Assembly: GCF_002157835.1 (NCBI RefSeq)
Contig: NZ_CP020809.1
Span: 682,001-746,000, forward strand
Length of the DNA stretch: 64,000 bases
Source of the DNA: Mycobacterium dioxanotrophicus
GTDB taxonomy: Bacteria > Actinomycetota > Actinomycetes > Mycobacteriales > Mycobacteriaceae
Direction of reading: 5' to 3'
The position numbers and the translations under genes were made by a program. Under the pieces are notes generated by a model. That model made no database searches, was not told the origin of the DNA, and saw nothing but the letters and a program-made list of their open reading frames with translations. Positions 1-64,000 of the stretch are shown here, piece after piece (the first letter of the stretch is position 1; each line of letters starts with the position of its first letter).

Positions 1-1
1 G

Positions 2-529
2 GAGGCGCTGCTGCTCGAGGTGCTGGCCGAACGTCAAGTCACCATCCCGGAGATTGGCACCTTCGTGGCCCGCACCGTGCCATGGGTGGTGTTGACGTCC
101 AACGACACTCGGGAACTCTCGGCCGCGCTCAAGCGTCGCTGCCTGCACTACCACCTGGATTTCCCCACGCCGCAACGGGAACGGGAAATCGTCGGGGTGC
201 GGGCACCGCGCGTCGAACCCGCTGTGGTGGCCGATGTGGTCGAGCTGGCGCGCACCCTGCGTGAGCTCCCGCTGCGCAAGGCGCCGTCGATCTCGGAGGT
301 GATCGACGCCGCACGCGCTGCCGCGATCCTCGGCGACACGACATCGGATACGGCACAAGCGCTTCTGCTGTCCACGTTGGTGAAGTTCACCAGTGACCGC
401 GACATCGCGCTGCGCCACCTCGGTGACGCCCCGCTCCCGGTGCACACCGAACCGCTACGGGCCACCGTGGCGTCGCGCCCGGCCAACACCACCACCGCGG
501 TGTTCCGCGGGAGGGGCGGCAGGACGTGA
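2..529 (+). CDS. MoxR-type AAA+ ATPase, C-terminal part (gene begins before the window)
   Basis: The reading frame is open from the window edge to a stop at 527-529, so only the last ~175 residues are present. The segment with the asparagine of an AAA+ sensor-1-like stretch (VVLTSNDTREL) followed by LKRRCLHYHLDFP is typical of MoxR ATPases just after the Walker B region; the lid domain follows. The Walker A motif would lie upstream. It overlaps the following VWA gene by 4 bases (GTGA), the usual MoxR-VWA chaperone pair thought to mature metal enzymes or protein complexes. The family is clear; the client is not visible here. Confidence 0.85.
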   Translation, partial: EALLLEVLAERQVTIPEIGTFVARTVPWVVLTSNDTRELSAALKRRCLHYHLDFPTPQREREIVGVRAPRVEPAVVADVVELARTLRELPLRKAPSISEVIDAARAAAILGDTTSDTAQALLLSTLVKFTSDRDIALRHLGDAPLPVHTEPLRATVASRPANTTTAVFRGRGGRT

Positions 530-2016
530 CGCCGTCACATCTGCTCGACATCGTTGCCGCGACGTTCGGTGCCTTGCTGCGCCGCGCGGGGGTGGCGACG
601 TCACCGGCTGAGGTCATCGAGGTACGCCGGGTGCTGGGCCTGCTCGGCGCTGCGGACCTGCCCGCATTGCGTGCGGCGCTGCGGGCGACGTGCGCCAAAT
701 ACGGTCGGGAACAACGAGGATTCGACCGCGCCTTCGACGCGTTGTTCGGCGCAACGGACGTCGCGCGTCAGGACCCGGGCCCGAGCCGTGCCCACACCGG
801 CTCGGGCCTGCCCGAGGCACTCGACATCGGCGAGGACCAGGAGATCGGGCGCTACGCCGAATACAACGAACGCGCCGCGGAGGTCGGCGACCACTTCGAC
901 ACCCCGGAGGCCGACAAGGGCTTCAACCCACACAAGGACGACGACGACCACAGCGTGACGGGAGCCGACAACCAGCTGACGGTATCGGCCGAGAGCGACA
1001 CCGGACGACGCGGCGTCCGCTACACCGTGGAGGTGGACCGCGCCTCCGCCAGCATGGCCGGCGACCTCGCCGACTCGGTGGCACCTGTGGTGGCGGGCGC
1101 GCTCAGTTGGGACGATCCCGCGTCGATCCTGGCCTGGTTGGATGCTTATGACCCGAGCCGCACCTACGGCGACGACGCGGGCGAGCAGCCGTTGACCGCC
1201 GAACAACTCGGCCAGCTGAGCGCGGCGGTCGAGGGTTTCGTCGCTGCCCTGGCGGACCGCTGCGGGCTGACTGCTGAAGCCGAAACCCCAGATACCGCAA
1301 TGGATGCCGGGCTGGCCACCGATGTCGACCTGGCGTGCCACGAGGTGTTGCGCCGCATGCGTGGTGCGCCGCGGCCGCGTCCCCGCGAGCGCGGACATGG
1401 CAGGCTCGACATGCGCCGCACCACGCGAGCCGCGCTGCGCACCGACGGTGTGCCGTTCCACCTGGTGACCCGTACCCCGCTGCCCGACCGGATTCGGCTG
1501 CTGGTGATCGCCGACGTGTCGCTGTCCGTGCGGCCGATCACCGCGTTCACCCTGCGGCTGGCCCAGGCAATGCACCGGCGCGCGCATCGGTGCCGGGTGA
1601 TGGCGTTCGTCGACCGCCCGGTCGATGTCACGGACATCCTGTTGCGCACCGGGGGCGACGACTCGCTGGCCGCGGTGCTGGCCGAAGCGCAGCTGGATCT
1701 CGACGCCAGCAGCGACTACGGGCAGGTGTTCGACGACATGCTGCGCGGGCAGGCCGACGCCCTCGATCGCCGCACGGCCGTGCTGATCGTCGGAGATGGG
1801 CGAAGCGGGGGACTTCCCGCCGGTGTCGAGCAGCTGCGTGCGCTGCGCCGCCGCGTGCATCGGCTGGCGTGGGTGACGCCCGAGCCGCGGCGGTACTGGA
1901 ACCAGGCCACCTGTGCGATGCCGCAGTACGCGCAGGTCTGCGACCGCGTGGTGGTGGCCAGCGACGCCGCGGCGCTCAGCGCGCACGCCGGGGAACTCGC
2001 CCACGCCCTGTCCTGA
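526..2016 (+). CDS. VWA domain-containing CoxE-like protein
   Basis: A 496-residue protein starting at GTG inside the stop of the MoxR gene (GTGA overlap). The C-terminal ~180 residues form a von Willebrand A domain: the MIDAS motif DVSLS follows IRLLVIA at about residue 328, and a later TAVLIVGDGRSGG strand supplies the second metal-site loop. The N-terminal half is acidic and variable, as in CoxE proteins. MoxR-CoxE pairs assist assembly of molybdenum or other metal enzymes in characterised systems; no structural genes of such an enzyme lie next to this pair in the window, so the client is unknown. Confidence 0.85.
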   Translation: MTPSHLLDIVAATFGALLRRAGVATSPAEVIEVRRVLGLLGAADLPALRAALRATCAKYGREQRGFDRAFDALFGATDVARQDPGPSRAHTGSGLPEALDIGEDQEIGRYAEYNERAAEVGDHFDTPEADKGFNPHKDDDDHSVTGADNQLTVSAESDTGRRGVRYTVEVDRASASMAGDLADSVAPVVAGALSWDDPASILAWLDAYDPSRTYGDDAGEQPLTAEQLGQLSAAVEGFVAALADRCGLTAEAETPDTAMDAGLATDVDLACHEVLRRMRGAPRPRPRERGHGRLDMRRTTRAALRTDGVPFHLVTRTPLPDRIRLLVIADVSLSVRPITAFTLRLAQAMHRRAHRCRVMAFVDRPVDVTDILLRTGGDDSLAAVLAEAQLDLDASSDYGQVFDDMLRGQADALDRRTAVLIVGDGRSGGLPAGVEQLRALRRRVHRLAWVTPEPRRYWNQATCAMPQYAQVCDRVVVASDAAALSAHAGELAHALS

Positions 2017-2112
2017 CCGCCCACCTGCCCGATCGGACAGGTAGGCAGCTGCCCACCTGCACATTGGCGGCGGTCGGGATGGGCCGTAGGGTGACAGTGT
2101 TACCTGGCTCAC

Positions 2113-3342
2113 ATGACTTGGGAGTGCGACGTGATAGCGCAGGCGGAGATCACGCCCATGGCGGTGCCGACGGCCACGCCCGACGCGATGCCCACCCGGC
2201 TGCTGAAGTTCCATGCACCCGAGATCGTGTTCGGCATCGACTCGATGGCCGAGGCCGCCCATGCCGCCGTGCGACTCGGCGGGTTGCGGCCGCTGTTGGT
2301 CACCGACCCGGGGCTGATCGAGGCCGGCTGGGTGCGCGAACTCGTCGGACACCTGCGCGCCCAGTGCGTAGAGGCGCAGGTATGGAGCGCGCTGACACCC
2401 AATCCCAAGGACCACGAGATCACCGCAGGGCACGAGTTCTACCGCGAACACGGGTGCGATGTGCTCATCGCGCTGGGCGGCGGCTCGGTGATCGACGCCG
2501 CCAAGGGCATCGCCATCCTGTCGGCCAACGGCGGCGACATCCTCGACTACGCCGGCGTGGACAAGGCCACCATGCCGATTCCACCGCTCGTGGTATTGCC
2601 GTCGACGTCGGGCACCGGCGCCGACGTCTCCCAGTTCTACATCGTCACCGACACCACGCGCAACACCAAGATCACGATCCTGGGCCGCGCCCTGGTCCCC
2701 GACATCACCGTCATCGATCCGCGGCTGCTCACCACCATGCCGGAATGGCTCAATGCCGCAACGGGTCTGGACGCGCTCACGCACGGTATCGAAGCGTTCG
2801 TCTCGCTGGGCCACAATCAGCTGACCGACCATCACGCGCTGCGGTCGGTCGTCATGGTCACCGAGAACCTGGTGTCCACCATCGAACGTCCGCACGAGAT
2901 GCCTGCCCGGGTGCTCATGGCGCAGGCGGCGCTCGAGGCCGGTCTGGCCTTCACCAACGCCATCCTCGGTGCCGCCCACGCCATGAGCCATCAGGTCGGC
3001 GGGCTGCTGGACCTGCCGCACGGCGTCATCAACGGTGTCCTGCTGCCCCATGTGGTGCGGTTCAACGCCGAGGCCGACCCGGCGCCGTTCGCCACCATCG
3101 CCGCCTGCCTCGGCATCGCAGACAAGCGTGCCCCGGCGCGGGAATCCGCACTGGCCCTTGCTGATCGGCTGCAGGAGCTGGCCCGGGGGGTGGGGGTGCC
3201 GCGCGGCCTGGGCGAGCTGGGCGTGCGGGACGAGGACGTGCCGGTGCTGGCGCACAACGCGATGGCCGACGCGTGCATCACCACCAACCCGCGTCCCGCC
3301 GACGAGGCGGCGCTGCAGACGCTGTTCCGGGCGGCGCTGTGA
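2113..3342 (+). CDS. mno: Iron-containing alcohol dehydrogenase, Mno-like (candidate methanol:NDMA oxidoreductase)
   Basis: A 409-residue group III (iron-containing) alcohol dehydrogenase. The nucleotide loop GGGSVIDAAKG is at about residues 121-131. The metal ligands are in DALTHGIEAF (D~220, H~224), HAMSHQVGG (H~289 region) and LPHG (~303). ATG 2113 is used here; GTG 2131 in the same frame has a better-placed GGGAG and may be the true start. It is followed, with a GTGA overlap, by a sensor kinase and a response regulator, and mftM lies 2.6 kb away. As I recall, M. smegmatis has the same set (Mno, MnoSR, MftM), where Mno is a mycofactocin-dependent methanol dehydrogenase. The substrate here is inferred from that context; ErcA-type function is the alternative. 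Confidence 0.75.
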   Translation: MTWECDVIAQAEITPMAVPTATPDAMPTRLLKFHAPEIVFGIDSMAEAAHAAVRLGGLRPLLVTDPGLIEAGWVRELVGHLRAQCVEAQVWSALTPNPKDHEITAGHEFYREHGCDVLIALGGGSVIDAAKGIAILSANGGDILDYAGVDKATMPIPPLVVLPSTSGTGADVSQFYIVTDTTRNTKITILGRALVPDITVIDPRLLTTMPEWLNAATGLDALTHGIEAFVSLGHNQLTDHHALRSVVMVTENLVSTIERPHEMPARVLMAQAALEAGLAFTNAILGAAHAMSHQVGGLLDLPHGVINGVLLPHVVRFNAEADPAPFATIAACLGIADKRAPARESALALADRLQELARGVGVPRGLGELGVRDEDVPVLAHNAMADACITTNPRPADEAALQTLFRAAL

Positions 3343-4676
3343 GAGCGCCCGATCTGGAACGTCTCACCGGGATACGCTCGGGCAAGTCCACGTTCTATTC
3401 CGAATTCCGGGTGGCCGCGCAGCGTACCGAGCGGGTGATCGCCGCGCTCGACACGATCTCACATGCGTTGGTGCAGACCGTGAATGGTCCCGAAAAGCTC
3501 GTCCGCGCGGTGGCCGAGGCCGCCCGCACGCACCTCGGTGCCGAATGGGTGCTACTGGCGCTGGCCGACGGTGCGCTGCCCGGGGCGCGGCCGCGGCACC
3601 TGATCCTCGACGCCGACGGCAACGCCTACTCGTTCGAAGGACTTTCCGGCGCAAAGCATCCAGTGCCGCACCTGCCTGACGCAGTGCTCAACCGGCTCAA
3701 CGACATCCTGCGCGGACAGTTGGCCCAGTTCCGGTTACCGGTCATCGAACCTCACCACGCGCATGTGCCGCTCGAATTGGACGGCGGCGTGATCGGGGCG
3801 TTCGCGGCCTGGACGCCGAAGGGCCGCATGCTCGACGGCACCGACGAGACCGTGATGCGGATCCTGTCCAGCCAGACCGCCGTCGCGCTGCACAACTGTG
3901 AACTGTTCCAGCGCTCGCAGGCGCTGCTGGCCCAGTCCGAAGCCCGCAACGCCGAGCTGTTGGCGACTCAGCGGGAACTCGGTGCGGCGCAACGACATCA
4001 GGTACTCGACTCCGAACGGCACCGCATCGCGCGCGAACTGCACGACAGCGTCGCGCAGACCGTGCTCTCGGCGGGCATGCAGATCGAGGTGTGCCGCAGC
4101 GAGATTCGGGCTCTGTCAGGGGTGGCCGACCTCGTCGAACGGTTGGACACCGCCAAGACCCTCACCCGCTCGGCCACCGAACAGTTGCGGTCGGCGATCT
4201 ACGCGCTCAACCAGCCCGGCGACGCGGGCCGGTCGACCCTGCCGGAGATGCTCGAGCAGTTGGCGACCGTGCACATGCCCGAAGACCTGCGGGTGACGCT
4301 CAAGGTCGAGGGCGCCGCCACCGAATTGCCCAGTGCGGCAGAGCATGCGCTGTTGCGGGTGGCGGGCGAAGCCTTGTTCAACACGGCCATGCACGGGCAG
4401 GCGACGCGGGCCATCGTGCGGCTGCGGTACCGGCCCGCCACCGTCACACTGTCGATCTCCGACGACGGCACCGGTGACCCCGACAAGATGCGGCTGATGC
4501 TGCGCTTGGCCGACGGCACCGACGTCGACGGCCGCCACCGCGGGCTGGCCAACATGCAGGCCCGCTGCCGTGAGCGGGGTGGCTCGTTCTTCGTGCAACG
4601 GTCCCGCCTCGGCGGGGTGCGGGTGGTCGCCACCATCCCGCGGGACGGATCGGAAGGAGACCGCGATGACGGTTGA
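3339..4676 (+). CDS. mnoS: Sensor histidine kinase, GAF + HisKA_3 + HATPase (MnoS-like)
   Basis: Start taken as GTG 3339, overlapping the alcohol dehydrogenase stop by 4 bases, giving 445 residues; upstream in-frame starts lie inside the previous gene. The N-terminal ~200 residues look like a GAF-type input domain with no membrane segment, so the sensor is probably cytosolic. The HisKA_3 box RIARELHDSVAQT places the phospho-His near residue 235. The C-terminal HATPase has a G1 box DDGTGD and a G2-like HRGLANM. The gene overlaps the start of the NarL-type regulator that follows. The pair probably controls the adjacent alcohol dehydrogenase in response to alcohols, by analogy to MnoSR; the signal is not deducible. 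Confidence 0.8.
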   Translation: MRAPDLERLTGIRSGKSTFYSEFRVAAQRTERVIAALDTISHALVQTVNGPEKLVRAVAEAARTHLGAEWVLLALADGALPGARPRHLILDADGNAYSFEGLSGAKHPVPHLPDAVLNRLNDILRGQLAQFRLPVIEPHHAHVPLELDGGVIGAFAAWTPKGRMLDGTDETVMRILSSQTAVALHNCELFQRSQALLAQSEARNAELLATQRELGAAQRHQVLDSERHRIARELHDSVAQTVLSAGMQIEVCRSEIRALSGVADLVERLDTAKTLTRSATEQLRSAIYALNQPGDAGRSTLPEMLEQLATVHMPEDLRVTLKVEGAATELPSAAEHALLRVAGEALFNTAMHGQATRAIVRLRYRPATVTLSISDDGTGDPDKMRLMLRLADGTDVDGRHRGLANMQARCRERGGSFFVQRSRLGGVRVVATIPRDGSEGDRDDG

Positions 4677-5322
4677 CACCAAGATCAGAGCGATCCGGCT
4701 GGCGCTCGTCGACGATCACGCCATCCTGCGGCAGGGGCTGCGCTCGGTGCTGGAGCGTGAGCACGACCTCGTGGTGGTCGGTGAGGCCGCCTCCGAGCCG
4801 GAAGCCGAAGCGATGGTCGCTGCCATGCGGCCCGACGTGGTGCTGCTGGACCTCAAGCTCTCCGCCGGGTCCGATTTCGAAGGTTTGTCGTTGTGCGCCA
4901 AGCTGTCCGCGGCGCACCCCGAGGTCGGGCTCCTGGTACTGACCACGTTCCTCGACGACGATCTGGTGGTTCGCGCCGTGCATGCCGGGGCGCGCGGCTA
5001 CGTCGTCAAGGACGTCGACACCACAGAGCTGGTGCGCGCGATCCGGGCCATCTCCGCGGGCGAGAGCGCCTTCGACTCCCGCAGTGCCGCCGCGGTGGTC
5101 CGCACGCTGAGCGGCAGAAGCGAGCCCCGCGAGCAGCTCACCGATCGGGAGCTCGAAGTGCTGCGGTTGCTGGCGGCCGGCCTGTCCAACGTCAAGATCG
5201 GTGAGCGGCTGTACATTTCGGCCACGACGGCCAAGTTCCACGTCAGCAACATCATGCGCAAGCTGCAGGTCAGCCGTCGCGCCGAGGCCGTGTATGCCGC
5301 CAGCAAGCGTGGGCTGATCTAG
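4666..5322 (+). CDS. mnoR: NarL/FixJ-family response regulator (MnoR-like)
   Basis: 218 residues from ATG 4666, 10 bases inside the end of the kinase gene, with a GGAAGGA ribosome site at about 4650. The receiver domain shows LVDDHAILRQGL and the phospho-acceptor Asp in VVLLDLKL (~62). The C-terminal LuxR-type HTH is DRELEVLRLLAAGLSN followed by AKFHVSNIMRKLQV. Cognate partner of the preceding kinase. Its stop codon is the first TAG of a tandem TAGCACC repeat. Confidence 0.88.
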   Translation: MTVDTKIRAIRLALVDDHAILRQGLRSVLEREHDLVVVGEAASEPEAEAMVAAMRPDVVLLDLKLSAGSDFEGLSLCAKLSAAHPEVGLLVLTTFLDDDLVVRAVHAGARGYVVKDVDTTELVRAIRAISAGESAFDSRSAAAVVRTLSGRSEPREQLTDRELEVLRLLAAGLSNVKIGERLYISATTAKFHVSNIMRKLQVSRRAEAVYAASKRGLI

Positions 5323-5354
5323 CACCTAGCACCTAGCACCTAGCACCTAGCACC
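5320..5354 (+). repeat. Five tandem copies of the heptamer TAGCACC
   Basis: Five perfect head-to-tail copies of TAGCACC; the first TAG is the stop codon of the response regulator. The matching array, inverted, stands at the end of the convergent mftM gene (5885-5912). Together with the following repeat they form a large imperfect inverted repeat around the iminopeptidase relic. Confidence 0.9.
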
Positions 5355-5386
5355 GCGAGCGTGCGTGTCTGCGGGGCGACACGCCG
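5350..5386 (-). repeat. REP-like palindromic intergenic repeat, copy A
   Basis: About 36 bp that match, in reverse complement, the copies at 5851-5890 and 6977-7011. Shared core (read on the strand of copies B and C): GGCGTGTYGC, then a variable GC stretch, then RCGCACGCTCGCGG. The similarity of copies A and C extends further into a common GTGTCGGCATTTT stretch (5390-5402, and reversed near 6960-6974). Three copies in 1.7 kb suggest a dispersed mycobacterial repeat family. Confidence 0.75.
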
Positions 5387-5430
5387 CTGCGTGTCGGCAT
5401 TTTGTGCACGCTCGGAAGGGGCGACCGACA

Positions 5431-5745
5431 TGACGCCCAATCGGCGGCCGCGGGTCGAACTCTATGAAACGGGCATGCTCGACGTCGGCCACGGAAACCG
5501 GGTCTATTGGGAGACTCGGGTAACCAGGACGGTCTGCCTGCTGTGGCGTTGCGCGGTGGACGTTGCCAGGGCTGCGGTCGACCTGAGCACCAACACCACA
5601 GATCACCCGATCGCCGACCTGGAACTACTGCGCTCCCATCTGGGTGTGGATCGCTGGGTCGTGGTGGGCTGGTCATCGGGACGACGTTGGCGCTGGCGTA
5701 CACCCGCCGACTCCGCGATACCACGCCCGAATTCCATGGGACATG
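5431..5745 (+). pseudogene. pip: Proline iminopeptidase remnant (alpha/beta hydrolase)
   Basis: Conceptual translation of shifting frames gives the N-terminal pattern of proline iminopeptidases: a YETGMLDVGHGNRVYWET start, a VALRGG scrap in another frame (normally VALHGGPG), DLSTNTTDHPIADLELLRSH and HLGVDRWVVVG, then GTTLALAYTRR in a different frame. The catalytic nucleophile elbow (GGSWGS in intact enzymes) is destroyed and the C-terminal half with the Asp/His is missing. At least two frameshifts are needed, so it cannot make an active enzyme. It lies between the convergent response regulator and mftM, enclosed by inverted repeats. Confidence 0.75.
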
Positions 5746-5850
5746 AACCGGGGGGAGTGATTGGCGCGCTTGGCGTTCAGGCATTCGATGGCTTTGCAGC
5801 GTTTCGAGCACATCCACCTGACGGCGAGTGTGACAGTACTGCTGGTTAGG

Positions 5851-5890
5851 CACGGCGTGTCGCGGGACAGACGCGCACGCTCGCGGTGCT
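5851..5890 (+). repeat. REP-like palindromic intergenic repeat, copy B
   Basis: Inverted partner of copy A. It ends in CACGCTCGCGGTGC and runs directly into the inverted heptamer array, as copy A does on the other side. With the heptamers this gives inverted arms of roughly 70 bp around 5390-5850. Confidence 0.75.
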
Positions 5891-5912
5891 GGGTGCTGGG
5901 TGCTGGGTGCTA
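5885..5912 (-). repeat. Four tandem heptamers (TAGCACC then CAGCACC) at the end of mftM
   Basis: Read on the minus strand this is TAGCACC followed by three CAGCACC units; the leading TAG is the stop codon of the methyltransferase gene. It mirrors the TAGCACC array at the end of the response regulator. Confidence 0.88.
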
Positions 5913-6797
5913 AAGGTCCAACACCAGCCAGCCGCCGTGGTGGTCGGCCACGGTGACGTGCACGCCGGGTTGAAATGTTTGTGCTTGCTCGCCGAGCCGA
6001 ACCAACTCGGCGATGTCGAAGCTGCGCACGTGCCCGTAGCAGGCCTGCGGTTGCACCTCGAACGGCACCGCGATCACCACGCGGCGGCGAGCCACGCGCA
6101 GCGCTTCGGCGAGTACGCCGACGCCGGCCGCGGCGGGCACGTGCTCGAGCAGATGCAGCGCGGTGACCGTGTCAGCGGCATTGTCGGGCAACGGAACCCG
6201 CGCAGCGTCGCACACGAGGGTCTGCACCGGGCGCTGGATCCGGACGCTGACCCGGTTCAGCAGGTCCATGGTGGGAGCACTGAGATCGCTGGCTGTCACA
6301 TCGAAGCCGTCACGGCGTAAGCGGAGCGGGAAGAACCCGAAGCACGAGCCAAGGTCCACCACCCGTCGACCGGCAATCAAACCCACCGCTCGGCGGTGCA
6401 CCGGCGCGAACGTCGCGTTGCCGTCCTCGAGCGCGGCAAGCGAATTGCGGTAGAACCGCACCCAGGCCGGTAGCCCGCCGTCGATCGTGGACCGCACGAC
6501 GCCGGTGAAGACCCGCTCGAAATCCGCTTGGCCGCGCAGTATCCCGCCGAGTTGCTCGGTCAGTAACACGGCGAGTTCGTCGGAGAGTTCGGCGGGGGTG
6601 AGATCGTGTTCGACGGTCAGCGAATCGCCGCTGCGCCGCGCGCAGAACCGCGCGGTGCACAGGGTGTGGGCATGGGCCCGGTGGGGTCCGCGCCGACGCC
6701 GCACCTGGACCCCGGCGGCGCTCCAGCTGCCGCGCGGCGCAGTGGCGAGCGGGTCGAACTCGCCGCGGTCCAAAAGCGCAACTGTCATGCCAACCAA
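5910..6797 (-). CDS. mftM: Class I SAM-dependent methyltransferase, MftM-like (mycofactocin glycan methyltransferase)
   Basis: 295 residues. The SAM-binding motif I is VVDLGSCFGFFPLRLRRDG, followed by FDVTASDLSAPT (motif II acid) and TALHLLEHVP. The N-terminal ~120 residues precede the Rossmann fold, as in MftM. As I recall, MftM methylates the oligoglucoside tail of mycofactocin in M. smegmatis and lies near the Mno/MnoSR genes, which fits this context: a mycofactocin-modifying enzyme beside a candidate mycofactocin-dependent alcohol dehydrogenase. Start taken as the codon at 6797; a GTG/ATG a few codons in (MTVALL) is possible. The remaining mycofactocin genes are not in this window. Confidence 0.65.
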   Translation of the reverse strand: MVGMTVALLDRGEFDPLATAPRGSWSAAGVQVRRRRGPHRAHAHTLCTARFCARRSGDSLTVEHDLTPAELSDELAVLLTEQLGGILRGQADFERVFTGVVRSTIDGGLPAWVRFYRNSLAALEDGNATFAPVHRRAVGLIAGRRVVDLGSCFGFFPLRLRRDGFDVTASDLSAPTMDLLNRVSVRIQRPVQTLVCDAARVPLPDNAADTVTALHLLEHVPAAAGVGVLAEALRVARRRVVIAVPFEVQPQACYGHVRSFDIAELVRLGEQAQTFQPGVHVTVADHHGGWLVLDL

Positions 6798-6911
6798 CGC
6801 TATTGGTGGATATCCGCTCGCGCGCGCGCCAACCGGGTGGGATTGTGGGCCGACCGGGCGGGAGCGTCACTACCCGGTCGGCCAGGAGAGAAAGAGTGGA
6901 AGTTCGGTCAG

Positions 6912-6938
6912 CCGTGACGTGCCGGCAATACGTCACGG
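6912..6938. promoter_or_regulatory. Inverted repeat CCGTGACGT-N9-ACGTCACGG upstream of mftM
   Basis: Perfect 9-bp arms separated by 9 bases, in the 220-bp gap between mftM and the next methyltransferase gene. Its position about 115 bp upstream of the mftM start suits an operator, but it could also be part of the adjacent dispersed repeat. Confidence 0.4.
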
Positions 6939-6976
6939 TCGCCGAGGCGCGCATGTGACGAAAATGCCGACACCTC

Positions 6977-7011
6977 ACGGCGTGTTGCGCGGCAAACACG
7001 CACGCTCGCGG
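6977..7011 (+). repeat. REP-like palindromic intergenic repeat, copy C
   Basis: Third copy of the repeat seen at 5350 and 5851, with the same CACGCACGCTCGCGG end and, upstream on the opposite strand, the shared GTGTCGGCATTTT extension. It sits directly before the end of the minus-strand methyltransferase at 7021. Confidence 0.7.
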
Positions 7012-7020
7012 AGCTGAGCC

Positions 7021-7698
7021 TCAGCCCTTGTGGGCGGTCAGCAGAAAGGCCGGGAACTTGACACGGCCCTTCTCGTCTTGATCGTGCGGCAGAGGCTCGA
7101 CCGGGGTGCCCGGGATGGCCGTCGCGTTCGCGTGGATGAACGCCGGACGGATCTCGTCGATCACCCAGTACTGGGACACCGCGGCCCGCAGTTCGTCCTC
7201 GTCGACCTCGTTGGGCTTGGTCTCAAGCCCGTCGGGGAACGCGCCCTTGGCGAATACCAGCACGTAGTACGCGGCGCCGGGAGCCGAGGCCCGGTGGATC
7301 GAACTCAGGTAGCCGTCGCGTCCCTCCACGGGCAGTGAGTGGAACAGCGTCGAGTCGACCACGGTGTTGAACCGGCCGTCGTAGCCCCGGAACGACGTGA
7401 TGTCGCCCTGCACGAAGCTGGCGGCGCTCAAGTTGCGTTCCTGGGCGGTGCGGTTGGCCGCGGCGATCGCCGTCGGGCTCAAATCCATGCCCACCACGGT
7501 GTAGCCGTCGGCGGCCAGCGCCAGCGACAGTTCCGCGTGGCCGCAACCGGCGTCGAGCACGTCACTGCGGAACTTCCCGGCTCGGTGCAGCGCCGCCAAC
7601 TCGGGCTGCGGCTCGCCGATGTTCCAAGGTGGCGGGCCCTCGAATTCACCTACACCCCGATAGGCGCTGTCCCAATCCAAAACCTGATCAGATGCCAT
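7021..7698 (-). CDS. Class I SAM-dependent methyltransferase
   Basis: 225 residues from ATG 7698. Motif I VLDAGCGHAELSLALAADG and motif II TVVGMDLSPTAI show a SAM-dependent Rossmann methyltransferase; the next strands (FVQGDITSF, FNTVVDSTLFHSLP) resemble thiopurine/tellurite-type small-molecule methyltransferases. Open frame upstream of 7698 exists but has no methyltransferase similarity. The downstream neighbour is the MftM-like gene, the upstream one the glutamate-cysteine ligase relative, both on the same strand. The substrate cannot be deduced. Confidence 0.85.
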   Translation of the reverse strand: MASDQVLDWDSAYRGVGEFEGPPPWNIGEPQPELAALHRAGKFRSDVLDAGCGHAELSLALAADGYTVVGMDLSPTAIAAANRTAQERNLSAASFVQGDITSFRGYDGRFNTVVDSTLFHSLPVEGRDGYLSSIHRASAPGAAYYVLVFAKGAFPDGLETKPNEVDEDELRAAVSQYWVIDEIRPAFIHANATAIPGTPVEPLPHDQDEKGRVKFPAFLLTAHKG

Positions 7699-7717
7699 GC
7701 AATCCAACGTACGCGAG

Positions 7718-9202
7718 TCATTCCCAGCTGTGGACGGGCTCGTTACTGTGCATCCACTGGACGTACAGCCGTAACATTTCGGCCAACGCCTGGGGCCGGG
7801 ACACGCCGCCTTCTTCGATTTTCTGCACCGTCGCGACCTGCCATGCCGCACCGGTCTGCCCGGTTTTCGCGCGTCCTTCGATGACCCCCAGATAGCGGTC
7901 GCACACCTCGGCGGCGACACCCCAGCGGCGCAGCCCTTCGTGCGCCATCGGCAGCAGCTGGCGGAGCACCAGTTCGTCGGGCGTCACCTCGCCGAGCCCG
8001 GGCCAGTAGAGCCGGGCCTCCATGCCGTGCTGCGCGGCCGACTCGAAATTGTGTTGTGCTGCGGCGAAACTCAGCTTGGTCCAGATCGGCCGGTCCTCCT
8101 CGGACAGGGTGCGCAGCAGGCCGTAGTAGAACGCCGAGTTGGCCATCATGTCCACCACGGTCGGCCCGGCGGGCAGCACCCGGTTCTCCACCCGCAGGTG
8201 CGGCATGCCGTCGACGACGTCGTAGACGGGGCGGTTCCACCGGTAGATGGTGCCGTTGTGCAGCCGCAGCTCGGGCAGTCGCGGGGCGCGGCCTGCGGCC
8301 AGCACGGCCGCCGGATCCTCGTCGGACAGCTCGGGCAGCAGCGAGGGGAAGTACCGGACGTTCTCCTCGAACAGGTCGAAGATCGAGGTGATCCAGCGCT
8401 CGCCGAACCACACCCGCGGCCGCACCCCCTGGGTCTTGAGTTCCTCGGGCCGGGTGTCGGTGGCCTGGGTGAACAGTTCGATGCGGGTCTCGGCCCACAG
8501 CTGGTGGCCGAAGAAATACGGCGAATTGGCGCCGACGGCCAGCTGCGGGCCGGCCAGCACCTGCGCGGCGTTCCAGTTGCGGGCGAAATCGGCGGGGGAG
8601 ACCTGCAGATGCAGCTGCATGCTGGTGCAGGCCGATTCCGGGGCGATGGACGCGGCCTGCAGCGAAAGACGCTCCGGGCCGGCGATGTCGATCGTCATGT
8701 CCTCGCCGCGGGCAGTGAAGATCGAGTCGTTGAGGGCCTGGTACCGCGTCGACTCGCTCATCCAGCCCGCCGAAAGATGTTCGGGCATAAGCGTCGGGAG
8801 GATGCCGACCATCACGATGTGGGTGCCGTTCTGGTTGGCCTTGATTTCCGCGGCGTTGAGGCTCTCCCGGACCTCGATCTCCAGTTCCAGCGCGGCGCGC
8901 CCCGGCAACGGCCGTGGCGGCACATTGAATTCGATGTTGTAGGCGCCCAATTCGGTTTGGTAGGCCGGATCGGCGATGGAGGCCAGGACGTCCTGGTTCA
9001 TCATCGCCGGCTGGTAGGCGTTGTCCACCAGGTTGCATTCGATCTCCATGCCGGTCAGCGGCCGCTCGAACTCGAAGCGGGACTGCGCCAGCATGGTTTC
9101 GAACACGTCGAGGCAGAGCTGCACCTTGCGGCGGTACTGCTGCCGATGCGCCCGGGTGTACTCGGTACTGCTGACCTCTTCGCCCACACGCCGATGCAAC
9201 AA
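7718..9202 (-). CDS. Glutamate-cysteine ligase family protein
   Basis: 494 residues of the ATP-dependent carboxylate-amine ligase (GCS) family: LTGMEIECNLVD holds the Glu residues that bind Mg, YQTELGAYNIEFNVPP is the substrate-binding region, and HLRVENRVLPAGPTVVD is a late signature of the fold. Members in mycobacteria belong to the circularly related glutamate-cysteine ligase set but are distinct from egtA; none makes glutathione. ATG 9202 is taken as start, with a later GTG (VGEEVSS) possible. It is divergent from the acyltransferase gene at 9249. Confidence 0.8.
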   Translation of the reverse strand: MLHRRVGEEVSSTEYTRAHRQQYRRKVQLCLDVFETMLAQSRFEFERPLTGMEIECNLVDNAYQPAMMNQDVLASIADPAYQTELGAYNIEFNVPPRPLPGRAALELEIEVRESLNAAEIKANQNGTHIVMVGILPTLMPEHLSAGWMSESTRYQALNDSIFTARGEDMTIDIAGPERLSLQAASIAPESACTSMQLHLQVSPADFARNWNAAQVLAGPQLAVGANSPYFFGHQLWAETRIELFTQATDTRPEELKTQGVRPRVWFGERWITSIFDLFEENVRYFPSLLPELSDEDPAAVLAAGRAPRLPELRLHNGTIYRWNRPVYDVVDGMPHLRVENRVLPAGPTVVDMMANSAFYYGLLRTLSEEDRPIWTKLSFAAAQHNFESAAQHGMEARLYWPGLGEVTPDELVLRQLLPMAHEGLRRWGVAAEVCDRYLGVIEGRAKTGQTGAAWQVATVQKIEEGGVSRPQALAEMLRLYVQWMHSNEPVHSWE

Positions 9203-9248
9203 CGTCGGGGATCGCGTGCGCAGGAAAATTGCGTAATAGGCTCGCCAA

Positions 9249-10385
9249 TTGTGTGCCCGACAAGCTGACGAGGATCAGGGCGGGCTCGAACAGGTCGGCA
9301 GCATCGACCGGATCGCCGCGCTGACCGGGGTGCGGGCCCTTGCCGCGATGGCGGTGATGGGAACCCATGCGTCCTACGGCACCGGGCTGCTCACCCACGG
9401 CTATGCCGGACTCCTGGGCGCGCGGCTGGAGGTCGGGGTGCCGATCTTCTTCGTGTTGGCGGGCCTGTTGCTGTTCCGCCCGTGGGTGCGGGCCGCAGTG
9501 GATGGCGGCGCGGGGCCGTCGGTCCCGCGTTATGCCCGGAGCCGGTTCCGCCGGATCGTGCCCGCGTATGTGGTGACGGTGCTGGTGGTGTACGGGATCT
9601 ACCAGATGCGCCCGGTGCACCCCAACCCCGGGCACACCTGGACAGGCCTGCTGCGCAATCTGACCTTGACCCAGATCTACAGCGACAACTACTTCACCGC
9701 CTACCTGCACCAGGGCTTGTCACAGATGTGGAGCCTGGCCGTGGAGGTGGCGTTCTACGCGGTGCTGCCGTTGCTGGCCTACCTGCTGATGCTGCTGTGC
9801 CGACGCCGGTTCCGGCCGGTGCTGCTGCTCGCGGGCCTCGTGGTGGTGGCCGCGGTGAGCCCGGCCTGGCTGGTGATCCTGCACAACACCCACTGGCTGC
9901 CGGTCGGCGCGGGAACGTGGCTGCCGCACTACCTGGCGTGGTTCGCCGGGGGCATGATGCTCGCCGTGCTGGCAGCCATGGGCGTGCGGTGTTACGCGCT
10001 GGCAGTGCTGCCGTTGGCGGTGGCCAGCTATCTGGTGGTGTCGACGCCGATCGCCGGGCGGACCACCGCCGTCACGCTGACCCTGTCCGAAGACGTATCG
10101 AAGACGGTGCTGTACACCGTGATCGCCACGTTGATCGTGGCGCCGCTCGCGCTGGGTGATTGCGGTGAGTACGCCCGGCTGATGGGCAGCCGGCCACTGG
10201 TGTGGCTGGGGGAGATCTCCTATGAGATCTTCCTGCTGCACGTGGTGGTCATGGACCTGGTGATGGCGCTGGTGCTGCGGTGGCCCGTCTACACCGGTTC
10301 GGCCGTCGTGCTGTTCGCCGTCACGCTGGCCGCCACGGTGCCACCGGCCTGGCTGCTGCACCGGTTCACCCGGCCGCGACGCTAG
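9249..10385 (+). CDS. Acyltransferase 3 family integral membrane protein
   Basis: 378 residues with about ten hydrophobic segments. The N-terminal signature TGVRALAAMAVMGTHA followed by VGVPIFFVLAGLLLFRPW and YARSRFRRIVPAYV is diagnostic of acyltransferase-3 (OafA/NodX) proteins, which acylate sugars or lipids at the membrane. Start GTG 9249. It overlaps the end of a convergent minus-strand methyltransferase by 4 bases. The acceptor is unknown. Confidence 0.87.
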   Translation: MCARQADEDQGGLEQVGSIDRIAALTGVRALAAMAVMGTHASYGTGLLTHGYAGLLGARLEVGVPIFFVLAGLLLFRPWVRAAVDGGAGPSVPRYARSRFRRIVPAYVVTVLVVYGIYQMRPVHPNPGHTWTGLLRNLTLTQIYSDNYFTAYLHQGLSQMWSLAVEVAFYAVLPLLAYLLMLLCRRRFRPVLLLAGLVVVAAVSPAWLVILHNTHWLPVGAGTWLPHYLAWFAGGMMLAVLAAMGVRCYALAVLPLAVASYLVVSTPIAGRTTAVTLTLSEDVSKTVLYTVIATLIVAPLALGDCGEYARLMGSRPLVWLGEISYEIFLLHVVVMDLVMALVLRWPVYTGSAVVLFAVTLAATVPPAWLLHRFTRPRR

Positions 10386-11194
10386 CCGCGCCGCGCGATC
10401 ACGATCTGGGGCAGCGTGAGCCCGCTGCGCAGTTCGACCTCGATGTTCCGGTCAGCGTGCAGGGCGAGGCTGCGCAGCGCAGAGGGACTGTAGGAGCGCA
10501 GCGAGCTGATGACGCCGTCGTGGATGAACGGAACGAACGGCGCGGCAGGCAGCATCGCCGCGAGCCGCAGCAGATGCAGCGGGGCGGGCGGGCGCGGCAG
10601 GTCGATGATCAGCAGCGTGTCCGCGACGCGGGTGCCCTCGGCGAACACCCGGGACGCCTGCGCGGGAGACAGATGATGAAACGACAGCGCGAAGACCGCC
10701 AGGTCGAAGCTGCCGTCGGCGGCGTCGATCGCCGTCGCGTCGAGTTCGCGGACTTGCGCGCGGGGATGGGTGCCGAGCTCGCCCGCGGTCAGTGCGCGCA
10801 CCGACGCCCGGTCGACGTCGGAGACGGTGACGCGGGCCGACGGATGGTCGTGCAGCAGCTGACGTGACAGTCCGCCGTGGCCTGCGCCGAGCTCAACAAT
10901 CCTTGGGTCGGGCACGTCGGCGACCAGGTCCAGGGCGATGGCGGCAAACTTCTCGTGGTTGCGGAAGAACCGGCCGGTCCAGTCCAGGGCGTCGATGACC
11001 TGTTGCCTGCGCGCAGCCGCACCGTCGTCGCCGTCGCCGTCGGCGTCGCGGTCGATGTACTCCGACCGCTCGGTCTGCAGTAGCCGGTCCAGACACGACG
11101 CGTCGTAGCCGCCGCGCGGCATGCGCTCGATACCGGTTTTGTCCGACGTGCCGCGAGTACGAAGAGAATCAGCTCCGGGTGCCACGTAAGCCAT
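10382..11194 (-). CDS. Class I SAM-dependent methyltransferase
   Basis: 270 residues. The N-terminal ~85 residues include a basic/acidic helix (RSEYIDRDADGDGDD); the Rossmann core shows IVELGAGHGGLSRQLL, VTVSDVDRASV and FDLAVFALSFHHLSP. The C-terminal tail (VELRSGLTLPQIVIARRG) closes the sheet. It is transcribed toward the acyltransferase and divergent from glpK with about 50 bp between starts. Substrate unknown. Confidence 0.82.
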   Translation of the reverse strand: MAYVAPGADSLRTRGTSDKTGIERMPRGGYDASCLDRLLQTERSEYIDRDADGDGDDGAAARRQQVIDALDWTGRFFRNHEKFAAIALDLVADVPDPRIVELGAGHGGLSRQLLHDHPSARVTVSDVDRASVRALTAGELGTHPRAQVRELDATAIDAADGSFDLAVFALSFHHLSPAQASRVFAEGTRVADTLLIIDLPRPPAPLHLLRLAAMLPAAPFVPFIHDGVISSLRSYSPSALRSLALHADRNIEVELRSGLTLPQIVIARRG

Positions 11195-11244
11195 GATGGA
11201 CGTTTCGGAGGGTAGGAGCGACAGCGACTCGGGAAAGGACCACT

Positions 11245-12777
11245 GTGGCCGATTTCGTCGCAGCCATCGACCAGGGGACCACCAGCACCCGCTGCATGAT
11301 CTTCGACCACGCGGGGGCCGAGGTGGGCCGCCACCAGCTCGAGCACGAGCAGATCCTGCCGCGCGCCGGGTGGGTCGAGCACAATCCGGTGGAGATCTGG
11401 GAGCGCACCGCGGCCGTCATCATGACCGCGCTGAACAAGACCCAGCTCTCCGCGGTGGACCTCGCCGGGCTCGGCATCACCAACCAGCGCGAGACCACGC
11501 TGGTGTGGAACCGTCACACCGGCAGGCCGTACCACAACGCCATCGTGTGGCAGGACACCCGCACCGACCGCATCGCCGCCGCCCTGGACCGCGACGGCCG
11601 CGGCGACGTGATCCGGCACAAGGCCGGGCTGCCGCCCGCAACGTACTTCTCCGGCGGCAAGATTCAGTGGATCCTGGAGAACGTCGACGGGGTGCGGGCT
11701 GCCGCCGAGAACGGTGACGCGATCTTCGGCAACCCCGACAGTTGGCTGGTGTGGAACCTGACCGGCGGGCATCGCGGCGGCGTCCACGTCACCGACGTCA
11801 CCAACGCCAGCCGCACCATGCTGATGAACCTGGAGACCCTCGACTGGGACGATGAACTGTTGTCGTTCTTCGGGATTCCGCGGCAGATGCTGCCCGAGAT
11901 CAAGCCGTCGTCGTCACCCACCCCGTATGGTCTGACCCGCGCCGACGGGCCGCTGGCCGGTGAAGTGCCGGTGACGGGCATCCTCGGTGACCAGCAGGCC
12001 GCGATGGTCGGGCAGGTGTGCCTGAATGCCGGCGAGGCCAAGAACACCTATGGCACCGGCAATTTCCTGTTGCTCAACACCGGCGAGAAGATGGTCCGGT
12101 CGGAAAACGGCCTGCTGACCACGGTGTGCTACCAGTTCGCATCCGCGGATGGCACCCCGGCGAAACCCGTTTACGCCCTGGAGGGTTCGATCGCGGTGAC
12201 CGGGTCGGCCGTGCAGTGGCTACGCGATCAGCTCGGCATCATCAGCGGTGCAGCGCAGAGCGAGTCGCTGGCCCGGCAGGTCACCGACAACGGTGGCGTG
12301 TACTTTGTGCCGGCGTTCTCGGGACTGTTCGCGCCGTACTGGCGCTCGGACGCGCGCGGCGCCATCGTCGGGCTGTCGCGGTTCAACACCAACGCGCACG
12401 TGGCCCGCGCGACGCTGGAGGCCATCTGCTACCAGAGCCGCGATGTGGTCGACGCGATGGAGGCCGATTCCGGTGTGCACCTTGAGGTTCTGAAGGTCGA
12501 CGGCGGTATCACCGCCAACCGGTTGTGCATGCAGATCCAGGCCGACGTGCTCGGTGTGGACGTGGTCAAGCCCGTGGTCGCCGAGACCACCGCGCTCGGT
12601 GCGGCCTATGCGGCCGGGTTGGCGGTCGGGTTCTGGCGCAACGCCGACGATCTGCGCGCCAACTGGCAGGAAGGCGAACGCTGGAGCCCGCAGTGGGATG
12701 ACGATCAGCGCTCCAGCGGGTACGCCGGGTGGCAGAAAGCCGTTGCGCGCACGCTGGATTGGGTCGACATCGACTGA
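11245..12777 (+). CDS. glpK: Glycerol kinase
   Basis: 510 residues, full length for GlpK. The FGGY-kinase signatures are present: [18 protein letters not shown] at the start, [12 protein letters not shown], the [11 protein letters not shown] loop, and the C-terminal [20 protein letters not shown]. It phosphorylates glycerol to glycerol-3-phosphate in the cytosol with ATP. Start GTG 11245 after GGAAAGGACC. No glpF/glpD is adjacent; the gene stands alone and converges on a membrane protein gene. Confidence 0.96.
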
Positions 12778-12778
12778 G

Positions 12779-13459
12779 TCACCGGGGCGGCGGGCAGGTC
12801 ATCAGCAGACCCTTGAGTTCGTCGTAGTACTGCACGCCCAGCATCGCGTGGCGGCCCTTGTCGTTGGTCCGCTCGGCATCGGCGATCTGGCCGGCCAACT
12901 CACCCAGCCGGCGGGCATGCTCGGCGGCCTTGCCGGAGGTCACCTGCTTGGCCTGCTCGTCGATCACCTTGGCCCACTCGTTGAAGTCGCCGACCGTCGG
13001 GCCCTGGTTGGCGGCGAACGACGGCAGGATCAGGCCCGAGCTCGCCCGGCTGGACTGCACCAGCGGTTGCGCCTGGCGACAGCCCTTGCCGGCGATGTAG
13101 GTGAATGTCACCGATGCGGCGACGACGACGACAGCCAGGGCTGCCGCCGCCACTGCGAGCCTCTGGGTGCGGGGTTCGGCATCGGGAACTCGCCTGCGCC
13201 ACATCACGTGACCGAGGATCACGGCGGCCATCGCCAGCACCGACAGCAAGCTGGCCTCGAGCAGATTCCCGGCACCGGATGCCGAGTTGGTGGCACCCAA
13301 GGCCGCCAACGCGGCGAGCAACACCAGCAACCACTGCCAGAATCCACGCCGACGCTCGTAGGCGTCGACATCGCGGAACTGGATGCCGATGGTGGCGCCG
13401 GCCGCCGCCAGCACGGCCACGAGGGCGGGTACGACGTATGCGGTGATCTCTTCGGTCAT
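12779..13459 (-). CDS. Hypothetical membrane protein
   Basis: 226 residues from ATG 13459. Four hydrophobic segments occupy roughly residues 8-24, 43-60, 66-84 and 100-120 (VPALVAVLAAAGATIGI, WLLVLLAALAALG, LSVLAMAAVILGHV, AAAALAVVVVAASVTF). The last ~105 residues are soluble and helical, with QSSRASSGLILPSFAANQG. No family recognised. It starts 5 bases before the end of the aldo/keto reductase gene on the same strand, so the two are likely cotranscribed. Confidence 0.7.
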   Translation of the reverse strand: MTEEITAYVVPALVAVLAAAGATIGIQFRDVDAYERRRGFWQWLLVLLAALAALGATNSASGAGNLLEASLLSVLAMAAVILGHVMWRRRVPDAEPRTQRLAVAAAALAVVVVAASVTFTYIAGKGCRQAQPLVQSSRASSGLILPSFAANQGPTVGDFNEWAKVIDEQAKQVTSGKAAEHARRLGELAGQIADAERTNDKGRHAMLGVQYYDELKGLLMTCPPPR

Positions 13460-13463
13460 GCCC

Positions 13464-14342
13464 CTACCCGCCCAGCCCGTCGAGCCGGCTCTTGATGTCG
13501 TCGGGCAGCGATATGCCCGCCACCGCAAGGTTCTCCTCGAGGTGCGCCGGTGATGACGTTCCCGGAATCAGCAGTACGTTCGGCGCGACCGACAGCATCC
13601 ACGCCAGCACGATCTGTGCGGGCGTGTGGCCGAGGTCGGCCGCGGCCTGCCGGACGGTGTCGTTGCCGAGCACAGGGCTGTTCGGATCGAAGGCCGAGCC
13701 GAGCGGGAAGAACGGGACGAACGCGATGTCGTGCGCGACGCAGAGTTCCAGGACCGGCGCAGCGCTGCGGTCGACCAGGTTGTAGGCGTTCTGCACACAT
13801 GCGATTTCGGTGTGGCCCAATGCGATCCGAAGATGATCAGCGGAGATGTTGCTGAGGCCTATACCGTCGATCAGACCTTCGTCGCGGGCCGTGATCATCG
13901 TGGTCAGTTGCCGCTCGAACAGGTCATGGTCGACTGCGGTGGGGACGCCGATGCCGTCGCCGTCGTGGACGCGCAGGTTCACCGCGGCCAGGCGGTCGGC
14001 GTCGAGCGTCTGCAGGTTGTCCTCGATGCCGCGGCGCAACTCGTCCGGGTCTTGGGCGGGTAGCCACTGCCCTTGCTCGTCGCGGCGGGCGCCGACCTTG
14101 CTGACCAGTGCGAGGTCGGACGGATACGGGTGCAGCGCGGCGCGGATCAATTCGTTGGCGACGGCGGGTCCGTAGAACTGTGCGGTGTCGATGTGGTTGA
14201 CGCCCAACTCGACTGCCCGCCGCAGCACCGCCAGAGCCTGCTCGCGATCTCGCGGCGGGCCGAACACGCCGGGCCCGGGCAGTTGCATGGCACCGAACCC
14301 GACGCGCGACACAGCGAACGAACCCAGGGGGAAGGTCTGCAT
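13464..14342 (-). CDS. Aldo/keto reductase
   Basis: 292 residues, a complete AKR barrel. Catalytic tetrad context: HIDTAQFYGP (Asp and Tyr), VSKVGARRDEQG (Lys), and VNLRVHDGDG in place of the usual His-containing strand. The nucleotide-binding end is LLIPGTSSPAHLEENLAV. NADPH-dependent reduction of a carbonyl is expected; substrate unknown. It lies downstream of a PadR gene on the same strand. Confidence 0.88.
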   Translation of the reverse strand: MQTFPLGSFAVSRVGFGAMQLPGPGVFGPPRDREQALAVLRRAVELGVNHIDTAQFYGPAVANELIRAALHPYPSDLALVSKVGARRDEQGQWLPAQDPDELRRGIEDNLQTLDADRLAAVNLRVHDGDGIGVPTAVDHDLFERQLTTMITARDEGLIDGIGLSNISADHLRIALGHTEIACVQNAYNLVDRSAAPVLELCVAHDIAFVPFFPLGSAFDPNSPVLGNDTVRQAAADLGHTPAQIVLAWMLSVAPNVLLIPGTSSPAHLEENLAVAGISLPDDIKSRLDGLGG

Positions 14343-14375
14343 GCCGGTCAGCCTACGCAGACCGTCCCCGTCGGC

Positions 14376-15107
14376 TTACTCCTCGCCGAGGATCTGATAG
14401 ATCTCGCGGCGTGCGCCGTTGACGATGTCGAGGATGCGCTGCTGCTGCTCATCGCCGGCGGTGTGCACCGACTGCGCGACGGCACCCATCAGCTGCCCGA
14501 TGGCGGCGCGCAGGTTGACGGCATTGGGGTCGGCATCTTCGGCGATGGCGTCCCAGGGGGCGGTCTCGATCTGATCGGCGGCCGCGCGGCCGTCGTCGGT
14601 CAGCTCGAAAGTCTTCTTGCTGCCTTCGCTTTCGGCCGCCGGGGCGATCAGGCCCTCGTCGACGAGCAGTTGCAGGGTGGGGTAGACCGAGCCGGGGCTG
14701 GGCCGCCACAGGTTGTTGCTGCGCTCGGCGATCTGCTGGGTCATCTCGTAGCCGTGCATCGGGCGCTCGGTGAGCAGCTTGAGGATCGCGGCACGGACAT
14801 CACCGCGCCGGCCACGGCCGCCGCCGCGTCCGCCTCGGCCTCGGCCGCGGGGCCCGCCGCCGAACCCGGGACCGAAGCCCGGACCGAACCCGGGGCCGAA
14901 GCCGAAGCCGGGGCCGAAACCGGGACCACCGAAACCGCGGCCGAACGGGCCGTGATGGCCTGCGGACTCTTCGCGGACGTGATCGCGGAACTCACGGCGG
15001 GCGCGGCGCCGCTCATCATGCAGGGCCCGACGATCGCCGGGGCCGAAGCCGAAACCGAAGCCGCCGGGGCCGAAGGGGGGATTGGGGGGTGTGAATGGGG
15101 TGTTCAT
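14376..15107 (-). CDS. PadR-family regulator with Gly/Phe/Arg-rich N-terminal extension
   Basis: 243 residues from ATG 15107. Residues ~1-105 are low complexity: repeated GFGPG units (GFGFGPG, GPGFGPGFGPG) then RGRGRGGRGGGRGRRG, an RGG-box-like disordered tail. Residues ~106-180 are the PadR winged helix: RAAILKLLTERPMHGYEM, RPSPGSVYPTLQLLVDEGLI, ELTDDGRAA. A C-terminal helical domain follows. The promoter region contains a perfect 10-bp inverted repeat (15146-15176), a likely autoregulatory operator. The extension could mediate oligomerisation or nucleic-acid contacts; no effector is evident. Confidence 0.85.
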   Translation of the reverse strand: MNTPFTPPNPPFGPGGFGFGFGPGDRRALHDERRRARREFRDHVREESAGHHGPFGRGFGGPGFGPGFGFGPGFGPGFGPGFGGGPRGRGRGGRGGGRGRRGDVRAAILKLLTERPMHGYEMTQQIAERSNNLWRPSPGSVYPTLQLLVDEGLIAPAAESEGSKKTFELTDDGRAAADQIETAPWDAIAEDADPNAVNLRAAIGQLMGAVAQSVHTAGDEQQQRILDIVNGARREIYQILGEE

Positions 15108-15145
15108 GGGTGAGGTTCTCTCTTTCGACGGGAAGCGCCATATGT

Positions 15146-15176
15146 GCTTCCGATACATTAACGATATATCGGAAGC
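15146..15176. promoter_or_regulatory. Perfect inverted repeat GCTTCCGATA-N11-TATCGGAAGC (likely PadR operator)
   Basis: Ten-base perfect arms (15146-15155 and 15167-15176) around an AT-rich centre containing CATTAACGATA, about 40 bp upstream of the PadR start. PadR regulators bind such repeats and usually repress themselves. Confidence 0.65.
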
Positions 15177-15197
15177 TATCGCGATGCAACGGTCGAT

Positions 15198-15713
15198 TTA
15201 GCCGCGTTCGTCGAGGCGGGTGACCACCCACTTCGCCCACTGCACCTGCATGGCGTTGAAACGCAGGCCATAGACCAGTGCCGCATGCCCGAACGGATCG
15301 TCCTCGATGCAGGGGATCGACGCCTCGAGCTCTTTCAGTCGTTCGATCTCCGCGGTGGAGTGGTCGGCCAGCGCCAGCAGGTGCTCGCGGGCCTGGTCGG
15401 AAGGCAGTTCGCCGAGCAGGAAGACCCGCAGCAGTTCGGCGCTGCGCTCGGGCGGGTCGTCGGCCGGATTGCGGATCCATCGCATGAGTTCGTCGCGGCC
15501 TGCCGCGGTGACCCGGTACTCCTTGCGGCCGCGCGGACCGATCTCGGACACCTCGATCAGGCCTGCCGTGGCCAGCTTGTTGAGCTCGCCGTAGAGCTGG
15601 CTCTGGGTGGCCGGCCACACGTTGGCCATCGACTTCTCGAACCGTCTGAGCAGGTCGTATCCACTGCCGGGGTGCTGCGCCAAGAGCCCGAGCGCGGCCA
15701 TTCGCAAACTCAT
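15198..15713 (-). CDS. PadR-family transcriptional regulator (Vir-type C-terminus)
   Basis: 171 residues. The winged helix is at the N-terminus (LRMAALGLLAQHPGSGYDLLRRFEKSMAN, TQSQLYGELNKLATAGLIEV) and the C-terminal ~85 residues are the helical dimerisation domain (STAEIERLKELEA). It has no N-terminal extension, unlike its neighbour. It is divergent from the carotenoid oxygenase, with 58 bp between starts, and probably controls that gene. Confidence 0.88.
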   Translation of the reverse strand: MSLRMAALGLLAQHPGSGYDLLRRFEKSMANVWPATQSQLYGELNKLATAGLIEVSEIGPRGRKEYRVTAAGRDELMRWIRNPADDPPERSAELLRVFLLGELPSDQAREHLLALADHSTAEIERLKELEASIPCIEDDPFGHAALVYGLRFNAMQVQWAKWVVTRLDERG

Positions 15714-15736
15714 GCCGACAGCTTATCGTCCACTAT

Positions 15737-15746
15737 TGACATGTCA
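15737..15746. promoter_or_regulatory. Palindrome TGACATGTCA in the PadR-carotenoid oxygenase divergent promoter
   Basis: Perfect 10-bp palindrome midway between the divergent starts, with a further half-site ATGTCA 10 bp downstream (GGAATGTCACC). Position and symmetry suit binding of the adjacent PadR. Confidence 0.5.
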
Positions 15747-15771
15747 GAAGTGGAATGTCACCGTAGATGGC

Positions 15772-17082
15772 ATGACCTCAGCCCTGCCCATCGGCGAAAC
15801 CGACTTTTTCCGGCGCGGCAACTACGCGCCCGTCGCGGACGAACTCACCGAATACGACCTGCCCGTCGAAGGCGCCATCCCGCCCGACCTGGACGGCTGG
15901 TATCTGCGCAACGGACCCAATCCGCGCCAGGCGACCGCGCACTGGTTCACCGGTGACGGGATGATCCACGGCGTCCGCATCGAAGACGGCGCCGCCAAGT
16001 GGTATCGCAACCGCTGGGTGCGCACCGACAGCTTCATCGAGGACTTTCCGCTCTACAACGCCGACGGCAGCCGCAACCTTCGGGCCGCGGTCGCCAACAC
16101 CCATGTGGTCAACCACGCCGGCCGGACCCTCGCCCTGGTGGAGAGCTCGCTGCCGTACGAGATCACCAATGAGCTGGAAACGTTGGGTGCCTACGACTTC
16201 GGCGGCAAGCTCGTCGATTCGATGACAGCGCACCCGAAGATCTGCCCCACCACGGGCGAACTGCATTTCTTCGGCTACGGCAGCATCTTCGAGCCCTACG
16301 TCACCTACCACCGGGCCGACGCCGCAGGCGAACTGACCGTGAACCAGCCCGTGGATGTCAAGGCGCACACCATGATGCACGATTTCGCGATGACCTCCGG
16401 GCACGTCGTCTTCATGGACCTACCGGTGGTGTTCGACCTCGACGTCGCCATCAAGGGCGAGGGCGACATGCCCTATCGGTGGAGCGACGACTACGGTGCC
16501 CGCTTCGGCGTGATGCGCCGCGACGACCCCACCGCACCGATCCGCTGGTTCGACATCGACCCGTGCTACGTCTTCCATGTGGCCAATGCCTACGAATCGG
16601 GCAATTCAATTGTGCTGCAGGCAGTTCGGTATCCAGAACTATGGCGGGACAACGGCGGGTTCGACGCCGAGGGTGTGCTGTGGGAATGGCGCATCGACCT
16701 GAGCGCCGGGACTGTCGCCGAGCGGCAACTCGACGATGCCGGCGTCGAGTTCCCGCGCATCGACGACCGGCTCGCAGGCCTCGATGCGCGCTACTCCGTG
16801 GCGGTCGGCTCCAACGGCTGGATCCGCTACGACCTGGCCACGGGCACCGCGGTGCGCCACGACCTGGGGTCCGGCGGCCCCGGCGAGGCGGTGTTCGTGC
16901 CCGGCGCCGGCCCGGCCGACGAGAGCAACGGGTGGTACCTCGGTTACGTCTACGATCCCGAGCGCGACGGCAGTGATCTGGTGATCCTCGATGCCTGTGA
17001 CTTTGCTGGGAAGCCCGTGGCGAAAATCGCGCTGCCGCAGCGTGTTCCCTACGGATTCCACGGCAACTGGATCAGCGGATAA
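15772..17082 (+). CDS. Carotenoid oxygenase (carotenoid/apocarotenoid cleavage dioxygenase)
   Basis: 436 residues from ATG 15772; longer in-frame starts would cross the divergent promoter. The four iron-binding histidines are all visible in order: TAHPKICP (H1), MMHDFAMT (H2), YVFHVANAYE (H3) and the C-terminal YGFHGNW (H4). DLDGWYLRNGPNP and HWFTGDGMIHGV near the N-terminus are family signatures. It is expected to cleave carotenoid or stilbene-like double bonds using Fe(II) and O2. Divergent from a PadR regulator and followed closely by a small conserved gene. Confidence 0.93.
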   Translation: MTSALPIGETDFFRRGNYAPVADELTEYDLPVEGAIPPDLDGWYLRNGPNPRQATAHWFTGDGMIHGVRIEDGAAKWYRNRWVRTDSFIEDFPLYNADGSRNLRAAVANTHVVNHAGRTLALVESSLPYEITNELETLGAYDFGGKLVDSMTAHPKICPTTGELHFFGYGSIFEPYVTYHRADAAGELTVNQPVDVKAHTMMHDFAMTSGHVVFMDLPVVFDLDVAIKGEGDMPYRWSDDYGARFGVMRRDDPTAPIRWFDIDPCYVFHVANAYESGNSIVLQAVRYPELWRDNGGFDAEGVLWEWRIDLSAGTVAERQLDDAGVEFPRIDDRLAGLDARYSVAVGSNGWIRYDLATGTAVRHDLGSGGPGEAVFVPGAGPADESNGWYLGYVYDPERDGSDLVILDACDFAGKPVAKIALPQRVPYGFHGNWISG

Positions 17083-17097
17083 GTAACGTATCGGGCC

Positions 17098-17475
17098 ATG
17101 GCGGTGAAATGGCTCGACAAGCCCGAAGATCATGATTTCGACGCGGCCGCGGACTACCTGTCGCTGCTGGCCGAGTCCGACGCAGTCGACAAGACGGTGG
17201 CGGCGCTGAAGAAGGCGCCGCCCGTCACCCGTAAGGCCAAGGACATTCTGCGTGCGGCGGGACTGGCGCTGCTGCCGGAGACCAACGCTCATGTCCGCGC
17301 CGACCTGTTCAAGATCAGCGGCGGCAAGAAGCTGTCGCCGATCCTGTTGGTGCGCGGCGACGGTCGCAAAGGCACGCCGCTGCAGGTGGCCGACGGCTAT
17401 CACCGGGTGTGTGCGAGCTACCTCACCGATGAGAACACCGGGATCCCGTGCCGCCTGGTCTCGTGGCAATCGTGA
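17098..17475 (+). CDS. Conserved hypothetical protein (ParB-like fold candidate)
   Basis: 125 residues. The C-terminal part, SPILLVRGDGRKGTPLQVADGYHRVCASY, resembles the ParB/Srx-type pattern of a parameter strand followed by DGxHRxxA, but the rest of a ParB protein is absent. No membrane segment or signal peptide. It starts 16 bp after the carotenoid oxygenase and ends 9 bp before the antiporter, so it is likely in their operon. Function unknown. Confidence 0.75.
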   Translation: MAVKWLDKPEDHDFDAAADYLSLLAESDAVDKTVAALKKAPPVTRKAKDILRAAGLALLPETNAHVRADLFKISGGKKLSPILLVRGDGRKGTPLQVADGYHRVCASYLTDENTGIPCRLVSWQS

Positions 17476-17484
17476 CGCGCTGAC

Positions 17485-18687
17485 ATGGCGGGGATCGGCT
17501 TCGGCACGCTCGCCCTGATCGTCGTTATCGGGCTCATCGGCCCGGCGCTGGCGGCCGTGCCGCGGCTGCGGATCCCGGTGGTCATCGGCGAGCTGGGAGC
17601 CGGGATCATCTTCGGCAGAACCGGATTCGGCATCATCGACCACGCCGATCCGACGTTCTCACTGCTTGCCAACATCGGCTTCGCGTTGGTGATGTTTGTC
17701 GTCGGCACCCACGTCCCCGTGCGAGATACCGCGCTGCACAGTGCGATTCCCAAGGCACTGGCCCGCGCGGTGTTGGTGGGCGCGGTGGCCGCGGTCCTCG
17801 GTGTGGTGCTGTCCCGGTCGTTCGGCACCGGCCACGCGCTCATGTATGCCGTGCTGATGGCGTCGTCGTCGGCGGCGTTGGCCCTGCCGGTGATCGACGC
17901 GCTGCGGTTGCGGGGCCCGCAGGTGCTGTCGGTAACTGCACAGATCGCCATCGCCGACGCCGCATCGATTGTGTTGCTGCCCTTGGTGATCGACATCCAG
18001 CGGGCCCCTCGGGCGGCACTGGGGGCGCTCGCCATCGCCGGCTGCGCCGTCGTGCTGTTTCTGCTTCTGCGCGCCGGAGACCGGGCCGGCTACCGCAAAC
18101 GTCTGCACCACTATTCCGAGGACCACCAGTTCGCCCTCGAACTGCGGATCAGCCTGATCCTGCTGTTCACCCTCGCCGCCGTGGCCATCGCCACGCACGT
18201 CTCGATCATGCTGGCAGGATTCGCGCTCGGCCTGGTCATCTCGGCCATCGGCGAGCCACGCCGGCTGGCCCGGCAACTCTTCGGCATCACCGACGGGTTC
18301 TTCGGCCCGCTGTTCTTCGTCTGGCTGGGTGCATCACTGCAGGTCCGCGAGCTCGGTCAGAATCCCGCGCTCATCGTGCTCGGCGCCGGTCTGGGTTTCG
18401 GTGCCGTGCTGGCCCACGCCGCAGGCCGGTTGACGGGCCAGCCGTTGCCGCTCGCGGTGTTCTCCGCCGCTCAACTCGGGGTTCCGGTGGCCGCCGCGAC
18501 GCTGGGCACCGAACAGCATCTGCTGAAGCCGGGCGAGGGGTCGGCGATGATGCTCGGCGCGCTCATCACCATCGCCACGACGTCGGTCGCCGGAGCGCTG
18601 GCCGCCCGGTCAGCGGCCGCGAAGCGGCCACCGCCGGCCGGGCCGCCACCCAACGCGCCCCCGGCAGCGGCGCCGCCGACATCCTGA
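17485..18687 (+). CDS. Cation:proton antiporter, CPA2/Kef type
   Basis: 400 residues with about 12 hydrophobic segments; the family signature is IPVVIGELGAGIIFGRTGFG near residues 30-50, then LANIGFALVMFVVGTHV and an SSSAALALPVIDALRLRG segment of the Na+/H+ exchanger core. No C-terminal RCK/TrkA domain; the tail ends in a Pro/Ala-rich stretch. Probably exchanges K+ or Na+ for H+. Converges on modA with 2 bp between stops. Confidence 0.9.
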   Translation: MAGIGFGTLALIVVIGLIGPALAAVPRLRIPVVIGELGAGIIFGRTGFGIIDHADPTFSLLANIGFALVMFVVGTHVPVRDTALHSAIPKALARAVLVGAVAAVLGVVLSRSFGTGHALMYAVLMASSSAALALPVIDALRLRGPQVLSVTAQIAIADAASIVLLPLVIDIQRAPRAALGALAIAGCAVVLFLLLRAGDRAGYRKRLHHYSEDHQFALELRISLILLFTLAAVAIATHVSIMLAGFALGLVISAIGEPRRLARQLFGITDGFFGPLFFVWLGASLQVRELGQNPALIVLGAGLGFGAVLAHAAGRLTGQPLPLAVFSAAQLGVPVAAATLGTEQHLLKPGEGSAMMLGALITIATTSVAGALAARSAAAKRPPPAGPPPNAPPAAAPPTS

Positions 18688-18689
18688 AC

Positions 18690-19466
18690 TCAGGGTTTGG
18701 CGAACCCGGCTTTGGCAAGTGCCTTTTGTCCGGCCTCACCCGTGACCAGGTCGACGAAGCGTTGGGCCGCCGCGCTGTGCTTCGACTGCTTGAGCACCGC
18801 GATCGGGTAGGTGTTGACGGCCTGAGCGGCTTCGGGGAACGACACAGCGGTCACCTTGTCGCCCGCGCCGGCGGCGTCGGTGACATAGACGACGCCCGCA
18901 TCGGCTTGGCCCGTGGTGACCTTGTTGAGCACGTCGGTCACGGACGACTCCTCACTGACGGGCGCCAGCGTGACACCCATGGACTGCTCGACCTTCTGTG
19001 TCGCCCCGCCGCACGGCACCGGCGGGGCGCACACCACCACGCTGACCCCGGGTTTGGTCAGATCGCGAAATGACGTGATGCCCTTGGGGTTTCCCGGCGC
19101 TACCGCGATGGTCAGCGTGTTGGTGGCGAAGTTGACGGGGTTGCCTGCGAGCAGGCCCGCCTGGGCGGCCTTGTCCATGTTGCGCGTGTCGGCCGAGGCG
19201 AACACGTCCGCGGTGGCGCCCTGGGTGAGCTGCGTGACCAGGTCCGAGGACCCCGCGAAGGAGAACTCCACGGAGGAGCCAGGGTTGTCGGTCTTGTACT
19301 GGTCGGCGATGTCGGTGAACGCCGACTTCAGCGACGCCGCGGCGAACACCGTGATGGCATCGCCCGATGCGGACGAGCTCGGCGACGAGGCGGAGTTGGA
19401 CTGGCAGGCGGTGGCCACCGCCAGTGCCAGCACGCCGGCGACGGCCAGGGCACGCACACGGGTCAT
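18690..19466 (-). CDS. modA: Molybdate ABC transporter substrate-binding lipoprotein
   Basis: 258 residues. A signal peptide ends in a lipobox ATAC at about residue 21, so the mature protein is lipid-anchored outside the membrane. ITVFAAASLKSAFTDIA, FSFAGSSDLVTQLTQGATADVFASAD and GNPKGITSFRDL are ModA signatures. It overlaps the upstream TOBE/HTH gene by 4 bases. modB and modC do not follow: the next gene is the convergent antiporter. Confidence 0.92.
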   Translation of the reverse strand: MTRVRALAVAGVLALAVATACQSNSASSPSSSASGDAITVFAAASLKSAFTDIADQYKTDNPGSSVEFSFAGSSDLVTQLTQGATADVFASADTRNMDKAAQAGLLAGNPVNFATNTLTIAVAPGNPKGITSFRDLTKPGVSVVVCAPPVPCGGATQKVEQSMGVTLAPVSEESSVTDVLNKVTTGQADAGVVYVTDAAGAGDKVTAVSFPEAAQAVNTYPIAVLKQSKHSAAAQRFVDLVTGEAGQKALAKAGFAKP

Positions 19467-19870
19467 GAGATTCCTTTCGGGGTTTCCACGATCACGGTGG
19501 TGGCCTTGACCACCGCGACTGCCACGCTGCCGGGCTCGAGCCCGAGTTCACGTACCGACTGGCTGCTCATGAGCGACACCACCGTCAGCGGCCCGCACTG
19601 GATCTCCACCTGGGCCATCACGCCGTCGACGATGACGTCGGTGACCAGCCCGGCGAATCTGTTACGTGCCGAGCTCCCGATGCCCAACGGATCTTTAGGT
19701 GCCGCACTGGCATTGGCGCGCGCGAACGCCGCAAGGGCGGCGCCATCGAGCACCTTGCGGCCAGACGCGTCGAGTTCGGCGGTCAATGCGCCGTCATCGA
19801 TCCAGCGCCGCACGGTGTCGTCGCTGACCCCGAGCAGCTCGGCTGCTTCACGGATCCGGATGTACGGCAC
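19463..19870 (-). CDS. HTH (MerR/excisionase-like) + TOBE molybdate-binding regulator
   Basis: 135 residues. Residues 3-60 form a MerR/excisionase-type winged helix (IRIREAAELLGVSDDTVRRWIDDGALTAE). Residues ~68-132 are a Mop/TOBE domain (RNRFAGLVTDVIVDGVMAQVEIQ), which binds molybdate. It overlaps modA (ATGA) and probably regulates it in response to molybdate. Confidence 0.88.
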   Translation of the reverse strand: MPYIRIREAAELLGVSDDTVRRWIDDGALTAELDASGRKVLDGAALAAFARANASAAPKDPLGIGSSARNRFAGLVTDVIVDGVMAQVEIQCGPLTVVSLMSSQSVRELGLEPGSVAVAVVKATTVIVETPKGIS

Positions 19871-20936
19871 GGCGCCAGCCTAACGAGCCCCGTCAGGCCG
19901 AACAACCGTATCTGCGGGTAAAACTCCGGCATTTCTCCGCAGGCACGGCAACGGTGTGTCGCTTGGGATCATCCGAAGGCTCTGCAGCGCCGCCTCGGCG
20001 TCGTGGGCGGGCCCGCCGCCGGGCGGGCCCAGCCGGACTCGGTCAGGACCGCGGAGTTCATCCGTAACCCCGTCGGCTGGTTAACCAAGATCGACGGTGG
20101 TGACCGGAAAGTCGTGCAGGAAGTACAGTCGCGAGGAGTGTGAACGGCGGCTCCGACCGCGCTGTGCGCCGCAGTCCGGCCGCGTCCCGGCATACCGGGT
20201 CCGGTTGAGTCGAGATGCGCTGTGGTGCATGATCAATGAAGCTGTGCGACAGCCCACACTGTGGCGCGGGGCACATCCATGCGCGGCTGTGTCCCAAGGC
20301 ACACCGCCCGAGGGTGGATCAGTGCCCAGTCGCGGCGCAGCGGGATGCCGTAATCCGCCAATCGCGATCTTGTGATAATCGAATCATGTTGTCCACCAAG
20401 CAAATTGGTGACAGTTACGCCGCGTGCCAGCCTGCGTCACCGACGGAAACCGACCCCCGCTGGGCCGTCCTCGACTCGCTTCTGACGCGATAAGCGTTGG
20501 TGCACAATATGATCCACTCATATCAGAACTCTCGAGGTGGTCCCAGCCGGCGGCCGTCACGGGCTGCACATTGTTTGCTGGCGACGCTCGATGGGGTCCG
20601 TCGGGAGGGGTCTGGCGACGCGATTCGAGCCGGTGGGCGGGCGGCCTCCGGCGGGCCTCGCGGGTCGTTGTGTCACCGGCGACCGGCGGGTCCGGTGATT
20701 GTGGCTAAACCCAAGGTCAGGCCCGTCTACGTCGGGCCGGCGGGCGCTGTGCTCCCCGTAGACTGGCAGGCGCCCACGTATATCAAACGGTGGCCGGCCA
20801 CCCGCCGAATCCCCCGCGCTTGGAGCTCCGGCGGGCGGCGGAGAAATTCCCTTGCCCAACGCTCTTGCTCAAACGTTTCGGCGGGTGTTTACTAGCGGTA
20901 TACGAAGATTCCTACCACGAGACAAGGTGCATAAAT
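19871..20936. other. 1.07-kb non-coding stretch at the left boundary of the methylotrophy island
   Basis: No frame here reads like a known protein, and none shows consistent mycobacterial codon bias. Contents I can point to are an inverted repeat at 20390-20413, a short one around TATGATCCACTCATA (20508-20522), and the gmaS promoter/leader near the right end. It may be decayed sequence left where the island joined the core genome. Confidence 0.5.
20390..20413. promoter_or_regulatory. Inverted repeat TGTCCACCAA-N5-TTGGTGACA upstream of gmaS
   Basis: Arms pair with a single unpaired base (TGTC-CACCAA against TTGGTGACA). It lies 520 bp before the gmaS start in otherwise empty sequence. The TTGGT/ACCAA halves recall GntR/FadR-type operators, and such a regulator is encoded at 41.2 kb; binding is a guess. 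Confidence 0.35.
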
Positions 20937-22253
20937 ATGTCCCCTGACCTCGAACTTGCTACCCTGGCTGAACAGTCAGGAACGAAGTTCATTCTCGCAA
21001 TGTTTGTTGACTTGCGAGGGAAGCCCTGTGCCAAGCTGGTACCGGTCGAAGCCATCGACGAACTTACCAAGGAAGGCGTCGGCTTCGCCGGTTACGCCGC
21101 CGGGGCCATGGGGCAGGAGCCTAAAGACCCCGATCTGATCGCCGTTCCCGATCCGGTGTCGTTCACCCCGATCCCCTTCGTCAAGGAAGGGCTGGCGCTG
21201 GTCCACTGCGACGTTTACGTCGAAGGCAAGCTGTGGCCGTACGCCCCCCGCAACATCCTCAAGGCCATGATCAAGCGCGCCGCCGAAGCCGGCTTCGAGC
21301 CGTGGATGGGCGCTGAGGTCGAGTACTACCTGCTCAACCGCGACGCTGATGGCACGCTGCACACCGCGGACAAGAACGACCTGGCCGCGAACCCCTGTTA
21401 CGACGTGCGTGGCCTGACCCGTATGTACGACCACCTCTCGGGCATCTCCAAGGCGATGAACCAGCTCGGCTGGTCCAACTACGCCAACGACCACGAAGAC
21501 GGCAACGGGCAGTTCGAACAGAACTTCCAGTACGCCGAAGCTCTCGTCACCGCCGACCGCGTCGTGACGCTGCGCTACCTGCTGGCGATGAGCGCCGAAG
21601 AACGCGGCATGATCGCCACCTTCATGCCGAAGCCGTTCTCGGACCGCACCGGCAGCGGTCTGCACTTCCACATCTCGCTGACCAGCGGCGGCACCCCGGT
21701 GTTCCCGACCGACGAGGATCCCCGTGGCCTCGGTCTGTCGGAGACCGCCTACCACTTCATCGGCGGCATCCTGGAACACGCGAGTGCCCTGCAGGCTGTT
21801 ATCGCGCCGACCGTGAACTCTTACAAGCGCACTCGTGCGGTTGCGGTGACATCGGGTTCGTCCTGGGCGCCGAACAGCCCCACCTTCGGTGGCAACGACC
21901 GCACCCACTACATCCGCATCCCCGACAACCAGCGCATCGAGCTGCGCGGCGGTTGCGGATCGGCCAACCCGTACCTCGCGGCCGCGGCCGCGATCGGTGC
22001 TGGCCTTTACGGTGTCGCCAACAAGGTGGACCCGGGCGAGCTGGGGGCGCAGGCTACCCACCGCCCCGCGCTGCCCGCGACGCTGATTCACGCCGTGGAG
22101 ACGCTGGAGTCCGACCCGGTGATGATGGAGGTTCTCAACGCAGCCGGTGATGGTGTGGCCGAGTACTTCACGAACCTCAAGCGCGATGAGTTTTTCGCGT
22201 ACCACAGCCAGGTTAGTTCCTGGGAAATCGATCAGTACCTGACGGCATTTTAA
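20937..22253 (+). CDS. gmaS: Gamma-glutamylmethylamide synthetase (type III glutamine synthetase-like)
   Basis: 438 residues, the GlnT/GmaS length. Glutamine synthetase catalytic signatures are present: the metal-binding GAEVEYYLL, DHEDGNGQFEQNF, GSGLHFHISL, and the substrate/arginine region NQRIELRGG. It ligates methylamine to glutamate with ATP to give gamma-glutamylmethylamide, the entry step of the N-methylglutamate pathway. This assignment rests on the immediate mgsABC neighbours, since GlnT-type sequence alone also fits a glutamine synthetase. ATG 20937 has a weak AAGG site; nearby in-frame starts upstream lack support. First gene of a four-gene operon. Confidence 0.87.
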   Translation: MSPDLELATLAEQSGTKFILAMFVDLRGKPCAKLVPVEAIDELTKEGVGFAGYAAGAMGQEPKDPDLIAVPDPVSFTPIPFVKEGLALVHCDVYVEGKLWPYAPRNILKAMIKRAAEAGFEPWMGAEVEYYLLNRDADGTLHTADKNDLAANPCYDVRGLTRMYDHLSGISKAMNQLGWSNYANDHEDGNGQFEQNFQYAEALVTADRVVTLRYLLAMSAEERGMIATFMPKPFSDRTGSGLHFHISLTSGGTPVFPTDEDPRGLGLSETAYHFIGGILEHASALQAVIAPTVNSYKRTRAVAVTSGSSWAPNSPTFGGNDRTHYIRIPDNQRIELRGGCGSANPYLAAAAAIGAGLYGVANKVDPGELGAQATHRPALPATLIHAVETLESDPVMMEVLNAAGDGVAEYFTNLKRDEFFAYHSQVSSWEIDQYLTAF

Positions 22254-22268
22254 GAAGGGAGACCAACA

Positions 22269-23165
22269 ATGTGCGGAATTGTGGGGCTGCATCTGCGCAA
22301 CCCCGAACTGTATCCGAGGCTGGGCGAACTGCTCACCGGGATGTTGTGCGAAATGTCCGACCGCGGAATGGATTCAGCGGGTGTGGCCGTCTACGGCGAC
22401 CCCAACTGGACGCCCGCCGGACAGGGCGCCGTGTCGCTGCTGGAGATTGACGCCCCGGCTGACGAGGTTGCGGCTGCCGTCAGTGAAAAGGCGGGCGTCG
22501 CCGTCAACGTGCGCATCCTCGATGCGACCTACCTGTTGACCGCTGCGATCGACTCCGACGCGCTGCTCGCCGCTGCTCGCGAGGCCCTCCCCAACGCGCT
22601 GGTCGTCGGCTTCGGCTCCGACCTCGCCGTGCTCAAGGGCGTCGGAGCTCCGCGGACCCTCGCGGAGGCATGGGGCTTGCCGAAGGCTCAGGGTTGGCAG
22701 GGTGTGGGGCATACCCGCATGGCCACCGAGTCCGCGGTCACCCCGGCCGGCTGCCACCCCTACGCGGTGGGCACCGGTCAGTGCCTGGTGCACAACGGCT
22801 CGTTCTCGAACCACGCCACCGTGCGCCGGGATCTGCGCCGCGAAGGCGTGACCTTCGACAGCGAGAACGACACCGAGGTGGGCGCCCGTTTCGTGGCACA
22901 CCAGCTCGCCCAGGGTCGTGACGTCGAAACCGCGCTGAAGGAACTGTGCGCAACCTTCGACGGGTTCTACACCCTGCTGGTGTCGAACCATGACTCGTTC
23001 GCAGTCGTGCGCGACGCGATCTCGTGCAAGCCTGCCGTGATCGCCGAGACCCCCGACTGGGTCGCGATGGCGAGCGAGTACCGCGCCCTGGCACATCTGC
23101 CGGGTGTCGAGAACGCAAAGATCTGGGAACCGGAGCCCGAGGTGGTGTACGCATGGAGCCGTTGA
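22269..23165 (+). CDS. mgsA: N-methylglutamate synthase subunit A (class II glutamine amidotransferase domain)
   Basis: 298 residues, starting MCGIVGLHLRN: Cys2 is the N-terminal nucleophile of class II amidotransferases. GVGHTRMATESAVTPAGCHPY and LVHNGSFSNH are the usual glutamine-binding loops, and a second NDTE element follows. In N-methylglutamate synthase this domain takes the N-methylated amide (gamma-glutamylmethylamide) in place of glutamine. Good GAAGGGAG ribosome site; 15 bp after gmaS; overlaps mgsB by 13 bases. The three glutamate-synthase-like domains are separate polypeptides, as in MgsABC. Confidence 0.9.
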   Translation: MCGIVGLHLRNPELYPRLGELLTGMLCEMSDRGMDSAGVAVYGDPNWTPAGQGAVSLLEIDAPADEVAAAVSEKAGVAVNVRILDATYLLTAAIDSDALLAAAREALPNALVVGFGSDLAVLKGVGAPRTLAEAWGLPKAQGWQGVGHTRMATESAVTPAGCHPYAVGTGQCLVHNGSFSNHATVRRDLRREGVTFDSENDTEVGARFVAHQLAQGRDVETALKELCATFDGFYTLLVSNHDSFAVVRDAISCKPAVIAETPDWVAMASEYRALAHLPGVENAKIWEPEPEVVYAWSR

Positions 23166-23836
23166 CATTCGACCTGGAGAAGACGCCGCTGCGGGAGGTC
23201 AACACCGCCCTGCATGCAGCGGATCTGTCCGGCGAGTTCCTCATCAAGAACCCGGCCGGGGCGCACAACGTCGCGGTTGGTGTCAATGCACCGGTGAAGA
23301 TCACGGTTGACGGACACCTGGGCTACTACGGCGCGGGTATGAACCAGCAGGCCGAGATCACCATCAACGGAAACGCCGGCACCGGTGTCGCCGAGAACAT
23401 GATGAGCGGCACCGTGTGGGTCAAGGGCAACGCCTCTCAGTCCGCGGGTGCGACCGCGCACGGAGGCCTGCTCGTGATCGAGGGCAACGCCTCGGCACGG
23501 TGCGGTATCTCGATGAAGGGCGTCGACATCGTGGTGGGCGGCAGCGTCGGCCACATGAGTGCCTTCATGGCGCAGGCCGGCCGCCTGGTCATCCGCGGCG
23601 ACGCGGGTGAAGCGCTCGGTGACTCGATCTACGAGACGCGAATCTACCTGCGCGGCAACGCCGCATCACTGGGCGCCGACTGTATCGCCAAGGAGATGCG
23701 GGCCGAGCACCACGAGGAGCTCGCCAAGTTGCTCAAGGCGGCAGGGTTCGAGGATGACGACACTGCCTCCTACACGCGGTACGGGTCTGCCCGCAACCTC
23801 TACCACTTCAAAGTCGACAACGCCGGAGCATACTGA
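23153..23836 (+). CDS. mgsB: N-methylglutamate synthase subunit B (GXGXG beta-helix domain)
   Basis: 227 residues from ATG 23153. The central ~140 residues are a right-handed beta-helix with repeated glycine turns (GHLGYYGAGMNQQ, NGNAGTGVAENM, KGNASQSAGAT, EGNASARCGIS, GDAGEALGDS), the GXGXG domain of glutamate synthases. It provides the structural scaffold between the amidotransferase and FMN domains. The stop overlaps the mgsC start (TGATG). Confidence 0.9.
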   Translation: MEPLTFDLEKTPLREVNTALHAADLSGEFLIKNPAGAHNVAVGVNAPVKITVDGHLGYYGAGMNQQAEITINGNAGTGVAENMMSGTVWVKGNASQSAGATAHGGLLVIEGNASARCGISMKGVDIVVGGSVGHMSAFMAQAGRLVIRGDAGEALGDSIYETRIYLRGNAASLGADCIAKEMRAEHHEELAKLLKAAGFEDDDTASYTRYGSARNLYHFKVDNAGAY

Positions 23837-25170
23837 TGAGTCAAACAGACGACGACCGGGCCAGGCTCGGCCTGCGTGAGTCCGCCACCTTTGACCGGAC
23901 CACCATCGCCGCCATCCAACAGGCCGCCAACACGGGTATCTACGACATCCGTGGCTGGGGCGCCAAGCGCAAGCTGCCGCACTTCGACGACCTGCTGTTC
24001 CTTGGCGCGTCGGTTTCGCGTTACCCCCTCGAGGGCTACCGCGAGAAGTGCTCCACCAACATTGTGCTGGGCGACCGGTTCGCGAAATACCCGCTGCAGC
24101 TTGACATTCCGATCACCATCGCAGGCATGAGCTTCGGTGCGCTGTCCGGACGTGCCAAGGAGGCCCTGGGCCGTGGCGCCAGCGCGGTGGGCACCTCCAC
24201 CACGACTGGTGACGGTGGTATGACTCCGGAAGAGCGGGGTCAGTCGAAGCACCTGGTGTACCAGTACCTCCCGTCGCGCTACGGCATGAACCCCGATGAT
24301 CTGCGTAAAGCGGACGCCATCGAGGTCGTGCTCGGACAGGGCGCCAAGCCGGGTGGCGGCGGCATGCTGCTGGGTCAGAAGATCTCCGAGCGTGTTGCCG
24401 GCATGCGTACCCTCCCGCAGGGTATCGACCAGCGTTCGGCGTCGCGGCATCCCGACTGGACCGGCCCGGATGACCTGGCCATCAAGATCGCGGAAATCCG
24501 TGAGATCACCGACTGGGAAAAGCCGATCTACGTCAAGGTGGGTGCTACCCGCACGTACTACGACGTGAAGCTGGCCGTCGCTGCCGGTGCCGATGTGGTC
24601 GTCGTCGACGGCATGCAGGGCGGTACCGCGGCAACCCAGGAAGTGTTCATCGAGCACATCGGTATTCCTACGCTGGCCGCGATTCCGCTGGCAGTGCGGG
24701 CGCTGCAGGAGCTGGGCATGCACCGCAAGGTGCAGCTCATCGTCTCCGGCGGCATCCGCAACGGTGCCGACGTGGCCAAGGCGTTGGCGCTGGGCGCCGA
24801 CGCGGTGGCGATCGGAACCGCTGCGTTGATCGCCCTCGGCGACAACGATCCTCGGTACGCCGCTGAGTACGAGAAGCTGGGCAGTGCTGCCGGTTTCTAC
24901 GACGACTTCCAGGACGGGAAGGATCCGACGGGCATCAGCACGCAGGATCCCGAGCTGGCCGCCCGCTTCGACCCCGTCGAGGGTGGGCGCCGGTTGGCGA
25001 ATTACCTGCGGGTGCTGACCATGGAACTCCAGGTCGTCGCACGCGCTTGCGGTAAGGCTCACGTCAACCACCTGGAGCCCGAGGACATGGTGGCCTTGAC
25101 GGTCGAGGCTGCGGCGATGTCTCGCATCCCGCTCGCCGGGACCTCGTGGATCCCGGGAACGGCCTACTGA
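23836..25170 (+). CDS. mgsC: N-methylglutamate synthase subunit C (FMN-binding glutamate synthase domain)
   Basis: 444 residues. The FMN-barrel signatures of glutamate synthase are present: ITIAGMSFGALSGRAKEALGRGAS, GQGAKPGGGGMLLGQKI, VKVGATRTYYDVKLAVAAGAD, DGMQGGTAATQEV and VSGGIRNGADVAKALALGADAVAIG. It should transfer methylamine released from gamma-glutamylmethylamide to 2-oxoglutarate. In ordinary GltB the segment before GI(A/S)TQDPEL carries the Fe-S cysteines; here it is FYDDFQDGKDPTGISTQDPEL with no cysteine. A perfect hairpin terminator follows. Confidence 0.9.
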   Translation: MSQTDDDRARLGLRESATFDRTTIAAIQQAANTGIYDIRGWGAKRKLPHFDDLLFLGASVSRYPLEGYREKCSTNIVLGDRFAKYPLQLDIPITIAGMSFGALSGRAKEALGRGASAVGTSTTTGDGGMTPEERGQSKHLVYQYLPSRYGMNPDDLRKADAIEVVLGQGAKPGGGGMLLGQKISERVAGMRTLPQGIDQRSASRHPDWTGPDDLAIKIAEIREITDWEKPIYVKVGATRTYYDVKLAVAAGADVVVVDGMQGGTAATQEVFIEHIGIPTLAAIPLAVRALQELGMHRKVQLIVSGGIRNGADVAKALALGADAVAIGTAALIALGDNDPRYAAEYEKLGSAAGFYDDFQDGKDPTGISTQDPELAARFDPVEGGRRLANYLRVLTMELQVVARACGKAHVNHLEPEDMVALTVEAAAMSRIPLAGTSWIPGTAY

Positions 25171-25184
25171 GTCAAGCAAGGTTT

Positions 25185-25224
25185 GGTGGTTTCACCGTCC
25201 GGAATCCCGGACGGTGAAACCACC
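25185..25224 (+). terminator. Terminator of the gmaS-mgsABC operon
   Basis: Perfect 18-bp stem (GGTGGTTTCACCGTCCGG) with a 4-base AATC loop, 14 bp after the mgsC stop and without a U-tract, the usual mycobacterial form. Confidence 0.85.
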
Positions 25225-25509
25225 GCCTTCGGCGCTCGCCTCGCCTCGCGTCGCGAACGTGATCTATGAATATGGTTGCGGTGGAACGCAATTGAGCGGA
25301 TCCGGAGATGGTGGGGCGAGTTCTCCGGGGCCGGTGCGTTTCGCAGGGGGAGCATTTGTCGGCAGCGCCTGGCGCCGTCTTGACGGAAGTTTCCCGAACT
25401 ATGCTGCACGATCCCTTGTCGCCCCTAACCTGTGCCGTCGGCGATGAGGGGATAGACGCGTGCGTACCAGCTTTACCGCGGCGGTAGTCCCAGAAACTAC
25501 AGTGAACTG
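25225..25509. other. Intergenic stretch before the XRE-cupin regulator
   Basis: 285 bp with no gene. AT-richer sequence around 25258-25290 and 25490-25510 may hold the promoter of the regulator gene; I see no clear operator. Confidence 0.4.
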
Positions 25510-26157
25510 GTGACCGAAGCCCCGCTTTTGCGTAACGTCTCGGGCATCGCGAGGGATCGCGGTCCGGACGAGTCGATCGAGGAACTCGAACTCGAGACGG
25601 CTATTGCCAGGAATGTCCGGCAGCTGCGCCAGCAGCAGGGGCTGACCCTCGGCGAAATGGCTGCCACGGTGGGCATCTCGAAAGCGATGCTGTCCAAGAT
25701 CGAAAATGCCCAGACCTCGTGCAGTCTGTCGACGCTGTCGCTGCTTGCCAAAGGCCTGGATGTGCCCGTGACGTCGCTGTTCCGCGGTTCGGACATGGCA
25801 CGGCCTGCCGCATTCGTCGAAGCCGGCACCGGCGCACGTATCGCGCGGGACGGCACGCGCGAAGGGCACGAGTATCAGCTGCTGGGCTCGCTGCGCGGCG
25901 AGCACAAGCGGCTGGAATGCCTGCACGTGACGCTGACGGGCAAGAGCCGCACCTATCCGCTGTTTCAACACCCGGGTACCGAATTCATCTACATGCTCGA
26001 AGGCGTGATGGATTACAGCCACAGCCGCTCGGTGTACCGGTTGCACCCCGGCGACTCGCTGTTGATCGACGGCGAAGGTACGCACGGGCCCGTGGACCTG
26101 ATTCAGATGCCCATCAGTTTCCTATCGGTGATCACCTTCCCGGATTCACACGTTTAG
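25510..26157 (+). CDS. XRE-family regulator with C-terminal cupin sensor domain
   Basis: 215 residues from GTG 25510. Residues ~33-90 are an XRE helix-turn-helix (NVRQLRQQQGLTLGEMAATVGISKAMLSKIENAQ). Residues ~110-210 form a cupin-2 barrel with FQHPGTEFIYMLEGVMDYSH and YRLHPGDSLLIDGEG. Such regulators sense a small ligand through the cupin. It directly follows gmaS-mgsABC on the same strand and is the best candidate to control it, but has its own promoter space. Confidence 0.88.
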   Translation: MTEAPLLRNVSGIARDRGPDESIEELELETAIARNVRQLRQQQGLTLGEMAATVGISKAMLSKIENAQTSCSLSTLSLLAKGLDVPVTSLFRGSDMARPAAFVEAGTGARIARDGTREGHEYQLLGSLRGEHKRLECLHVTLTGKSRTYPLFQHPGTEFIYMLEGVMDYSHSRSVYRLHPGDSLLIDGEGTHGPVDLIQMPISFLSVITFPDSHV

Positions 26158-26177
26158 GAACCCCTGACGCGGCGCGT

Positions 26178-26683
26178 CTAACGTGCGACGGCCGAGGTGA
26201 TGGCCTGTGCCGCATGGACATTCGCGTCATGCAGGATTCCTCGAAGGTCATCCAGGCCGACCGATCGCAGACTCCGATCCGCCCCGCGGTCCAGCAGGTC
26301 GCGGGTCCTCAGTGCCTGTAGCAACCCGGCCACGAAGGCGTCCTCCCACTCGGCCCGATCGGTGACCGCGGCCCGATGCCCGCGCACGCGCACGGATCCG
26401 CCTCGGATGTAGCCCGTTGCTGCTGTGTCGCGATGGGTGACGATCAGGATCGCCGGCCCCCGAGACATCAACCAGCGGATCGCGTCGCCCGGGCGATCGC
26501 CCGGACGCAGCCAGGTCAGGTCGTCATCGCTCAGCTTGACGATGTCGCTGCGCGAGAGCATGTCGTCGATTCGGGCGATTGACGTGTCCCGAGGGGCCGT
26601 CCAGGCCCCGCAGCGCACGATCCGATGGTCCGCGCCGAACGTGGTCAGCCGGGTCGCCCTGGGGGCCGCAGAGGCCGTTCTGA
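26178..26683 (-). pseudogene. PfkB-family carbohydrate kinase fragment, degraded
   Basis: The minus-strand reading gives RSDIVKLSDDDLTWLRPGD and IRWLMSRGPAILIVTHRD, typical of the second half of PfkB sugar kinases, and DAFVAGLLQAL where the C-terminal motif ends. The catalytic DTVGAGDAF motif has decayed to DRAEWEDAF, and the N-terminal substrate-binding part and the middle are missing. The upstream side is cut by the IS21 element at 26684; the frame continues on the other side of the element into a short unrelated-looking ORF. Non-functional. Confidence 0.7.
26680..26683. repeat. Left target-site duplication CTGA of the IS21 element
   Basis: Matches CTGA at 29360-29363 directly outside the right terminal repeat. 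Four bases is within the range reported for IS21-family elements. Confidence 0.75.
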
Positions 26684-26709
26684 TGATGGCGCTAAGTGAA
26701 AGTGCTCAG
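26684..26709. repeat. IS21 left terminal inverted repeat
   Basis: TGATGGCGCTAAGTGAAAGT and onward; pairs with the right end at 29334-29359 over the first 12 bases and again at the last CAG. Confidence 0.8.
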
Positions 26710-26830
26710 TCTCGCTAATTGAAAGTGCCCAGTTGGCAGCGGTGGTTCGGCGTGTCGTCGGACTGCTTGTCGGGGTTCTGCTCATCGTCAGCGGAGTTGT
26801 GTTTCCGCTGATGAATGGGAGGGCCGTCGT

Positions 26831-28189
26831 TTGCTGTCGCTGGAGGGTGATGTGGAAGCGCATGCGCTTCGGGAGCAGGGTTGGTCGATATCGGCGATCG
26901 CTCGCCATCTCGGGATCAATCGCCGAACCGTTCGGGCCTATCTGGCTGGGGAACGAGTACCCGGGCAACGCCAACGCTCTGAACCGCTGGTGATCGATCC
27001 GTTCGTCGAGTACTGCCGGATCCGCCTGGCTGACGATCCGCACCTGTGGGCCTCAACCCTGTTCGACGAACTCGTCGAGCTAGGTTTTACCGGCTCGTAT
27101 CCGTCGCTGACCCTGGCAATCCGAAACCTGGGGCTGCGACCGCATTGCGAGCCGTGTCAGTCGGTCAAGGGCCGCGACGTCGCGGTCATCGATCATCCGC
27201 CCGGGGTCGAGACTCAGTGGGACTGGGTCGAGCTGCCCGATCCACCAGCATCGTGGGCGGCTGACCGGCATGCCCACCTGCTGGTCGGGGCGTTGGCCCA
27301 TTCGAGCCGCTGGCGCGGGCGCTGGCCCGGCCGAGGACTTCGCGCACGTCGTGGAAGCGATCGAGGCGGTCAGCATCCGGTTGGGTGGGGTCACCCAGCG
27401 GTGGCGGTTCGACCGGATGGCCACGGTATGTCATCCCGAATCGGGCCGGATCACCGCGGCGTTCGCCGGGGTGGCCAAACACTACGCTGTCGCCGTCGAT
27501 GTGTGCCCGCCACGACGGGGCAACCGCAAGGGTGTGGTGGAGAAGTCCAATCACGCTGCCGCCCAACGCTGGTGGCGCACCGTCACCGACGACACCACGA
27601 TCGAGCAAGCCCAGGCGTCGCTGGACCGGCTGTGCGTGAAGCTCGACGGGCGCCGCCGGCGCCGCGACGGGCAGGCCACCACCGTCGGCGCCCTGGCCGA
27701 TGCCGAACCACTACGGTCACTGCCGACGGGTTCGTATCCGGCCGAGTTGACCGAACACCGCATCGTCACTCCACAAGCGTTGGTGTCCTGGCGGGGCAAT
27801 CAGTACTCGGTGCCGCCGGGCTGGCCGGGCCACGGTGACCGTCACCCACCGCCTGGGCTCTGACACCGTGCAATTGACCACGGCATCGGGAGCCGTTGTT
27901 GCCGCGCACCGCCGCGCGGTCGACGGCAGCGGCGCGGTGGTGCGCGATGCCGGTCACGTCGTCGCGCTCGAACAGGCAGTGCTATCGGGTTCTCGACGGC
28001 CAGGCCTTGCACTCATAAGACCCGGCGACCGCCCTCGGTGGCCGCCGTTGCCGAGGCCGCGCGGCTGCGTGGTGCCCCGGCGAACGATCCCGCCAGAAGG
28101 TAGTGATCGATCTGGCCGTCTATGCGGCGACCGCAGCACGGCTATCCGTTGTTCCCCAACACCATCCAACCGAACAGAACCAGGAGTAA
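26831..28189 (+). pseudogene. istA: IS21-family transposase IstA, frameshifted
   Basis: Start TTG 26831. N-terminal helix-turn-helix GWSISAIARHLGINRRTVRAYLAGE is intact, then TQWDWVELPDPP. After HSSRWRG (about 27320) the frame changes to continue as AEDFAHVVEAIEAV, RWRFDRMATVCHPESGR, FAGVAKHYAVAVDVCPPRRGNRKGVVEK. A second shift occurs near 27830 (SVPPG to TVTHRLGSD), and at least one more near 28000-28100 before AVYAATAARL. The original frame resumes at the stop 28187-28189. At least three indels, so no active IstA (DDE) can be made. Confidence 0.88.
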
Positions 28190-28193
28190 CCCC

Positions 28194-29002
28194 TTGAGCA
28201 AAACCGTCCCACAGATGAGCGAAGCCCGCCGATACCAACAACTCCGGGCACATCTGTCCTATCTGAAACTCGGCGACGCAGCCGAAGCGCTACCCCGCAT
28301 CCTCGATGCCGCCCGCGCCGAAAACCTGTCCCTGACCGCCGCTTTGGAGCGGCTGTTGGAGATCGAGGTCAACGCCACCGAAGCCCGCCGGCTGACCTCA
28401 CGGTTGCGGTTCGCCTGTCTGCCCGAACCCTGGACCATGGCCGATTTCGATTTCGCCGCCCAGCCCGGGGTCGACGCCAAACTGATCAACGACCTGGCCA
28501 GTCTGCGCTTCCTCGACGACGCGGCCAACGTGCTGTTCGTCGGCCCACCCGGGTCGGCAAGACCATGCTGGCCGTCGCGTTGGCCCGCGGCGCGGTCGAG
28601 GCCGGCCACCGGGTGTATTTCACCACCGCCGCCGACCTGGCGGCCCGCTGCCACAAAGCCGCCCTGGAAGGCCGCTGGCACACCTGCATGCGGTTCTTCG
28701 CCGGACCGAAACTGTTGGTGATTGACGAACTTGGCTACCTTCCGCTGCCCGGCGATGGGGCATCCGCGTTGTTCCAGGTGATCAACCAACGGTATCTGAA
28801 GTCGAGTACGATTCTGACAACCAATGTTGGGATCGCTGACTGGGCAACCGCTTTCGGAGACGCCACCGTCGCAGCCGCCATGTTGGACAGGCTACTGCAC
28901 CGCGCCACCGTGGTCGGTATCGACGGACCCAGCTACCGGCTGCGCAACCACCAAGCCACCGCCGAAACGATGCGTAAGGCGGTCGCCGCCCATGTCAGCT
29001 GA
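28194..29002 (+). pseudogene. istB: IS21-family helper ATPase IstB, frameshifted in Walker A
   Basis: Starts at TTG 28194 (ATG 28215 also possible) and reads QLRAHLSYLKLGDAAEALPR to VLFVGPPG; the next bases GGGTCGGCAAGACC lack one base relative to the expected GPPGVGKT codons, so the frame switches inside the Walker A motif. The rest is intact in the second frame: AGHRVYFTTAADLAAR, LLVIDELGYLPL (Walker B) and STILTTNVG. A single-base deletion inactivates the helper. Confidence 0.9.
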
Positions 29003-29291
29003 GACCCGTTCCTGCCAAGCCTGCTGGACCGAATTCACCGCCACCACACCGACCAAGATCTACTGCTCAGACCGCTGCCGCAAACACGCCTGGGAGCAAC
29101 GCAAACACAGCGACACCGCCGCCACCGTCACCGAGGCCCGGCCACCCGCCCCACAGCCGGCCGCCACCCGTTCCTGCCCGCATTGCGGCGAACCCATCAC
29201 CATCGTCGCTTTGCTGACCACTCCAGAAGCTGCCCGCCCCAGCACCCCCGGCGACGGCACAATCGTTCCCCTGCAACGACGAACCTGCTAA
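28992..29291 (+). CDS. Small zinc-ribbon protein carried by the IS21 element
   Basis: 99 residues from ATG 28992, overlapping the last 11 bases of istB. It has two CxxC-type zinc motifs: CQACWTEF with YCSDRCRKHAWEQRK (residues ~7-35) and CPHCGEP (~65-71). Such third ORFs occur after istB in some actinobacterial IS21 elements; the role is unknown. Confidence 0.65.
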   Translation: MSAETRSCQACWTEFTATTPTKIYCSDRCRKHAWEQRKHSDTAATVTEARPPAPQPAATRSCPHCGEPITIVALLTTPEAARPSTPGDGTIVPLQRRTC

Positions 29292-29359
29292 CCTTAGCCA
29301 CTCAAGCCAACTGGGCAATTTCGCTTAGCATCTCTGGGCAGTCTTCTTTAGCGCCATCA

Positions 29360-29363
29360 CTGA
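29360..29363. repeat. Right target-site duplication CTGA of the IS21 element
   Basis: Direct copy of 26680-26683, immediately after the right terminal repeat ending at 29359. Confidence 0.75.
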
Positions 29364-29412
29364 CAAGGGCGTGCCGGTGTACTTCCGAGGTGGGTTCGGT
29401 CATGACGGTCAT
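29360..29412 (-). pseudogene. 5' stub of an ORF with an hxlB2-like leader, cut by the IS21 element
   Basis: On the minus strand ATG 29412 begins a short reading MTVMTEPTSEVHRHALV that runs into the IS right end. Removing the element and one CTGA copy joins it in frame to the sugar-kinase relic. Its upstream sequence (29413-29523) closely parallels the promoter and leader of the minus-strand hxlB2 gene at 60.8 kb, including a GGAGGAGGAGACG ribosome site. The original product is not recognisable. Confidence 0.5.
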
Positions 29413-29479
29413 AATTTCGTCTCCTCCTCCAGAAGTCGGGGCCTTACATCCATCCAGAGTCGCGCCAATAGCGACGACA

Positions 29480-29523
29480 AGGAACGCCAATCCGGGTGGT
29501 TTGATCTACCCGTTTGTGTAGGC
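29480..29523 (-). promoter_or_regulatory. Duplicated promoter element, copy 1 (with CTAC..GTAG inverted repeat)
   Basis: 44 bp nearly identical to 60829-60873: AGGAACGCCAAT, a variable GGG stretch, then TGGTTTGATCTACCCGTTTG and one mismatch before GTAGGC. The core CTACCCGTTTGWGTAG contains a short inverted repeat. On the minus strand it lies at the same distance upstream of an ATG in both places, so it is probably a shared promoter/operator. Confidence 0.65.
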
Positions 29524-30022
29524 CATTGAGTGGGATCTCCCGGACGCCGGCCGGAGCGGGAGAAGCGGCCGGAAACCTCAGCAACACACGCGAATCCGGC
29601 AAAATCCGCGCTAGCAGGGCAGATTGGTGGGGGGAAGCGGGCCCGACCGGCGTGGCGGCGGGTGCGCGTGACCGCGGAATCTGGGCCGCTCGCAAAAAAG
29701 CGAGCTCGAAGGAAGATTTCCCTCCATTAGATACTGTTTATTTCCGCGAAACAATAGTAGCGTTAACTCCAATCCACTCACGGTGGATTTTGTTAACTCA
29801 CAGTACTACCGCTGCGCGAAGGGAAGCGACATGGCGTTGATCACCGTGTCCTTCTGGAAAGCGTCATCCGCCAACTCGTCCCGTGGGTTGGCGGAGGGCA
29901 ACGCGCGATCGTGTGCTCGATCGTATGTTCGCCCGCCGACTATAACCCCTCACACCCGTTGAGTCCGTACCGCAGCCCTGACCGCATCCAACCCAACACA
30001 CCACTGGCAGAAAGTCATCATC
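29524..30022. other. Upstream region of the FAD oxidoreductase gene
   Basis: About 500 bp without a credible gene. It becomes AT-rich from 29725; 29771-29789 is a perfect inverted repeat AATCCAC-TCACG-GTGGATT bracketed by two direct GTTAACTC copies (29762 and 29791). This is a good operator/promoter candidate for the gene at 30023. Confidence 0.5.
29762..29798. promoter_or_regulatory. Operator-like repeat cluster upstream of the FAD oxidoreductase
   Basis: GTTAACTC, then AATCCAC-N5-GTGGATT, then GTTAACTC again: a 7-bp inverted repeat flanked by 8-bp direct repeats, 225-260 bp before the ATG at 30023. Confidence 0.5.
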
Positions 30023-31222
30023 ATGTCTGAAACTCCCACCACGGCCGACGTCGTAATCGTGGGCGGCGGTTTGGAAGGCTGTTCCGCAGCCTGGTCGCTG
30101 GCCCAGCGCGGCATCACCGATGTCACGATCCTGGAGCGCGACACCGTCGGCTCGGGCGGCACGGGGAAGTCCTCCGGCGTCGTGCGCTGCCACTACGGCG
30201 TCAGTTCGCTGGCCGCCATGGCGACCCGCAGCCTCGAACTCTTCGAGAACGCCGAAGAGATCCTCGGTGAGGATGTCGGCTTCCACCAGACCGGCTACGT
30301 GGTTGGCGTGGGAGAGCAGAACGTCCAGGCCATCAAGGACTCGATGGCCGCCCAGCGCGCCGTCGGCGTGCGCACCGAGGACATCGACAAGTCCGAGGTC
30401 GCCAAGCTGTGGCCGGTTGCCGACCTGGAGCCCTTCGCCGCGTTCGCGTGGGAAGAGCGTGGTGGATACGGTGACGCCTACCAGACCGCGCAGGGCTTCG
30501 CTGCTGCTGCTCGTCGCAAGGGCGTCCGCCTGCGCCAGAGCACCACGGTCAGCGAGATCATCGTCGAGAACGGCAAGGCCACCGGCGTGCGCCTGACCGA
30601 CGGCAGCGTCGTCTCGGCCAACACGGTCGTCCTGGCGGCCGGCCCCTGGTCGGTCGCGCTGCTGGCTCAGCACGGCATCGACCTGCCCATCACGGTGCAC
30701 CGCGAGCAGATCGTGCTCCTCGATCCGGGCCAGGACCTCGGCAAGGTTCCGGTGTTCTCCGACCTGGTGTCGCTGCAGTACGTGCGTCCCGAAGGCTCCG
30801 ACGGCCAGATCCTGTTCGGTAACTCCGCGCTCGACGTTCTGGAGCCGGCCGACCCTGACAACTACCTCAACCGCGCCGACGACGACTTCATCGACCTCAC
30901 GGTCGACAAGATCGGCACCCGGTTCCCCGGCCTGGAGAACCCGTCGATCGCATCGACCTACGCCGGTTGCTACGACGTGACCCCGGACTTCAACCCCGCG
31001 ATCTCGAAGACCGACGTCGACGGCCTGATTGTCGCCGCTGGCTTCTCCGGTCACGGATTCAAGATCGCCCCCGCGGTCGGCAAGCTCATCGCCGACCTGG
31101 TTGTGGACGGCACCAGCTCCGACGCCGACATCCCGGCCGAGGACTTCCGCCTGTCCCGGTTCGCCGAAGGCAAGCTGCTGAAGAGCCCCTTCCCGTACAT
31201 CGGCGCGGGGCAGATGCGCTAA
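30023..31222 (+). CDS. FAD-dependent amine oxidoreductase (DAO family); candidate N-methylglutamate dehydrogenase/oxidase
   Basis: 399 residues. The N-terminal FAD motif is VVIVGGGLEGCSAAWSLAQRG, followed by SGGTGKSSGVVRCHYG, the region where sarcosine oxidase beta-like subunits contact flavin. The C-terminus carries GLIVAAGFSGHGFKIAPAVGKLIADLV, the second FAD-binding signature. This is the sarcosine oxidase/DadA fold, which oxidises N-methyl amino acids. None of the other subunits of the known four-subunit N-methylglutamate dehydrogenase (mgdABCD) is here, so this single chain is the only enzyme in the island able to turn N-methylglutamate into glutamate and formaldehyde. Function is inferred from context; sarcosine or dimethylglycine are alternative substrates. 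Confidence 0.8.
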   Translation: MSETPTTADVVIVGGGLEGCSAAWSLAQRGITDVTILERDTVGSGGTGKSSGVVRCHYGVSSLAAMATRSLELFENAEEILGEDVGFHQTGYVVGVGEQNVQAIKDSMAAQRAVGVRTEDIDKSEVAKLWPVADLEPFAAFAWEERGGYGDAYQTAQGFAAAARRKGVRLRQSTTVSEIIVENGKATGVRLTDGSVVSANTVVLAAGPWSVALLAQHGIDLPITVHREQIVLLDPGQDLGKVPVFSDLVSLQYVRPEGSDGQILFGNSALDVLEPADPDNYLNRADDDFIDLTVDKIGTRFPGLENPSIASTYAGCYDVTPDFNPAISKTDVDGLIVAAGFSGHGFKIAPAVGKLIADLVVDGTSSDADIPAEDFRLSRFAEGKLLKSPFPYIGAGQMR

Positions 31223-31236
31223 TCACCGATCGTCGC

Positions 31237-31267
31237 CCCAGCACTGTCCAGGACGGGCAGTGCTGGG
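31237..31267 (+). terminator. Terminator after the FAD oxidoreductase
   Basis: CCCAGCACTG pairs perfectly with CAGTGCTGGG around a GC-containing 11-base centre, 15 bp past the stop. A second, stronger hairpin follows at 31320. Confidence 0.75.
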
Positions 31268-31319
31268 TGATGGTGGTGCTGAAGCCAAGCCCGATCTTGG
31301 GTATCCCAGGCGTTCACTG

Positions 31320-31361
31320 AATCGGCCTTGCTGCACGAAGCACATTGCAGCAAGGCCGATT
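31320..31361. terminator. Perfect 15-bp hairpin (second terminator)
   Basis: AATCGGCCTTGCTGC and GCAGCAAGGCCGATT are exact complements with a 12-base loop, followed by TTGG. Lies between convergent genes and could stop transcription from either side. Confidence 0.75.
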
Positions 31362-31676
31362 TGGTCCGCGCGTCGGAAGAGTGAGCCGACCGAATGCAAC
31401 CGTGCCGGCCACGCATGGGGCATCAATCGCCCTGAAAGTCTTACTCTGGCAGTAGGTCTACCAACCAACGAGTTCCGGTCCGCTGCATCGCTATTCGTCT
31501 CGCCCGAAGGCGCCTGAACGCAACGTCGCGGCCACCGATTTGCGGACGCCGTACAAAAGCCGACAGCGGAACCCCCAGCTGGAATGATGTCGTGCAGGAC
31601 AGTCCATCCATAACTGGGAGTTCCGCTGTCTCAGGGCCCCCCACCTGGCGTTGTCACATTGCCAGCGGCCCGGTCT
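31362..31676. other. Intergenic stretch between convergent oxidoreductase and gnd genes
   Basis: No gene recognised. It holds one long inverted repeat (31562-31630): GACAGCGGAAC-C-CCCAG against CTGGGAGTTCCGCTGTC with a 35-base loop, possibly the gnd terminator or a remnant of a mobile element end. Confidence 0.45.
31562..31630. repeat. Inverted repeat GACAGCGGAACYCCCAG, 17-bp arms
   Basis: Arms 31562-31578 and 31614-31630 with one mismatch. It lies 46 bp beyond the end of gnd, so it may act as its terminator; the long loop is unusual for that. Confidence 0.5.
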
Positions 31677-33131
31677 CTATGCCTCGATTTCGGTGCGGTC
31701 TGCGCTCCAGAGGGTGTGGAAGCGTGCTGCGGGTTCGGCGTCGGTGCGGCCGTAGGTGTGGGCGCCGAAGAAGTCGCGCAGGCCTTGGGTCAGGGCTGCG
31801 GGCAGGCGTTCGGTGCGCAGGGCGTCGTAGTAGGACAGTGACGAGGAGAACCCGGGGACGGGGATGCCCAGTTGGGTGGCGGTGACCACGACGCGGCGCC
31901 AGCCGTCGACGCCGGATTCCACGGCGTCGCGGAAGTAGGGGGCGGCGATGAGGGTGGCCAGGTCGGGTTGGGCGTCGAAGGCTTCTTTGATGCGGTTGAG
32001 GAATTTGGCCCGGATGATGCAGCCGCCGCGCCAGATGGTGGCCAGGTCGCCGGGGGTGATGTTCCATCCGTATTCGGCGCTGCCGGCCTGGATCTGGTTG
32101 AAGCCCTGGGCGTAGGCGATGATCTTCGAGGCGTACAGCGCCTTGCGGACGTCTTCGATGAACTGCTTGGCATCGCTTGGCTTTGCGCCGAGTTCACCGG
32201 AGGCCAGGCCTGCCGCGGCGCGACGTTGGGGGACGGAGCCGGACAGGGCGCGGGCGAAGACGGCTTCGGCGATGCCGGTGACGGGGACGCCCAGGTCGAG
32301 GGCGGATTTGACGGTCCAGCGGCCGGTGCCCTTCTGCTCGGCCTCGTCGACGATGAGGTCGACCAGTGGTTTGCCGGTCTTGGCGTCGGTCTGGCGCAGG
32401 ACTTCGGCGGTGATCTCGACGAGGTAGCTGTCGAGTTCGCCGGTGTTCCAGTCGGCGAACACGTCGGCGATTTCGGGGGCGGTCAGGCCCAGGCCGTCGC
32501 GTAGCAGTTGGTAGGCCTCGCCGATGAGTTGCATGTCGGAGTATTCGATGCCGTTGTGCACCATCTTGACGAAGTGTCCGGCGCCGTCGGGGCCGATGTG
32601 GGTGCAGCACGGCACGCCGTCGACGTGGGCGGAGATCTCTTCGAGCAGCGGGCCCAGGGAGGTGTAGGACTCGGCGGGGCCGCCGGGCATGATCGAGGGG
32701 CCGTTGAGGGCGCCTTCTTCGCCGCCGGAGATGCCGGCGCCGACGAAGTGCAGGCCGCGTTCGCGGATGGCTTTTTCGCGGCGGATGGTGTCGGTGTAGA
32801 GGGCGTTGCCGCCGTCGATGATGATGTCGCCGGGTTCCATGGCGTCGGCGAGTTCGTTGATCACCGCGTCGGTGGGGTCGCCGGCTTTGACCATGATCAG
32901 CACGCGGCGGGGTTTTTCCAGGGCGTCGAGGAATTCGGCGATGGTTTCGCTGCGTACGAAGGTGCCTTCGGAGCCGTGTTCGGCCAGCAGGGCGTCGGTC
33001 TTGGCCACCGAGCGGTTGTGCAGGGCCACGGTGTAGCCGTGCCGGGCGAAGTTGCGGGCGATGTTGGAGCCCATCACCGCCAGGCCGGTCACCCCGATTT
33101 GTGCCGTCCCGGTCCTACCCGTGTTCGTCAT
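31677..33131 (-). CDS. gnd: 6-phosphogluconate dehydrogenase (decarboxylating)
   Basis: 484 residues, full length of the long dimeric Gnd type. The Rossmann start GVTGLAVMGSNIARNFARHG, NRSVAKTD for NADP selectivity, the substrate signature FVGAGISGGEEGALNGPSIMPGG, the catalytic Lys in FVKMVHNGIEYSDMQ, and the C-terminal tail are all present. It oxidises 6-phosphogluconate to ribulose-5-phosphate with CO2 release, closing the dissimilatory RuMP cycle and supplying the acceptor for formaldehyde. It follows the HAD phosphatase on the same strand with a small hairpin in between, and is 10 kb from zwf-opcA. Confidence 0.95.
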   Translation of the reverse strand: MTNTGRTGTAQIGVTGLAVMGSNIARNFARHGYTVALHNRSVAKTDALLAEHGSEGTFVRSETIAEFLDALEKPRRVLIMVKAGDPTDAVINELADAMEPGDIIIDGGNALYTDTIRREKAIRERGLHFVGAGISGGEEGALNGPSIMPGGPAESYTSLGPLLEEISAHVDGVPCCTHIGPDGAGHFVKMVHNGIEYSDMQLIGEAYQLLRDGLGLTAPEIADVFADWNTGELDSYLVEITAEVLRQTDAKTGKPLVDLIVDEAEQKGTGRWTVKSALDLGVPVTGIAEAVFARALSGSVPQRRAAAGLASGELGAKPSDAKQFIEDVRKALYASKIIAYAQGFNQIQAGSAEYGWNITPGDLATIWRGGCIIRAKFLNRIKEAFDAQPDLATLIAAPYFRDAVESGVDGWRRVVVTATQLGIPVPGFSSSLSYYDALRTERLPAALTQGLRDFFGAHTYGRTDAEPAARFHTLWSADRTEIEA

Positions 33132-33204
33132 GCAGCAGCCTTTCGATTGTTGTTATCGCAGAACGCTTTTCCACCGGCAGCGCAACCGGATATGTCAGCG
33201 AGGC

Positions 33205-33227
33205 CAGAGCCACCGGTGGGGGCTCTG
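33205..33227 (-). terminator. Short hairpin between the HAD phosphatase and gnd
   Basis: CAGAGCC and GGCTCTG, 7-bp perfect stem, 9-base loop. May partly terminate transcription from the phosphatase gene ahead of gnd. Confidence 0.45.
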
Positions 33228-33272
33228 ACCTACGCGTAGCTCTCAAAGATTCTTCGTATGGACGACGCCCGG

Positions 33273-34259
33273 TCAGGCGGCCGTGAAAACGATCTCCGGC
33301 GCGACGTCCGGTGTCTTCTCCGGGTGTGCTGCCCACCAGGCTGCACAGGCGGCGCGCCAGCTGTTGAGGTCGTCTTCGCGGCCATTGATGCTCAGCTTCG
33401 AGCCCGACACCCGGGCCACTGCATCGCCACAGGAGTAGGCGCCGTTGTCGGCGGTGGCCTGCGGGTATTCCTCGTAGAGTTCGCCCAGGGACCGGATCAT
33501 GTACTTGGGTCGCTCGTCGACTCGGGCTGTCAGGGCCGTCTGGGGCGAATCCACGCCGGTCAGGACGAGAACTGTGTCCATACCTGCCCGATTGCCGCCC
33601 AGGATGTCGGTGTCCAGCCGGTCGCCGACGACGAGGGGGCGCTCGACACCGGAGTGGCGCGCCGCCGTCTCGAAGAGGGCCGGTTCTGGTTTCCCTGCTG
33701 CCAGGGGAGACTTGCCGGTAGCGGTGGCGATCGCGGCAACCAGGGCCCCGTTGCCGGGTGCGAACCCGCGCTCCTGCGGAAGGGTCATGTCCAAGTTCGT
33801 CGCGACCCAGAGCGCACCCGCTTGGATCGCGTAGGAGGCCTCGGCGAGATCTTTCCAGCCGAGGCTGGGGGCGAACCCCTGGATGACAGCGTCGGGCTGA
33901 CCGTCGGATGCGGAGATGACGACGAGTCCCTGCTTCTCGACGGAGTCGGCGAGCACCTGACTGCCGACCACGAGCACGGTTGCACCCGCGGGCACCTGGC
34001 GGGCCAGCAGCTCTGCTCCCGCCAGAGCAGATCCGAACACCTGCTCGGCGGTCGCAGGCGCGCCCAGTTCCCGCAGGTGGGCCGCAACCTCTTCGGATGA
34101 CCGCGACGCGTTGTTGGTCACGTATGCGAGGCTCTTGCCCTCGCCCGCCAGCTTGTCGAGCGCCTCGGTGGCGCCGTCGATCGCGCTCGGACCGGTGTAT
34201 ACGACACCGTCGAGGTCCGCGAGCACGCCGTCGAAGTTGTCAATAAGCCGGGTGGTCAT
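33273..34259 (-). CDS. HAD-IIA family phosphatase (NagD-like)
   Basis: 328 residues. HAD motif I LADLDGVVYTG (nucleophile and acid Asp), a capping region beginning AYVTNNASRSSEEV, motif III Lys in AGKPEPALF, and motif IV VGDRLDTDILGG show an active class IIA phosphatase of sugar or glycolate phosphates. About 70 extra C-terminal residues (SWRAACAAWWAAHPEKTPD) are unusual for the family. The position upstream of gnd suggests removal of a sugar-phosphate by-product of the RuMP pathway, an inference only. Ribosome site AGGAAG. Confidence 0.85.
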   Translation of the reverse strand: MTTRLIDNFDGVLADLDGVVYTGPSAIDGATEALDKLAGEGKSLAYVTNNASRSSEEVAAHLRELGAPATAEQVFGSALAGAELLARQVPAGATVLVVGSQVLADSVEKQGLVVISASDGQPDAVIQGFAPSLGWKDLAEASYAIQAGALWVATNLDMTLPQERGFAPGNGALVAAIATATGKSPLAAGKPEPALFETAARHSGVERPLVVGDRLDTDILGGNRAGMDTVLVLTGVDSPQTALTARVDERPKYMIRSLGELYEEYPQATADNGAYSCGDAVARVSGSKLSINGREDDLNSWRAACAAWWAAHPEKTPDVAPEIVFTAA

Positions 34260-34738
34260 CGCTTCCTAACTTCGCCGGTCCTGCAGGCCGGCTGCGCTTT
34301 GTTGATACTGCGGGGTGCCCGGCTCGGGGCCCGCATCAAACGCCGTCCGTCGGCGTCTCCGAACCATCCGAGAGACCAAGGACCGACGCAGACCTCGACG
34401 TGCAGATCGGCGATACGCCGCTTGGCAAGGGCCCGCAACGATGTGCGGGTCCTTGCCAAGCCCTTGGCCGGCTCGTGCAGCCCACCACCGCTGAGACACA
34501 ACGACTCTGCCGAAGCGGCGCCGTTCGTCGGGACTGGAACCGCGCAAGGGGTGGCCTCGGGAGACAGCGCGTCCCGAGGGTGTGCAACCCCCACTACGGT
34601 TCGGGCTTCACTGACGAGAGTCACTGGATAACTTCCTTGGTTGGCTTTTGTGCGCGACGAGTCTCAGAGTGGTGACTGCGGATTGGTTGGGCTGCCGGAT
34701 CGGCCGGGACGGCGTAACGGGCAGAGCCCGCCGTCATC
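34260..34738. other. 479-bp gap between the dmm operon and the HAD-phosphatase gene
   Basis: No gene recognised in any frame. Main content is a near-perfect inverted repeat at 34420-34461 that may end the dmm transcript. The right part (34620-34738) is featureless. Confidence 0.45.
34420..34461. terminator. Long hairpin, possible transcription terminator downstream of dmm genes
   Basis: GCTTGGCAAGG pairs with CCTTGCCAAGC and the stem continues through CCGCA/TGCGG with one mismatch. It is ~280 bp from the end of dmmC, so read-through is expected before it. Confidence 0.45.
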
Positions 34739-35734
34739 CTATCCGGACAGCAGCCAGTCGGACGCGGCTTTGCGGTAGCGGATGATGCCCTTGTACTCGG
34801 CCATGTCGTCCGGGAGTTCGGCCAGCACCTCGCCCATGCGCCGACGCCAGGCGGGCACCTGTGCGATGTCGGTGAGCGGCAGAAGGTAGGTCCGGATCAG
34901 GAACAGGATCGAACCCGAGCGGGGCAGACGGATGAGCTGCTGAACTTCCACCCGCAGGTGAACCCGCTCCGGGAGAGCGGGGTCCGTGGAGATCGTGCTG
35001 CGGTCCCCGGCCCACTGGGGGTAGGTCTCGGTGGAGGTGTCCAGGCGCCGGTCGATGGTCATGGTCCAGTTGGTCCGGCGGTAGGACTCACCGGGCTGCA
35101 GACTCATGAGGAAGTGCTGGGCCCGGGAGATGATCTTCTCCTCGTTCACCCGCGGGACCGGGCTGTGGATCTCGGTGAAGTTCATGCCGACGTCGAATCC
35201 GATGGACCAGTCCGCGGCGAACGTGACCACACCGGCGTCGAGCCACAGCTGCTTGTCGCGTTGTTCGAGGAAGACGATGTCGTCCTGGATCTGGCTGCCC
35301 AGGAAGTCCAACGGATCCCCGGTGGGCAGTGACGCGTCGTCGCCGACGGTGAACTCGATGTCGAGATTCAGCAGCGTGTTGCGCCAGCGGACCCGGTCGC
35401 CCTCGCGCTGCCACGACATCTTGTCGGGGTTGTCCTCAGCCATTTCGGGCAGCAGGGTGGTGATGGCGTCCCACACTGCGGGGCGCATGTGCGGCAGGGC
35501 GTTGATGCGCGATGGATCCCGCTGCAGGACCTCGGCGCGAAGCTTCAGGTCATCGACGTAGAACTCGTCGACGTCGACCACGGTCGTGCCCCAGCCTCCG
35601 GCTTCGGTCTCCGTCAGCTTGCGGGACGGCTCGACGTTGGCGCTGTAGCGGTAGTTGTCACCGGTGTAGGGGAACGGAAAGCGACGGATCCGGTCCGGCA
35701 GGGTCGCCGTGTCGTTGTCGATGGTGATGCTCAC
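34739..35734 (-). CDS. dmmC: Heme-dependent oxidative N-demethylase (DUF3445), dimethylamine monooxygenase catalytic subunit
   Basis: 331 residues. The DUF3445 signatures are visible: FPYTGDNYRYSANVEPSRKLTE near the N-terminus, VTFAADWSIGFDVGMNFTEIHSPVPR in the middle, and QHFLMSLQPGESYRRTNWTM. The family is the heme subunit of oxidative N-demethylases and, with DmmA and the reductase DmmB, forms dimethylamine monooxygenase (dimethylamine to methylamine plus formaldehyde). It is the last gene of cupin-dmmA-dmmB-dmmC and starts 3 bases from the end of the reductase gene. Letter assignment among dmm subunits is from memory. Confidence 0.85.
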   Translation of the reverse strand: MSITIDNDTATLPDRIRRFPFPYTGDNYRYSANVEPSRKLTETEAGGWGTTVVDVDEFYVDDLKLRAEVLQRDPSRINALPHMRPAVWDAITTLLPEMAEDNPDKMSWQREGDRVRWRNTLLNLDIEFTVGDDASLPTGDPLDFLGSQIQDDIVFLEQRDKQLWLDAGVVTFAADWSIGFDVGMNFTEIHSPVPRVNEEKIISRAQHFLMSLQPGESYRRTNWTMTIDRRLDTSTETYPQWAGDRSTISTDPALPERVHLRVEVQQLIRLPRSGSILFLIRTYLLPLTDIAQVPAWRRRMGEVLAELPDDMAEYKGIIRYRKAASDWLLSG

Positions 35735-36726
35735 AGGTCCAGCTCCAATTCTTCACCCATGCTGCGGGAGACGCAGCACATCATGAGTTCGTTCTCTTCC
35801 TTTTCCTCGTCACTCAGGTAGAGATCCCGATGCTGAGGAGTTCCCCGAAGCACGGGGATCGTGCACTCGCCACAGATGCCCTTGCGGCACATGTTGGGGA
35901 TCTGCTTGCCCTCTTTTTCGAGGGCCTCCAGCAACGAAACGCCGGGCGGAACTTCCAGCCTGACGCCGCTGCGGGCCAGGATCGCCGTGAACGGTTCGCC
36001 CGCGTCCAGCTCACCCGCGCCAAAGTGCTCGAGGTGCAGTAGTGCTTCCGGCCAGCCCAGCTCGCGCGCCTGGTCGAGCACCGAATCCATGAAGGCGGCC
36101 GGCCCGCAGACGTAGAGGTGAGTACCGAGTCGTTGGGTGGTGAGTGCTTTGGCGAGGACCTGCTGGAAACTGTCGCGACCGTGGCACTCGGTCAGCGCCG
36201 GTCCCATCAGTTCGCGGACTTCCTCGACGTGCGCACCTTCGCCGGGCCGGTAGACGTAGATCATGGAGGCCGACACGCCCCATTTGTTCGCGTTCATGGC
36301 ATGCGAAACCAAGGGCGTGATTCCGATGCCTGCGGCGACGTACAAGCTGTGCTTGGCGTTGGTGACGGGCGCGAAGTTGCTGCGGGGGCGCGAAACCCAC
36401 ACGCGGTCGCCGACGATGAGCCGGTGCATGGCCAGCGAACCGCCGCCACCGTCTTCGACCAGCAGGACCGAGATGGTGTATTCGGCAGGATCGTTGCCAG
36501 ATCCGGTGAGGGAGTAGGCGTTTGCACCGAGGTTCGCGGAATCCCCGTACTGGATCACCAGGTGGCTGCCTGCGACATAGGAAGGCAGTGTCGCCCCCGA
36601 CGGGTCACTGAACGTGATGCTGACGATCGAATCCGTCTGCATCACGCGGCTCGTCACTTCCAGCTCCAAGCCGTCTTCGATGGCTGGGTGGACGATGGGC
36701 TGGAGGGCTTCTGTGGCGGTCATCAT
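35731..36726 (-). CDS. dmmB: Dimethylamine monooxygenase reductase subunit (FMN/NAD plus 2Fe-2S, PDR/VanB type)
   Basis: 331 residues. The flavin-binding strand shows NAYSLTGSGNDP (RxYS-like), the NAD-binding domain begins SLYVAAGIGITPLVSHA, and HLYVCGPAAFMDSVL is the pyridine-nucleotide signature. The C-terminal ferredoxin domain holds CRKGICGEC and a distant MMCCVSRS, the plant-type 2Fe-2S ligands. It passes electrons from NAD(P)H to the heme subunit encoded next. It overlaps dmmA by 4 bases (ATGA). Confidence 0.88.
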   Translation of the reverse strand: MMTATEALQPIVHPAIEDGLELEVTSRVMQTDSIVSITFSDPSGATLPSYVAGSHLVIQYGDSANLGANAYSLTGSGNDPAEYTISVLLVEDGGGGSLAMHRLIVGDRVWVSRPRSNFAPVTNAKHSLYVAAGIGITPLVSHAMNANKWGVSASMIYVYRPGEGAHVEEVRELMGPALTECHGRDSFQQVLAKALTTQRLGTHLYVCGPAAFMDSVLDQARELGWPEALLHLEHFGAGELDAGEPFTAILARSGVRLEVPPGVSLLEALEKEGKQIPNMCRKGICGECTIPVLRGTPQHRDLYLSDEEKEENELMMCCVSRSMGEELELDL

Positions 36727-37190
36727 GCCTCCTCGGCGTGGGCGGAGTAGCCCAGGTACCCGCCGAGACGGCGAGAGAAGTGGTCAGTGGTGGCCAGGAC
36801 GATGCCGCATCCCTGGCAGGGCACCTCGACGGATCCGTGCACACCAGTGGTGGTGGTGCCGACGTGGCAATGGCCGCAGAACACGACCCACGGGCTGTTC
36901 TCGTCGGGCAGCAGGGTGATCTCTTCGTCCACCATGCCGCAGTCCTGGGCGGCGGCCGAGGCGGCGTGGACGTCGACTGCGGGGCCGGCGAGTACGAGAC
37001 GGGCGCCGACGCATGACCGTTCGAGCGCAGACCTGAGCTCGGCGAGGCTTTCCGGGTTGGCAGAAGTGAAATGGAGGTCGTATCTGGGCCGGTCACCGGT
37101 GTCCCGACCCGCGGTGTCACCTGTGTCGCCGAACGACGCACAGATGACACCGCGGAAACCCGGCTCCAACGACATAGACGTGGAACGCAT
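36723..37190 (-). CDS. dmmA: Dimethylamine monooxygenase subunit DmmA family (C-terminal zinc ribbon)
   Basis: 155 residues. The C-terminal half contains VVFCGHCHVGTTTTGVHG followed by VEVPCQGCGIVL, two CxxC pairs of a zinc ribbon with an embedded conserved His. The first ~90 residues are an alpha/beta domain. NCBI-style naming for this family is DmmA, an essential but poorly understood subunit of dimethylamine monooxygenase. AAGGA ribosome site before ATG 37190. Translationally coupled to dmmB. Confidence 0.82.
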   Translation of the reverse strand: MRSTSMSLEPGFRGVICASFGDTGDTAGRDTGDRPRYDLHFTSANPESLAELRSALERSCVGARLVLAGPAVDVHAASAAAQDCGMVDEEITLLPDENSPWVVFCGHCHVGTTTTGVHGSVEVPCQGCGIVLATTDHFSRRLGGYLGYSAHAEEA

Positions 37191-37204
37191 GGGGTTTGGT
37201 GTCC

Positions 37205-37591
37205 TTACGGGGCGAAGGTGCGGTCGCCGGCGAAGAAGCCGAGGCCGTATTCGGGGGTCTCGAACTTGACGGTGGTGCCCTTGGGGAAGAACAGCACGTC
37301 GCGTTCCTTGGCGTGGGTGACCTCGCCGGTGTCCTGGTCGGTGAGGATGAATTCACCCTTGACGACGAGCTTCATCTCGTCGTAGGTGTACGTGTACACC
37401 AAGGGCTCTGACTTCTTCAGCTCGAAGAACCCGGCGCTCATGACGGTGCCCTCCGGGTTGTGCAGGGAATCACCGATGGCGGCGACGACACCGGGCTCGT
37501 TCATGCTCGGCAGCCCCTCGTAGCCCTTCTCCACCTTGTGGATGGCCCCGGCCTTGGTCAGGGTTCCGATGGTTGTGATTTCTGTCGTCAT
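37205..37591 (-). CDS. Cupin-domain protein, EutQ-like, first gene of the dmm operon
   Basis: 128 residues. The barrel strands are DEMKLVVKGEFILTD and KERDVLFFPKGTTVKFETP, similar to EutQ-type cupins. The usual histidine-rich metal motif is weak: the first motif has YTYDEMKL in place of HxH. It precedes dmmA by 14 bp with an AGGAG ribosome site. Possible role in handling the amine or formaldehyde, unknown. Confidence 0.8.
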   Translation of the reverse strand: MTTEITTIGTLTKAGAIHKVEKGYEGLPSMNEPGVVAAIGDSLHNPEGTVMSAGFFELKKSEPLVYTYTYDEMKLVVKGEFILTDQDTGEVTHAKERDVLFFPKGTTVKFETPEYGLGFFAGDRTFAP

Positions 37592-37664
37592 GCTTGCTTA
37601 CTCCTGTTGTGTCAGAGCTGATCACGGTTGTCGGGCCTGACCGTCGTTCGACAGGACTGGTCGA

Positions 37665-37692
37665 TTTCGGTGCGCGTGACGGCGCACCGAAA
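37665..37692 (-). promoter_or_regulatory. Hairpin in the dmm leader, 11-bp perfect stem
   Basis: TTTCGGTGCGC and GCGCACCGAAA around a 6-base loop, 75 bp before the cupin start codon. On the dmm strand it is followed by AAAT, so it could act as an attenuator. Confidence 0.55.
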
Positions 37693-37738
37693 ACTAGGTC
37701 AGGAGCTCCCGGGTCGAGGTCCCTTGGGGGTCCTCTGC

Positions 37739-37807
37739 GATCGGCATCCGCTCTTCGGGGAAGGCCAGCCGAGCTCTGGCTTGAGCTCTGCTGCTGTGAT
37801 GCCGATC
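37739..37807 (-). promoter_or_regulatory. Structured RNA segment in the dmm leader
   Basis: Outer perfect 10-bp stem GATCGGCATC/GATGCCGATC encloses a second stem (GGCCAG..CTGGCT). Located between the promoter motif at 37841-37861 and the attenuator-like hairpin at 37665; a riboswitch-like arrangement, class not recognised. Confidence 0.5.
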
Positions 37808-37840
37808 ACGTCCCACAGCTGAAGTTACGCCACTTAATTC

Positions 37841-37861
37841 ATCTAGTCCAGACTTTTTTAG
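37841..37861 (-). promoter_or_regulatory. Promoter/operator motif AAAAAAGTCTGGACTAGAT of the dmm operon
   Basis: On the minus strand CTAAAAAAGTCTGGACTAGAT, in a locally AT-rich stretch 250 bp before the cupin gene. The same AAAAAAGTCT plus AGAT elements occur on the plus strand ahead of the divergent permease at 38564-38580. Confidence 0.55.
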
Positions 37862-38563
37862 AAATATTCATGCCTGATTGGTCTGGATCGGTGGCGTAGG
37901 GCGGGGCAAGCGTCCCGGCCGGAGTCGCTCGCGCCGCCTCTACCAGGGGCGACGCTTCGATGTGCGTCGGCGCAAGCCCGAGACGGCCGTCGCCGATCTT
38001 CGCCGAGGCGGTCGCTGCCGTGGCGCCCGAGGACGCCCCGCCGGTCACGCGCGATGCCATGGCCGGGTTTCCGGCGCAGCGTGAACCCCGGCCGGAACCT
38101 CTGCGGGCCGGGGCGCGGCTCGGCGCCGGGGGAGCGGCAGTGGCGGCCGACGCTCCGTGCCGGCGCGGCGGGCGGCAGGCCACCGTCGAATGTTTCCGTC
38201 ACCTGGGCTGGCCTGCACCTCCGGCCAGCGTCGGATCCGTTCTCGAACAAGCGATTTCAGGTCTGATCGGGGCAGCAGCTGCTACGTGCCGCTCTGCGGC
38301 CCGCTCTCGGGGCTCGCCTTCACGGGTGACTCGGACACTCCGCAACCGGTGCGGTCGGCCGCGGCTCGGACCAAACGGATGCCGACCCTCACAGGGTTTC
38401 TGCTGATCGTTCACGGCAAGTTGCCAGGTTTCGACTTTGACGTATCGTTCCGGGTCGACCAAAGCGAGCGTATTGCCTGCTCGCGGCGTCGCGGCAGGCT
38501 GTTTGGCACCGGGCCCGGCCGGCCGGCCGGGCGCACCTTTCCTGTGCAACCGCTGCGGCGTGC

Positions 38564-38580
38564 CAAAAAAAGTCTAGATA
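38564..38580 (+). promoter_or_regulatory. Promoter/operator motif AAAAAAAGTCTAGATA of the permease gene
   Basis: AT-rich element 343 bp upstream of the permease start, matching the motif ahead of the divergent dmm operon. Shared control of transport and degradation is likely. Confidence 0.5.
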
Positions 38581-38642
38581 AAAGCTACCGAACTGCAGCA
38601 TTAAGCTGTAGCCTCTGACGTGATCCAACTCACAGAAGACAC

Positions 38643-38695
38643 CGCGGGAGACGTCCGACTCCTTTGAGGGGCCCGGACAGGGAACCCTCCCGAAC
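38643..38695 (+). promoter_or_regulatory. Hairpin-rich leader of the permease mRNA
   Basis: Nested stems CGGGAG/CTCCCG and GTCCG/CGGAC form one extended hairpin soon after the putative promoter. Further small stems (AGTCGC/GCGACT; GCACC/GGTGC) follow at 38825-38885. Confidence 0.4.
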
Positions 38696-38922
38696 CTCAC
38701 ACCGCCGGCCATACCGGTGCCTTCCGCAAGACCTCGACGGCGGACCCGCTCGGCTAACCAGCCACTGAAGATTCGACTAAGGATCTCCCCATATGACTCA
38801 GCTCAAGCACCAGGACACAAGCAGTCGCACCGCGACTCGGGGCAGTGGCCGTTCTCATCCAGCACCTTGGCCGGTGCGCTCCTGAAAATCGACACCCCTC
38901 AAGTATCTAAAGGGAGATCCTT

Positions 38923-40371
38923 ATGACCGAAAGTCATTCTGAAGAAGTCGGTGACCTGAAAAGGTCCATCGACTGGAAGCAGGGCCTGGCCATTGCGCTG
39001 GGTGTGCCGTTGCTGATCCTGCCCTCGCTGGGCTACATCCCCATGTATCTCGCTGCCGCGGCGATCCTCATCTGGGGTCTGTCGGTGCTGCAGGGTTTCG
39101 CGCAGAGCACCGCGTACGCCGAAATGGCCACCACCTTTCCCGAGGCCTCCGGTCTGCCCGGATTTGCGCAGCATGTCTTCGGCAACGGAAACCGCGGCGG
39201 CAAGTACGACATGAGCAAGCTGCTCGGCGGCTTCAGCGCCTGGAGCTACTGGTTCGCCTGGACCCCGGTGCTGGCGATCTTCTCCATCCTGGTCGGCGGC
39301 TACCTGCACGGGTTGTTCCCCGCGCTGGACATGTTCACCGATTACCAGCTTTCGCTGATGTCGGGCGTGGTGATCTTCACCATCCTGTTCGTCGTGAACT
39401 GGTTCGGCCTCAAAGACGGTGCCAAGCTGGGTTACGTTCTGGCGGCCTTCTCGCTCATCCCGTTGGTCGTCCTGACCGTGGCGCCTTTTGCCACCGGACA
39501 TTTCGACATGTCCAAGATCACCAGTGACTGGATGCCGGCCGACTGGTCCTGGGACCTGCACCACATCCTGATTCTCTTCGGCGTCTTCGCGATCGCCCAG
39601 TGGAGCGCCTGTGCCTGGGAAACCGCGGCCATCTACGGCCCCGAATACAAGAATCCGGCCAAAGACGTTGCCAAAGCGCTGTTCTCCTGCGGCGTCATCT
39701 GCTTCTTCTCGTTCGTGCTCGTCGAAGCCGCGGTGATCGGTGTGCTCGGTGTCGATGGGGTTCAGGCCGAGGCCGTCTCGCCGCTGCTTCCCGTCGCCAA
39801 CGCTGTCTTCGGCTCGGCCGGCTCCGCGATCACGATCATCATGTTGATCGCCGCCATGGTCCTGATCATCCAAACGGCGTATCTCGGTTCGTCTCGCGCC
39901 ATGCACTCGATGGCCGTGGAAGGCAACCTGCCCAAGGCTTTCGGCAAGACCAATCGCCAGGGAACTCCGTGGGTGGCCATGCTGGTCATCGCCGTCTTCA
40001 ACCTGGTGCTGATCTCCATGGGCAACCCCGCGGCGATCGTCGCCGCCTCGGCGATCGGTTACACCTGCGCCAACGGCATCAGCCTGTTCGCCTACGTCAA
40101 GGCGAAGCGGGACCCGGCCTTCGCCAACCTGGAACGGCCCTTCAAGGCCCCCACGGGCTGGAAGGGTGTCGCCCTGGCCTTCGGTCTGTTCAACCTGCCG
40201 CTGTGCGTCATCGGCGTGGTCTACCTGAACAGCCTCGAAGTCGGTTGGGCCCCAACCTGGGTCGGCTTCCTGGTCTTGGCGGTCTACATCCCGATCTGGG
40301 TGTACTCCCAGCATGAATGGCACCGCTCGAAGGCTCAGGTGGCTCCTGCGGCCGGAAGCGTCGTCAGCTAG
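38923..40371 (+). CDS. APC-family permease, likely amine/amino-acid uptake
   Basis: 482 residues with about 12 transmembrane segments. The first helices carry GLAIALGVPLLILPSLGY and the TAYAEMATTFPEASGLPGF motif of APC transporters; the cytoplasmic loop has SSRAMHSMAVEGNLPKAFGKTNRQGTPWVA. The strong AAGGGAGATCCTT ribosome site precedes ATG 38923. It is divergent from the dmm operon and shares its promoter motif, so a methylated amine is the probable substrate; the exact one is not determinable. Confidence 0.88.
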   Translation: MTESHSEEVGDLKRSIDWKQGLAIALGVPLLILPSLGYIPMYLAAAAILIWGLSVLQGFAQSTAYAEMATTFPEASGLPGFAQHVFGNGNRGGKYDMSKLLGGFSAWSYWFAWTPVLAIFSILVGGYLHGLFPALDMFTDYQLSLMSGVVIFTILFVVNWFGLKDGAKLGYVLAAFSLIPLVVLTVAPFATGHFDMSKITSDWMPADWSWDLHHILILFGVFAIAQWSACAWETAAIYGPEYKNPAKDVAKALFSCGVICFFSFVLVEAAVIGVLGVDGVQAEAVSPLLPVANAVFGSAGSAITIIMLIAAMVLIIQTAYLGSSRAMHSMAVEGNLPKAFGKTNRQGTPWVAMLVIAVFNLVLISMGNPAAIVAASAIGYTCANGISLFAYVKAKRDPAFANLERPFKAPTGWKGVALAFGLFNLPLCVIGVVYLNSLEVGWAPTWVGFLVLAVYIPIWVYSQHEWHRSKAQVAPAAGSVVS

Positions 40372-40383
40372 CTCGCACCCCTC

Positions 40384-40425
40384 GAGAAAGACGGGAAGGC
40401 AGAATTCTGCCTTCCCGTCTTTCTC
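40384..40425. terminator. Perfect 42-bp palindromic bidirectional terminator
   Basis: GAGAAAGACGGGAAGGCAGAA and its exact complement with GAATTC at the centre; 21-bp stem with no spare loop. It sits 12 bp past the permease stop and 18 bp past the convergent Cache-protein gene. Confidence 0.9.
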
Positions 40426-40443
40426 TGTTTGGGTAGGTCTGGG

Positions 40444-41166
40444 TCAGGAGGACTGGCGGCTGGTGGTGTAGATCAACGAGAGCCCCAGGTGCGGAACATC
40501 GAGGGTGACCCGGTGCTGATCCGGAGAACCGGACTTGATGCGTTCACCCACCAAATACATCCCGGAATTGCCGAGGACGACCCGGTTGCTGGCGTTGACC
40601 AGGGCGGCATCACCCGGAATCAAGAGCAGATCCGGCATGATGATGGGCTCCAGGTCGGTGAGCCGGATATCGCACCCGGCCACGCCCGAGAAGTGCCCAT
40701 GGACCGAGAACGGCGCCATGAAGGTGAGGATGTATTCCTCGAAGCCCGAGTAGTCGATATACGGGCCCCAGACGGTCTGCTCGCCGGTGGCAGCGGCGGT
40801 CGAGAAGAACGGCAGCTTTTCGTAGTCGTAATACCGCGCGCTGCCCGGAGTCATGTCGAAATCCAGTCGTCCCAGGGCGCCGGATTCCTTGCGGAACCAC
40901 CATTCGAAGGCGTGGCCGCCCTCCTCGACGGAGGCCGCGGCGAAGAAGGTGCCTGCGCCGACGGCGTAGGTGTTCTTCGTCAGGAATTTGCGGGACAGCT
41001 CGTCCAATCCGGTCAGCGCCGCCCGGCTGACCTTCGATTTCCCTGCCAGATTTCGATCGAGCAGCGCGGCAACATCTTTGGCGAGGCTCTTGGTCTCGGT
41101 GGCGACGCCGTTGATCCACGAGGTGAGCGCGTCGACAGCGCGCGAGACTTCAGTGGTGGAGTTCAT
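40444..41166 (-). CDS. Soluble Cache (PDC) sensor-domain protein
   Basis: 240 residues. The core ASVEEGGHAFEWWFRK, YYDYEKLPFFSTAAATGEQTVWGPYIDYSGFEEYILTF and FSGVAGCDIRLTDLE is a Cache/PDC ligand-binding domain. No signal peptide or membrane helix is present, which is unusual because Cache domains are normally extracellular. Its start overlaps the stop of the GntR/FadR gene (ATGA), so the two are made together. It is probably a cytosolic ligand sensor that works with that regulator. Confidence 0.78.
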   Translation of the reverse strand: MNSTTEVSRAVDALTSWINGVATETKSLAKDVAALLDRNLAGKSKVSRAALTGLDELSRKFLTKNTYAVGAGTFFAAASVEEGGHAFEWWFRKESGALGRLDFDMTPGSARYYDYEKLPFFSTAAATGEQTVWGPYIDYSGFEEYILTFMAPFSVHGHFSGVAGCDIRLTDLEPIIMPDLLLIPGDAALVNASNRVVLGNSGMYLVGERIKSGSPDQHRVTLDVPHLGLSLIYTTSRQSS

Positions 41167-41987
41167 TGGCCCTCCTGAATCATTGCGGCCTCAGCGGAGG
41201 AACTGCCGTCGGGTGCGGTTGCGGGGCTACTCGGTCTCGACTGGGCATATCCGAGAACGAGTTTCGTGTCGATCAGGTGGAAGATGTTCCGCCTGATGTG
41301 TTCAAGTGTCAGTTTCTGGGCCCTTTCGGGGTGGTCCTGAGCCACTGCCCGGACCAGTTCCAGGTGCTCGGCGGTTGCGCGTTCCGGGTCGTATGCCTCT
41401 GCCACGGCGAAGGGCGCCCACAGTTGGCGAACCGTTTCTTCCTGAAGGCGGATCTCGGCGTTGGCAAGCCTCGGTGACTGCGCGGACACGGCCAATTCGA
41501 TGTGGAAGCGGCTGTCGGCGGATGCGCGGGTCTCGGGGGTCTCGGCGAGGACCAAGGCCCGCGCGAGTTCCTGGAGACGGTCGAAGTCGTGTGCTTCCGC
41601 TCGCTCGCATGCCAGCCGGATGGTAGCGGCGGCGATTGCGGAGTGCTCGTCACCGATGTCGCGGATTTCCGATATCGACGTCGAGAGAAACCAATCGCGC
41701 ATGATGTCGGTCTCGGGCTCGGGCTGATTGACGACAAAGGTTCCCCCGCTGCGGCCGCGGCGAGTCTCGACCACCCCGCGTTCGCGCAGTTCCGACAAGG
41801 CTTCGCGCAGGGTCGCGCCGCCAACCCCGAACATCTCCGAGAGTGCGGCCTCGGGGGGCAGGCGCTCACCTACTTTGAGCAGCCCGAGGGCGATCGCCTT
41901 GGAGATTCTCTCGACAATCGCGTCGGCCCTCTCGATTTCCGGCAGGGACCGATAAATCTGAGACTGGAAGGGGGTCGGCGTGGCCAA
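41163..41987 (-). CDS. GntR-family regulator, FadR subfamily
   Basis: Start placed at TTG 41987 (274 residues, GGAG about 10 bases upstream); the in-frame extension to 42152 is Arg/Pro-rich junk with no similarity and crosses the hxlB promoter. The N-terminal winged helix is IVERISKAIALGLLKVGERLPPEAALSEMFGVGGATLREALSEL. The C-terminal FCD domain shows FHIELAVSAQSPRLANAEI and EHLELVRAVAQDHPERAQKLTLEHIRRN, with the metal-binding H residues. Divergent from hxlB-hxlA, the likely target, and cotranscribed with the Cache protein. Confidence 0.82.
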   Translation of the reverse strand: MATPTPFQSQIYRSLPEIERADAIVERISKAIALGLLKVGERLPPEAALSEMFGVGGATLREALSELRERGVVETRRGRSGGTFVVNQPEPETDIMRDWFLSTSISEIRDIGDEHSAIAAATIRLACERAEAHDFDRLQELARALVLAETPETRASADSRFHIELAVSAQSPRLANAEIRLQEETVRQLWAPFAVAEAYDPERATAEHLELVRAVAQDHPERAQKLTLEHIRRNIFHLIDTKLVLGYAQSRPSSPATAPDGSSSAEAAMIQEGQ

Positions 41988-42282
41988 AAGTCTGCGCTCC
42001 GAAAATGGACTACGAGGTGAGTCGATCCTAGGTCGAAGCCGTCGCCGGCGGTGCCGACTACGTGGTCGCGGCGGAGTGCCGATTCCCGTCAGGGCAGTGC
42101 CGCCGCGCACGCTCCGGCACCACTGTACGGAGGGGTCAGGACGGCCGACCATCCAAAAGTGTAGTCAGAACCGTCAGAAAACAGTATTACCCCCACCCGT
42201 TCGCTTCGGGATTATTGGTTTCAGTCAAGCCAATCATCCGTTCGGGCCGTCACGGCCTGACGACCGATCGAAGGGGGTAACC
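41988..42282. other. Divergent promoter region of the GntR gene and hxlB-hxlA
   Basis: 295 bp. The right 127 bp are a near-copy of the tkt promoter (see 42156). The left part lies ahead of the regulator gene. Confidence 0.6.
42156..42282 (+). promoter_or_regulatory. Promoter of hxlB-hxlA, near-duplicate of the tkt promoter
   Basis: AAAGTGTAGTC-N2-AACCGTCAGAAAA (42156-42181) is identical in the tkt upstream at 47694-47719, with the same 2-base spacing. Similarity continues in register through CCCGTT, GGCCGTYACGG and GACCGA to the GGGG ribosome site at the start codon, over about 127-133 bp. Confidence 0.85.
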
Positions 42283-42882
42283 ATGACGCAAGCCGCAGAA
42301 GCTGACGGCGCTGTGAAGGTCGTCGGAGACGACATCACCACCAACCTTTCCCTTGTTCGGGACGAGGTCGCGGACACCGCGGCGAAAGTCGACCCGGAGC
42401 AGGTGGCGGTCCTCGCTCGCCAGATCGTCCAGCCGGGACGGGTTTTCGTCGCCGGCGCGGGCCGTAGCGGGCTGGTCCTGCGCATGGCCGCGATGCGGCT
42501 GATGCACTTCGGCCTGAACGTGCACGTCGCGGGCGACACCACCACGCCGGCGATCGCTGCCGGTGATCTGCTGCTCGTGGCGTCCGGCTCGGGCACCACC
42601 TCCGGTGTGGTCAAGTCCGCCGAAACGGCCAAGAAGGCCGGGGCACGCATCGCCGCCTTCACCACCAACCCGGATTCTCCGCTGGCCGGTCTGGCCGACG
42701 CCGTGGTGATCATCCCCGCCGCGCAGAAGACCGATCACGGTTCGAACCTGTCGCGTCAGTACGCCGGGTCCCTTTTCGAGCAGGTGCTGTTCGTCGTGAC
42801 CGAGGCCGTGTTCCAGTCGCTGTGGGATCACACCGACGTGGAGGCCGAGGAACTCTGGACGCGCCACGCGAACCTCGAGTGA
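42283..42882 (+). CDS. hxlB: 6-phospho-3-hexuloisomerase, copy 1
   Basis: 199 residues from ATG 42283 (GAAGGGGG ribosome site). The SIS isomerase domain is FVAGAGRSGLVLRMAAMRLMHFG, HVAGDTTTPAIAAGDLLLVASGSGTTS and KKAGARIAAFTTNPDSPL, the PHI family pattern. It isomerises hexulose-6-phosphate to fructose-6-phosphate, the second step of formaldehyde fixation. Located 73 bp before hxlA; the hxlB-hxlA order is that reported for Mycobacterium gastri (rmpB-rmpA), as I recall. It is nearly identical to the copy at 60.2 kb over the last ~149 residues (about 8 differences). Confidence 0.95.
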   Translation: MTQAAEADGAVKVVGDDITTNLSLVRDEVADTAAKVDPEQVAVLARQIVQPGRVFVAGAGRSGLVLRMAAMRLMHFGLNVHVAGDTTTPAIAAGDLLLVASGSGTTSGVVKSAETAKKAGARIAAFTTNPDSPLAGLADAVVIIPAAQKTDHGSNLSRQYAGSLFEQVLFVVTEAVFQSLWDHTDVEAEELWTRHANLE

Positions 42883-42955
42883 CCCGGAACTCGAAGACCC
42901 ACTCTTACCTCACATTCCATACCCATCGCAGTATCCAACAGAAAGAAGGCACACA

Positions 42956-43579
42956 ATGAAGCTCCAAGTCGCCATCGACCTGCTGACCACCGAAGCCGCC
43001 CTCGAGCTGGCCGGCAAGGTTGCCGAGTACGTCGACATCATCGAACTGGGCACCCCCCTGATCAAGGCCGAAGGCCTGTCGGTCATCACCGCCGTCAAGA
43101 AGGCTCACCCGGACAAGATCGTCTTCGCCGACATGAAGACCATGGACGCCGGCGAGCTCGAAGCCGACATCGCGTTCAAGGCCGGCGCTGACCTGGTGAC
43201 CGTCCTCGGCTCGGCCGACGACTCCACCATCGCGGGTGCCGTCAAGGCCGCCCAGGCCCACAACAAGGGCGTCGTCGTCGACCTGATCGGCATCGAGGAC
43301 AAGGCCACCCGTGCACAGGAAGTTCGCGCCCTGGGTGCCAAGTTCGTCGAGATGCACGCTGGTCTGGACGAGCAGGCCAAGCCCGGCTTCGACCTGAACG
43401 GTCTGCTCGCCGCTGGTGAGAAGGCTCGCGTTCCGTTCTCCGTGGCCGGTGGCGTCAAGGTTGCCACCATCCCCGCGGTCCAGAAGGCCGGCGCAGAGGT
43501 TGCCGTCGCCGGTGGCGCCATCTACGGTGCAGCCGACCCGGCCGCCGCCGCGAAGGAACTGCGCGCCGCGATCGCCTGA
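42956..43579 (+). CDS. hxlA: 3-hexulose-6-phosphate synthase
   Basis: 207 residues, full length, OMP-decarboxylase-superfamily barrel. The active-site strand is VFADMKTMDAGELEADIAFKAGAD, with the substrate-binding VEMHAGLDEQ and the C-terminal phosphate loop VAGGVKVATI, VAVAGGAIYGAADP. It condenses formaldehyde with ribulose-5-phosphate to hexulose-6-phosphate in the cytosol. AAGAAGG ribosome site; strong use of preferred codons (AAG, CTG, GGT) suggests high expression. It is the only HPS gene in the window, although there are two hxlB genes. Confidence 0.96.
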   Translation: MKLQVAIDLLTTEAALELAGKVAEYVDIIELGTPLIKAEGLSVITAVKKAHPDKIVFADMKTMDAGELEADIAFKAGADLVTVLGSADDSTIAGAVKAAQAHNKGVVVDLIGIEDKATRAQEVRALGAKFVEMHAGLDEQAKPGFDLNGLLAAGEKARVPFSVAGGVKVATIPAVQKAGAEVAVAGGAIYGAADPAAAAKELRAAIA

Positions 43580-43605
43580 TCCTGATCGTTTAGCACTCCC
43601 ATGAC

Positions 43606-43650
43606 GGTGGCGTCCCGCATCCTGAAAGCAGTTGCGGGACGCCACCTTTT
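43606..43650 (+). terminator. Rho-independent terminator of hxlB-hxlA
   Basis: Perfect 14-bp stem GGTGGCGTCCCGCA / TGCGGGACGCCACC, 13-base loop, followed by TTTT; one of the few U-tailed terminators in the window. Confidence 0.9.
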
Positions 43651-43820
43651 GGCTTTTCTACCCCTGTAACAAAGAATCAACTCACCCGCCGCGGTACTCG
43701 TCTGCACACGTGTTCGCTCGGCGGCGCGTTCCTCCCTGGGAAGATCCCGCCCGCTGACCCATTCGCGCAACCGTGAGGTCGACGACGCCGTACCGCCTTG
43801 TCGAGAGCTGGAATTCCACC

Positions 43821-45377
43821 ATGTCCGCTGACCACGGTGATTCGAGTGCGAGGCCCGGGCGCAACCTGCTCCGGGATCCGCGCGATCGTCGCTTGAACCG
43901 CATCGCCGGTCCGTCCTCCCTCGTCCTCTTCGGCGTCACCGGAGATCTCGCCCGCAAAAAACTCGTGCCCGCGGTGTACGACCTCGCCAACCGCGGTCTG
44001 TTGCCCCCGAGCTTTGCCCTGGTGGGCTTCGGCCGGCGCGAATGGACAAACGAGGACTTCGTCGCCGAGGTCAAGGCGAACGTCAAGGCCTATGCCCGTA
44101 CCCCGTTCGACGAGTCCGTATGGGAGCAACTCTCCCAGGGCATCCGCTTCGTGCAAGGCGCGTTCGACGACGAGACGGCGTTCAAGCGGCTGCGCGCGAC
44201 GCTGGAGGAACTCGACGATCAGCGCGGTACGCGCGGCAATTACGCGTTCTACCTTTCGATTCCGCCCAAGGCCTTCGAACAGGTCTGCCGCCAACTCTCC
44301 GAATCCGGACTGGCGCAGGCCGAGAACGACAAGTGGCGCCGAGTGGTGATCGAGAAGCCGTTCGGGCACGACCTCGAATCGGCCCGCCAACTCAACGATG
44401 TCGTCGAGTCCGTGTTCCCGCCGGACGCCGTGTTCCGGATCGACCATTATCTGGGCAAGGAGACGGTCCAGAACATCCTGGCCCTGCGCTTCGCCAACCA
44501 GCTCTTCGAGCCGCTCTGGAACGCCAACTACGTCGACCACGTCCAGATCACCATGGCCGAGGACATCGGCACCGGCGGCCGGGCCGGCTACTACGACGGG
44601 GTGGGCGCGGCCCGCGACGTCATCCAGAACCACCTGCTTCAGCTCTTGGCCCTGACGGCCATGGAGGAACCGATCTCGTTCGACGCCGACGATCTGCGTG
44701 CCGAGAAGGAGAAGGTCCTGGCCGCGGTCAAGCTGCCCGACGACCTGTCGACCCACTCGGCCCGCGGACAGTTCACCGGCGGCTGGCAGGGTGGCGAAAA
44801 GGTCCTGGGCTACCTGGAAGAAGAAGGCATCCCGGCGGACTCCACCACCGAGACCTATGCGGCCATCCGCGTGGACATCAACACCCGGCGCTGGGCCGGA
44901 GTGCCGTTCTACCTGCGCGCCGGCAAACGCCTGGGCCGCCGCGTGACGGAAATCGCCGTGGTGTTCAAGCGGGCACCCAACCTGCTGTTCCGTGATTTCG
45001 CCGAGGACGACTTCGGCCAGAACGCCGTCGTGATCCGGGTCCAGCCCGACGAGGGCGCCACGATCCGACTGGGGTCCAAGGTCCCGGGCACCCAGACCGA
45101 GGTCCGCGACGTCACCATGGACTTCGGCTACGGCCACTCCTTCACCGAGTCGAGCCCCGAGGCCTACGAACGCCTCATCCTCGATGTGCTGCTGGGCGAA
45201 CCGCCGCTGTTCCCCCGGCACAACGAAGTCGAATTGTCCTGGAAGATCCTCGATCCTTTCGAGGCCTACTGGGCCGGCCTCGATGAGCAGCCAGAACCGT
45301 ACGCACCCGGAAGCTGGGGCCCCGCCTCGGCCACTGAGTTACTTGCCCGCGACGGGCGGACCTGGAGACGGCCATGA
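43821..45377 (+). CDS. zwf: Glucose-6-phosphate dehydrogenase
   Basis: 518 residues from ATG 43821; a GTG at 43773 would add 16 residues without Zwf similarity. NADP site GVTGDLARKKLVPAVYDLANRG, catalytic FRIDHYLGKE (His-Lys pair near residue 206), and IQNHLLQLLALTAMEEP are intact. It starts the dissimilatory branch: glucose-6-phosphate to 6-phosphogluconolactone. It overlaps opcA by 4 bases. This is likely a second, island copy beside the housekeeping one, which is not in the window. Confidence 0.95.
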   Translation: MSADHGDSSARPGRNLLRDPRDRRLNRIAGPSSLVLFGVTGDLARKKLVPAVYDLANRGLLPPSFALVGFGRREWTNEDFVAEVKANVKAYARTPFDESVWEQLSQGIRFVQGAFDDETAFKRLRATLEELDDQRGTRGNYAFYLSIPPKAFEQVCRQLSESGLAQAENDKWRRVVIEKPFGHDLESARQLNDVVESVFPPDAVFRIDHYLGKETVQNILALRFANQLFEPLWNANYVDHVQITMAEDIGTGGRAGYYDGVGAARDVIQNHLLQLLALTAMEEPISFDADDLRAEKEKVLAAVKLPDDLSTHSARGQFTGGWQGGEKVLGYLEEEGIPADSTTETYAAIRVDINTRRWAGVPFYLRAGKRLGRRVTEIAVVFKRAPNLLFRDFAEDDFGQNAVVIRVQPDEGATIRLGSKVPGTQTEVRDVTMDFGYGHSFTESSPEAYERLILDVLLGEPPLFPRHNEVELSWKILDPFEAYWAGLDEQPEPYAPGSWGPASATELLARDGRTWRRP

Positions 45378-46303
45378 TCGTAGATCTTTCGGACACCACC
45401 ACCGCGAAGGTTTCCAAGGAGCTCAGCACCCTGCGAGAGCAAGGGGGTGTGATCGCGCTGAGCCGCGTACTGACCCTCGTGGTGATCACCCGGTCCGGGT
45501 TCGAAGAGGACGCCATCGAAGCCGCCAACGAAGCCAGCCGGGAACACCCGTGCCGGATCATCGTCCTCAGCGACGGCGGTGCTTCTGCGCCGAACCGGCT
45601 GGACGCCCAGATCCGGGTGGGCGGAGACGCAGGCGCCTCCGAAGTCATCATCCTGCGCGGGTACGGGGAACTGGCCGCCGAAGGCGAGTCCTTGGTCGCC
45701 GGGCTGTTGCTGCCCGATGCACCGATCGTGGCCTGGTGGCCGCACGGTGCGCCGGACAACGTCGGGGAGACCTCGATCGGGCGCATCGCGCACCGCCGGA
45801 TCACCGACTCGGCCAACGAGGGCGAACCCCAGGTGGCGTTGGAGCGCATTCGCAACACCTACAAGGCCGGCGACACCGATCTCGCCTGGACCCGCCTGAC
45901 CAAGTGGCGGATCCAGTTGGCGGCGGCGCTGGACCATGTGGATGCCTCGCCCATCACCGCCGTCACCGTCGAGGGCGCCTCGGACTCGGCGAGCACCCTG
46001 CTGCTTGCGGCGTGGCTCAAGCTGTCCCTGAAGGTTCCGGTCACCGTCGTGGCCGAGCGTGCAGGCATCGGTATCCATAGCGTGCGCCTGCACCGTGACG
46101 CCGGCGACATCCAGTTGGTCCGGCCGGATCGCGCGGTGGCCGAACTGACCCAGCCGGGACAACCCGTGCAGCGGATCTCTCTGCCGCGCCCCACCCTCCA
46201 GGACTGCCTCGCCGAAGAACTCCGCCGCCTCGACCCCGACGAGGTCTTCGGCGAAACGGTCCGCAGCCTCGGATCTTTCCCGGTGCAGCAGAAAGCGTCG
46301 TGA
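45374..46303 (+). CDS. opcA: Glucose-6-phosphate dehydrogenase assembly protein OpcA
   Basis: 309 residues starting inside the zwf stop (ATGA). Family signatures include RVLTLVVITR, VAGLLLPDAPIVAWWPHGAP, SIGRIAHRRITDS and DLAWTRLTKWRIQLAAALD. OpcA is needed for oligomerisation and activation of Zwf in actinobacteria and cyanobacteria. The pgl gene that often follows is absent; a convergent regulator gene lies 23 bp away. Confidence 0.93.
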   Translation: MIVDLSDTTTAKVSKELSTLREQGGVIALSRVLTLVVITRSGFEEDAIEAANEASREHPCRIIVLSDGGASAPNRLDAQIRVGGDAGASEVIILRGYGELAAEGESLVAGLLLPDAPIVAWWPHGAPDNVGETSIGRIAHRRITDSANEGEPQVALERIRNTYKAGDTDLAWTRLTKWRIQLAAALDHVDASPITAVTVEGASDSASTLLLAAWLKLSLKVPVTVVAERAGIGIHSVRLHRDAGDIQLVRPDRAVAELTQPGQPVQRISLPRPTLQDCLAEELRRLDPDEVFGETVRSLGSFPVQQKAS

Positions 46304-46326
46304 CGGCGCGGGTAACCGCTACGGCG

Positions 46327-47643
46327 TCAGCGCAGGCCGTGGCTGTTCGCCAGTGCGATGGCCTCGGTGCGTGAGCTGACGTCGAGCTTGCGGAACAGGT
46401 TCCGCACATGGAACTTGACGGTGTTCTCGCTGATCCCCAGCGTCAGGGCGATCGTGCGGTTGCGCTGCCCGGCGACCAGGTGCTGTAGCACTTCAAGTTC
46501 CCGGGGGGCGAGGTCCCATCCGGCGATGTCCCCGGCGGCGGCCGGCCGGGCGGGCAGGTCCAGCGGCAGCGTGACGAATACGTCGGCACCCCAGCGCGGC
46601 ATGACTTCGACCCGCAGCTGCCCGGCGAGCGCCTGGACCTGGCGGTCGAGGCGGCCGATGCTCGGCGCGTCGGGGGCGAGCATGCCTCGACCGTCGTCGC
46701 GCACATTGATCAGCAGGTTCTCACCGTCGCAGTCCCACTGCGTCCGCACTCGGCTGATCTCGGGCTGCTCCATCATGGCCAGCACGAGGCCGCGGACGAT
46801 GGCACGTCCCGCGTGCGCGACCTCGCCGGGCAGCGCCCTACCGTTCTGCGGCGGTTCGATGAATTCGATCTCGAGGCCGCTGAAGCGCGTGAGCGGACGC
46901 AGGTCCTCACGCAGGCGTTCGAAGGCTATGGCAACGGGCACCTCGACCAGGCCCGTCGTGCGATCGCTGTGCGTCCGTAGCCCGACCAGCGCCTTGGCGG
47001 CGAGGTCGGTGACGGTCGTGCGTGCGGCCGCGTCGTCCAGGGAAGACGAGCGCAGGGCCGCGAGCAGGGTCTCCAGGGTGGTGGAATGCAGATCGGTCAG
47101 TTCTGCCGTCACGCGGACCCGTTCAGCCGAGGCCGCCCGCGACTCCAGCAGGTACGACGGCGGTGCGTCGGCCACTTTCTCCTGGATGCGCTGGGCAGCG
47201 ATGCGCCACAGATACGTCACCAGGTCCAGCCCGGCGTCGTGGTCCGCACCGATCGCCGGCTCCGGATCCGTGAGGACGAGGAGGGCGCCACTGGAGGCGT
47301 GCTTGAGGGCATACAGCGGGCGCGGCTCGCCGGCCAGCTCAGCTTTGCCGGACCAGAATGTTTCGTCGCCCAGGCTGGCGCGAAGCGCATCGAGTTCGGT
47401 GATGGAGACCCGCGAGATGATCTCTTCGGCACCCGCCTTCTTCTGCGGCCGGCCCGTGCAGTCTTCCGTGAAGATGACCAGCGCACTGCTTTTCAGGTAG
47501 GGGAGGGTAGCGGCGCGTAGGCGCTCTGCTATCTGGATGAGCGGGGCCTCGGCCAAGGAGGCGATGGTGTGCAAAAGCGGCCACGGCAGGTCCGTGGTGA
47601 GCAAGGAGGCTGCCTTCAGCGGGTGGTCGATGGCTGTGCTCAT
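46327..47643 (-). CDS. LuxR-type regulator with GAF-like and histidine-kinase-like ATPase domains
   Basis: 438 residues. Residues ~20-170 resemble a GAF-type sensor; ~190-350 look like a histidine-kinase core with the ATPase G1 box VRDDGRGML, but the DHp helix reads RVTAELTDLHSTTLETLL, without the ELHD phospho-His of HisKA_3, and the N-box is degraded. Residues ~370-435 are a NarL-type HTH (LAPRELEVLQHLVAGQRNRTIALTLGISENTVKFHVRNLFRKLDV). It is a one-component fusion of sensor, pseudo-kinase and DNA-binding domains. Divergent from tkt and convergent with opcA: the best candidate to bind the duplicated hxlB/tkt promoter element. Confidence 0.82.
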   Translation of the reverse strand: MSTAIDHPLKAASLLTTDLPWPLLHTIASLAEAPLIQIAERLRAATLPYLKSSALVIFTEDCTGRPQKKAGAEEIISRVSITELDALRASLGDETFWSGKAELAGEPRPLYALKHASSGALLVLTDPEPAIGADHDAGLDLVTYLWRIAAQRIQEKVADAPPSYLLESRAASAERVRVTAELTDLHSTTLETLLAALRSSSLDDAAARTTVTDLAAKALVGLRTHSDRTTGLVEVPVAIAFERLREDLRPLTRFSGLEIEFIEPPQNGRALPGEVAHAGRAIVRGLVLAMMEQPEISRVRTQWDCDGENLLINVRDDGRGMLAPDAPSIGRLDRQVQALAGQLRVEVMPRWGADVFVTLPLDLPARPAAAGDIAGWDLAPRELEVLQHLVAGQRNRTIALTLGISENTVKFHVRNLFRKLDVSSRTEAIALANSHGLR

Positions 47644-47693
47644 GCCGCCAGTCTATCGCGGCTTACCGGGGATGAAATCGTCCAGCCAGTCCG

Positions 47694-47826
47694 AAAGTGT
47701 AGTCCTAACCGTCAGAAAATAGCGTTTCCCCTGCCCGTTTGGTTCGCGATCATCGATATCACGCGATCGACCAGAAGTATCCGTGCGGCCGTTACGGGCC
47801 GATGACCGAATCAAAGGGGATAAAAC
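47694..47826 (+). promoter_or_regulatory. tkt promoter, near-duplicate of the hxlB-hxlA promoter
   Basis: AAAGTGTAGTC-N2-AACCGTCAGAAAA at 47694-47719 followed by CCCGTTTGGTTCGCGATCAT, parallel to 42156-42282. It also overlaps the upstream region of the divergent LuxR gene (start 47643). Confidence 0.85.
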
Positions 47827-49977
47827 GTGACTCAGACAGCAGATGCGATCGGCACCGCGTCCGATTCCACGTCATTGAACTGGACGGCCGAGGACCAGCG
47901 CGCTGTGGACACCGTCCGGGTTTTGGCCGCGGACGCGGTGGAGAAGGTCGGCAATGGCCACCCGGGTACGGCGATGAGCCTCGCCCCGGCGGCGTACTTG
48001 CTGTTCCAGAAGCTGATGCGGCACGACCCCAGCGACGCTGAATGGCTGGGCCGTGACCGGTTCATCCTGTCGCCGGGACACTCGTCGCTGACGCTGTACA
48101 TCCAGCTGTTCCTCGCCGGCTACGGGCTGGAGCTGGAAGACCTGCAGTCGTTCCGCACCTGGGGCTCGCTGACGCCGGGCCACCCGGAGTACAAGCACAC
48201 CAAGGGCGTTGAGATCACCACCGGCCCGCTGGGCCAGGGCCTGGCGTCCTCGGTCGGTTTCGCCTACTCGCAGCGTCGCCTGCGCGGCCTGCTCGATCCC
48301 GAGGCCGCCCCCGGAACCTCGCCGTTCGACCACACCATCTGGGTCATCGCCTCCGACGGCGACCTGCAGGAAGGTGTGACGTCCGAGGCTTCGTCGCTGG
48401 CCGGACACCAGGAACTGGGCAACCTCGTCGTGGTCTACGACGAGAACCACATCTCGATCGAAGATGACACCGACATCTCCTTCACCGAGGACGTGCTCAA
48501 GCGCTACGAGTCCTACGGCTGGCACGTCCAGCGCGTGGACTGGACCCGCACCGGTGAGTACAAGGAAGACGTCGAGGAGCTCCACGCCGCGTTGCTGGCC
48601 GCCAAGGCCGAGACCTCGAAGCCGTCCATCATCTCGCTGCGCACCATCATCGGCTACCCCGCCCCGAAGAAGCAGAACACGGGCAAGATCCACGGTTCTG
48701 CGCTGGGCGCCGAGGAAGTCGCGGCGGTCAAGGAAGTTCTGGGCTTCGACCCCGCCAAGTCCTTCGAGGTCGAGCCGGCCATCCTGGCCCACGCTCGCGC
48801 CGCAGTGGACCGCGGAGCAGCCGCCCGTCGCGAATGGGACCAGGCCTTCAAGTCCTGGCAGGCCGCCAACCCCGAAGCTGCGGCACTCCTGCAGCGCATC
48901 GAGGCCAAGCAGCTGCCCGACGGTGTCGACGCCGTGCTGCCGACCTTCGAAGCCGGCAAGGATGTCTCGACCCGTGCCGCATCCGGCAAGGTCCTCAACG
49001 CGCTCGGCCCCGTGCTGCCCGAGCTCTGGGGCGGTTCGGCCGACCTGGCCGAGTCGAACAACACGACCATCGAGGGATCGCCGTCGTTCATTCCGGAATC
49101 GCGTTCGACGAACGCGTGGAAGGGCAACCCCTACGGACGGGTCCTGCACTTCGGCATCCGTGAGCACGCTGCCGCCTCGATCGTCAACGGCATCTCGCTG
49201 CACGGCCCCACCCGCGCGTTCTCCGGTACGTTCCTGATCTTCAGTGACTACCAGCGCCCGGCCATCCGCCTGTCCGCCCTGATGGGCGTGCCGTCGGTGT
49301 ACGTGTGGTCGCACGACTCGATCGGTCTCGGCGAGGACGGCCCGACCCACCAGCCCGTGGAGCAGCTCTCGACGCTGCGTGCCATCCCCGGCCTGGATGT
49401 CGTTCGTCCCGGCGACGCCAACGAGGTCGGCGTGGCGTGGAAGACCATCCTGGAGAACCACGAGAACCCCGCAGGCATCGTGCTGACCCGTCAGAACATC
49501 CCGACCTTCGCCCGTGGCGAAGGTGCGGCCGAGGGTGACACCTTCGCGTCCGCAGCCGGGGTGGCCAAGGGTGGCTACGTGCTGGCGGAGGCCTCGAAGG
49601 ACGGCGCCACCGTTCCGGCCCAGGTGATCCTGATCGCCACCGGCTCCGAGGTTCACCTGGCGGTCCAGGCCCGCGAAGCACTGCAGGCCGAGGGCATCGC
49701 CACTCGCGTGGTCTCGATGCCGTGTGTCGAGTGGTTCAACAAGCAGGACGCCGCCTACCGCGAGTCCGTGCTGCCCGCCGCTGTCACCGCCCGCGTCTCG
49801 GTCGAGGCCGGTCTGGCCCTGGGCTGGAAGGAACTGGTCGGCGACGCCGGTCGTTCCGTCAGCCTCGAGCACTTCGGTGCCTCGGCGGACTACAAGCGCC
49901 TGTTCCAGGAGTTCGGCATCACCACCGAAGCGGTTGTTGCTGCTGCCAAGGACTCCATCGCCGCCGCAGGCAACTGA
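47827..49977 (+). CDS. tkt: Transketolase
   Basis: 716 residues from GTG 47827 (AGGGGAT ribosome site). [22 protein letters not shown], the ThDP motif [32 protein letters not shown], and the C-terminal [21 protein letters not shown] are diagnostic. It moves two-carbon units between sugar phosphates to regenerate ribulose-5-phosphate acceptors for formaldehyde. First gene of tkt-tal-rpe-rpiB-fba, each separated by hairpin-containing spacers of 30-185 bp. Confidence 0.97.
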
Positions 49978-50000
49978 CCCCTCAACTGCATGGCGGCCGG

Positions 50001-50039
50001 CGCGCCGCGGGACCGCCCACTGGGCCGTCCCGCGGCGCG
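50001..50039 (+). terminator. Hairpin between tkt and tal
   Basis: Perfect 13-bp GC stem CGCGCCGCGGGAC / GTCCCGCGGCGCG, 13-base loop, no U-tract. May limit read-through or stabilise the upstream mRNA. Confidence 0.7.
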
Positions 50040-50088
50040 ACCGCAAACCAGCCAACGTATTCGATATTTGAAGGAAGAAGCAGAAGCG

Positions 50089-51210
50089 ATGAGCAACGCA
50101 ACCCCCACTGCACAGCTTTCCGGAGCCGGCGTGTCGATCTGGCTCGATGACCTGTCCCGCAACCGCCTCGACAGCGGTTCGCTGCAGAAGCTGATCGACG
50201 AGAAGAGCGTCGTCGGTGTCACCACCAACCCGTCGATCTTCCAGGCCGCGATCACCACCGGTAACGACTACGACGCGAAGATCGCCGAGCTCGCCGCTCG
50301 CGGTGCCAACGTCGAAGAGACCATCTTCGAGATCACCACCGCCGACGTCGCCGACGCCTGCGACCTGTTCGCTCCGGTCGCCGCCGCCACCGACAACGTC
50401 GACGGACGCGTCTCCATCGAGGTCGACCCGCGCCTGGCGTGGGACGCCGCCGGAACCATCGCCGAGGCGAAGAACCTCTACAAGAAGGTCGCCAAGGACA
50501 ACGTCCTGATCAAGATCCCGGCCACCCGTGAGGGCCTGGAAGCCATCAGCGCCGTCCTGGCCGAGGGCATCAGCGTCAACGTGACCCTGATCTTCTCGCT
50601 GGAGCGCTACCGCGCCGTGATCAACGCCTTCCAGTCGGGCCTGGAGCAGGCCCAGAGCAACGGCCACGACCTGTCGAAGATCCACTCGGTCGCGTCCTTC
50701 TTCGTCTCCCGCGTCGACACCGAGATCGACAAGCGCCTCGACGCGCTCGGCACCGACGAGGCCAAGGCGCTCAAGGGCAAGGCCGGTGTCGCCAACGCCC
50801 GCCTGGCCTACCAGGTCTACGAAGAGCTCTTCAGCACCGAGCGCTGGGCACTGCTGGCCAAGGCCGGCGCCCGCCCGCAGCGTCCCCTGTGGGCCTCGAC
50901 CGGCGTGAAGGATCCGGCCTACCCGGACACCCTGTACGTCACCGAGCTCGTCGCTGCCAACGTGGTCAACACCATGCCGGAGAAGACCCTGGACGCCACG
51001 TTCGACCACGGCGTCGTCACCGGTGACACCATCACCGGCAAGTACGACGAGGCGAAAGAGGTGCTCAGCGCCATCGAGGGCCTCGGCATCTCCTACGATG
51101 AGGTCGTCGCACTGCTCGAGTCCGAAGGCCTGGACAAGTTCGTCGCCAGCTGGAAGGACCTCCTGGCCGACGTCGAGGGTGCCCTCGCGTCTGCCAAGAA
51201 GGGTTCCTGA
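50089..51210 (+). CDS. tal: Transaldolase
   Basis: 373 residues from ATG 50089 (AAGGAAGAAG ribosome site). The Tal signatures are [28 protein letters not shown] and the Schiff-base Lys in [16 protein letters not shown], followed by [13 protein letters not shown]; length and C-terminus match actinobacterial Tal. It transfers a dihydroxyacetone unit in ribulose-5-phosphate regeneration. Confidence 0.96.
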
Positions 51211-51229
51211 CCCGCCTCCGGGTTGTCTC

Positions 51230-51265
51230 GGCCGCCGTGGAGACCGAAAGGTCTCCGCGGCGGCC
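51230..51265 (+). terminator. Hairpin between tal and rpe
   Basis: 16-bp stem GGCCGCCGTGGAGACC / GGTCTCCGCGGCGGCC with one mismatch and a GAAA tetraloop; no U-tract. Confidence 0.75.
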
Positions 51266-51346
51266 GGCAACCGGGCCGCGGCGCGATCCGTGGCCGAAGG
51301 CCCGATCTCGCATGCCCTGACTGACCGCTATCGAAAGGCAGACACC

Positions 51347-52027
51347 ATGTCCGCTTCACCGCAGAAATGCTGTATCAACCCCAGCATCCTCTCGGCCGAC
51401 TTCGCCAACCTCGAAGCCGAGCTGGCTCGCATCAGCAACGCTGATGCTGCGCACGTGGATGTCATGGACAACCACTTCGTCCCGAACCTGACGATCGGTC
51501 TGCCGGTTGTTCAGCGCTTGCAGAAGGTGAGCCCGATTCCGCTGGACGCCCACCTGATGATCGCTGACGCCGACCGCTGGGCACCCATGTTCGCCGACGC
51601 CGGTCTGGACTCGGTGACGTTCCATGTCGAGGCGGCCGTCGCGCCCATCAAACTCGCCCGCGAACTTCGTGCGCGCGGGTCGAAGGCGGGCATGGCCCTG
51701 CGCCCGGCCACCCCGGTGGAGCCCTACCTGGACATGCTCTCCGAACTGGACATGCTGCTGATCATGACTGTGGAGCCGGGCTTCGGCGGGCAGGCCTTCC
51801 TGGACGTCACGCTGCCCAAGATCCGCCGGGCCCGCGAGGCGGTCGACGGTTCCGGCGTGAACGTGGCCATCCAGGTCGACGGTGGTGTCACCGAGGAGAA
51901 CATCGCCCGCGCCGCGGAGGCCGGTGCCAACATCTTCGTGGCCGGATCTTCGGTGTACGGGAAGCCGTCCCCTGAGGAAGCCATCGAATCGCTGCGCAAG
52001 AACGCGCAGCTCGCATTCGCCAAATAA
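51347..52027 (+). CDS. rpe: Ribulose-phosphate 3-epimerase
   Basis: 226 residues from ATG 51347 (GAAAGGCAG ribosome site). [57 protein letters not shown] and [12 protein letters not shown] cover the metal ligands and catalytic Asp pair of the barrel. It interconverts ribulose-5- and xylulose-5-phosphate. Confidence 0.96.
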
Positions 52028-52063
52028 CGCCGCATCCCCGACCAGTCTGAAGGACCCATATAC

Positions 52064-52537
52064 ATGCGCGTTCATATCGCAACCGACCACGCCGGCATGG
52101 AGCTCAGCTCCCACCTGATCGAAGCGCTGTCAGCCAAGGGCTACGAGATGGTGAACCACGGGCCCGCGGTCTACGACGCCGAGGACGACTACCCGGCTTT
52201 CTGCATCAACGCCGCACTCGCGGTGGTGGCCGACCAGGCCGCCGGCGTGGACGCCCTCGGCATCGTGCTTGGCGGCTCGGGCAACGGTGAGCAGATCGCT
52301 GCGAACAAGGTCAAGGGCGTTCGCGCGGCCCTGGTGTGGAACCTCGACACGGCGAAACTGGCCCGCGAGCACAACGACGCCAACGTCGTTGCGGTGGGTG
52401 GCCGCCAGCACTCCGTCGAAGAGGCCACCGAACTGATCGAGGCGTTCCTGGCTGAGCCGTTCAGCAACGCCGAGCGCCACGTCCGGCGCATCGGCAAGAT
52501 CGCCACCTACGAAACCACCGGCGAGGTCGTCGAGTAA
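52064..52537 (+). CDS. rpiB: Ribose-5-phosphate isomerase B
   Basis: 157 residues. RVHIATDHAGMELSSHL, GIVLGGSGNGEQIAANKVKGVRAALVWN and ANVVAVGGRQHS are RpiB signatures; the catalytic Cys of E. coli RpiB is replaced (GGSGNGE), as in mycobacterial enzymes. It links ribose-5- and ribulose-5-phosphate. It follows rpe with a 36-bp gap. Confidence 0.95.
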   Translation: MRVHIATDHAGMELSSHLIEALSAKGYEMVNHGPAVYDAEDDYPAFCINAALAVVADQAAGVDALGIVLGGSGNGEQIAANKVKGVRAALVWNLDTAKLAREHNDANVVAVGGRQHSVEEATELIEAFLAEPFSNAERHVRRIGKIATYETTGEVVE

Positions 52538-52575
52538 TTCGGCGCTTCACGCCAAGCGCTCGACGCCTCGGTACG

Positions 52576-52624
52576 GCAGCCGTCGACCTCCCCAGGCCAG
52601 AAGGCTGGGTAGGTCGGCGGCTGC
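52576..52624 (+). terminator. Long hairpin between rpiB and fba
   Basis: GCAGCCG-CGACCT arms pair with AGGTCG-CGGCTGC through an inner GGCC-AGAA-GGC stem, in total about 20 bp. Probably an internal processing or termination site of the operon. Confidence 0.6.
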
Positions 52625-52709
52625 GCTGCTAGGAACCCGACAATGGTCCGGTGCCTACGGCTTGGCCGAAGCTCGTTCCCGCCGACGAAAACTCAACACA
52701 GGAGGCAGC

Positions 52710-53729
<1,020 letters not shown>

Positions 53730-53891
53730 CCCTCTCGTAGAGCAGGCGGGAGGCCGCTGGTGGCCTCTGAGGCGGCTCGCGGCACGGCGTGATGGACGCT
53801 GTGCCGCTCTGCCGCCGACAGGCGCCGGCGACGCCGGGGTGAAGCCTGTGGCAACACCCTTGCCTTCATAACCATCACACTCGAAACCGTC

Positions 53892-53917
53892 ACGGCCCGG
53901 GCGCTCGCCCGGGCCGT
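53892..53917 (+). terminator. Terminator after fba
   Basis: Perfect 12-bp stem ACGGCCCGGGCG / CGCCCGGGCCGT with a 2-base centre, followed by TGT. A weaker stem (AGGCC/GGCCT) precedes it at about 53750. Confidence 0.75.
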
Positions 53918-54131
53918 TGTCGGCGTACGTGGCGGTCGCTCCGACGCCGGCGTCGCCGTCGAATAACGAATCGGTTCAAAGCCTTTCGGGTGTGCACGGG
54001 CCACTGGTCGTGCCGTTCGGACGGCCCTGAACCGCCGTGAGCGGCCCAGGATCGGCCTGCTCTCAGGTTCGGGTACGACGCCCCTCAGCTGGGCATATTC
54101 GGGCGTCACACGGGGTCAGGCGATGTGACCC

Positions 54132-54183
54132 TTGACACACGGCCCGCAGACGTTGTTCTATTCTTACTGGGAAACAGAGTTTC
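54132..54183 (+). promoter_or_regulatory. Promoter with operator upstream of the small-protein/permease operon
   Basis: TTGACA (54132) with TTCTAT 18 bases later (54156-54161), then the perfect repeat GAAAC-AGA-GTTTC (54171-54183) near the expected start point and a second GGGAAAC at about 54190. A repressor bound here would block initiation. Confidence 0.6.
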
Positions 54184-54530
54184 GTGCCGGGAAACCGGCT
54201 TTGCGTCGTCATCGGAGTGTCTCCGAGAACGAAACGAGAGGCCGTATGGAGATCCACGTGGACCGTCAAGGTCAGGTCGGTGAGTGGCTCGTCCGCTCGT
54301 CGAGCCTGCCTTCGGCACTGCAGCCCACGCCTCCGTACCCCTAGTACCGCTGCTCCTTCGACGTCGTGCAGGACGTCGAAAGGCGCTCGTTGGCAACTCG
54401 CCACAACTCCGCTGAAATTCGGCGAAATTTCTGTTGTCCCTGAAATAACCAATTCGGTGCCCCCCACCATTCTGGCATTCTTCGATGCCGGGAAGAATGC
54501 GGCTTATGCCGCAGGAAGAGGTAAATTGTC

Positions 54531-54848
54531 ATGGATCCTGGGCTCGATGCACGGATTGAATCCATGTTCAAGCGAGACATCGGCGTCGCGACTTTACTCG
54601 CGGCATTGATGTGGGCGACTTTGCTTTTCACGTTCGTTGCCGCATTCAGCGTCATCGACAACGTGAAGGTCAAGGCAATTCTCGCGGTCGCGTTCGTCAT
54701 CTTGGGAACGTTCAACTCGCTGGGACTTCTCTCGATGAGCCGGCGTTACAAGATTGAGCGTGAGCATGTTTACGGCGAGGACATTCACCATCTCGACGCG
54801 AACCGGAAGGCCAAGCAGGCAAGCAGCGCGGAGGTGAGCGCAGCATGA
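54531..54848 (+). CDS. Small membrane protein, two transmembrane segments
   Basis: 105 residues. Two hydrophobic segments near residues 17-40 (IGVATLLAALMWATLLFTFVA) and 50-70 (ILAVAFVILGTFNSLGLLS); the C-terminal tail is charged. No family recognised. First of four genes that overlap by 4 bases each and end in an APC permease; probable accessory subunit. Confidence 0.75.
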   Translation: MDPGLDARIESMFKRDIGVATLLAALMWATLLFTFVAAFSVIDNVKVKAILAVAFVILGTFNSLGLLSMSRRYKIEREHVYGEDIHHLDANRKAKQASSAEVSAA

Positions 54849-55258
54849 CGAATGCGACCTCAGACTCCACGCGGCAGTCCAAGGCCGGACAGTTCGTGGA
54901 CGCGGCGAGCCTGATCGCCCTGCTGTTCATCACGCTGTTCGTCACGACATTCGTCTTCGCGCAGGAGGACGAAGCGCCTGCCGCGTCGGAGCCCACCGCC
55001 ATCTCGCAGCTCAATATGAGCCCGGCCGAAAAACAACAGTTCGAACTGATGAAGTCGAAAGACATGGTCGACGATGCGACTGTCGGTGACCTGGCCACGG
55101 CCAATACGCCGAGCGACAACAAATACACGATCGAATGGCTGCCGCTGATCGGGATAACCGCGCTGGCTGCCGCTTACCTGGCATTTGTCTATCTCATGTC
55201 TTTCCGTGAATACCGCGAAGTCATCACAGCCAGGTTCGGACCGGGACGGGAATCATGA
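54845..55258 (+). CDS. Membrane protein, two transmembrane segments with a large extracytoplasmic loop
   Basis: 137 residues, ATGA overlap with the preceding gene. Segments near residues 20-40 (ASLIALLFITLFVTTFVFA) and 100-120 (LPLIGITALAAAYLAFVYL) flank an acidic loop EDEAPAASEPTAIS. No family recognised; second member of the permease operon. Confidence 0.75.
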   Translation: MTNATSDSTRQSKAGQFVDAASLIALLFITLFVTTFVFAQEDEAPAASEPTAISQLNMSPAEKQQFELMKSKDMVDDATVGDLATANTPSDNKYTIEWLPLIGITALAAAYLAFVYLMSFREYREVITARFGPGRES

Positions 55259-55455
55259 ACTTTTGGACTCTTTTCGAATACGGCGCCTGGGTGCTGGCCG
55301 CGCTGGTCGCCGCCTGGATGCTTTTCGACGCGTACAAGGTCAGCCGCGATTACGACGAGGAATTCCTCGTGCACACCATTGAGGATCTCGGCGAGGACGC
55401 GCAATGGCAGCACTCGTCCGACGAGTCGGATGACATTGAAAGGCGTCAATCATGA
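55255..55455 (+). CDS. Small single-span membrane protein
   Basis: 66 residues. One hydrophobic segment (YGAWVLAALVAAWMLF) and an acidic C-terminal tail (EEFLVHTIEDLGED). ATGA overlaps on both sides, so it is translationally coupled to its neighbours; third member of the permease operon. No family recognised. Confidence 0.7.
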   Translation: MNFWTLFEYGAWVLAALVAAWMLFDAYKVSRDYDEEFLVHTIEDLGEDAQWQHSSDESDDIERRQS

Positions 55456-56873
55456 GCGAAGTCAGTACCGGTGGAGGCACCGAAGCGCTCACTCTGAAGA
55501 AGGTGCTCGGACCGATCCACATCTGGGGGTTGGGTGTCGGCATCGTTCTGGTCGGCGAGTTCATGGGCTGGAACTTCACGGTGGAGAAGGGCGGCCTGTA
55601 CGGCTCGCTCATCGCCTGCTGGTTCGTCGGCCTGCTCTACACCTGCGTCGTCATGATCAACTCCGAGGTCGCGTCGGCGATCCCGGCGGCCGGCGGTCAA
55701 TACGCCCAGGCCAAGCACTCGATCGGCCCGCTGATGGCATTCAACGTGGGGCTGTATCTCACCATGGCCTACACCATGCTGGAGGCCGCCAACGCCAACG
55801 TTCTCGGCGACCTGCTCACCACGATGTCGGGGTTGCTCGGTAACAAGCAGCACCTGTCGGCCTATCCGTTCGCCGTGTTGGCAATCCTGCTGCTGGCATT
55901 GCTGAACTACCGCGGCGTGCTGGCGACCCTGTCGGTCAACTTCATCATCACCGGGTTCGCCTTCTTGACCATCATCGCGCTGTTCATCGGCGTCTCCGGC
56001 TGGGACATGGGCACGCAGTTCAGCGCTCTCGTCTCATCGGCCGATGCCGGGCTGCCCTACGGGTGGATCGGCGTGATCGCCGCATTCCAGTTCGGTATGT
56101 GGTTCTACCTCGGCATCGAGGGCACCGCGCAGGCCGCGGAGGAGTGCCGCTCACCAAGCCGGTCGATCCCGCTCGGCAGCCTGGCCGGCATCATGACGCT
56201 GATCATCGCGGCGAGCCTCACCTGGTACCTCTGCGCATCTCTTCTGCCCTGGCAGTACCTGGGCACGTCGATCACACCGCTGTTCGACGCCGCGCAGCTC
56301 ACCCATTCCGGGGTGCTGGTCTGGCTGCTGTTCCTCGGCACGCTGGCGGCAACCCTCGCGTCGGCGAACGGTTGCATCACCGACTCCTCCCGGTCATGGT
56401 TCGCGATGAGCCGCGACCGTTACCTGCCGGAGTGGTTCGGCGCCGTGCACCCGCGGTACCGGACGCCGTACCGCTCGATCCTGTTCCTGGTGCCGGTCGC
56501 GATCGCCTTCGCGATCCTTCCGCTGCTGCTCAACAAACCGACGCTGCTGTCGACCGTGATCACGTTCTCGATCCTGTCGGGTCTGCTGACCTACGCGTTC
56601 ATGGTGGTCAACATGCTGCGGTTCCGGAAGCTGTGGCCGATCGGCTCCATCAAGCGGGCCTACACGCTGCCGATGCATCCCATCCCTTCGATTGCACTGG
56701 CAGTGATCGCGGCGATCGTGTTCTTCGCGACCTACCTGGGCTACGGCACCACACTGATGTCGATCCTGGTGTTCTACTTGCTGGCTTCGGTGTGGTTCGT
56801 TCTGCGGCGGTTCAAGTACGTCGATCGGGACGCTGAGTTCACCGCGCCGTTGCCGCGTCCTCGAGGTTACTGA
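55452..56873 (+). CDS. APC-family permease, ethanolamine/amino-acid type
   Basis: 473 residues, about 12 membrane helices. The first helices (VLGPIHIWGLGVGIVLVGEFMGWNFTVEKGG) match ethanolamine/amino-acid permeases of the APC superfamily, as do GQYAQAKHSIGPLMAFNVG and MSRDRYLPEWFGAVHPRYRTPYRSI. It shares ATGA overlaps with three small membrane proteins before and one hypothetical gene after. Uptake of an amine or of ethanolamine-like solutes is probable. Confidence 0.87.
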   Translation: MSEVSTGGGTEALTLKKVLGPIHIWGLGVGIVLVGEFMGWNFTVEKGGLYGSLIACWFVGLLYTCVVMINSEVASAIPAAGGQYAQAKHSIGPLMAFNVGLYLTMAYTMLEAANANVLGDLLTTMSGLLGNKQHLSAYPFAVLAILLLALLNYRGVLATLSVNFIITGFAFLTIIALFIGVSGWDMGTQFSALVSSADAGLPYGWIGVIAAFQFGMWFYLGIEGTAQAAEECRSPSRSIPLGSLAGIMTLIIAASLTWYLCASLLPWQYLGTSITPLFDAAQLTHSGVLVWLLFLGTLAATLASANGCITDSSRSWFAMSRDRYLPEWFGAVHPRYRTPYRSILFLVPVAIAFAILPLLLNKPTLLSTVITFSILSGLLTYAFMVVNMLRFRKLWPIGSIKRAYTLPMHPIPSIALAVIAAIVFFATYLGYGTTLMSILVFYLLASVWFVLRRFKYVDRDAEFTAPLPRPRGY

Positions 56874-57571
56874 TGTCCGGCACGCTCTGGGTCGCGCTGA
56901 CGATGGCCGCAGTGGGGGCGGTGGTGCTGACGTATCAGCACCGCCGTCACCTGGCCCGCGTTCAGCGCGACCGGGCGGCATTGTTCACCCACGCCACCGA
57001 CGTGCTCGAACAATGCCGCGTCGTTCCCCGCGGACTCGAATTCCCGCTGATGTACGGGCGATTCGAGGGCCGCGACGTACGGGTGGAGCCGGTGGTCGAC
57101 GCTCTCGCGCTACGCACCGTGCCGGTGTTGCGTCTGATCGTCACGATGCGTGAGCACATCCCCGGGCAGCCGAGTTTGTCGGTGCTGAGCAACGAGACCG
57201 GAAACGAGTTCTACTCCGGTCACCGTGATCTGCTGCGGTGGCGCGACCCGGCCTGGCCCACGTGGGTGTCGGTGGCCTGTGATCCCGAAGGCGTGGATCG
57301 TGAACTGGCCGACGCCGCAGTGGATTTGGTCACCGAGGATTCCGCGGTCAAGCAGGTTCTGGTGACCGAGCGGGGTGTCCGCTGCGTTGTTCGTGGCGCA
57401 CAGGCGAATTCGACGGCCTACCGGGTCACTCGGCGGGCTGATCTCTCCGAAGCACGGGTGACGGCGGAGGATCTGTACAAGGCGGTCACCATGATCGACG
57501 GGCTCTGCGATCAGGCCGCCGGCCTGAACCCGCGTCGCCCGGTAGCAGTATCGGAGGCAGAGTCACTGTGA
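56873..57571 (+). CDS. Hypothetical membrane-anchored protein
   Basis: 232 residues. One N-terminal hydrophobic segment (LWVALTMAAVGAVVLTYQ), then a soluble domain with RFEGRDVRVEPVVDALALR and SVLSNETGNEFYSGHRDLLRW. No family recognised. It overlaps the permease stop and is itself overlapped by the next gene, so it belongs to the same operon. Confidence 0.75.
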   Translation: MSGTLWVALTMAAVGAVVLTYQHRRHLARVQRDRAALFTHATDVLEQCRVVPRGLEFPLMYGRFEGRDVRVEPVVDALALRTVPVLRLIVTMREHIPGQPSLSVLSNETGNEFYSGHRDLLRWRDPAWPTWVSVACDPEGVDRELADAAVDLVTEDSAVKQVLVTERGVRCVVRGAQANSTAYRVTRRADLSEARVTAEDLYKAVTMIDGLCDQAAGLNPRRPVAVSEAESL

Positions 57572-57831
57572 ACCGACTCATTCATCCCTTGATGGTCCTC
57601 GGCATCGCCATACTCCTACCCGGAGTCGGCCAGGTCGTGAACGGTCAGCCCCGACGGGGCTTGGTGTTCGCCTTCTACATCGTGCTGCTGGGCGTGGTCA
57701 CGTACATGGTGGCGCCACCGGAAGCATCTGCGATCGGACGCGTGGCCGGAGGGGTTTTCGTGTACGCCCTGAGCCTGCTCGACGCCTATCAGGTCGCTGC
57801 CAAGCGCTGGCACAGAGCCAAGCACGTCTGA
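57568..57831 (+). CDS. Small membrane protein
   Basis: 87 residues from GTG 57568. The GIAILLPGVGQVVNGQPRRGLVFAFYIVLLG stretch (PGxGQxxNGxxxRG, then a hydrophobic segment) resembles TM2-like/DUF5683-type small proteins. Last gene of the permease operon; terminator at 57843. Confidence 0.75.
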   Translation: MNRLIHPLMVLGIAILLPGVGQVVNGQPRRGLVFAFYIVLLGVVTYMVAPPEASAIGRVAGGVFVYALSLLDAYQVAAKRWHRAKHV

Positions 57832-57842
57832 CGAAGCACTGA

Positions 57843-57878
57843 TTCTGGCCGATCCGCCGCAAGGCGGGTCGGCCAGAA
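57843..57878. terminator. Bidirectional terminator between permease operon and pfk
   Basis: 16-bp stem TTCTGGCCGATCCGCC / GGCGGGTCGGCCAGAA with one G-T type mismatch and a GCAA tetraloop; lies between convergent genes. Confidence 0.85.
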
Positions 57879-57909
57879 CCATTGTGGGACTTGGTCGGTC
57901 GGCCTCAGC

Positions 57910-58935
57910 TCAGCCGAACAGGTATGCGGCTTCTTCGTAGCGCCGCTGCGGAACGGCCTTGAGGTTGCCCAGGGCCTCCTCGAAGCTCACCTGTTCGATC
58001 TCCGTGCCTTTCAGCGCGACCATGGTGCCCCAGTAGCCGGCCACCACAGAGTCGATGGCCGCCATGCCCAGCCGCGTGGCCAGCACCCGGTCGAAGGCCG
58101 AGGGCACACCGCCACGCTGGATGTGGCCCAGGATGGTGGCGCGGGTCTCGATGCCGGTGCGGCTTTCGATCTCGGGCGCCAGCTGGTCGGCGATCCCGCC
58201 GAGCCGGGGACGGCCGAAGGCGTCCAGCCCGCGCTCGGAGTGCGGGGACTCCATGTGTTCGGGCACAAACCCTTCGGCCACCACGACAAGCGGTGCACGC
58301 CCGCGGGAGTGAGCCCCCTTCACCCACTGGGTGATCTGATCGACGCTGATCTTCTGTTCCGGGATGAGGATGGCGTGGGCGCCGGCCGCCATGCCGGCGT
58401 GCAGCGCGATCCAGCCCGCGTGCCGGCCCATCACCTCGGCGATGATGCAGCGGTGGTGCGATTCGCCCGTGGTGCGCAGCCGGTCGATCGCTTCCGTGGC
58501 GATCTGCACGGCGGTATCGAAACCGAAGGTGTAATCCGTGGCGTCCAGGTCGTTGTCCACGGTCTTCGGGACACCGACGATCTTCAGCCCGGCGTCGGTG
58601 AGCCGCTTGGCGGCGGCCAAGGTTCCCTCACCGCCGATGGCGATGATCGAGTCGATGCCCAGCCGGTCCATGTGGCCTTTGATGACATCGGGCCCGCCGC
58701 CGTTCTCGAACGGGTTGGTGCGGGAGGTACCCAGGATGGTGCCGCCCTGCTTGGCGATGCCGCGGACCATGCTGCGCGGGATGTCGATGACGTCGCCCTG
58801 GACGACGCCGCGCCAGCCGTCAAGGAACCCAACGAATTCGAGACCGTGGACGGCAATGCCTTTGAGCACGGCGGCGCGGATGACCGCGTTCAGACCGGGG
58901 CAGTCGCCACCGCTGGTGAGGATTCCGATTTTCAT
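57910..58935 (-). CDS. pfkA: 6-phosphofructokinase (ATP-dependent, actinobacterial type)
   Basis: 341 residues. ILTSGGDCPGLNAVIRAAV is the ATP loop; IAIGGEGTLAAAKRL and VGVPKTVDNDLDATDYTFGFDTAV the catalytic loop; EVMGRHAGWIALHAG and LGHIQRGGVPSAFDR the substrate sites. GGEGT keeps the Gly at the E. coli Gly104 position, which favours ATP over pyrophosphate even though Lys follows in PKTVDND. It makes fructose-1,6-bisphosphate for the aldolase, completing the FBP branch of RuMP. Confidence 0.93.
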   Translation of the reverse strand: MKIGILTSGGDCPGLNAVIRAAVLKGIAVHGLEFVGFLDGWRGVVQGDVIDIPRSMVRGIAKQGGTILGTSRTNPFENGGGPDVIKGHMDRLGIDSIIAIGGEGTLAAAKRLTDAGLKIVGVPKTVDNDLDATDYTFGFDTAVQIATEAIDRLRTTGESHHRCIIAEVMGRHAGWIALHAGMAAGAHAILIPEQKISVDQITQWVKGAHSRGRAPLVVVAEGFVPEHMESPHSERGLDAFGRPRLGGIADQLAPEIESRTGIETRATILGHIQRGGVPSAFDRVLATRLGMAAIDSVVAGYWGTMVALKGTEIEQVSFEEALGNLKAVPQRRYEEAAYLFG

Positions 58936-59272
58936 GTTTCGACTCAGCTCATTGGAGGTAGGTGCGACACAACGTGTTTGGACACCGCTAGCTCCTCGGT
59001 ATCGCCTCGCAGCTGGATCGGTGCTGGTGCTGCGGGCCCATGCTTGCTGCTCGGGCGGGGTGCGAGTGGTTGAGCTCGGCGGTTGATCGAGGGTGGGTGG
59101 TGCGTCTCGCTATCGTCAAGGGCCGTCGCAGTATTCAAGTGAATTGCGCCGAGGCCGGGCAGTGACGGGCGATGGCATCATCGCGCCAGTGGCGAGGGCA
59201 GGAGGGCTTTTCGTCGACGGTCCCAGTGGGTTGTCAGGCCCGGGGATGTGCCCCGGGCCTGACAGTCACTGA
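58936..59272. other. Intergenic region upstream of pfkA
   Basis: 337 bp on the upstream side of pfkA; a TTGGAGGTAGG stretch lies at 58952-58962 on the plus strand but no operator is evident. The right end holds the cupin terminator (59233). Confidence 0.4.
59233..59263 (-). terminator. Terminator of the distal cupin gene
   Basis: Perfect 13-bp stem GTCAGGCCCGGGG / CCCCGGGCCTGAC with a 5-base loop, 10 bp past the cupin stop. Confidence 0.88.
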
Positions 59273-59635
59273 CTACTTCGCGTAGACCACGAAGAACTTG
59301 CGGATGCGCTCCTGGATCTCCCAGGTTCCCGTCCATCCGATCGGGAAGAACGCGGCAGAGCCGGCTTCGAGGGTGATGGGCGAGCCGCCGTCCTGGGTGA
59401 CGATCATGCGTCCCTCGAGGACGTGGATGATCTCACCGCGGTCGATGAACTCCCAGCGGGACAGACCCGGCTGGGCCTCCCAGACACCGGAACGGATGCC
59501 GTGGTCTTCGTCGATGAACGGAACGGAGGAACGCGTAGCGATCGGGTCGCCCAGCACCTCAGCCGAGGGCTGACCGAGCTGAGCAACTTCGAGGTTCTCC
59601 TCGAAACGGTCGACGGGCCGGAAAACTTCGGTCAT
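59273..59635 (-). CDS. Cupin-domain protein, copy 2 of tandem pair
   Basis: 120 residues, a DUF861/cupin-3-type single barrel: GLSRWEFIDRGEIIHVLEGRMIVTQDGG and AGSAAFFPIGWTGTWEIQERIRKFF. A closely similar paralogue lies just upstream (59747), with identical terminator architecture. It follows hxlB2 and a cupin on the same strand. The reaction is unknown; many members are small-molecule binding or metal enzymes. Confidence 0.85.
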   Translation of the reverse strand: MTEVFRPVDRFEENLEVAQLGQPSAEVLGDPIATRSSVPFIDEDHGIRSGVWEAQPGLSRWEFIDRGEIIHVLEGRMIVTQDGGSPITLEAGSAAFFPIGWTGTWEIQERIRKFFVVYAK

Positions 59636-59703
59636 TGGTTGTACCTTTCTTGTTTTCTGTTTCTCTGTGCGGGCATGGATCTCGCGACGATCCCAATCAC
59701 ACA

Positions 59704-59735
59704 GACAGGCCCGGGGGTGTCCCCCTGGGCCTGTC
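59704..59735 (-). terminator. Terminator of the proximal cupin gene
   Basis: 14-bp stem GACAGGCCCGGGGG / CCCCC-GGGCCTGTC with one mismatch; closely resembles the terminator at 59233, which indicates that the whole gene-terminator unit was duplicated. Confidence 0.8.
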
Positions 59736-59746
59736 CGCGCATCGGG

Positions 59747-60109
59747 TTAAGCCGCGAAGATCACGAAGAACTTGCGGATCCGCTCCTGGATCTCCCAGGT
59801 GCCCTTCCATCCGATGGGGAAGAAGGCGGCAGAGCCGGCTTCCACGGTGACGGGCTCGCCGCCATCCTCGGTGACGACCATGCGGCCTTCGAGGACGTGG
59901 ATCGATTCGCCCCGGTCCAGGAACTCCCAGCGGGACAGGCCGGGGTTGGCCTCCCAGACGCCGGAGAGGATGCGCTCGTCGTTGCTCTTGAACGGAATGG
60001 CGATGCGGGTCGGGATCTCGTCACCGATCACCTCGGCCAGGGGCGGGGCGAGCAGGGCTTCGTCGAGCTTGCCCTCGAAAAGTTCTGCGGGCCGGAAGGT
60101 TTCGGTCAT
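59747..60109 (-). CDS. Cupin-domain protein, copy 1 of tandem pair
   Basis: 120 residues. GLSRWEFLDRGESIHVLEGRMVVTEDGG and AGSAAFFPIGWKGTWEIQERIRKFF are shared with the copy at 59273; the N-terminal ~45 residues diverge. It follows hxlB2 (stop 60168) by 58 bp on the same strand, so it may be cotranscribed with it. Confidence 0.85.
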   Translation of the reverse strand: MTETFRPAELFEGKLDEALLAPPLAEVIGDEIPTRIAIPFKSNDERILSGVWEANPGLSRWEFLDRGESIHVLEGRMVVTEDGGEPVTVEAGSAAFFPIGWKGTWEIQERIRKFFVIFAA

Positions 60110-60167
60110 GGGGTTCAGCTTTCTGACGTCTGTGGGGAACGGGGTGAGTGGGCCGGTGAAGGCCTGG

Positions 60168-60764
60168 TCACTCGAGGTTGGCGTGGCGCGTCCAGAGTTC
60201 CTCGGCCTCGACGTCGGTGTGATCCCACAGCGACTGGAACACGGCCTCGGTGACGACGAACAGCACCTGCTCGAAAAGGGATCCGGCGTACTGGCGCGAA
60301 ATGTGCGAGCCGTGATCGGTCTTCTGCGCGGCGGGGATGATCACCAGGGCGTCGGCCAGACCGGCCAGCGGCGAGTTCGGATCGGTGGTGAAGGCGGCGA
60401 TGCGCGCCCCGGCCTTCTTGGCCGTTTGGGCGGACTTGACCACACCGGAGGTGGTGCCCGATCCGGACGCCACGAGCAGCAGGTCACCGTCGGCGATCGC
60501 CGGGGTGGTGGTGTCGCCCGCGACGTGCACGTTCAGGCCGAAGTGCATCAGCCGCATCGCGGCCATGCGCAGGACCAGCCCGCTGCGGCCCGCGCCGGCC
60601 ACGAACACTCGACCGCCCCTGACCAGGTGGCGAGCCAGGATGGCCACCTGCTCTTCGTTGACTTTGGACGTGGTGCTCGCGATCTCGTCCCGAACCAGGG
60701 CGATGTTCTTGGTGATGCTGTCCCGGGTTACTTCCGAGGCGGGGTAGGTCTTGGCGGCGGACAT
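60168..60764 (-). CDS. hxlB: 6-phospho-3-hexuloisomerase, copy 2
   Basis: 198 residues from ATG 60764 (GGATGAGGAGAAGAG ribosome site). Same SIS domain as copy 1 and almost identical after residue ~49; the first ~48 residues differ (KTYPASEVTRDSITKNIA). No hxlA accompanies it; two cupins follow instead. Its promoter-leader is duplicated at 29.4-29.5 kb. It presumably raises isomerase capacity or serves under a different signal. Confidence 0.94.
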   Translation of the reverse strand: MSAAKTYPASEVTRDSITKNIALVRDEIASTTSKVNEEQVAILARHLVRGGRVFVAGAGRSGLVLRMAAMRLMHFGLNVHVAGDTTTPAIADGDLLLVASGSGTTSGVVKSAQTAKKAGARIAAFTTDPNSPLAGLADALVIIPAAQKTDHGSHISRQYAGSLFEQVLFVVTEAVFQSLWDHTDVEAEELWTRHANLE

Positions 60765-60828
60765 GATTCTCTTCTCCTCATCCAGAGGTGGGACCTGAAT
60801 ACACATCGTCCTGTCATTCGCGGGTGGG

Positions 60829-60873
60829 AGGAACGCCAATTTGGGATGGTTTGATCTACCCGTTTGAGTAGGC
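60829..60873 (-). promoter_or_regulatory. Duplicated promoter element, copy 2, ahead of hxlB2
   Basis: 45 bp nearly identical to 29480-29523, including CTACCCGTTTGAGTAG. It lies 65-110 bp upstream of the hxlB2 start on the minus strand. The sequences between it and the ATG also align with those of copy 1. Confidence 0.65.
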
Positions 60874-61058
60874 GGTTCGGCCCATGCGTCGGTAGGTCGA
60901 CGAGCGCGCATGGGCACGTCGACCTGGCCGCCAAGGTGGTGGTGAGCTGGGAGCTTCCTGATGTTTGCCGGTGTCAACCACCCCGGCGCGGGTAGGCCCG
61001 TGCCGGGGTCGAATCGAGCGGCCGCCGGCTACCCGCCGTCACGGCAGGCGCTGCGCGG

Positions 61059-62048
61059 TCAGATATCCGCGGGCTCCTCGACAAAACGGACGCCGAGTTG
61101 CCCCAGCGCATCCTCCAGTGCCCGTTGCACGGTCAGCGTGTCATCGAGCGGCATGACCGAGCTTTCGGTGCGGCCGGCCTTGATGGCCTCGGTGACCTCG
61201 ATGAGTTCGTGCGAGAACCCGTCTCCGAGCGCGGGCAGGTCGAATTGTTCGGAGTCGTGACCTTGCCGGTGCAGCACAAAGGAATTCGGGTGATGGAAGC
61301 GCGGCAGGATGTCGATCCATCCCGTGCTGCCGAAGATCCGGGCGTGTCCGGGCATCGGGCTGTGCAACGAGCACATCAACGTGGCGGTCCGGCCCTCGTC
61401 GAAACCGAGCAGCAGGGTCGCGTCGGCGTCCACCCCTGACGGTTCGAGCGAACCCAACGCCGAAACCGACGTCGGATTTCCGAGCACCATCTGGGCAAAC
61501 GACACCACGTAAACGCCCAGGTCCAAGAGAGCGCCACCGCCGAGTTCATGGGCGAACACCCGGTCGGTCGGGTCGAAGGTTCGGGTCACGCCGAGGTCGG
61601 CCTGCACCGACCGAACCGTGCCGATCGCGCCCTCGTCGAGCAATTTGCGTGCGGCCACGACCGCAGGCTGGAAGCGGGTCCACATCGCCTCCATCGCGAA
61701 CACGCGATGCCGGCGCACCGCGTCGACGAGTGCTTCGGCACCCTCGATGGTGGCGGTGAAGGACTTCTCCACCAGCAGCGCCTTGCCTGCCTCCGCAGCG
61801 GCGAGCCCGATGGCGAGGTGATGCGTATGCGGGGTCGCGACGTACAGCACATCGACGTCTGCGTCGGCGAGGATTTCCCGGTACGAACCGTAGCTGCGCT
61901 CGATGCCGTATTTGTCGGCAAACGCGCTCGCGCGATCAGCCGATCGGGACGCTACCGCGAGGACTGTCGCGTCGGGCACGTGGGCGAAATCGCTCACCAG
62001 CTTCGCCGCGATTCGACCGGGCCCGACAATTCCCCAACGTATCGACAT
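61059..62048 (-). CDS. Gfo/Idh/MocA family oxidoreductase
   Basis: 329 residues from ATG 62048. The NAD(P) motif IRWGIVGPGRIAAKLVSDF, then VLYVATPHTHHLAIGLAAAEAG and LLVEKSFTATIEGAE (the EKP signature reads EKS), and HELGGGALLDLGVYVVSFAQMVLG. It should reduce or oxidise a sugar or cyclitol; substrate unknown. It marks return to core-type genes at the right island edge. Divergent signals are not obvious. Confidence 0.9.
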   Translation of the reverse strand: MSIRWGIVGPGRIAAKLVSDFAHVPDATVLAVASRSADRASAFADKYGIERSYGSYREILADADVDVLYVATPHTHHLAIGLAAAEAGKALLVEKSFTATIEGAEALVDAVRRHRVFAMEAMWTRFQPAVVAARKLLDEGAIGTVRSVQADLGVTRTFDPTDRVFAHELGGGALLDLGVYVVSFAQMVLGNPTSVSALGSLEPSGVDADATLLLGFDEGRTATLMCSLHSPMPGHARIFGSTGWIDILPRFHHPNSFVLHRQGHDSEQFDLPALGDGFSHELIEVTEAIKAGRTESSVMPLDDTLTVQRALEDALGQLGVRFVEEPADI

Positions 62049-62122
62049 GTGATATCCGTTCTGTGTCAAAGGGTTCGCGAAGTCGCTGAGATAGTCGCGA
62101 GTGCGGGGTCTTCCGTCAAGTC

Positions 62123-63055
62123 TCAACCCGCCAGGGCACGGTGCGCGTTGGGGCTGATGCCGTAGGCCCGTTTGAACGCGCTGCTGAGTGCGAACGGCGT
62201 CGAGTAGCCCACCTCCCGGGCCACTGCGGCGACCGTGGCCCGGCTGCCTGCGAGCAGATCGGCAGCCAGGGCCAGCCGCCAGCCGGTCAGGAACGCGATC
62301 GGCGGCTCGCCGACCTGCTCGGTGAACCTGCGGGCGAAGACGGCGCGTGAACATCCTACGGCGGCAGCAAGATTGGCGACGGTCCACGGGTGTGCCGGGT
62401 TGTGATGAATGAGCCGCAGGGCGGGGCCGACGACCGGATCCTGCTCGGCACGCCACCAGGCGGGAGCATTGCCGGCCTGGGCGAACCAGCTGCGTAGCAC
62501 CGCCATCAGCAGCAGGTCGAGCAGCCGGTCCAGGTAGGCCTCCTGGCCCGGGCCGTCGTTGCCTGCCTCGGTGGCGAGCAGATCTACCAGCGGGGAGTCC
62601 CAGTCGGTGCCGCGGACCACCAGCACGTCGGGAAGTGCGTCGAGCAGTCGGGCGCTCACCGCGCTGCGGCCCTCGTAGGCGCACACCACGGACTGGCTCG
62701 CGCCTGCCGCGGCGTTGCCCCAGGTCCGCACGCCGAGCGAGAACTCGAACCGCAGATCGGCGCCGGCGAGGGTGGTGCAGCGCTGGCCGGGGTGGATCAC
62801 CACCGACGGTGTCGTCGCGGGATCGTCGGCGAACGTGTAGTGCTCGGTACCGCGCGTCACCGCGACATCCCCGGGACCCAGCCAGGTCATTCCGCTGGCA
62901 TCGCCGACGATGACGGCTCGGCCCGCGGTCTGGCAGATCAGGGTCAGCGGTGCCTCGTCGCGGATGCGCATCGACCACGGCGGGTCCAGCTGCATCCGCA
63001 ACACGAATGCACCCCGCGCCCGCACGCCGTCGAGTAGTCCGGCCAGCGCGTCCAC
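62123..63055 (-). CDS. AraC-family transcriptional regulator with cupin-type sensor
   Basis: 310 residues. The N-terminal ~130 residues resemble an AraC_N/cupin ligand domain (GDVAVTRGTEHYTFADDP). The C-terminal two HTHs are VANLAAAVGCSRAVFARRFTEQVG and VAAVAREVGYSTPFALSSAFKRAYGISP. Upstream of the Gfo/Idh gene on the same strand (74 bp), which it may control. Confidence 0.9.
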   Translation of the reverse strand: MDALAGLLDGVRARGAFVLRMQLDPPWSMRIRDEAPLTLICQTAGRAVIVGDASGMTWLGPGDVAVTRGTEHYTFADDPATTPSVVIHPGQRCTTLAGADLRFEFSLGVRTWGNAAAGASQSVVCAYEGRSAVSARLLDALPDVLVVRGTDWDSPLVDLLATEAGNDGPGQEAYLDRLLDLLLMAVLRSWFAQAGNAPAWWRAEQDPVVGPALRLIHHNPAHPWTVANLAAAVGCSRAVFARRFTEQVGEPPIAFLTGWRLALAADLLAGSRATVAAVAREVGYSTPFALSSAFKRAYGISPNAHRALAG

Positions 63056-63071
63056 AGCCGTAGCGTAACCG

Positions 63072-63830
63072 TCAGTCCGGTTTGCGGGCTTCGATCAGAT
63101 GCCGCGACGAGTGCGCGACCAACGGCCCCTGCAACTCGATCTGGCGATGCAGGTGGCGCAGGCGGTCGCGGTAGCCGGCGACGGTGAATCCGGGCACCGT
63201 CCAGATCACCTTGCGCAGGAAGTACACCACTGCGCCGACGTCGAAGAACTCCATGCGCAGCCGTTCGGAGCGCACGTCGACGATCTCCAGGCCTGCTGCC
63301 CGGGCCGCTGCGCTCTCCGCGACCGCATCGCGTTTGCGGCGGGCGTCCGGCTGCGGTCCGAGGAAGAACTCCACCAGCTCGAAAACGCTTGCCGGTCCGA
63401 CATGTTGAGCGAAGTAGCTACCCCCGGGGGTGAGCACCCTGGCGATCTCCGCCCACCACACCGTGACGGGATGCCGGCTCGTCACGAGTTCGAACGCGGC
63501 GTCGGCGAAGGGCAGCGGTGGCTCGTCACGCGCGGCGACCACCACGACGCCGCGCGGTCCCAGCAGCCGGGTGGCCCGGTCCAGGTTGGCGGGCCAGGCC
63601 TCGGTCGCCGCCATGGTCGCAGGGAACGCGGGCACGCCGGCGAGCACCTCGCCGCCACCGGTCTGCAGATCCAGCGCCGAAGCCACCGAGGACAGCCGCC
63701 GCCCGAGCAGCTGCTGGTATCCCCACGACGGCCGGGCTTCGGTGGCCCGCCCGTCGAGCCAGGAGAAATCCCACCCGTCGACGGGTGCGGCGTCGGCCTC
63801 GGCGACCAGCGCGTCGAAATCGCGCGTCAT
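63072..63830 (-). CDS. SAM-dependent methyltransferase
   Basis: 252 residues from ATG 63830; an ATG three codons earlier is possible. The expected motif I is altered: LDLQTGGGEVLAGVP, followed by FELVTSRHPVTVWWAEIARVLTPGGSYFAQHVGP, the motif III-V pattern of class I methyltransferases. The C-terminus (LRMEFFDVGAVVYFLRKVIWTVPGF) is typical of a conserved actinobacterial group. Substrate unknown. Confidence 0.8.
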   Translation of the reverse strand: MTRDFDALVAEADAAPVDGWDFSWLDGRATEARPSWGYQQLLGRRLSSVASALDLQTGGGEVLAGVPAFPATMAATEAWPANLDRATRLLGPRGVVVVAARDEPPLPFADAAFELVTSRHPVTVWWAEIARVLTPGGSYFAQHVGPASVFELVEFFLGPQPDARRKRDAVAESAAARAAGLEIVDVRSERLRMEFFDVGAVVYFLRKVIWTVPGFTVAGYRDRLRHLHRQIELQGPLVAHSSRHLIEARKPD

Positions 63831-63915
63831 CACGCACATCCTCTCAAGACTCATGCGTATGCAAACAGGACTTTCAGCGATGGAACGTCTCGACTGATGG
63901 CCGTTGACTGAAGCC

Positions 63916-64000
63916 ATGAATCTCAGTCCCATCACCATCCTGACCGCCACCACCGCAGTGGCCGGCGCCGCCGCGGGCGGCCTGTTCTATGCCTTCTCGA
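63916..64000 (+). CDS. DUF1772-type small membrane protein, 5' end only
   Basis: ATG 63916 opens a frame to the window edge: NLSPITILTATTAVAGAAAG then GLFYAFS, a first membrane helix like that of DUF1772 (anthrone-oxygenase-type) proteins. Only 28 residues are visible, so the call is tentative. Confidence 0.55.
   Translation, partial: MNLSPITILTATTAVAGAAAGGLFYAFS

Follow-up and report, generated by a model that had tools for sequence, protein, structure and literature searches.

What does this locus of Mycobacterium dioxanotrophicus encode, and which enzyme would close its route from methylated amines to the RuMP cycle? The window, i.e., the whole stretch of DNA that was analysed, comprises 64,000 nt (GCF_002157835.1, NZ_CP020809.1, positions 682,001-746,000, forward strand). 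A sequence-only reading had described a dimethylamine-to-RuMP methylotrophy island at 19,871-61,050. All the gene classes it claimed are indeed found within one stretch, most of them above curated cut-offs, but the island genes span only 20,937-60,764 (Table 1). Positions 18,690-19,870 harbor modA and a TOBE/HTH gene, host flank rather than island, and the same flank adjoins gmaS in M. brisbanense, M. aquaticum and strain 852013. The island comprises gmaS-mgsABC, a DmmABC-type haem N-demethylase, hxlA, two hxlB, zwf-opcA, gnd, tkt-tal-rpe-rpiB-fba and pfk.

Table 1. Features of the island. Positions are those of the window; scores are in bits, with the family cut-off in brackets.
Feature	Position	Strand	Evidence
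gmaS, gamma-glutamylmethylamide synthetase, 438 aa	20937..22253	+	TIGR03105 583.7 (469.6)
mgsA, glutamine amidotransferase-like subunit of N-methylglutamate synthase	22281..23165	+	GATase_6 56.9 (27); operon position conserved
mgsB, GXGXG-domain subunit	23153..23836	+	PF01493 39.9 (32.5)
mgsC, glutamate-synthase-like FMN subunit	23836..25170	+	PF01645 295.9 (20.4)
XRE-cupin regulator	25510..26157	+	HTH_3 50.4, Cupin_2 32.8
IS21-family element	26684..29359	+	terminal inverted repeat 54 nt, 76%
Single-chain DAO-family flavoprotein, proposed N-methylglutamate dehydrogenase	30023..31222	+	PF01266 236.9 (27.9)
gnd, 6-phosphogluconate dehydrogenase	31677..33131	-	NF006765 788.1 (413)
HAD-IIA phosphatase-like protein	33273..34259	-	TIGR01460 126.7 (100.15)
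Copper methylamine oxidase gene relic, 37 codons	34328..34438	-	similarity to L079 copper amine oxidase
Haem subunit, dimethylamine N-demethylase/monooxygenase	34739..35734	-	PF11927 219.9 (25)
Flavin/2Fe-2S reductase subunit of demethylase complex	35731..36726	-	PF22290 DmmA-like_N 62.7 (33); Fer2 50.4 (21)
dmmA-family subunit	36723..37175	-	NF041259 94.2 (60)
EutQ-type cupin	37205..37591	-	PF06249 36.4 (21)
APC permease, likely amine uptake	38923..40371	+	TMAO permease family 223, under cut-off (690)
Cache/PDC sensor-like protein	40444..41166	-	PF22673 37.5 (27)
GntR-family regulator	41163..42152	-	
hxlB copy 1, 6-phospho-3-hexuloisomerase	42283..42882	+	TIGR03127 243.5 (160)
hxlA, 3-hexulose-6-phosphate synthase	42956..43579	+	TIGR03128 257.7 (200)
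zwf, start uncertain	43773..45377	+	TIGR00871 643 (400.6)
opcA	45374..46303	+	TIGR00534 216.8, under cut-off (256.25)
LuxR-type regulator	46327..47643	-	GerE 69.4 (23.5)
tkt	47827..49977	+	TIGR00232 739.5 (682.25)
tal	49990..51210	+	TIGR00876 450.8 (233.75)
rpe	51290..52027	+	TIGR01163 252.3 (212.6)
rpiB	52064..52537	+	TIGR02133 196.5 (168.2)
fba, class II	52662..53729	+	NF006628 489.8 (297)
APC permease, ethanolamine-permease-like	55452..56873	+	TIGR00908 207.4, under cut-off (381.75)
pfk	57910..58935	-	TIGR02483 457.7 (430.55)
EutQ-type cupin	59273..59635	-	PF05899 66.9 (23.5)
EutQ-type cupin, in tandem with the preceding	59747..60109	-	PF05899 65.7 (23.5)
hxlB copy 2	60168..60764	-	TIGR03127 238.1 (160)

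From these genes and their context, we infer a mosaic methylotrophy island that would lead from dimethylamine to methylamine, N-methylglutamate and formaldehyde, the latter produced by a single-chain FAD enzyme, and on into RuMP; taken whole, this reading is given a probability of about 0.7. The demethylase comprises a DmmA-family protein, a PF11927 haem subunit matching the haem-dependent oxidative N-demethylase of PDB ID 5lte (E 8.7e-91), and a reductase whose gene overlaps each neighbour by 4 bases and whose product reaches no NCBIfam cut-off. It would convert dimethylamine into methylamine and formaldehyde. GmaS, which matches a glutamate-methylamine ligase (PDB ID 9qur, 340.8 bits) and whose context points to methylamine rather than ammonia as substrate, would form N-methylglutamate from methylamine and glutamate together with MgsABC, recognizable as the three-gene synthase by domain make-up and gene order. 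The XRE-cupin regulator, a frequent partner of mgs operons, is a neighbour in the relatives too. The FAD enzyme would then yield glutamate and formaldehyde, alone replacing the four-subunit MgdABCD of Proteobacteria. The scan of the island proteins turned up no folate-binding GcvT protein, so formaldehyde probably leaves the enzyme unbound before HxlA/HxlB fix it. The acceptor would be rebuilt by tkt-tal-rpe-rpiB-fba-pfk, while zwf-opcA-gnd may burn part of the carbon to CO2. HxlA, HxlB and the six acceptor-regenerating proteins all exceed their cut-offs, with one hxlA and two hxlB copies where the sequence-only reading had simply listed both genes. The opcA gene it named is present at a sub-threshold score. 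Its term “self-contained” is too strong for this cycle, as pgi, 6-phosphogluconolactonase and FBPase are absent from the island proteins scanned.

The dimethylamine, N-methylglutamate and RuMP parts thus agree with the genes, and their combination is rare: mgsC, the haem gene and hxlA occur together in 1 of 397 genomes sampled from the order Mycobacteriales. An hxlA at least 91% identical is found in 7 of 287 genomes of the genus. The named hxlA loci are the best 80 of 285, and mgsC is present in 12 of 50 RuMP-bearing genomes. As far as contigs extend, the island also occurs in M. brisbanense, M. aquaticum, strain 852013 and a two-contig genome (G589), in which its parts stand together in a different order, so that in the nearest relatives the genes are not dispersed among unrelated functions; in the draft of M. 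sp. 141, the mgs operon and RuMP block lie on separate contigs. The joined island is nevertheless not new in itself, and that claim was dropped, because it was described in 2015 for Mycobacterium sp. 141 and 155, which grow on methylated amines (PMC5023230).

As for the oxidation of N-methylglutamate, the gene read earlier as an N-methyl amino-acid oxidoreductase codes for one DAO-family polypeptide of 399 aa; DAO enzymes act on many substrates. Its predicted structure reaches a pLDDT of 82.5, from 46 input rows taken from the best 120 of 3289 homologues plus the window protein, all at least 74% identical. Its gene lies 4.85 kb from mgsC, beyond the regulator and the IS21 element. Across genomes, its occurrence follows that of mgsC. 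After four genomes with 38-40% matches only (G123, G210, G230, G368) were removed from an initial 41, 37 mgsC genomes were retained, 30 of which carry the flavoprotein gene; it immediately follows mgsC in 24 of 36 loci and lies elsewhere in the genome in five. In one locus (G263), the only DAO gene lies on the opposite strand. Six of the seven genomes devoid of the flavoprotein possess a divergent DAO enzyme at that slot or one gene past it; a divergent DAO of this kind is encoded at L135:10254-11339. Two genomes carry the flavoprotein without mgsC. A SoxA/MgdC-type match is missing from 21 of the 30 mgsC genomes that carry the flavoprotein. The protein scores far below the heterotetrameric SoxB cut-off (TIGR01373, 165.1 vs 529.45 bits; the genome's own SoxB scores 605.1), and its Ala152 aligns where SoxB has a His that we take to bind FMN.

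A 621-aa MgsC+DAO protein (P0111) is probably a frameshifted gene call rather than a fusion, as the stretch between its halves resembles neither family by eye, and is evidence of adjacency only. Two neighbours of mgsC passing a GxGxxG filter (L119, L175) are FAD_binding_3 and M20 proteins and were left out of the DAO count. A search of titles, abstracts and exact names, covering literature outside subscription papers, found no report of a single-chain N-methylglutamate dehydrogenase.

The 2015 paper left the dehydrogenase doubtful and placed it in distant MgdA-D proteins (PMC5023230, Table 2). Were that correct, the last step would fall to the distant soxBDAG products and the flavoprotein would oxidise sarcosine or another N-methyl amino acid. 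This is unlikely, though both the window's genome (at 5.70 Mb) and M. sp. 141 do have soxBDAG, and N-methylglutamate could be a substrate of the sox complex. The operon is accompanied by purU, sdaA and glyA, the usual setting of sarcosine oxidase, and the genome's SoxB, SoxD and SoxA exceed their family cut-offs, with SoxG below (122.2 vs 143.95). The distant MgdA-D are probably this ordinary purU/sdaA-glyA-soxBDAG operon. A SoxA gene is found in the window's genome and in six of seven named genomes searched, but a SoxA match at E 1e-70 is missing from 25 of the 37 mgsC genomes, and the genome's own SoxA, SoxD and SoxG match nothing in the window or in any of 43 mgs loci. In actinobacteria, the enzyme of this last methylamine step is unassigned or, as argued here, misassigned.

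A still less probable alternative is that the island serves mainly amine nitrogen supply and formaldehyde detoxification, the amines not being a carbon source for growth. Indeed, 35 of the 37 mgsC genomes are devoid of hxlA, hence the mgs route alone exists without RuMP assimilation; yet the window's island has its own additional genes for rebuilding the acceptor, and growth on methylated amines is documented for M. sp. 141 and 155, whose island is of this kind (PMC5023230). Decay of the island, the IS21 insertion and the loss of methylamine oxidase having put the route out of work, is very improbable. Both scars are present, but the other listed island genes are open frames, the IS element is intergenic, leaving ~660 bases ahead of the flavoprotein start, and the mao relic also occurs in M. 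brisbanense, M. aquaticum and 852013, as well as in sp. 141, which itself grows on methylamine.

These two features had been missed by the sequence-only reading. Regulator and flavoprotein genes stand 3.9 kb apart in the window; for M. brisbanense, M. aquaticum and 852013 this distance is about 1.05-1.2 kb. The istA/istB frames look broken, the IstB match (PF01695, 76.4 bits) covering just 3-103 of 238 positions. The relic corresponds to residues 96-132 in the L079 copper amine oxidase (63% identity, 38 aligned positions, E 2.95e-06), itself a PF01179 protein (525 bits); the G589 island gives no mao match at E 1e-6. Beside the hybrid mgs/RuMP build, the relic suggests that one primary-oxidation module has replaced another.

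The island looks like a mosaic of Arthrobacter-like RuMP genes and mao relic, a mycobacterial mgs operon and a Pseudonocardia-like flavoprotein gene. An AU test rejected a tree that unites the island flavoprotein with its other mycobacterial counterparts (p 0.0177), a result that is exploratory because the tested group was named after viewing the tree; both trees come from fast searches, with SH-aLRT as the sole support measure. Two metagenome proteins labelled Mycobacterium adjoin the island flavoprotein clade, hence a Pseudonocardia origin is not proven. On balance, the evidence leans slightly towards an N-methylglutamate route that, in Mycobacteriales, ends in a single-chain flavoenzyme, with two DAO subfamilies filling that place; the island's would be a Pseudonocardia-like gene that arrived beside an Arthrobacter-like RuMP block and does duty for the methylamine oxidase that was lost as well as for the ancestral copy of mycobacteria. 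If true, expression would be much simpler than for a heterotetramer, many genome annotations would be corrected, and the single chain would be consistent with free formaldehyde release for RuMP assimilation.

The island shares GmaS and MgsABC with the Proteobacterial pathway (gmaS-mgsABC-mgdABCD, in the Aminobacter layout quoted in PMC11446756), but has the single-chain DAO flavoprotein instead of mgdABCD. DmmA-type, haem and reductase proteins are shared with Ruegeria pomeroyi dmmDABC (PMC5520151), whereas its GcvT-domain DmmD is not found beside the window's genes. The dmm-mao-hxl RuMP islands of Arthrobacter and Cryobacterium share the haem demethylase genes, eutQ, permease, cache protein, gntR, hxlBA, zwf, opcA and tkt-tal-rpe-rpiB, with identities to Arthrobacter-type genes of 84-91% (zwf), 84-88% (tkt), 79-86% (tal), 70-79% (opcA) and 80-94% (hxlA). 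In two of them (L079, L094), a near full-length methylamine oxidase adjoins the haem gene, and in three further loci it is cut by the locus end, whereas the window retains a relic and the mgs route instead. The closest counterpart is the island of M. sp. 141 and 155 (PMC5023230), which shares Gma, MgsABC, a partial mao, EutQ, fba, rpi, rpe, tal, tkt, hps, hpi and pfk. There, dimethylamine activity was credited to Tmo and a ferredoxin/flavodoxin-like gene was listed as Tmd, whose described features suggest the Dmm reductase, and the dehydrogenase was assigned to distant MgdA-D, whereas the island flavoprotein is proposed here. In sp. 141, an environmental isolate, a second flavoprotein copy is 62% identical to the window's, while MgsC is 98% and the first flavoprotein copy 97% identical to those of the window, which differs from both islands by the IS21 element near the flavoprotein gene.

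Gene calls and family scans of the window bear out the gene list of the sequence-only reading. The left end carries gmaS, mgsA, mgsB, mgsC, an XRE-cupin regulator, an IS21-family element, the DAO flavoprotein and gnd, followed by a HAD phosphatase, three DmmABC-type haem N-demethylase genes, an EutQ cupin, an APC permease, a Cache protein and GntR. Then come hxlB, hxlA, zwf, opcA, LuxR, tkt, tal, rpe, rpiB and fba, and the right end is formed by a second permease, pfk, two cupins and a second hxlB. Among solved structures, the haem gene product matches 5lte, a haem-dependent oxidative N-demethylase (E 8.7e-91), and GmaS matches 9qur, a glutamate-methylamine ligase (340.8 bits). The N-demethylase reductase subunit exceeds the Pfam cut-offs.

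Coordinates of the island and associated features
Feature	Position	Remark
Window	682,001-746,000 of largest contig	genome 8.08 Mb
Island	window 20,937-60,764
Flavoprotein	window 30,023-31,222	399 aa, single chain
Haem gene	window 34,739-35,734	PF11927 subunit
EutQ-type cupins	window 37205-37591, 59273-60109	adjoin amine-oxidation genes; likewise in many hxlA loci
Second amine-oxidation block	L113 5113-12720	outside window, 8-16 kb right of island's end
Flavoprotein pair, Mycobacterium sp. 141	L176 1-2454	tail-to-tail; 62% and 97% identical to window's

The second block near the island encodes two DAO proteins, one of 402 aa and one of 794 aa that also has a GcvT part and is of the dimethylglycine-oxidase kind; between them stand genes that by eye are phosphotransferase-like or encode transporters. 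Elsewhere, six genomes (G081, G187, G289, G329, G375, G387) each possess two haem-demethylase genes ~3 kb or less apart, sharing 54-60% and 41-47% identity with the window's haem gene; such pairs lie near the mgs operon in loci L133, L136 and L149. M20-type amidohydrolase-like genes stand beside mgs operons in L119, L146 and L175.

The flavoprotein is the island's candidate N-methylglutamate dehydrogenase. Among 36 mgs loci fetched from a draw of 397 Mycobacteriales genomes, 24 harbor a homologue (49-76% identical) immediately 3' of mgsC on the same strand; another DAO protein occupies that slot in four (26-29%) or lies one gene further in two (24-26%), the flavoprotein is located elsewhere in the genome in five, and in G263 (mgsC 57%) the sole DAO is on the opposite strand. 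The seven mgsC genomes devoid of the flavoprotein are G263 and the six with the other DAO type. In an alignment of 24 proteins (the window flavoprotein, 22 mgsC neighbours and the genome's own SoxB), 22 are DAO by Pfam, the remaining two being left out of the counts. Against this role, two genomes carry the flavoprotein without mgsC, and soxBDAG is present in the window's genome itself.

PMC5023230 assigns N-methylglutamate dehydrogenase to distant MgdA-D genes. These are putatively the sp. 141 sdaA-GntR-glyA-soxBDAG operon: the one SoxA-type gene found in sp. 141 lies within it. Its genes are 86-98% identical to those of the operon at 5.70 Mb in the window's genome, where purU adjoins, and it looks like an ordinary sarcosine oxidase. 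A SoxA/MgdC-type match (E 1e-70) occurs in 18 of 44 genomes searched and in 12 of the draw's 37 mgsC genomes, and is absent from 21 of 30 genomes having both mgsC and the flavoprotein. SoxA, SoxD and SoxG of the window's genome matched neither the window nor any of 43 mgs loci. What is new is the proposed assignment of the final amine-oxidation step to the single-chain flavoprotein instead, which genomic context supports well.

The island appears to be a mosaic. Compared with the housekeeping copies of the same genome, its tkt, tal, zwf and opcA products show 64, 63, 70 and 46% identity; with Arthrobacter-type loci the figures are 84-88, 79-86, 84-91 and 70-79%. A methylamine oxidase (mao) match lies just past the haem gene in five loci: in L079 and L094 it is almost complete, and in L036, L051 and L077 the end of the locus truncates it. 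In all, 37 codons of it are left at the same spot in the window, a relic common to M. brisbanense, M. aquaticum, strain 852013 and sp. 141. GmaS-MgsA-MgsB place inside Mycobacterium, and the flavoprotein within a Pseudonocardia and Actinomycetospora group (AU p 0.0177, exploratory) that also contains two metagenome proteins labelled Mycobacterium. The simplest story is that an Arthrobacter-like dimethylamine-RuMP block lost mao and joined a mycobacterial mgs operon with a foreign flavoprotein gene.

In the draw, mgsC occurs in 37/397 genomes (leaving out four further ones with 38-40% matches), the flavoprotein in 32, the haem gene in 31 and hxlA in 10. mgsC overlaps with the haem gene in 21 genomes and with hxlA in two, the latter not above chance (p 0.24); all three coincide only in the window's own genome (1/397). 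Genus-wide, hxlA (E 1e-40) is found in 11 of 287 genomes and is at least 91% identical in seven. The other four (L195-L198; 67-69%) have short hxlA-hxlB blocks, with a luxR-like gene in three; this is a simpler RuMP locus, and the rest of the island is absent within the 20 kb fetched. The joined island had been called unusual: it is indeed rare, but its gene set was published before (PMC5023230).

Counterparts extend from HAD to fba and from mgs to gnd over two contigs in M. brisbanense, and from HAD to opcA and mgs to flavoprotein in M. aquaticum and 852013; neither pfk nor the second hxlB is reached in any of the three. In genome G589 (two contigs), nearly all parts have counterparts within ~45 kb of one contig, in a different order. 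The island is real, rare and previously described: PMC5023230 reports the same gene set, truncated mao included, and growth on methylated amines for Mycobacterium sp. 141 and 155. Between sp. 141 and the window, identity is 98% for MgsC and 97% for the flavoprotein.
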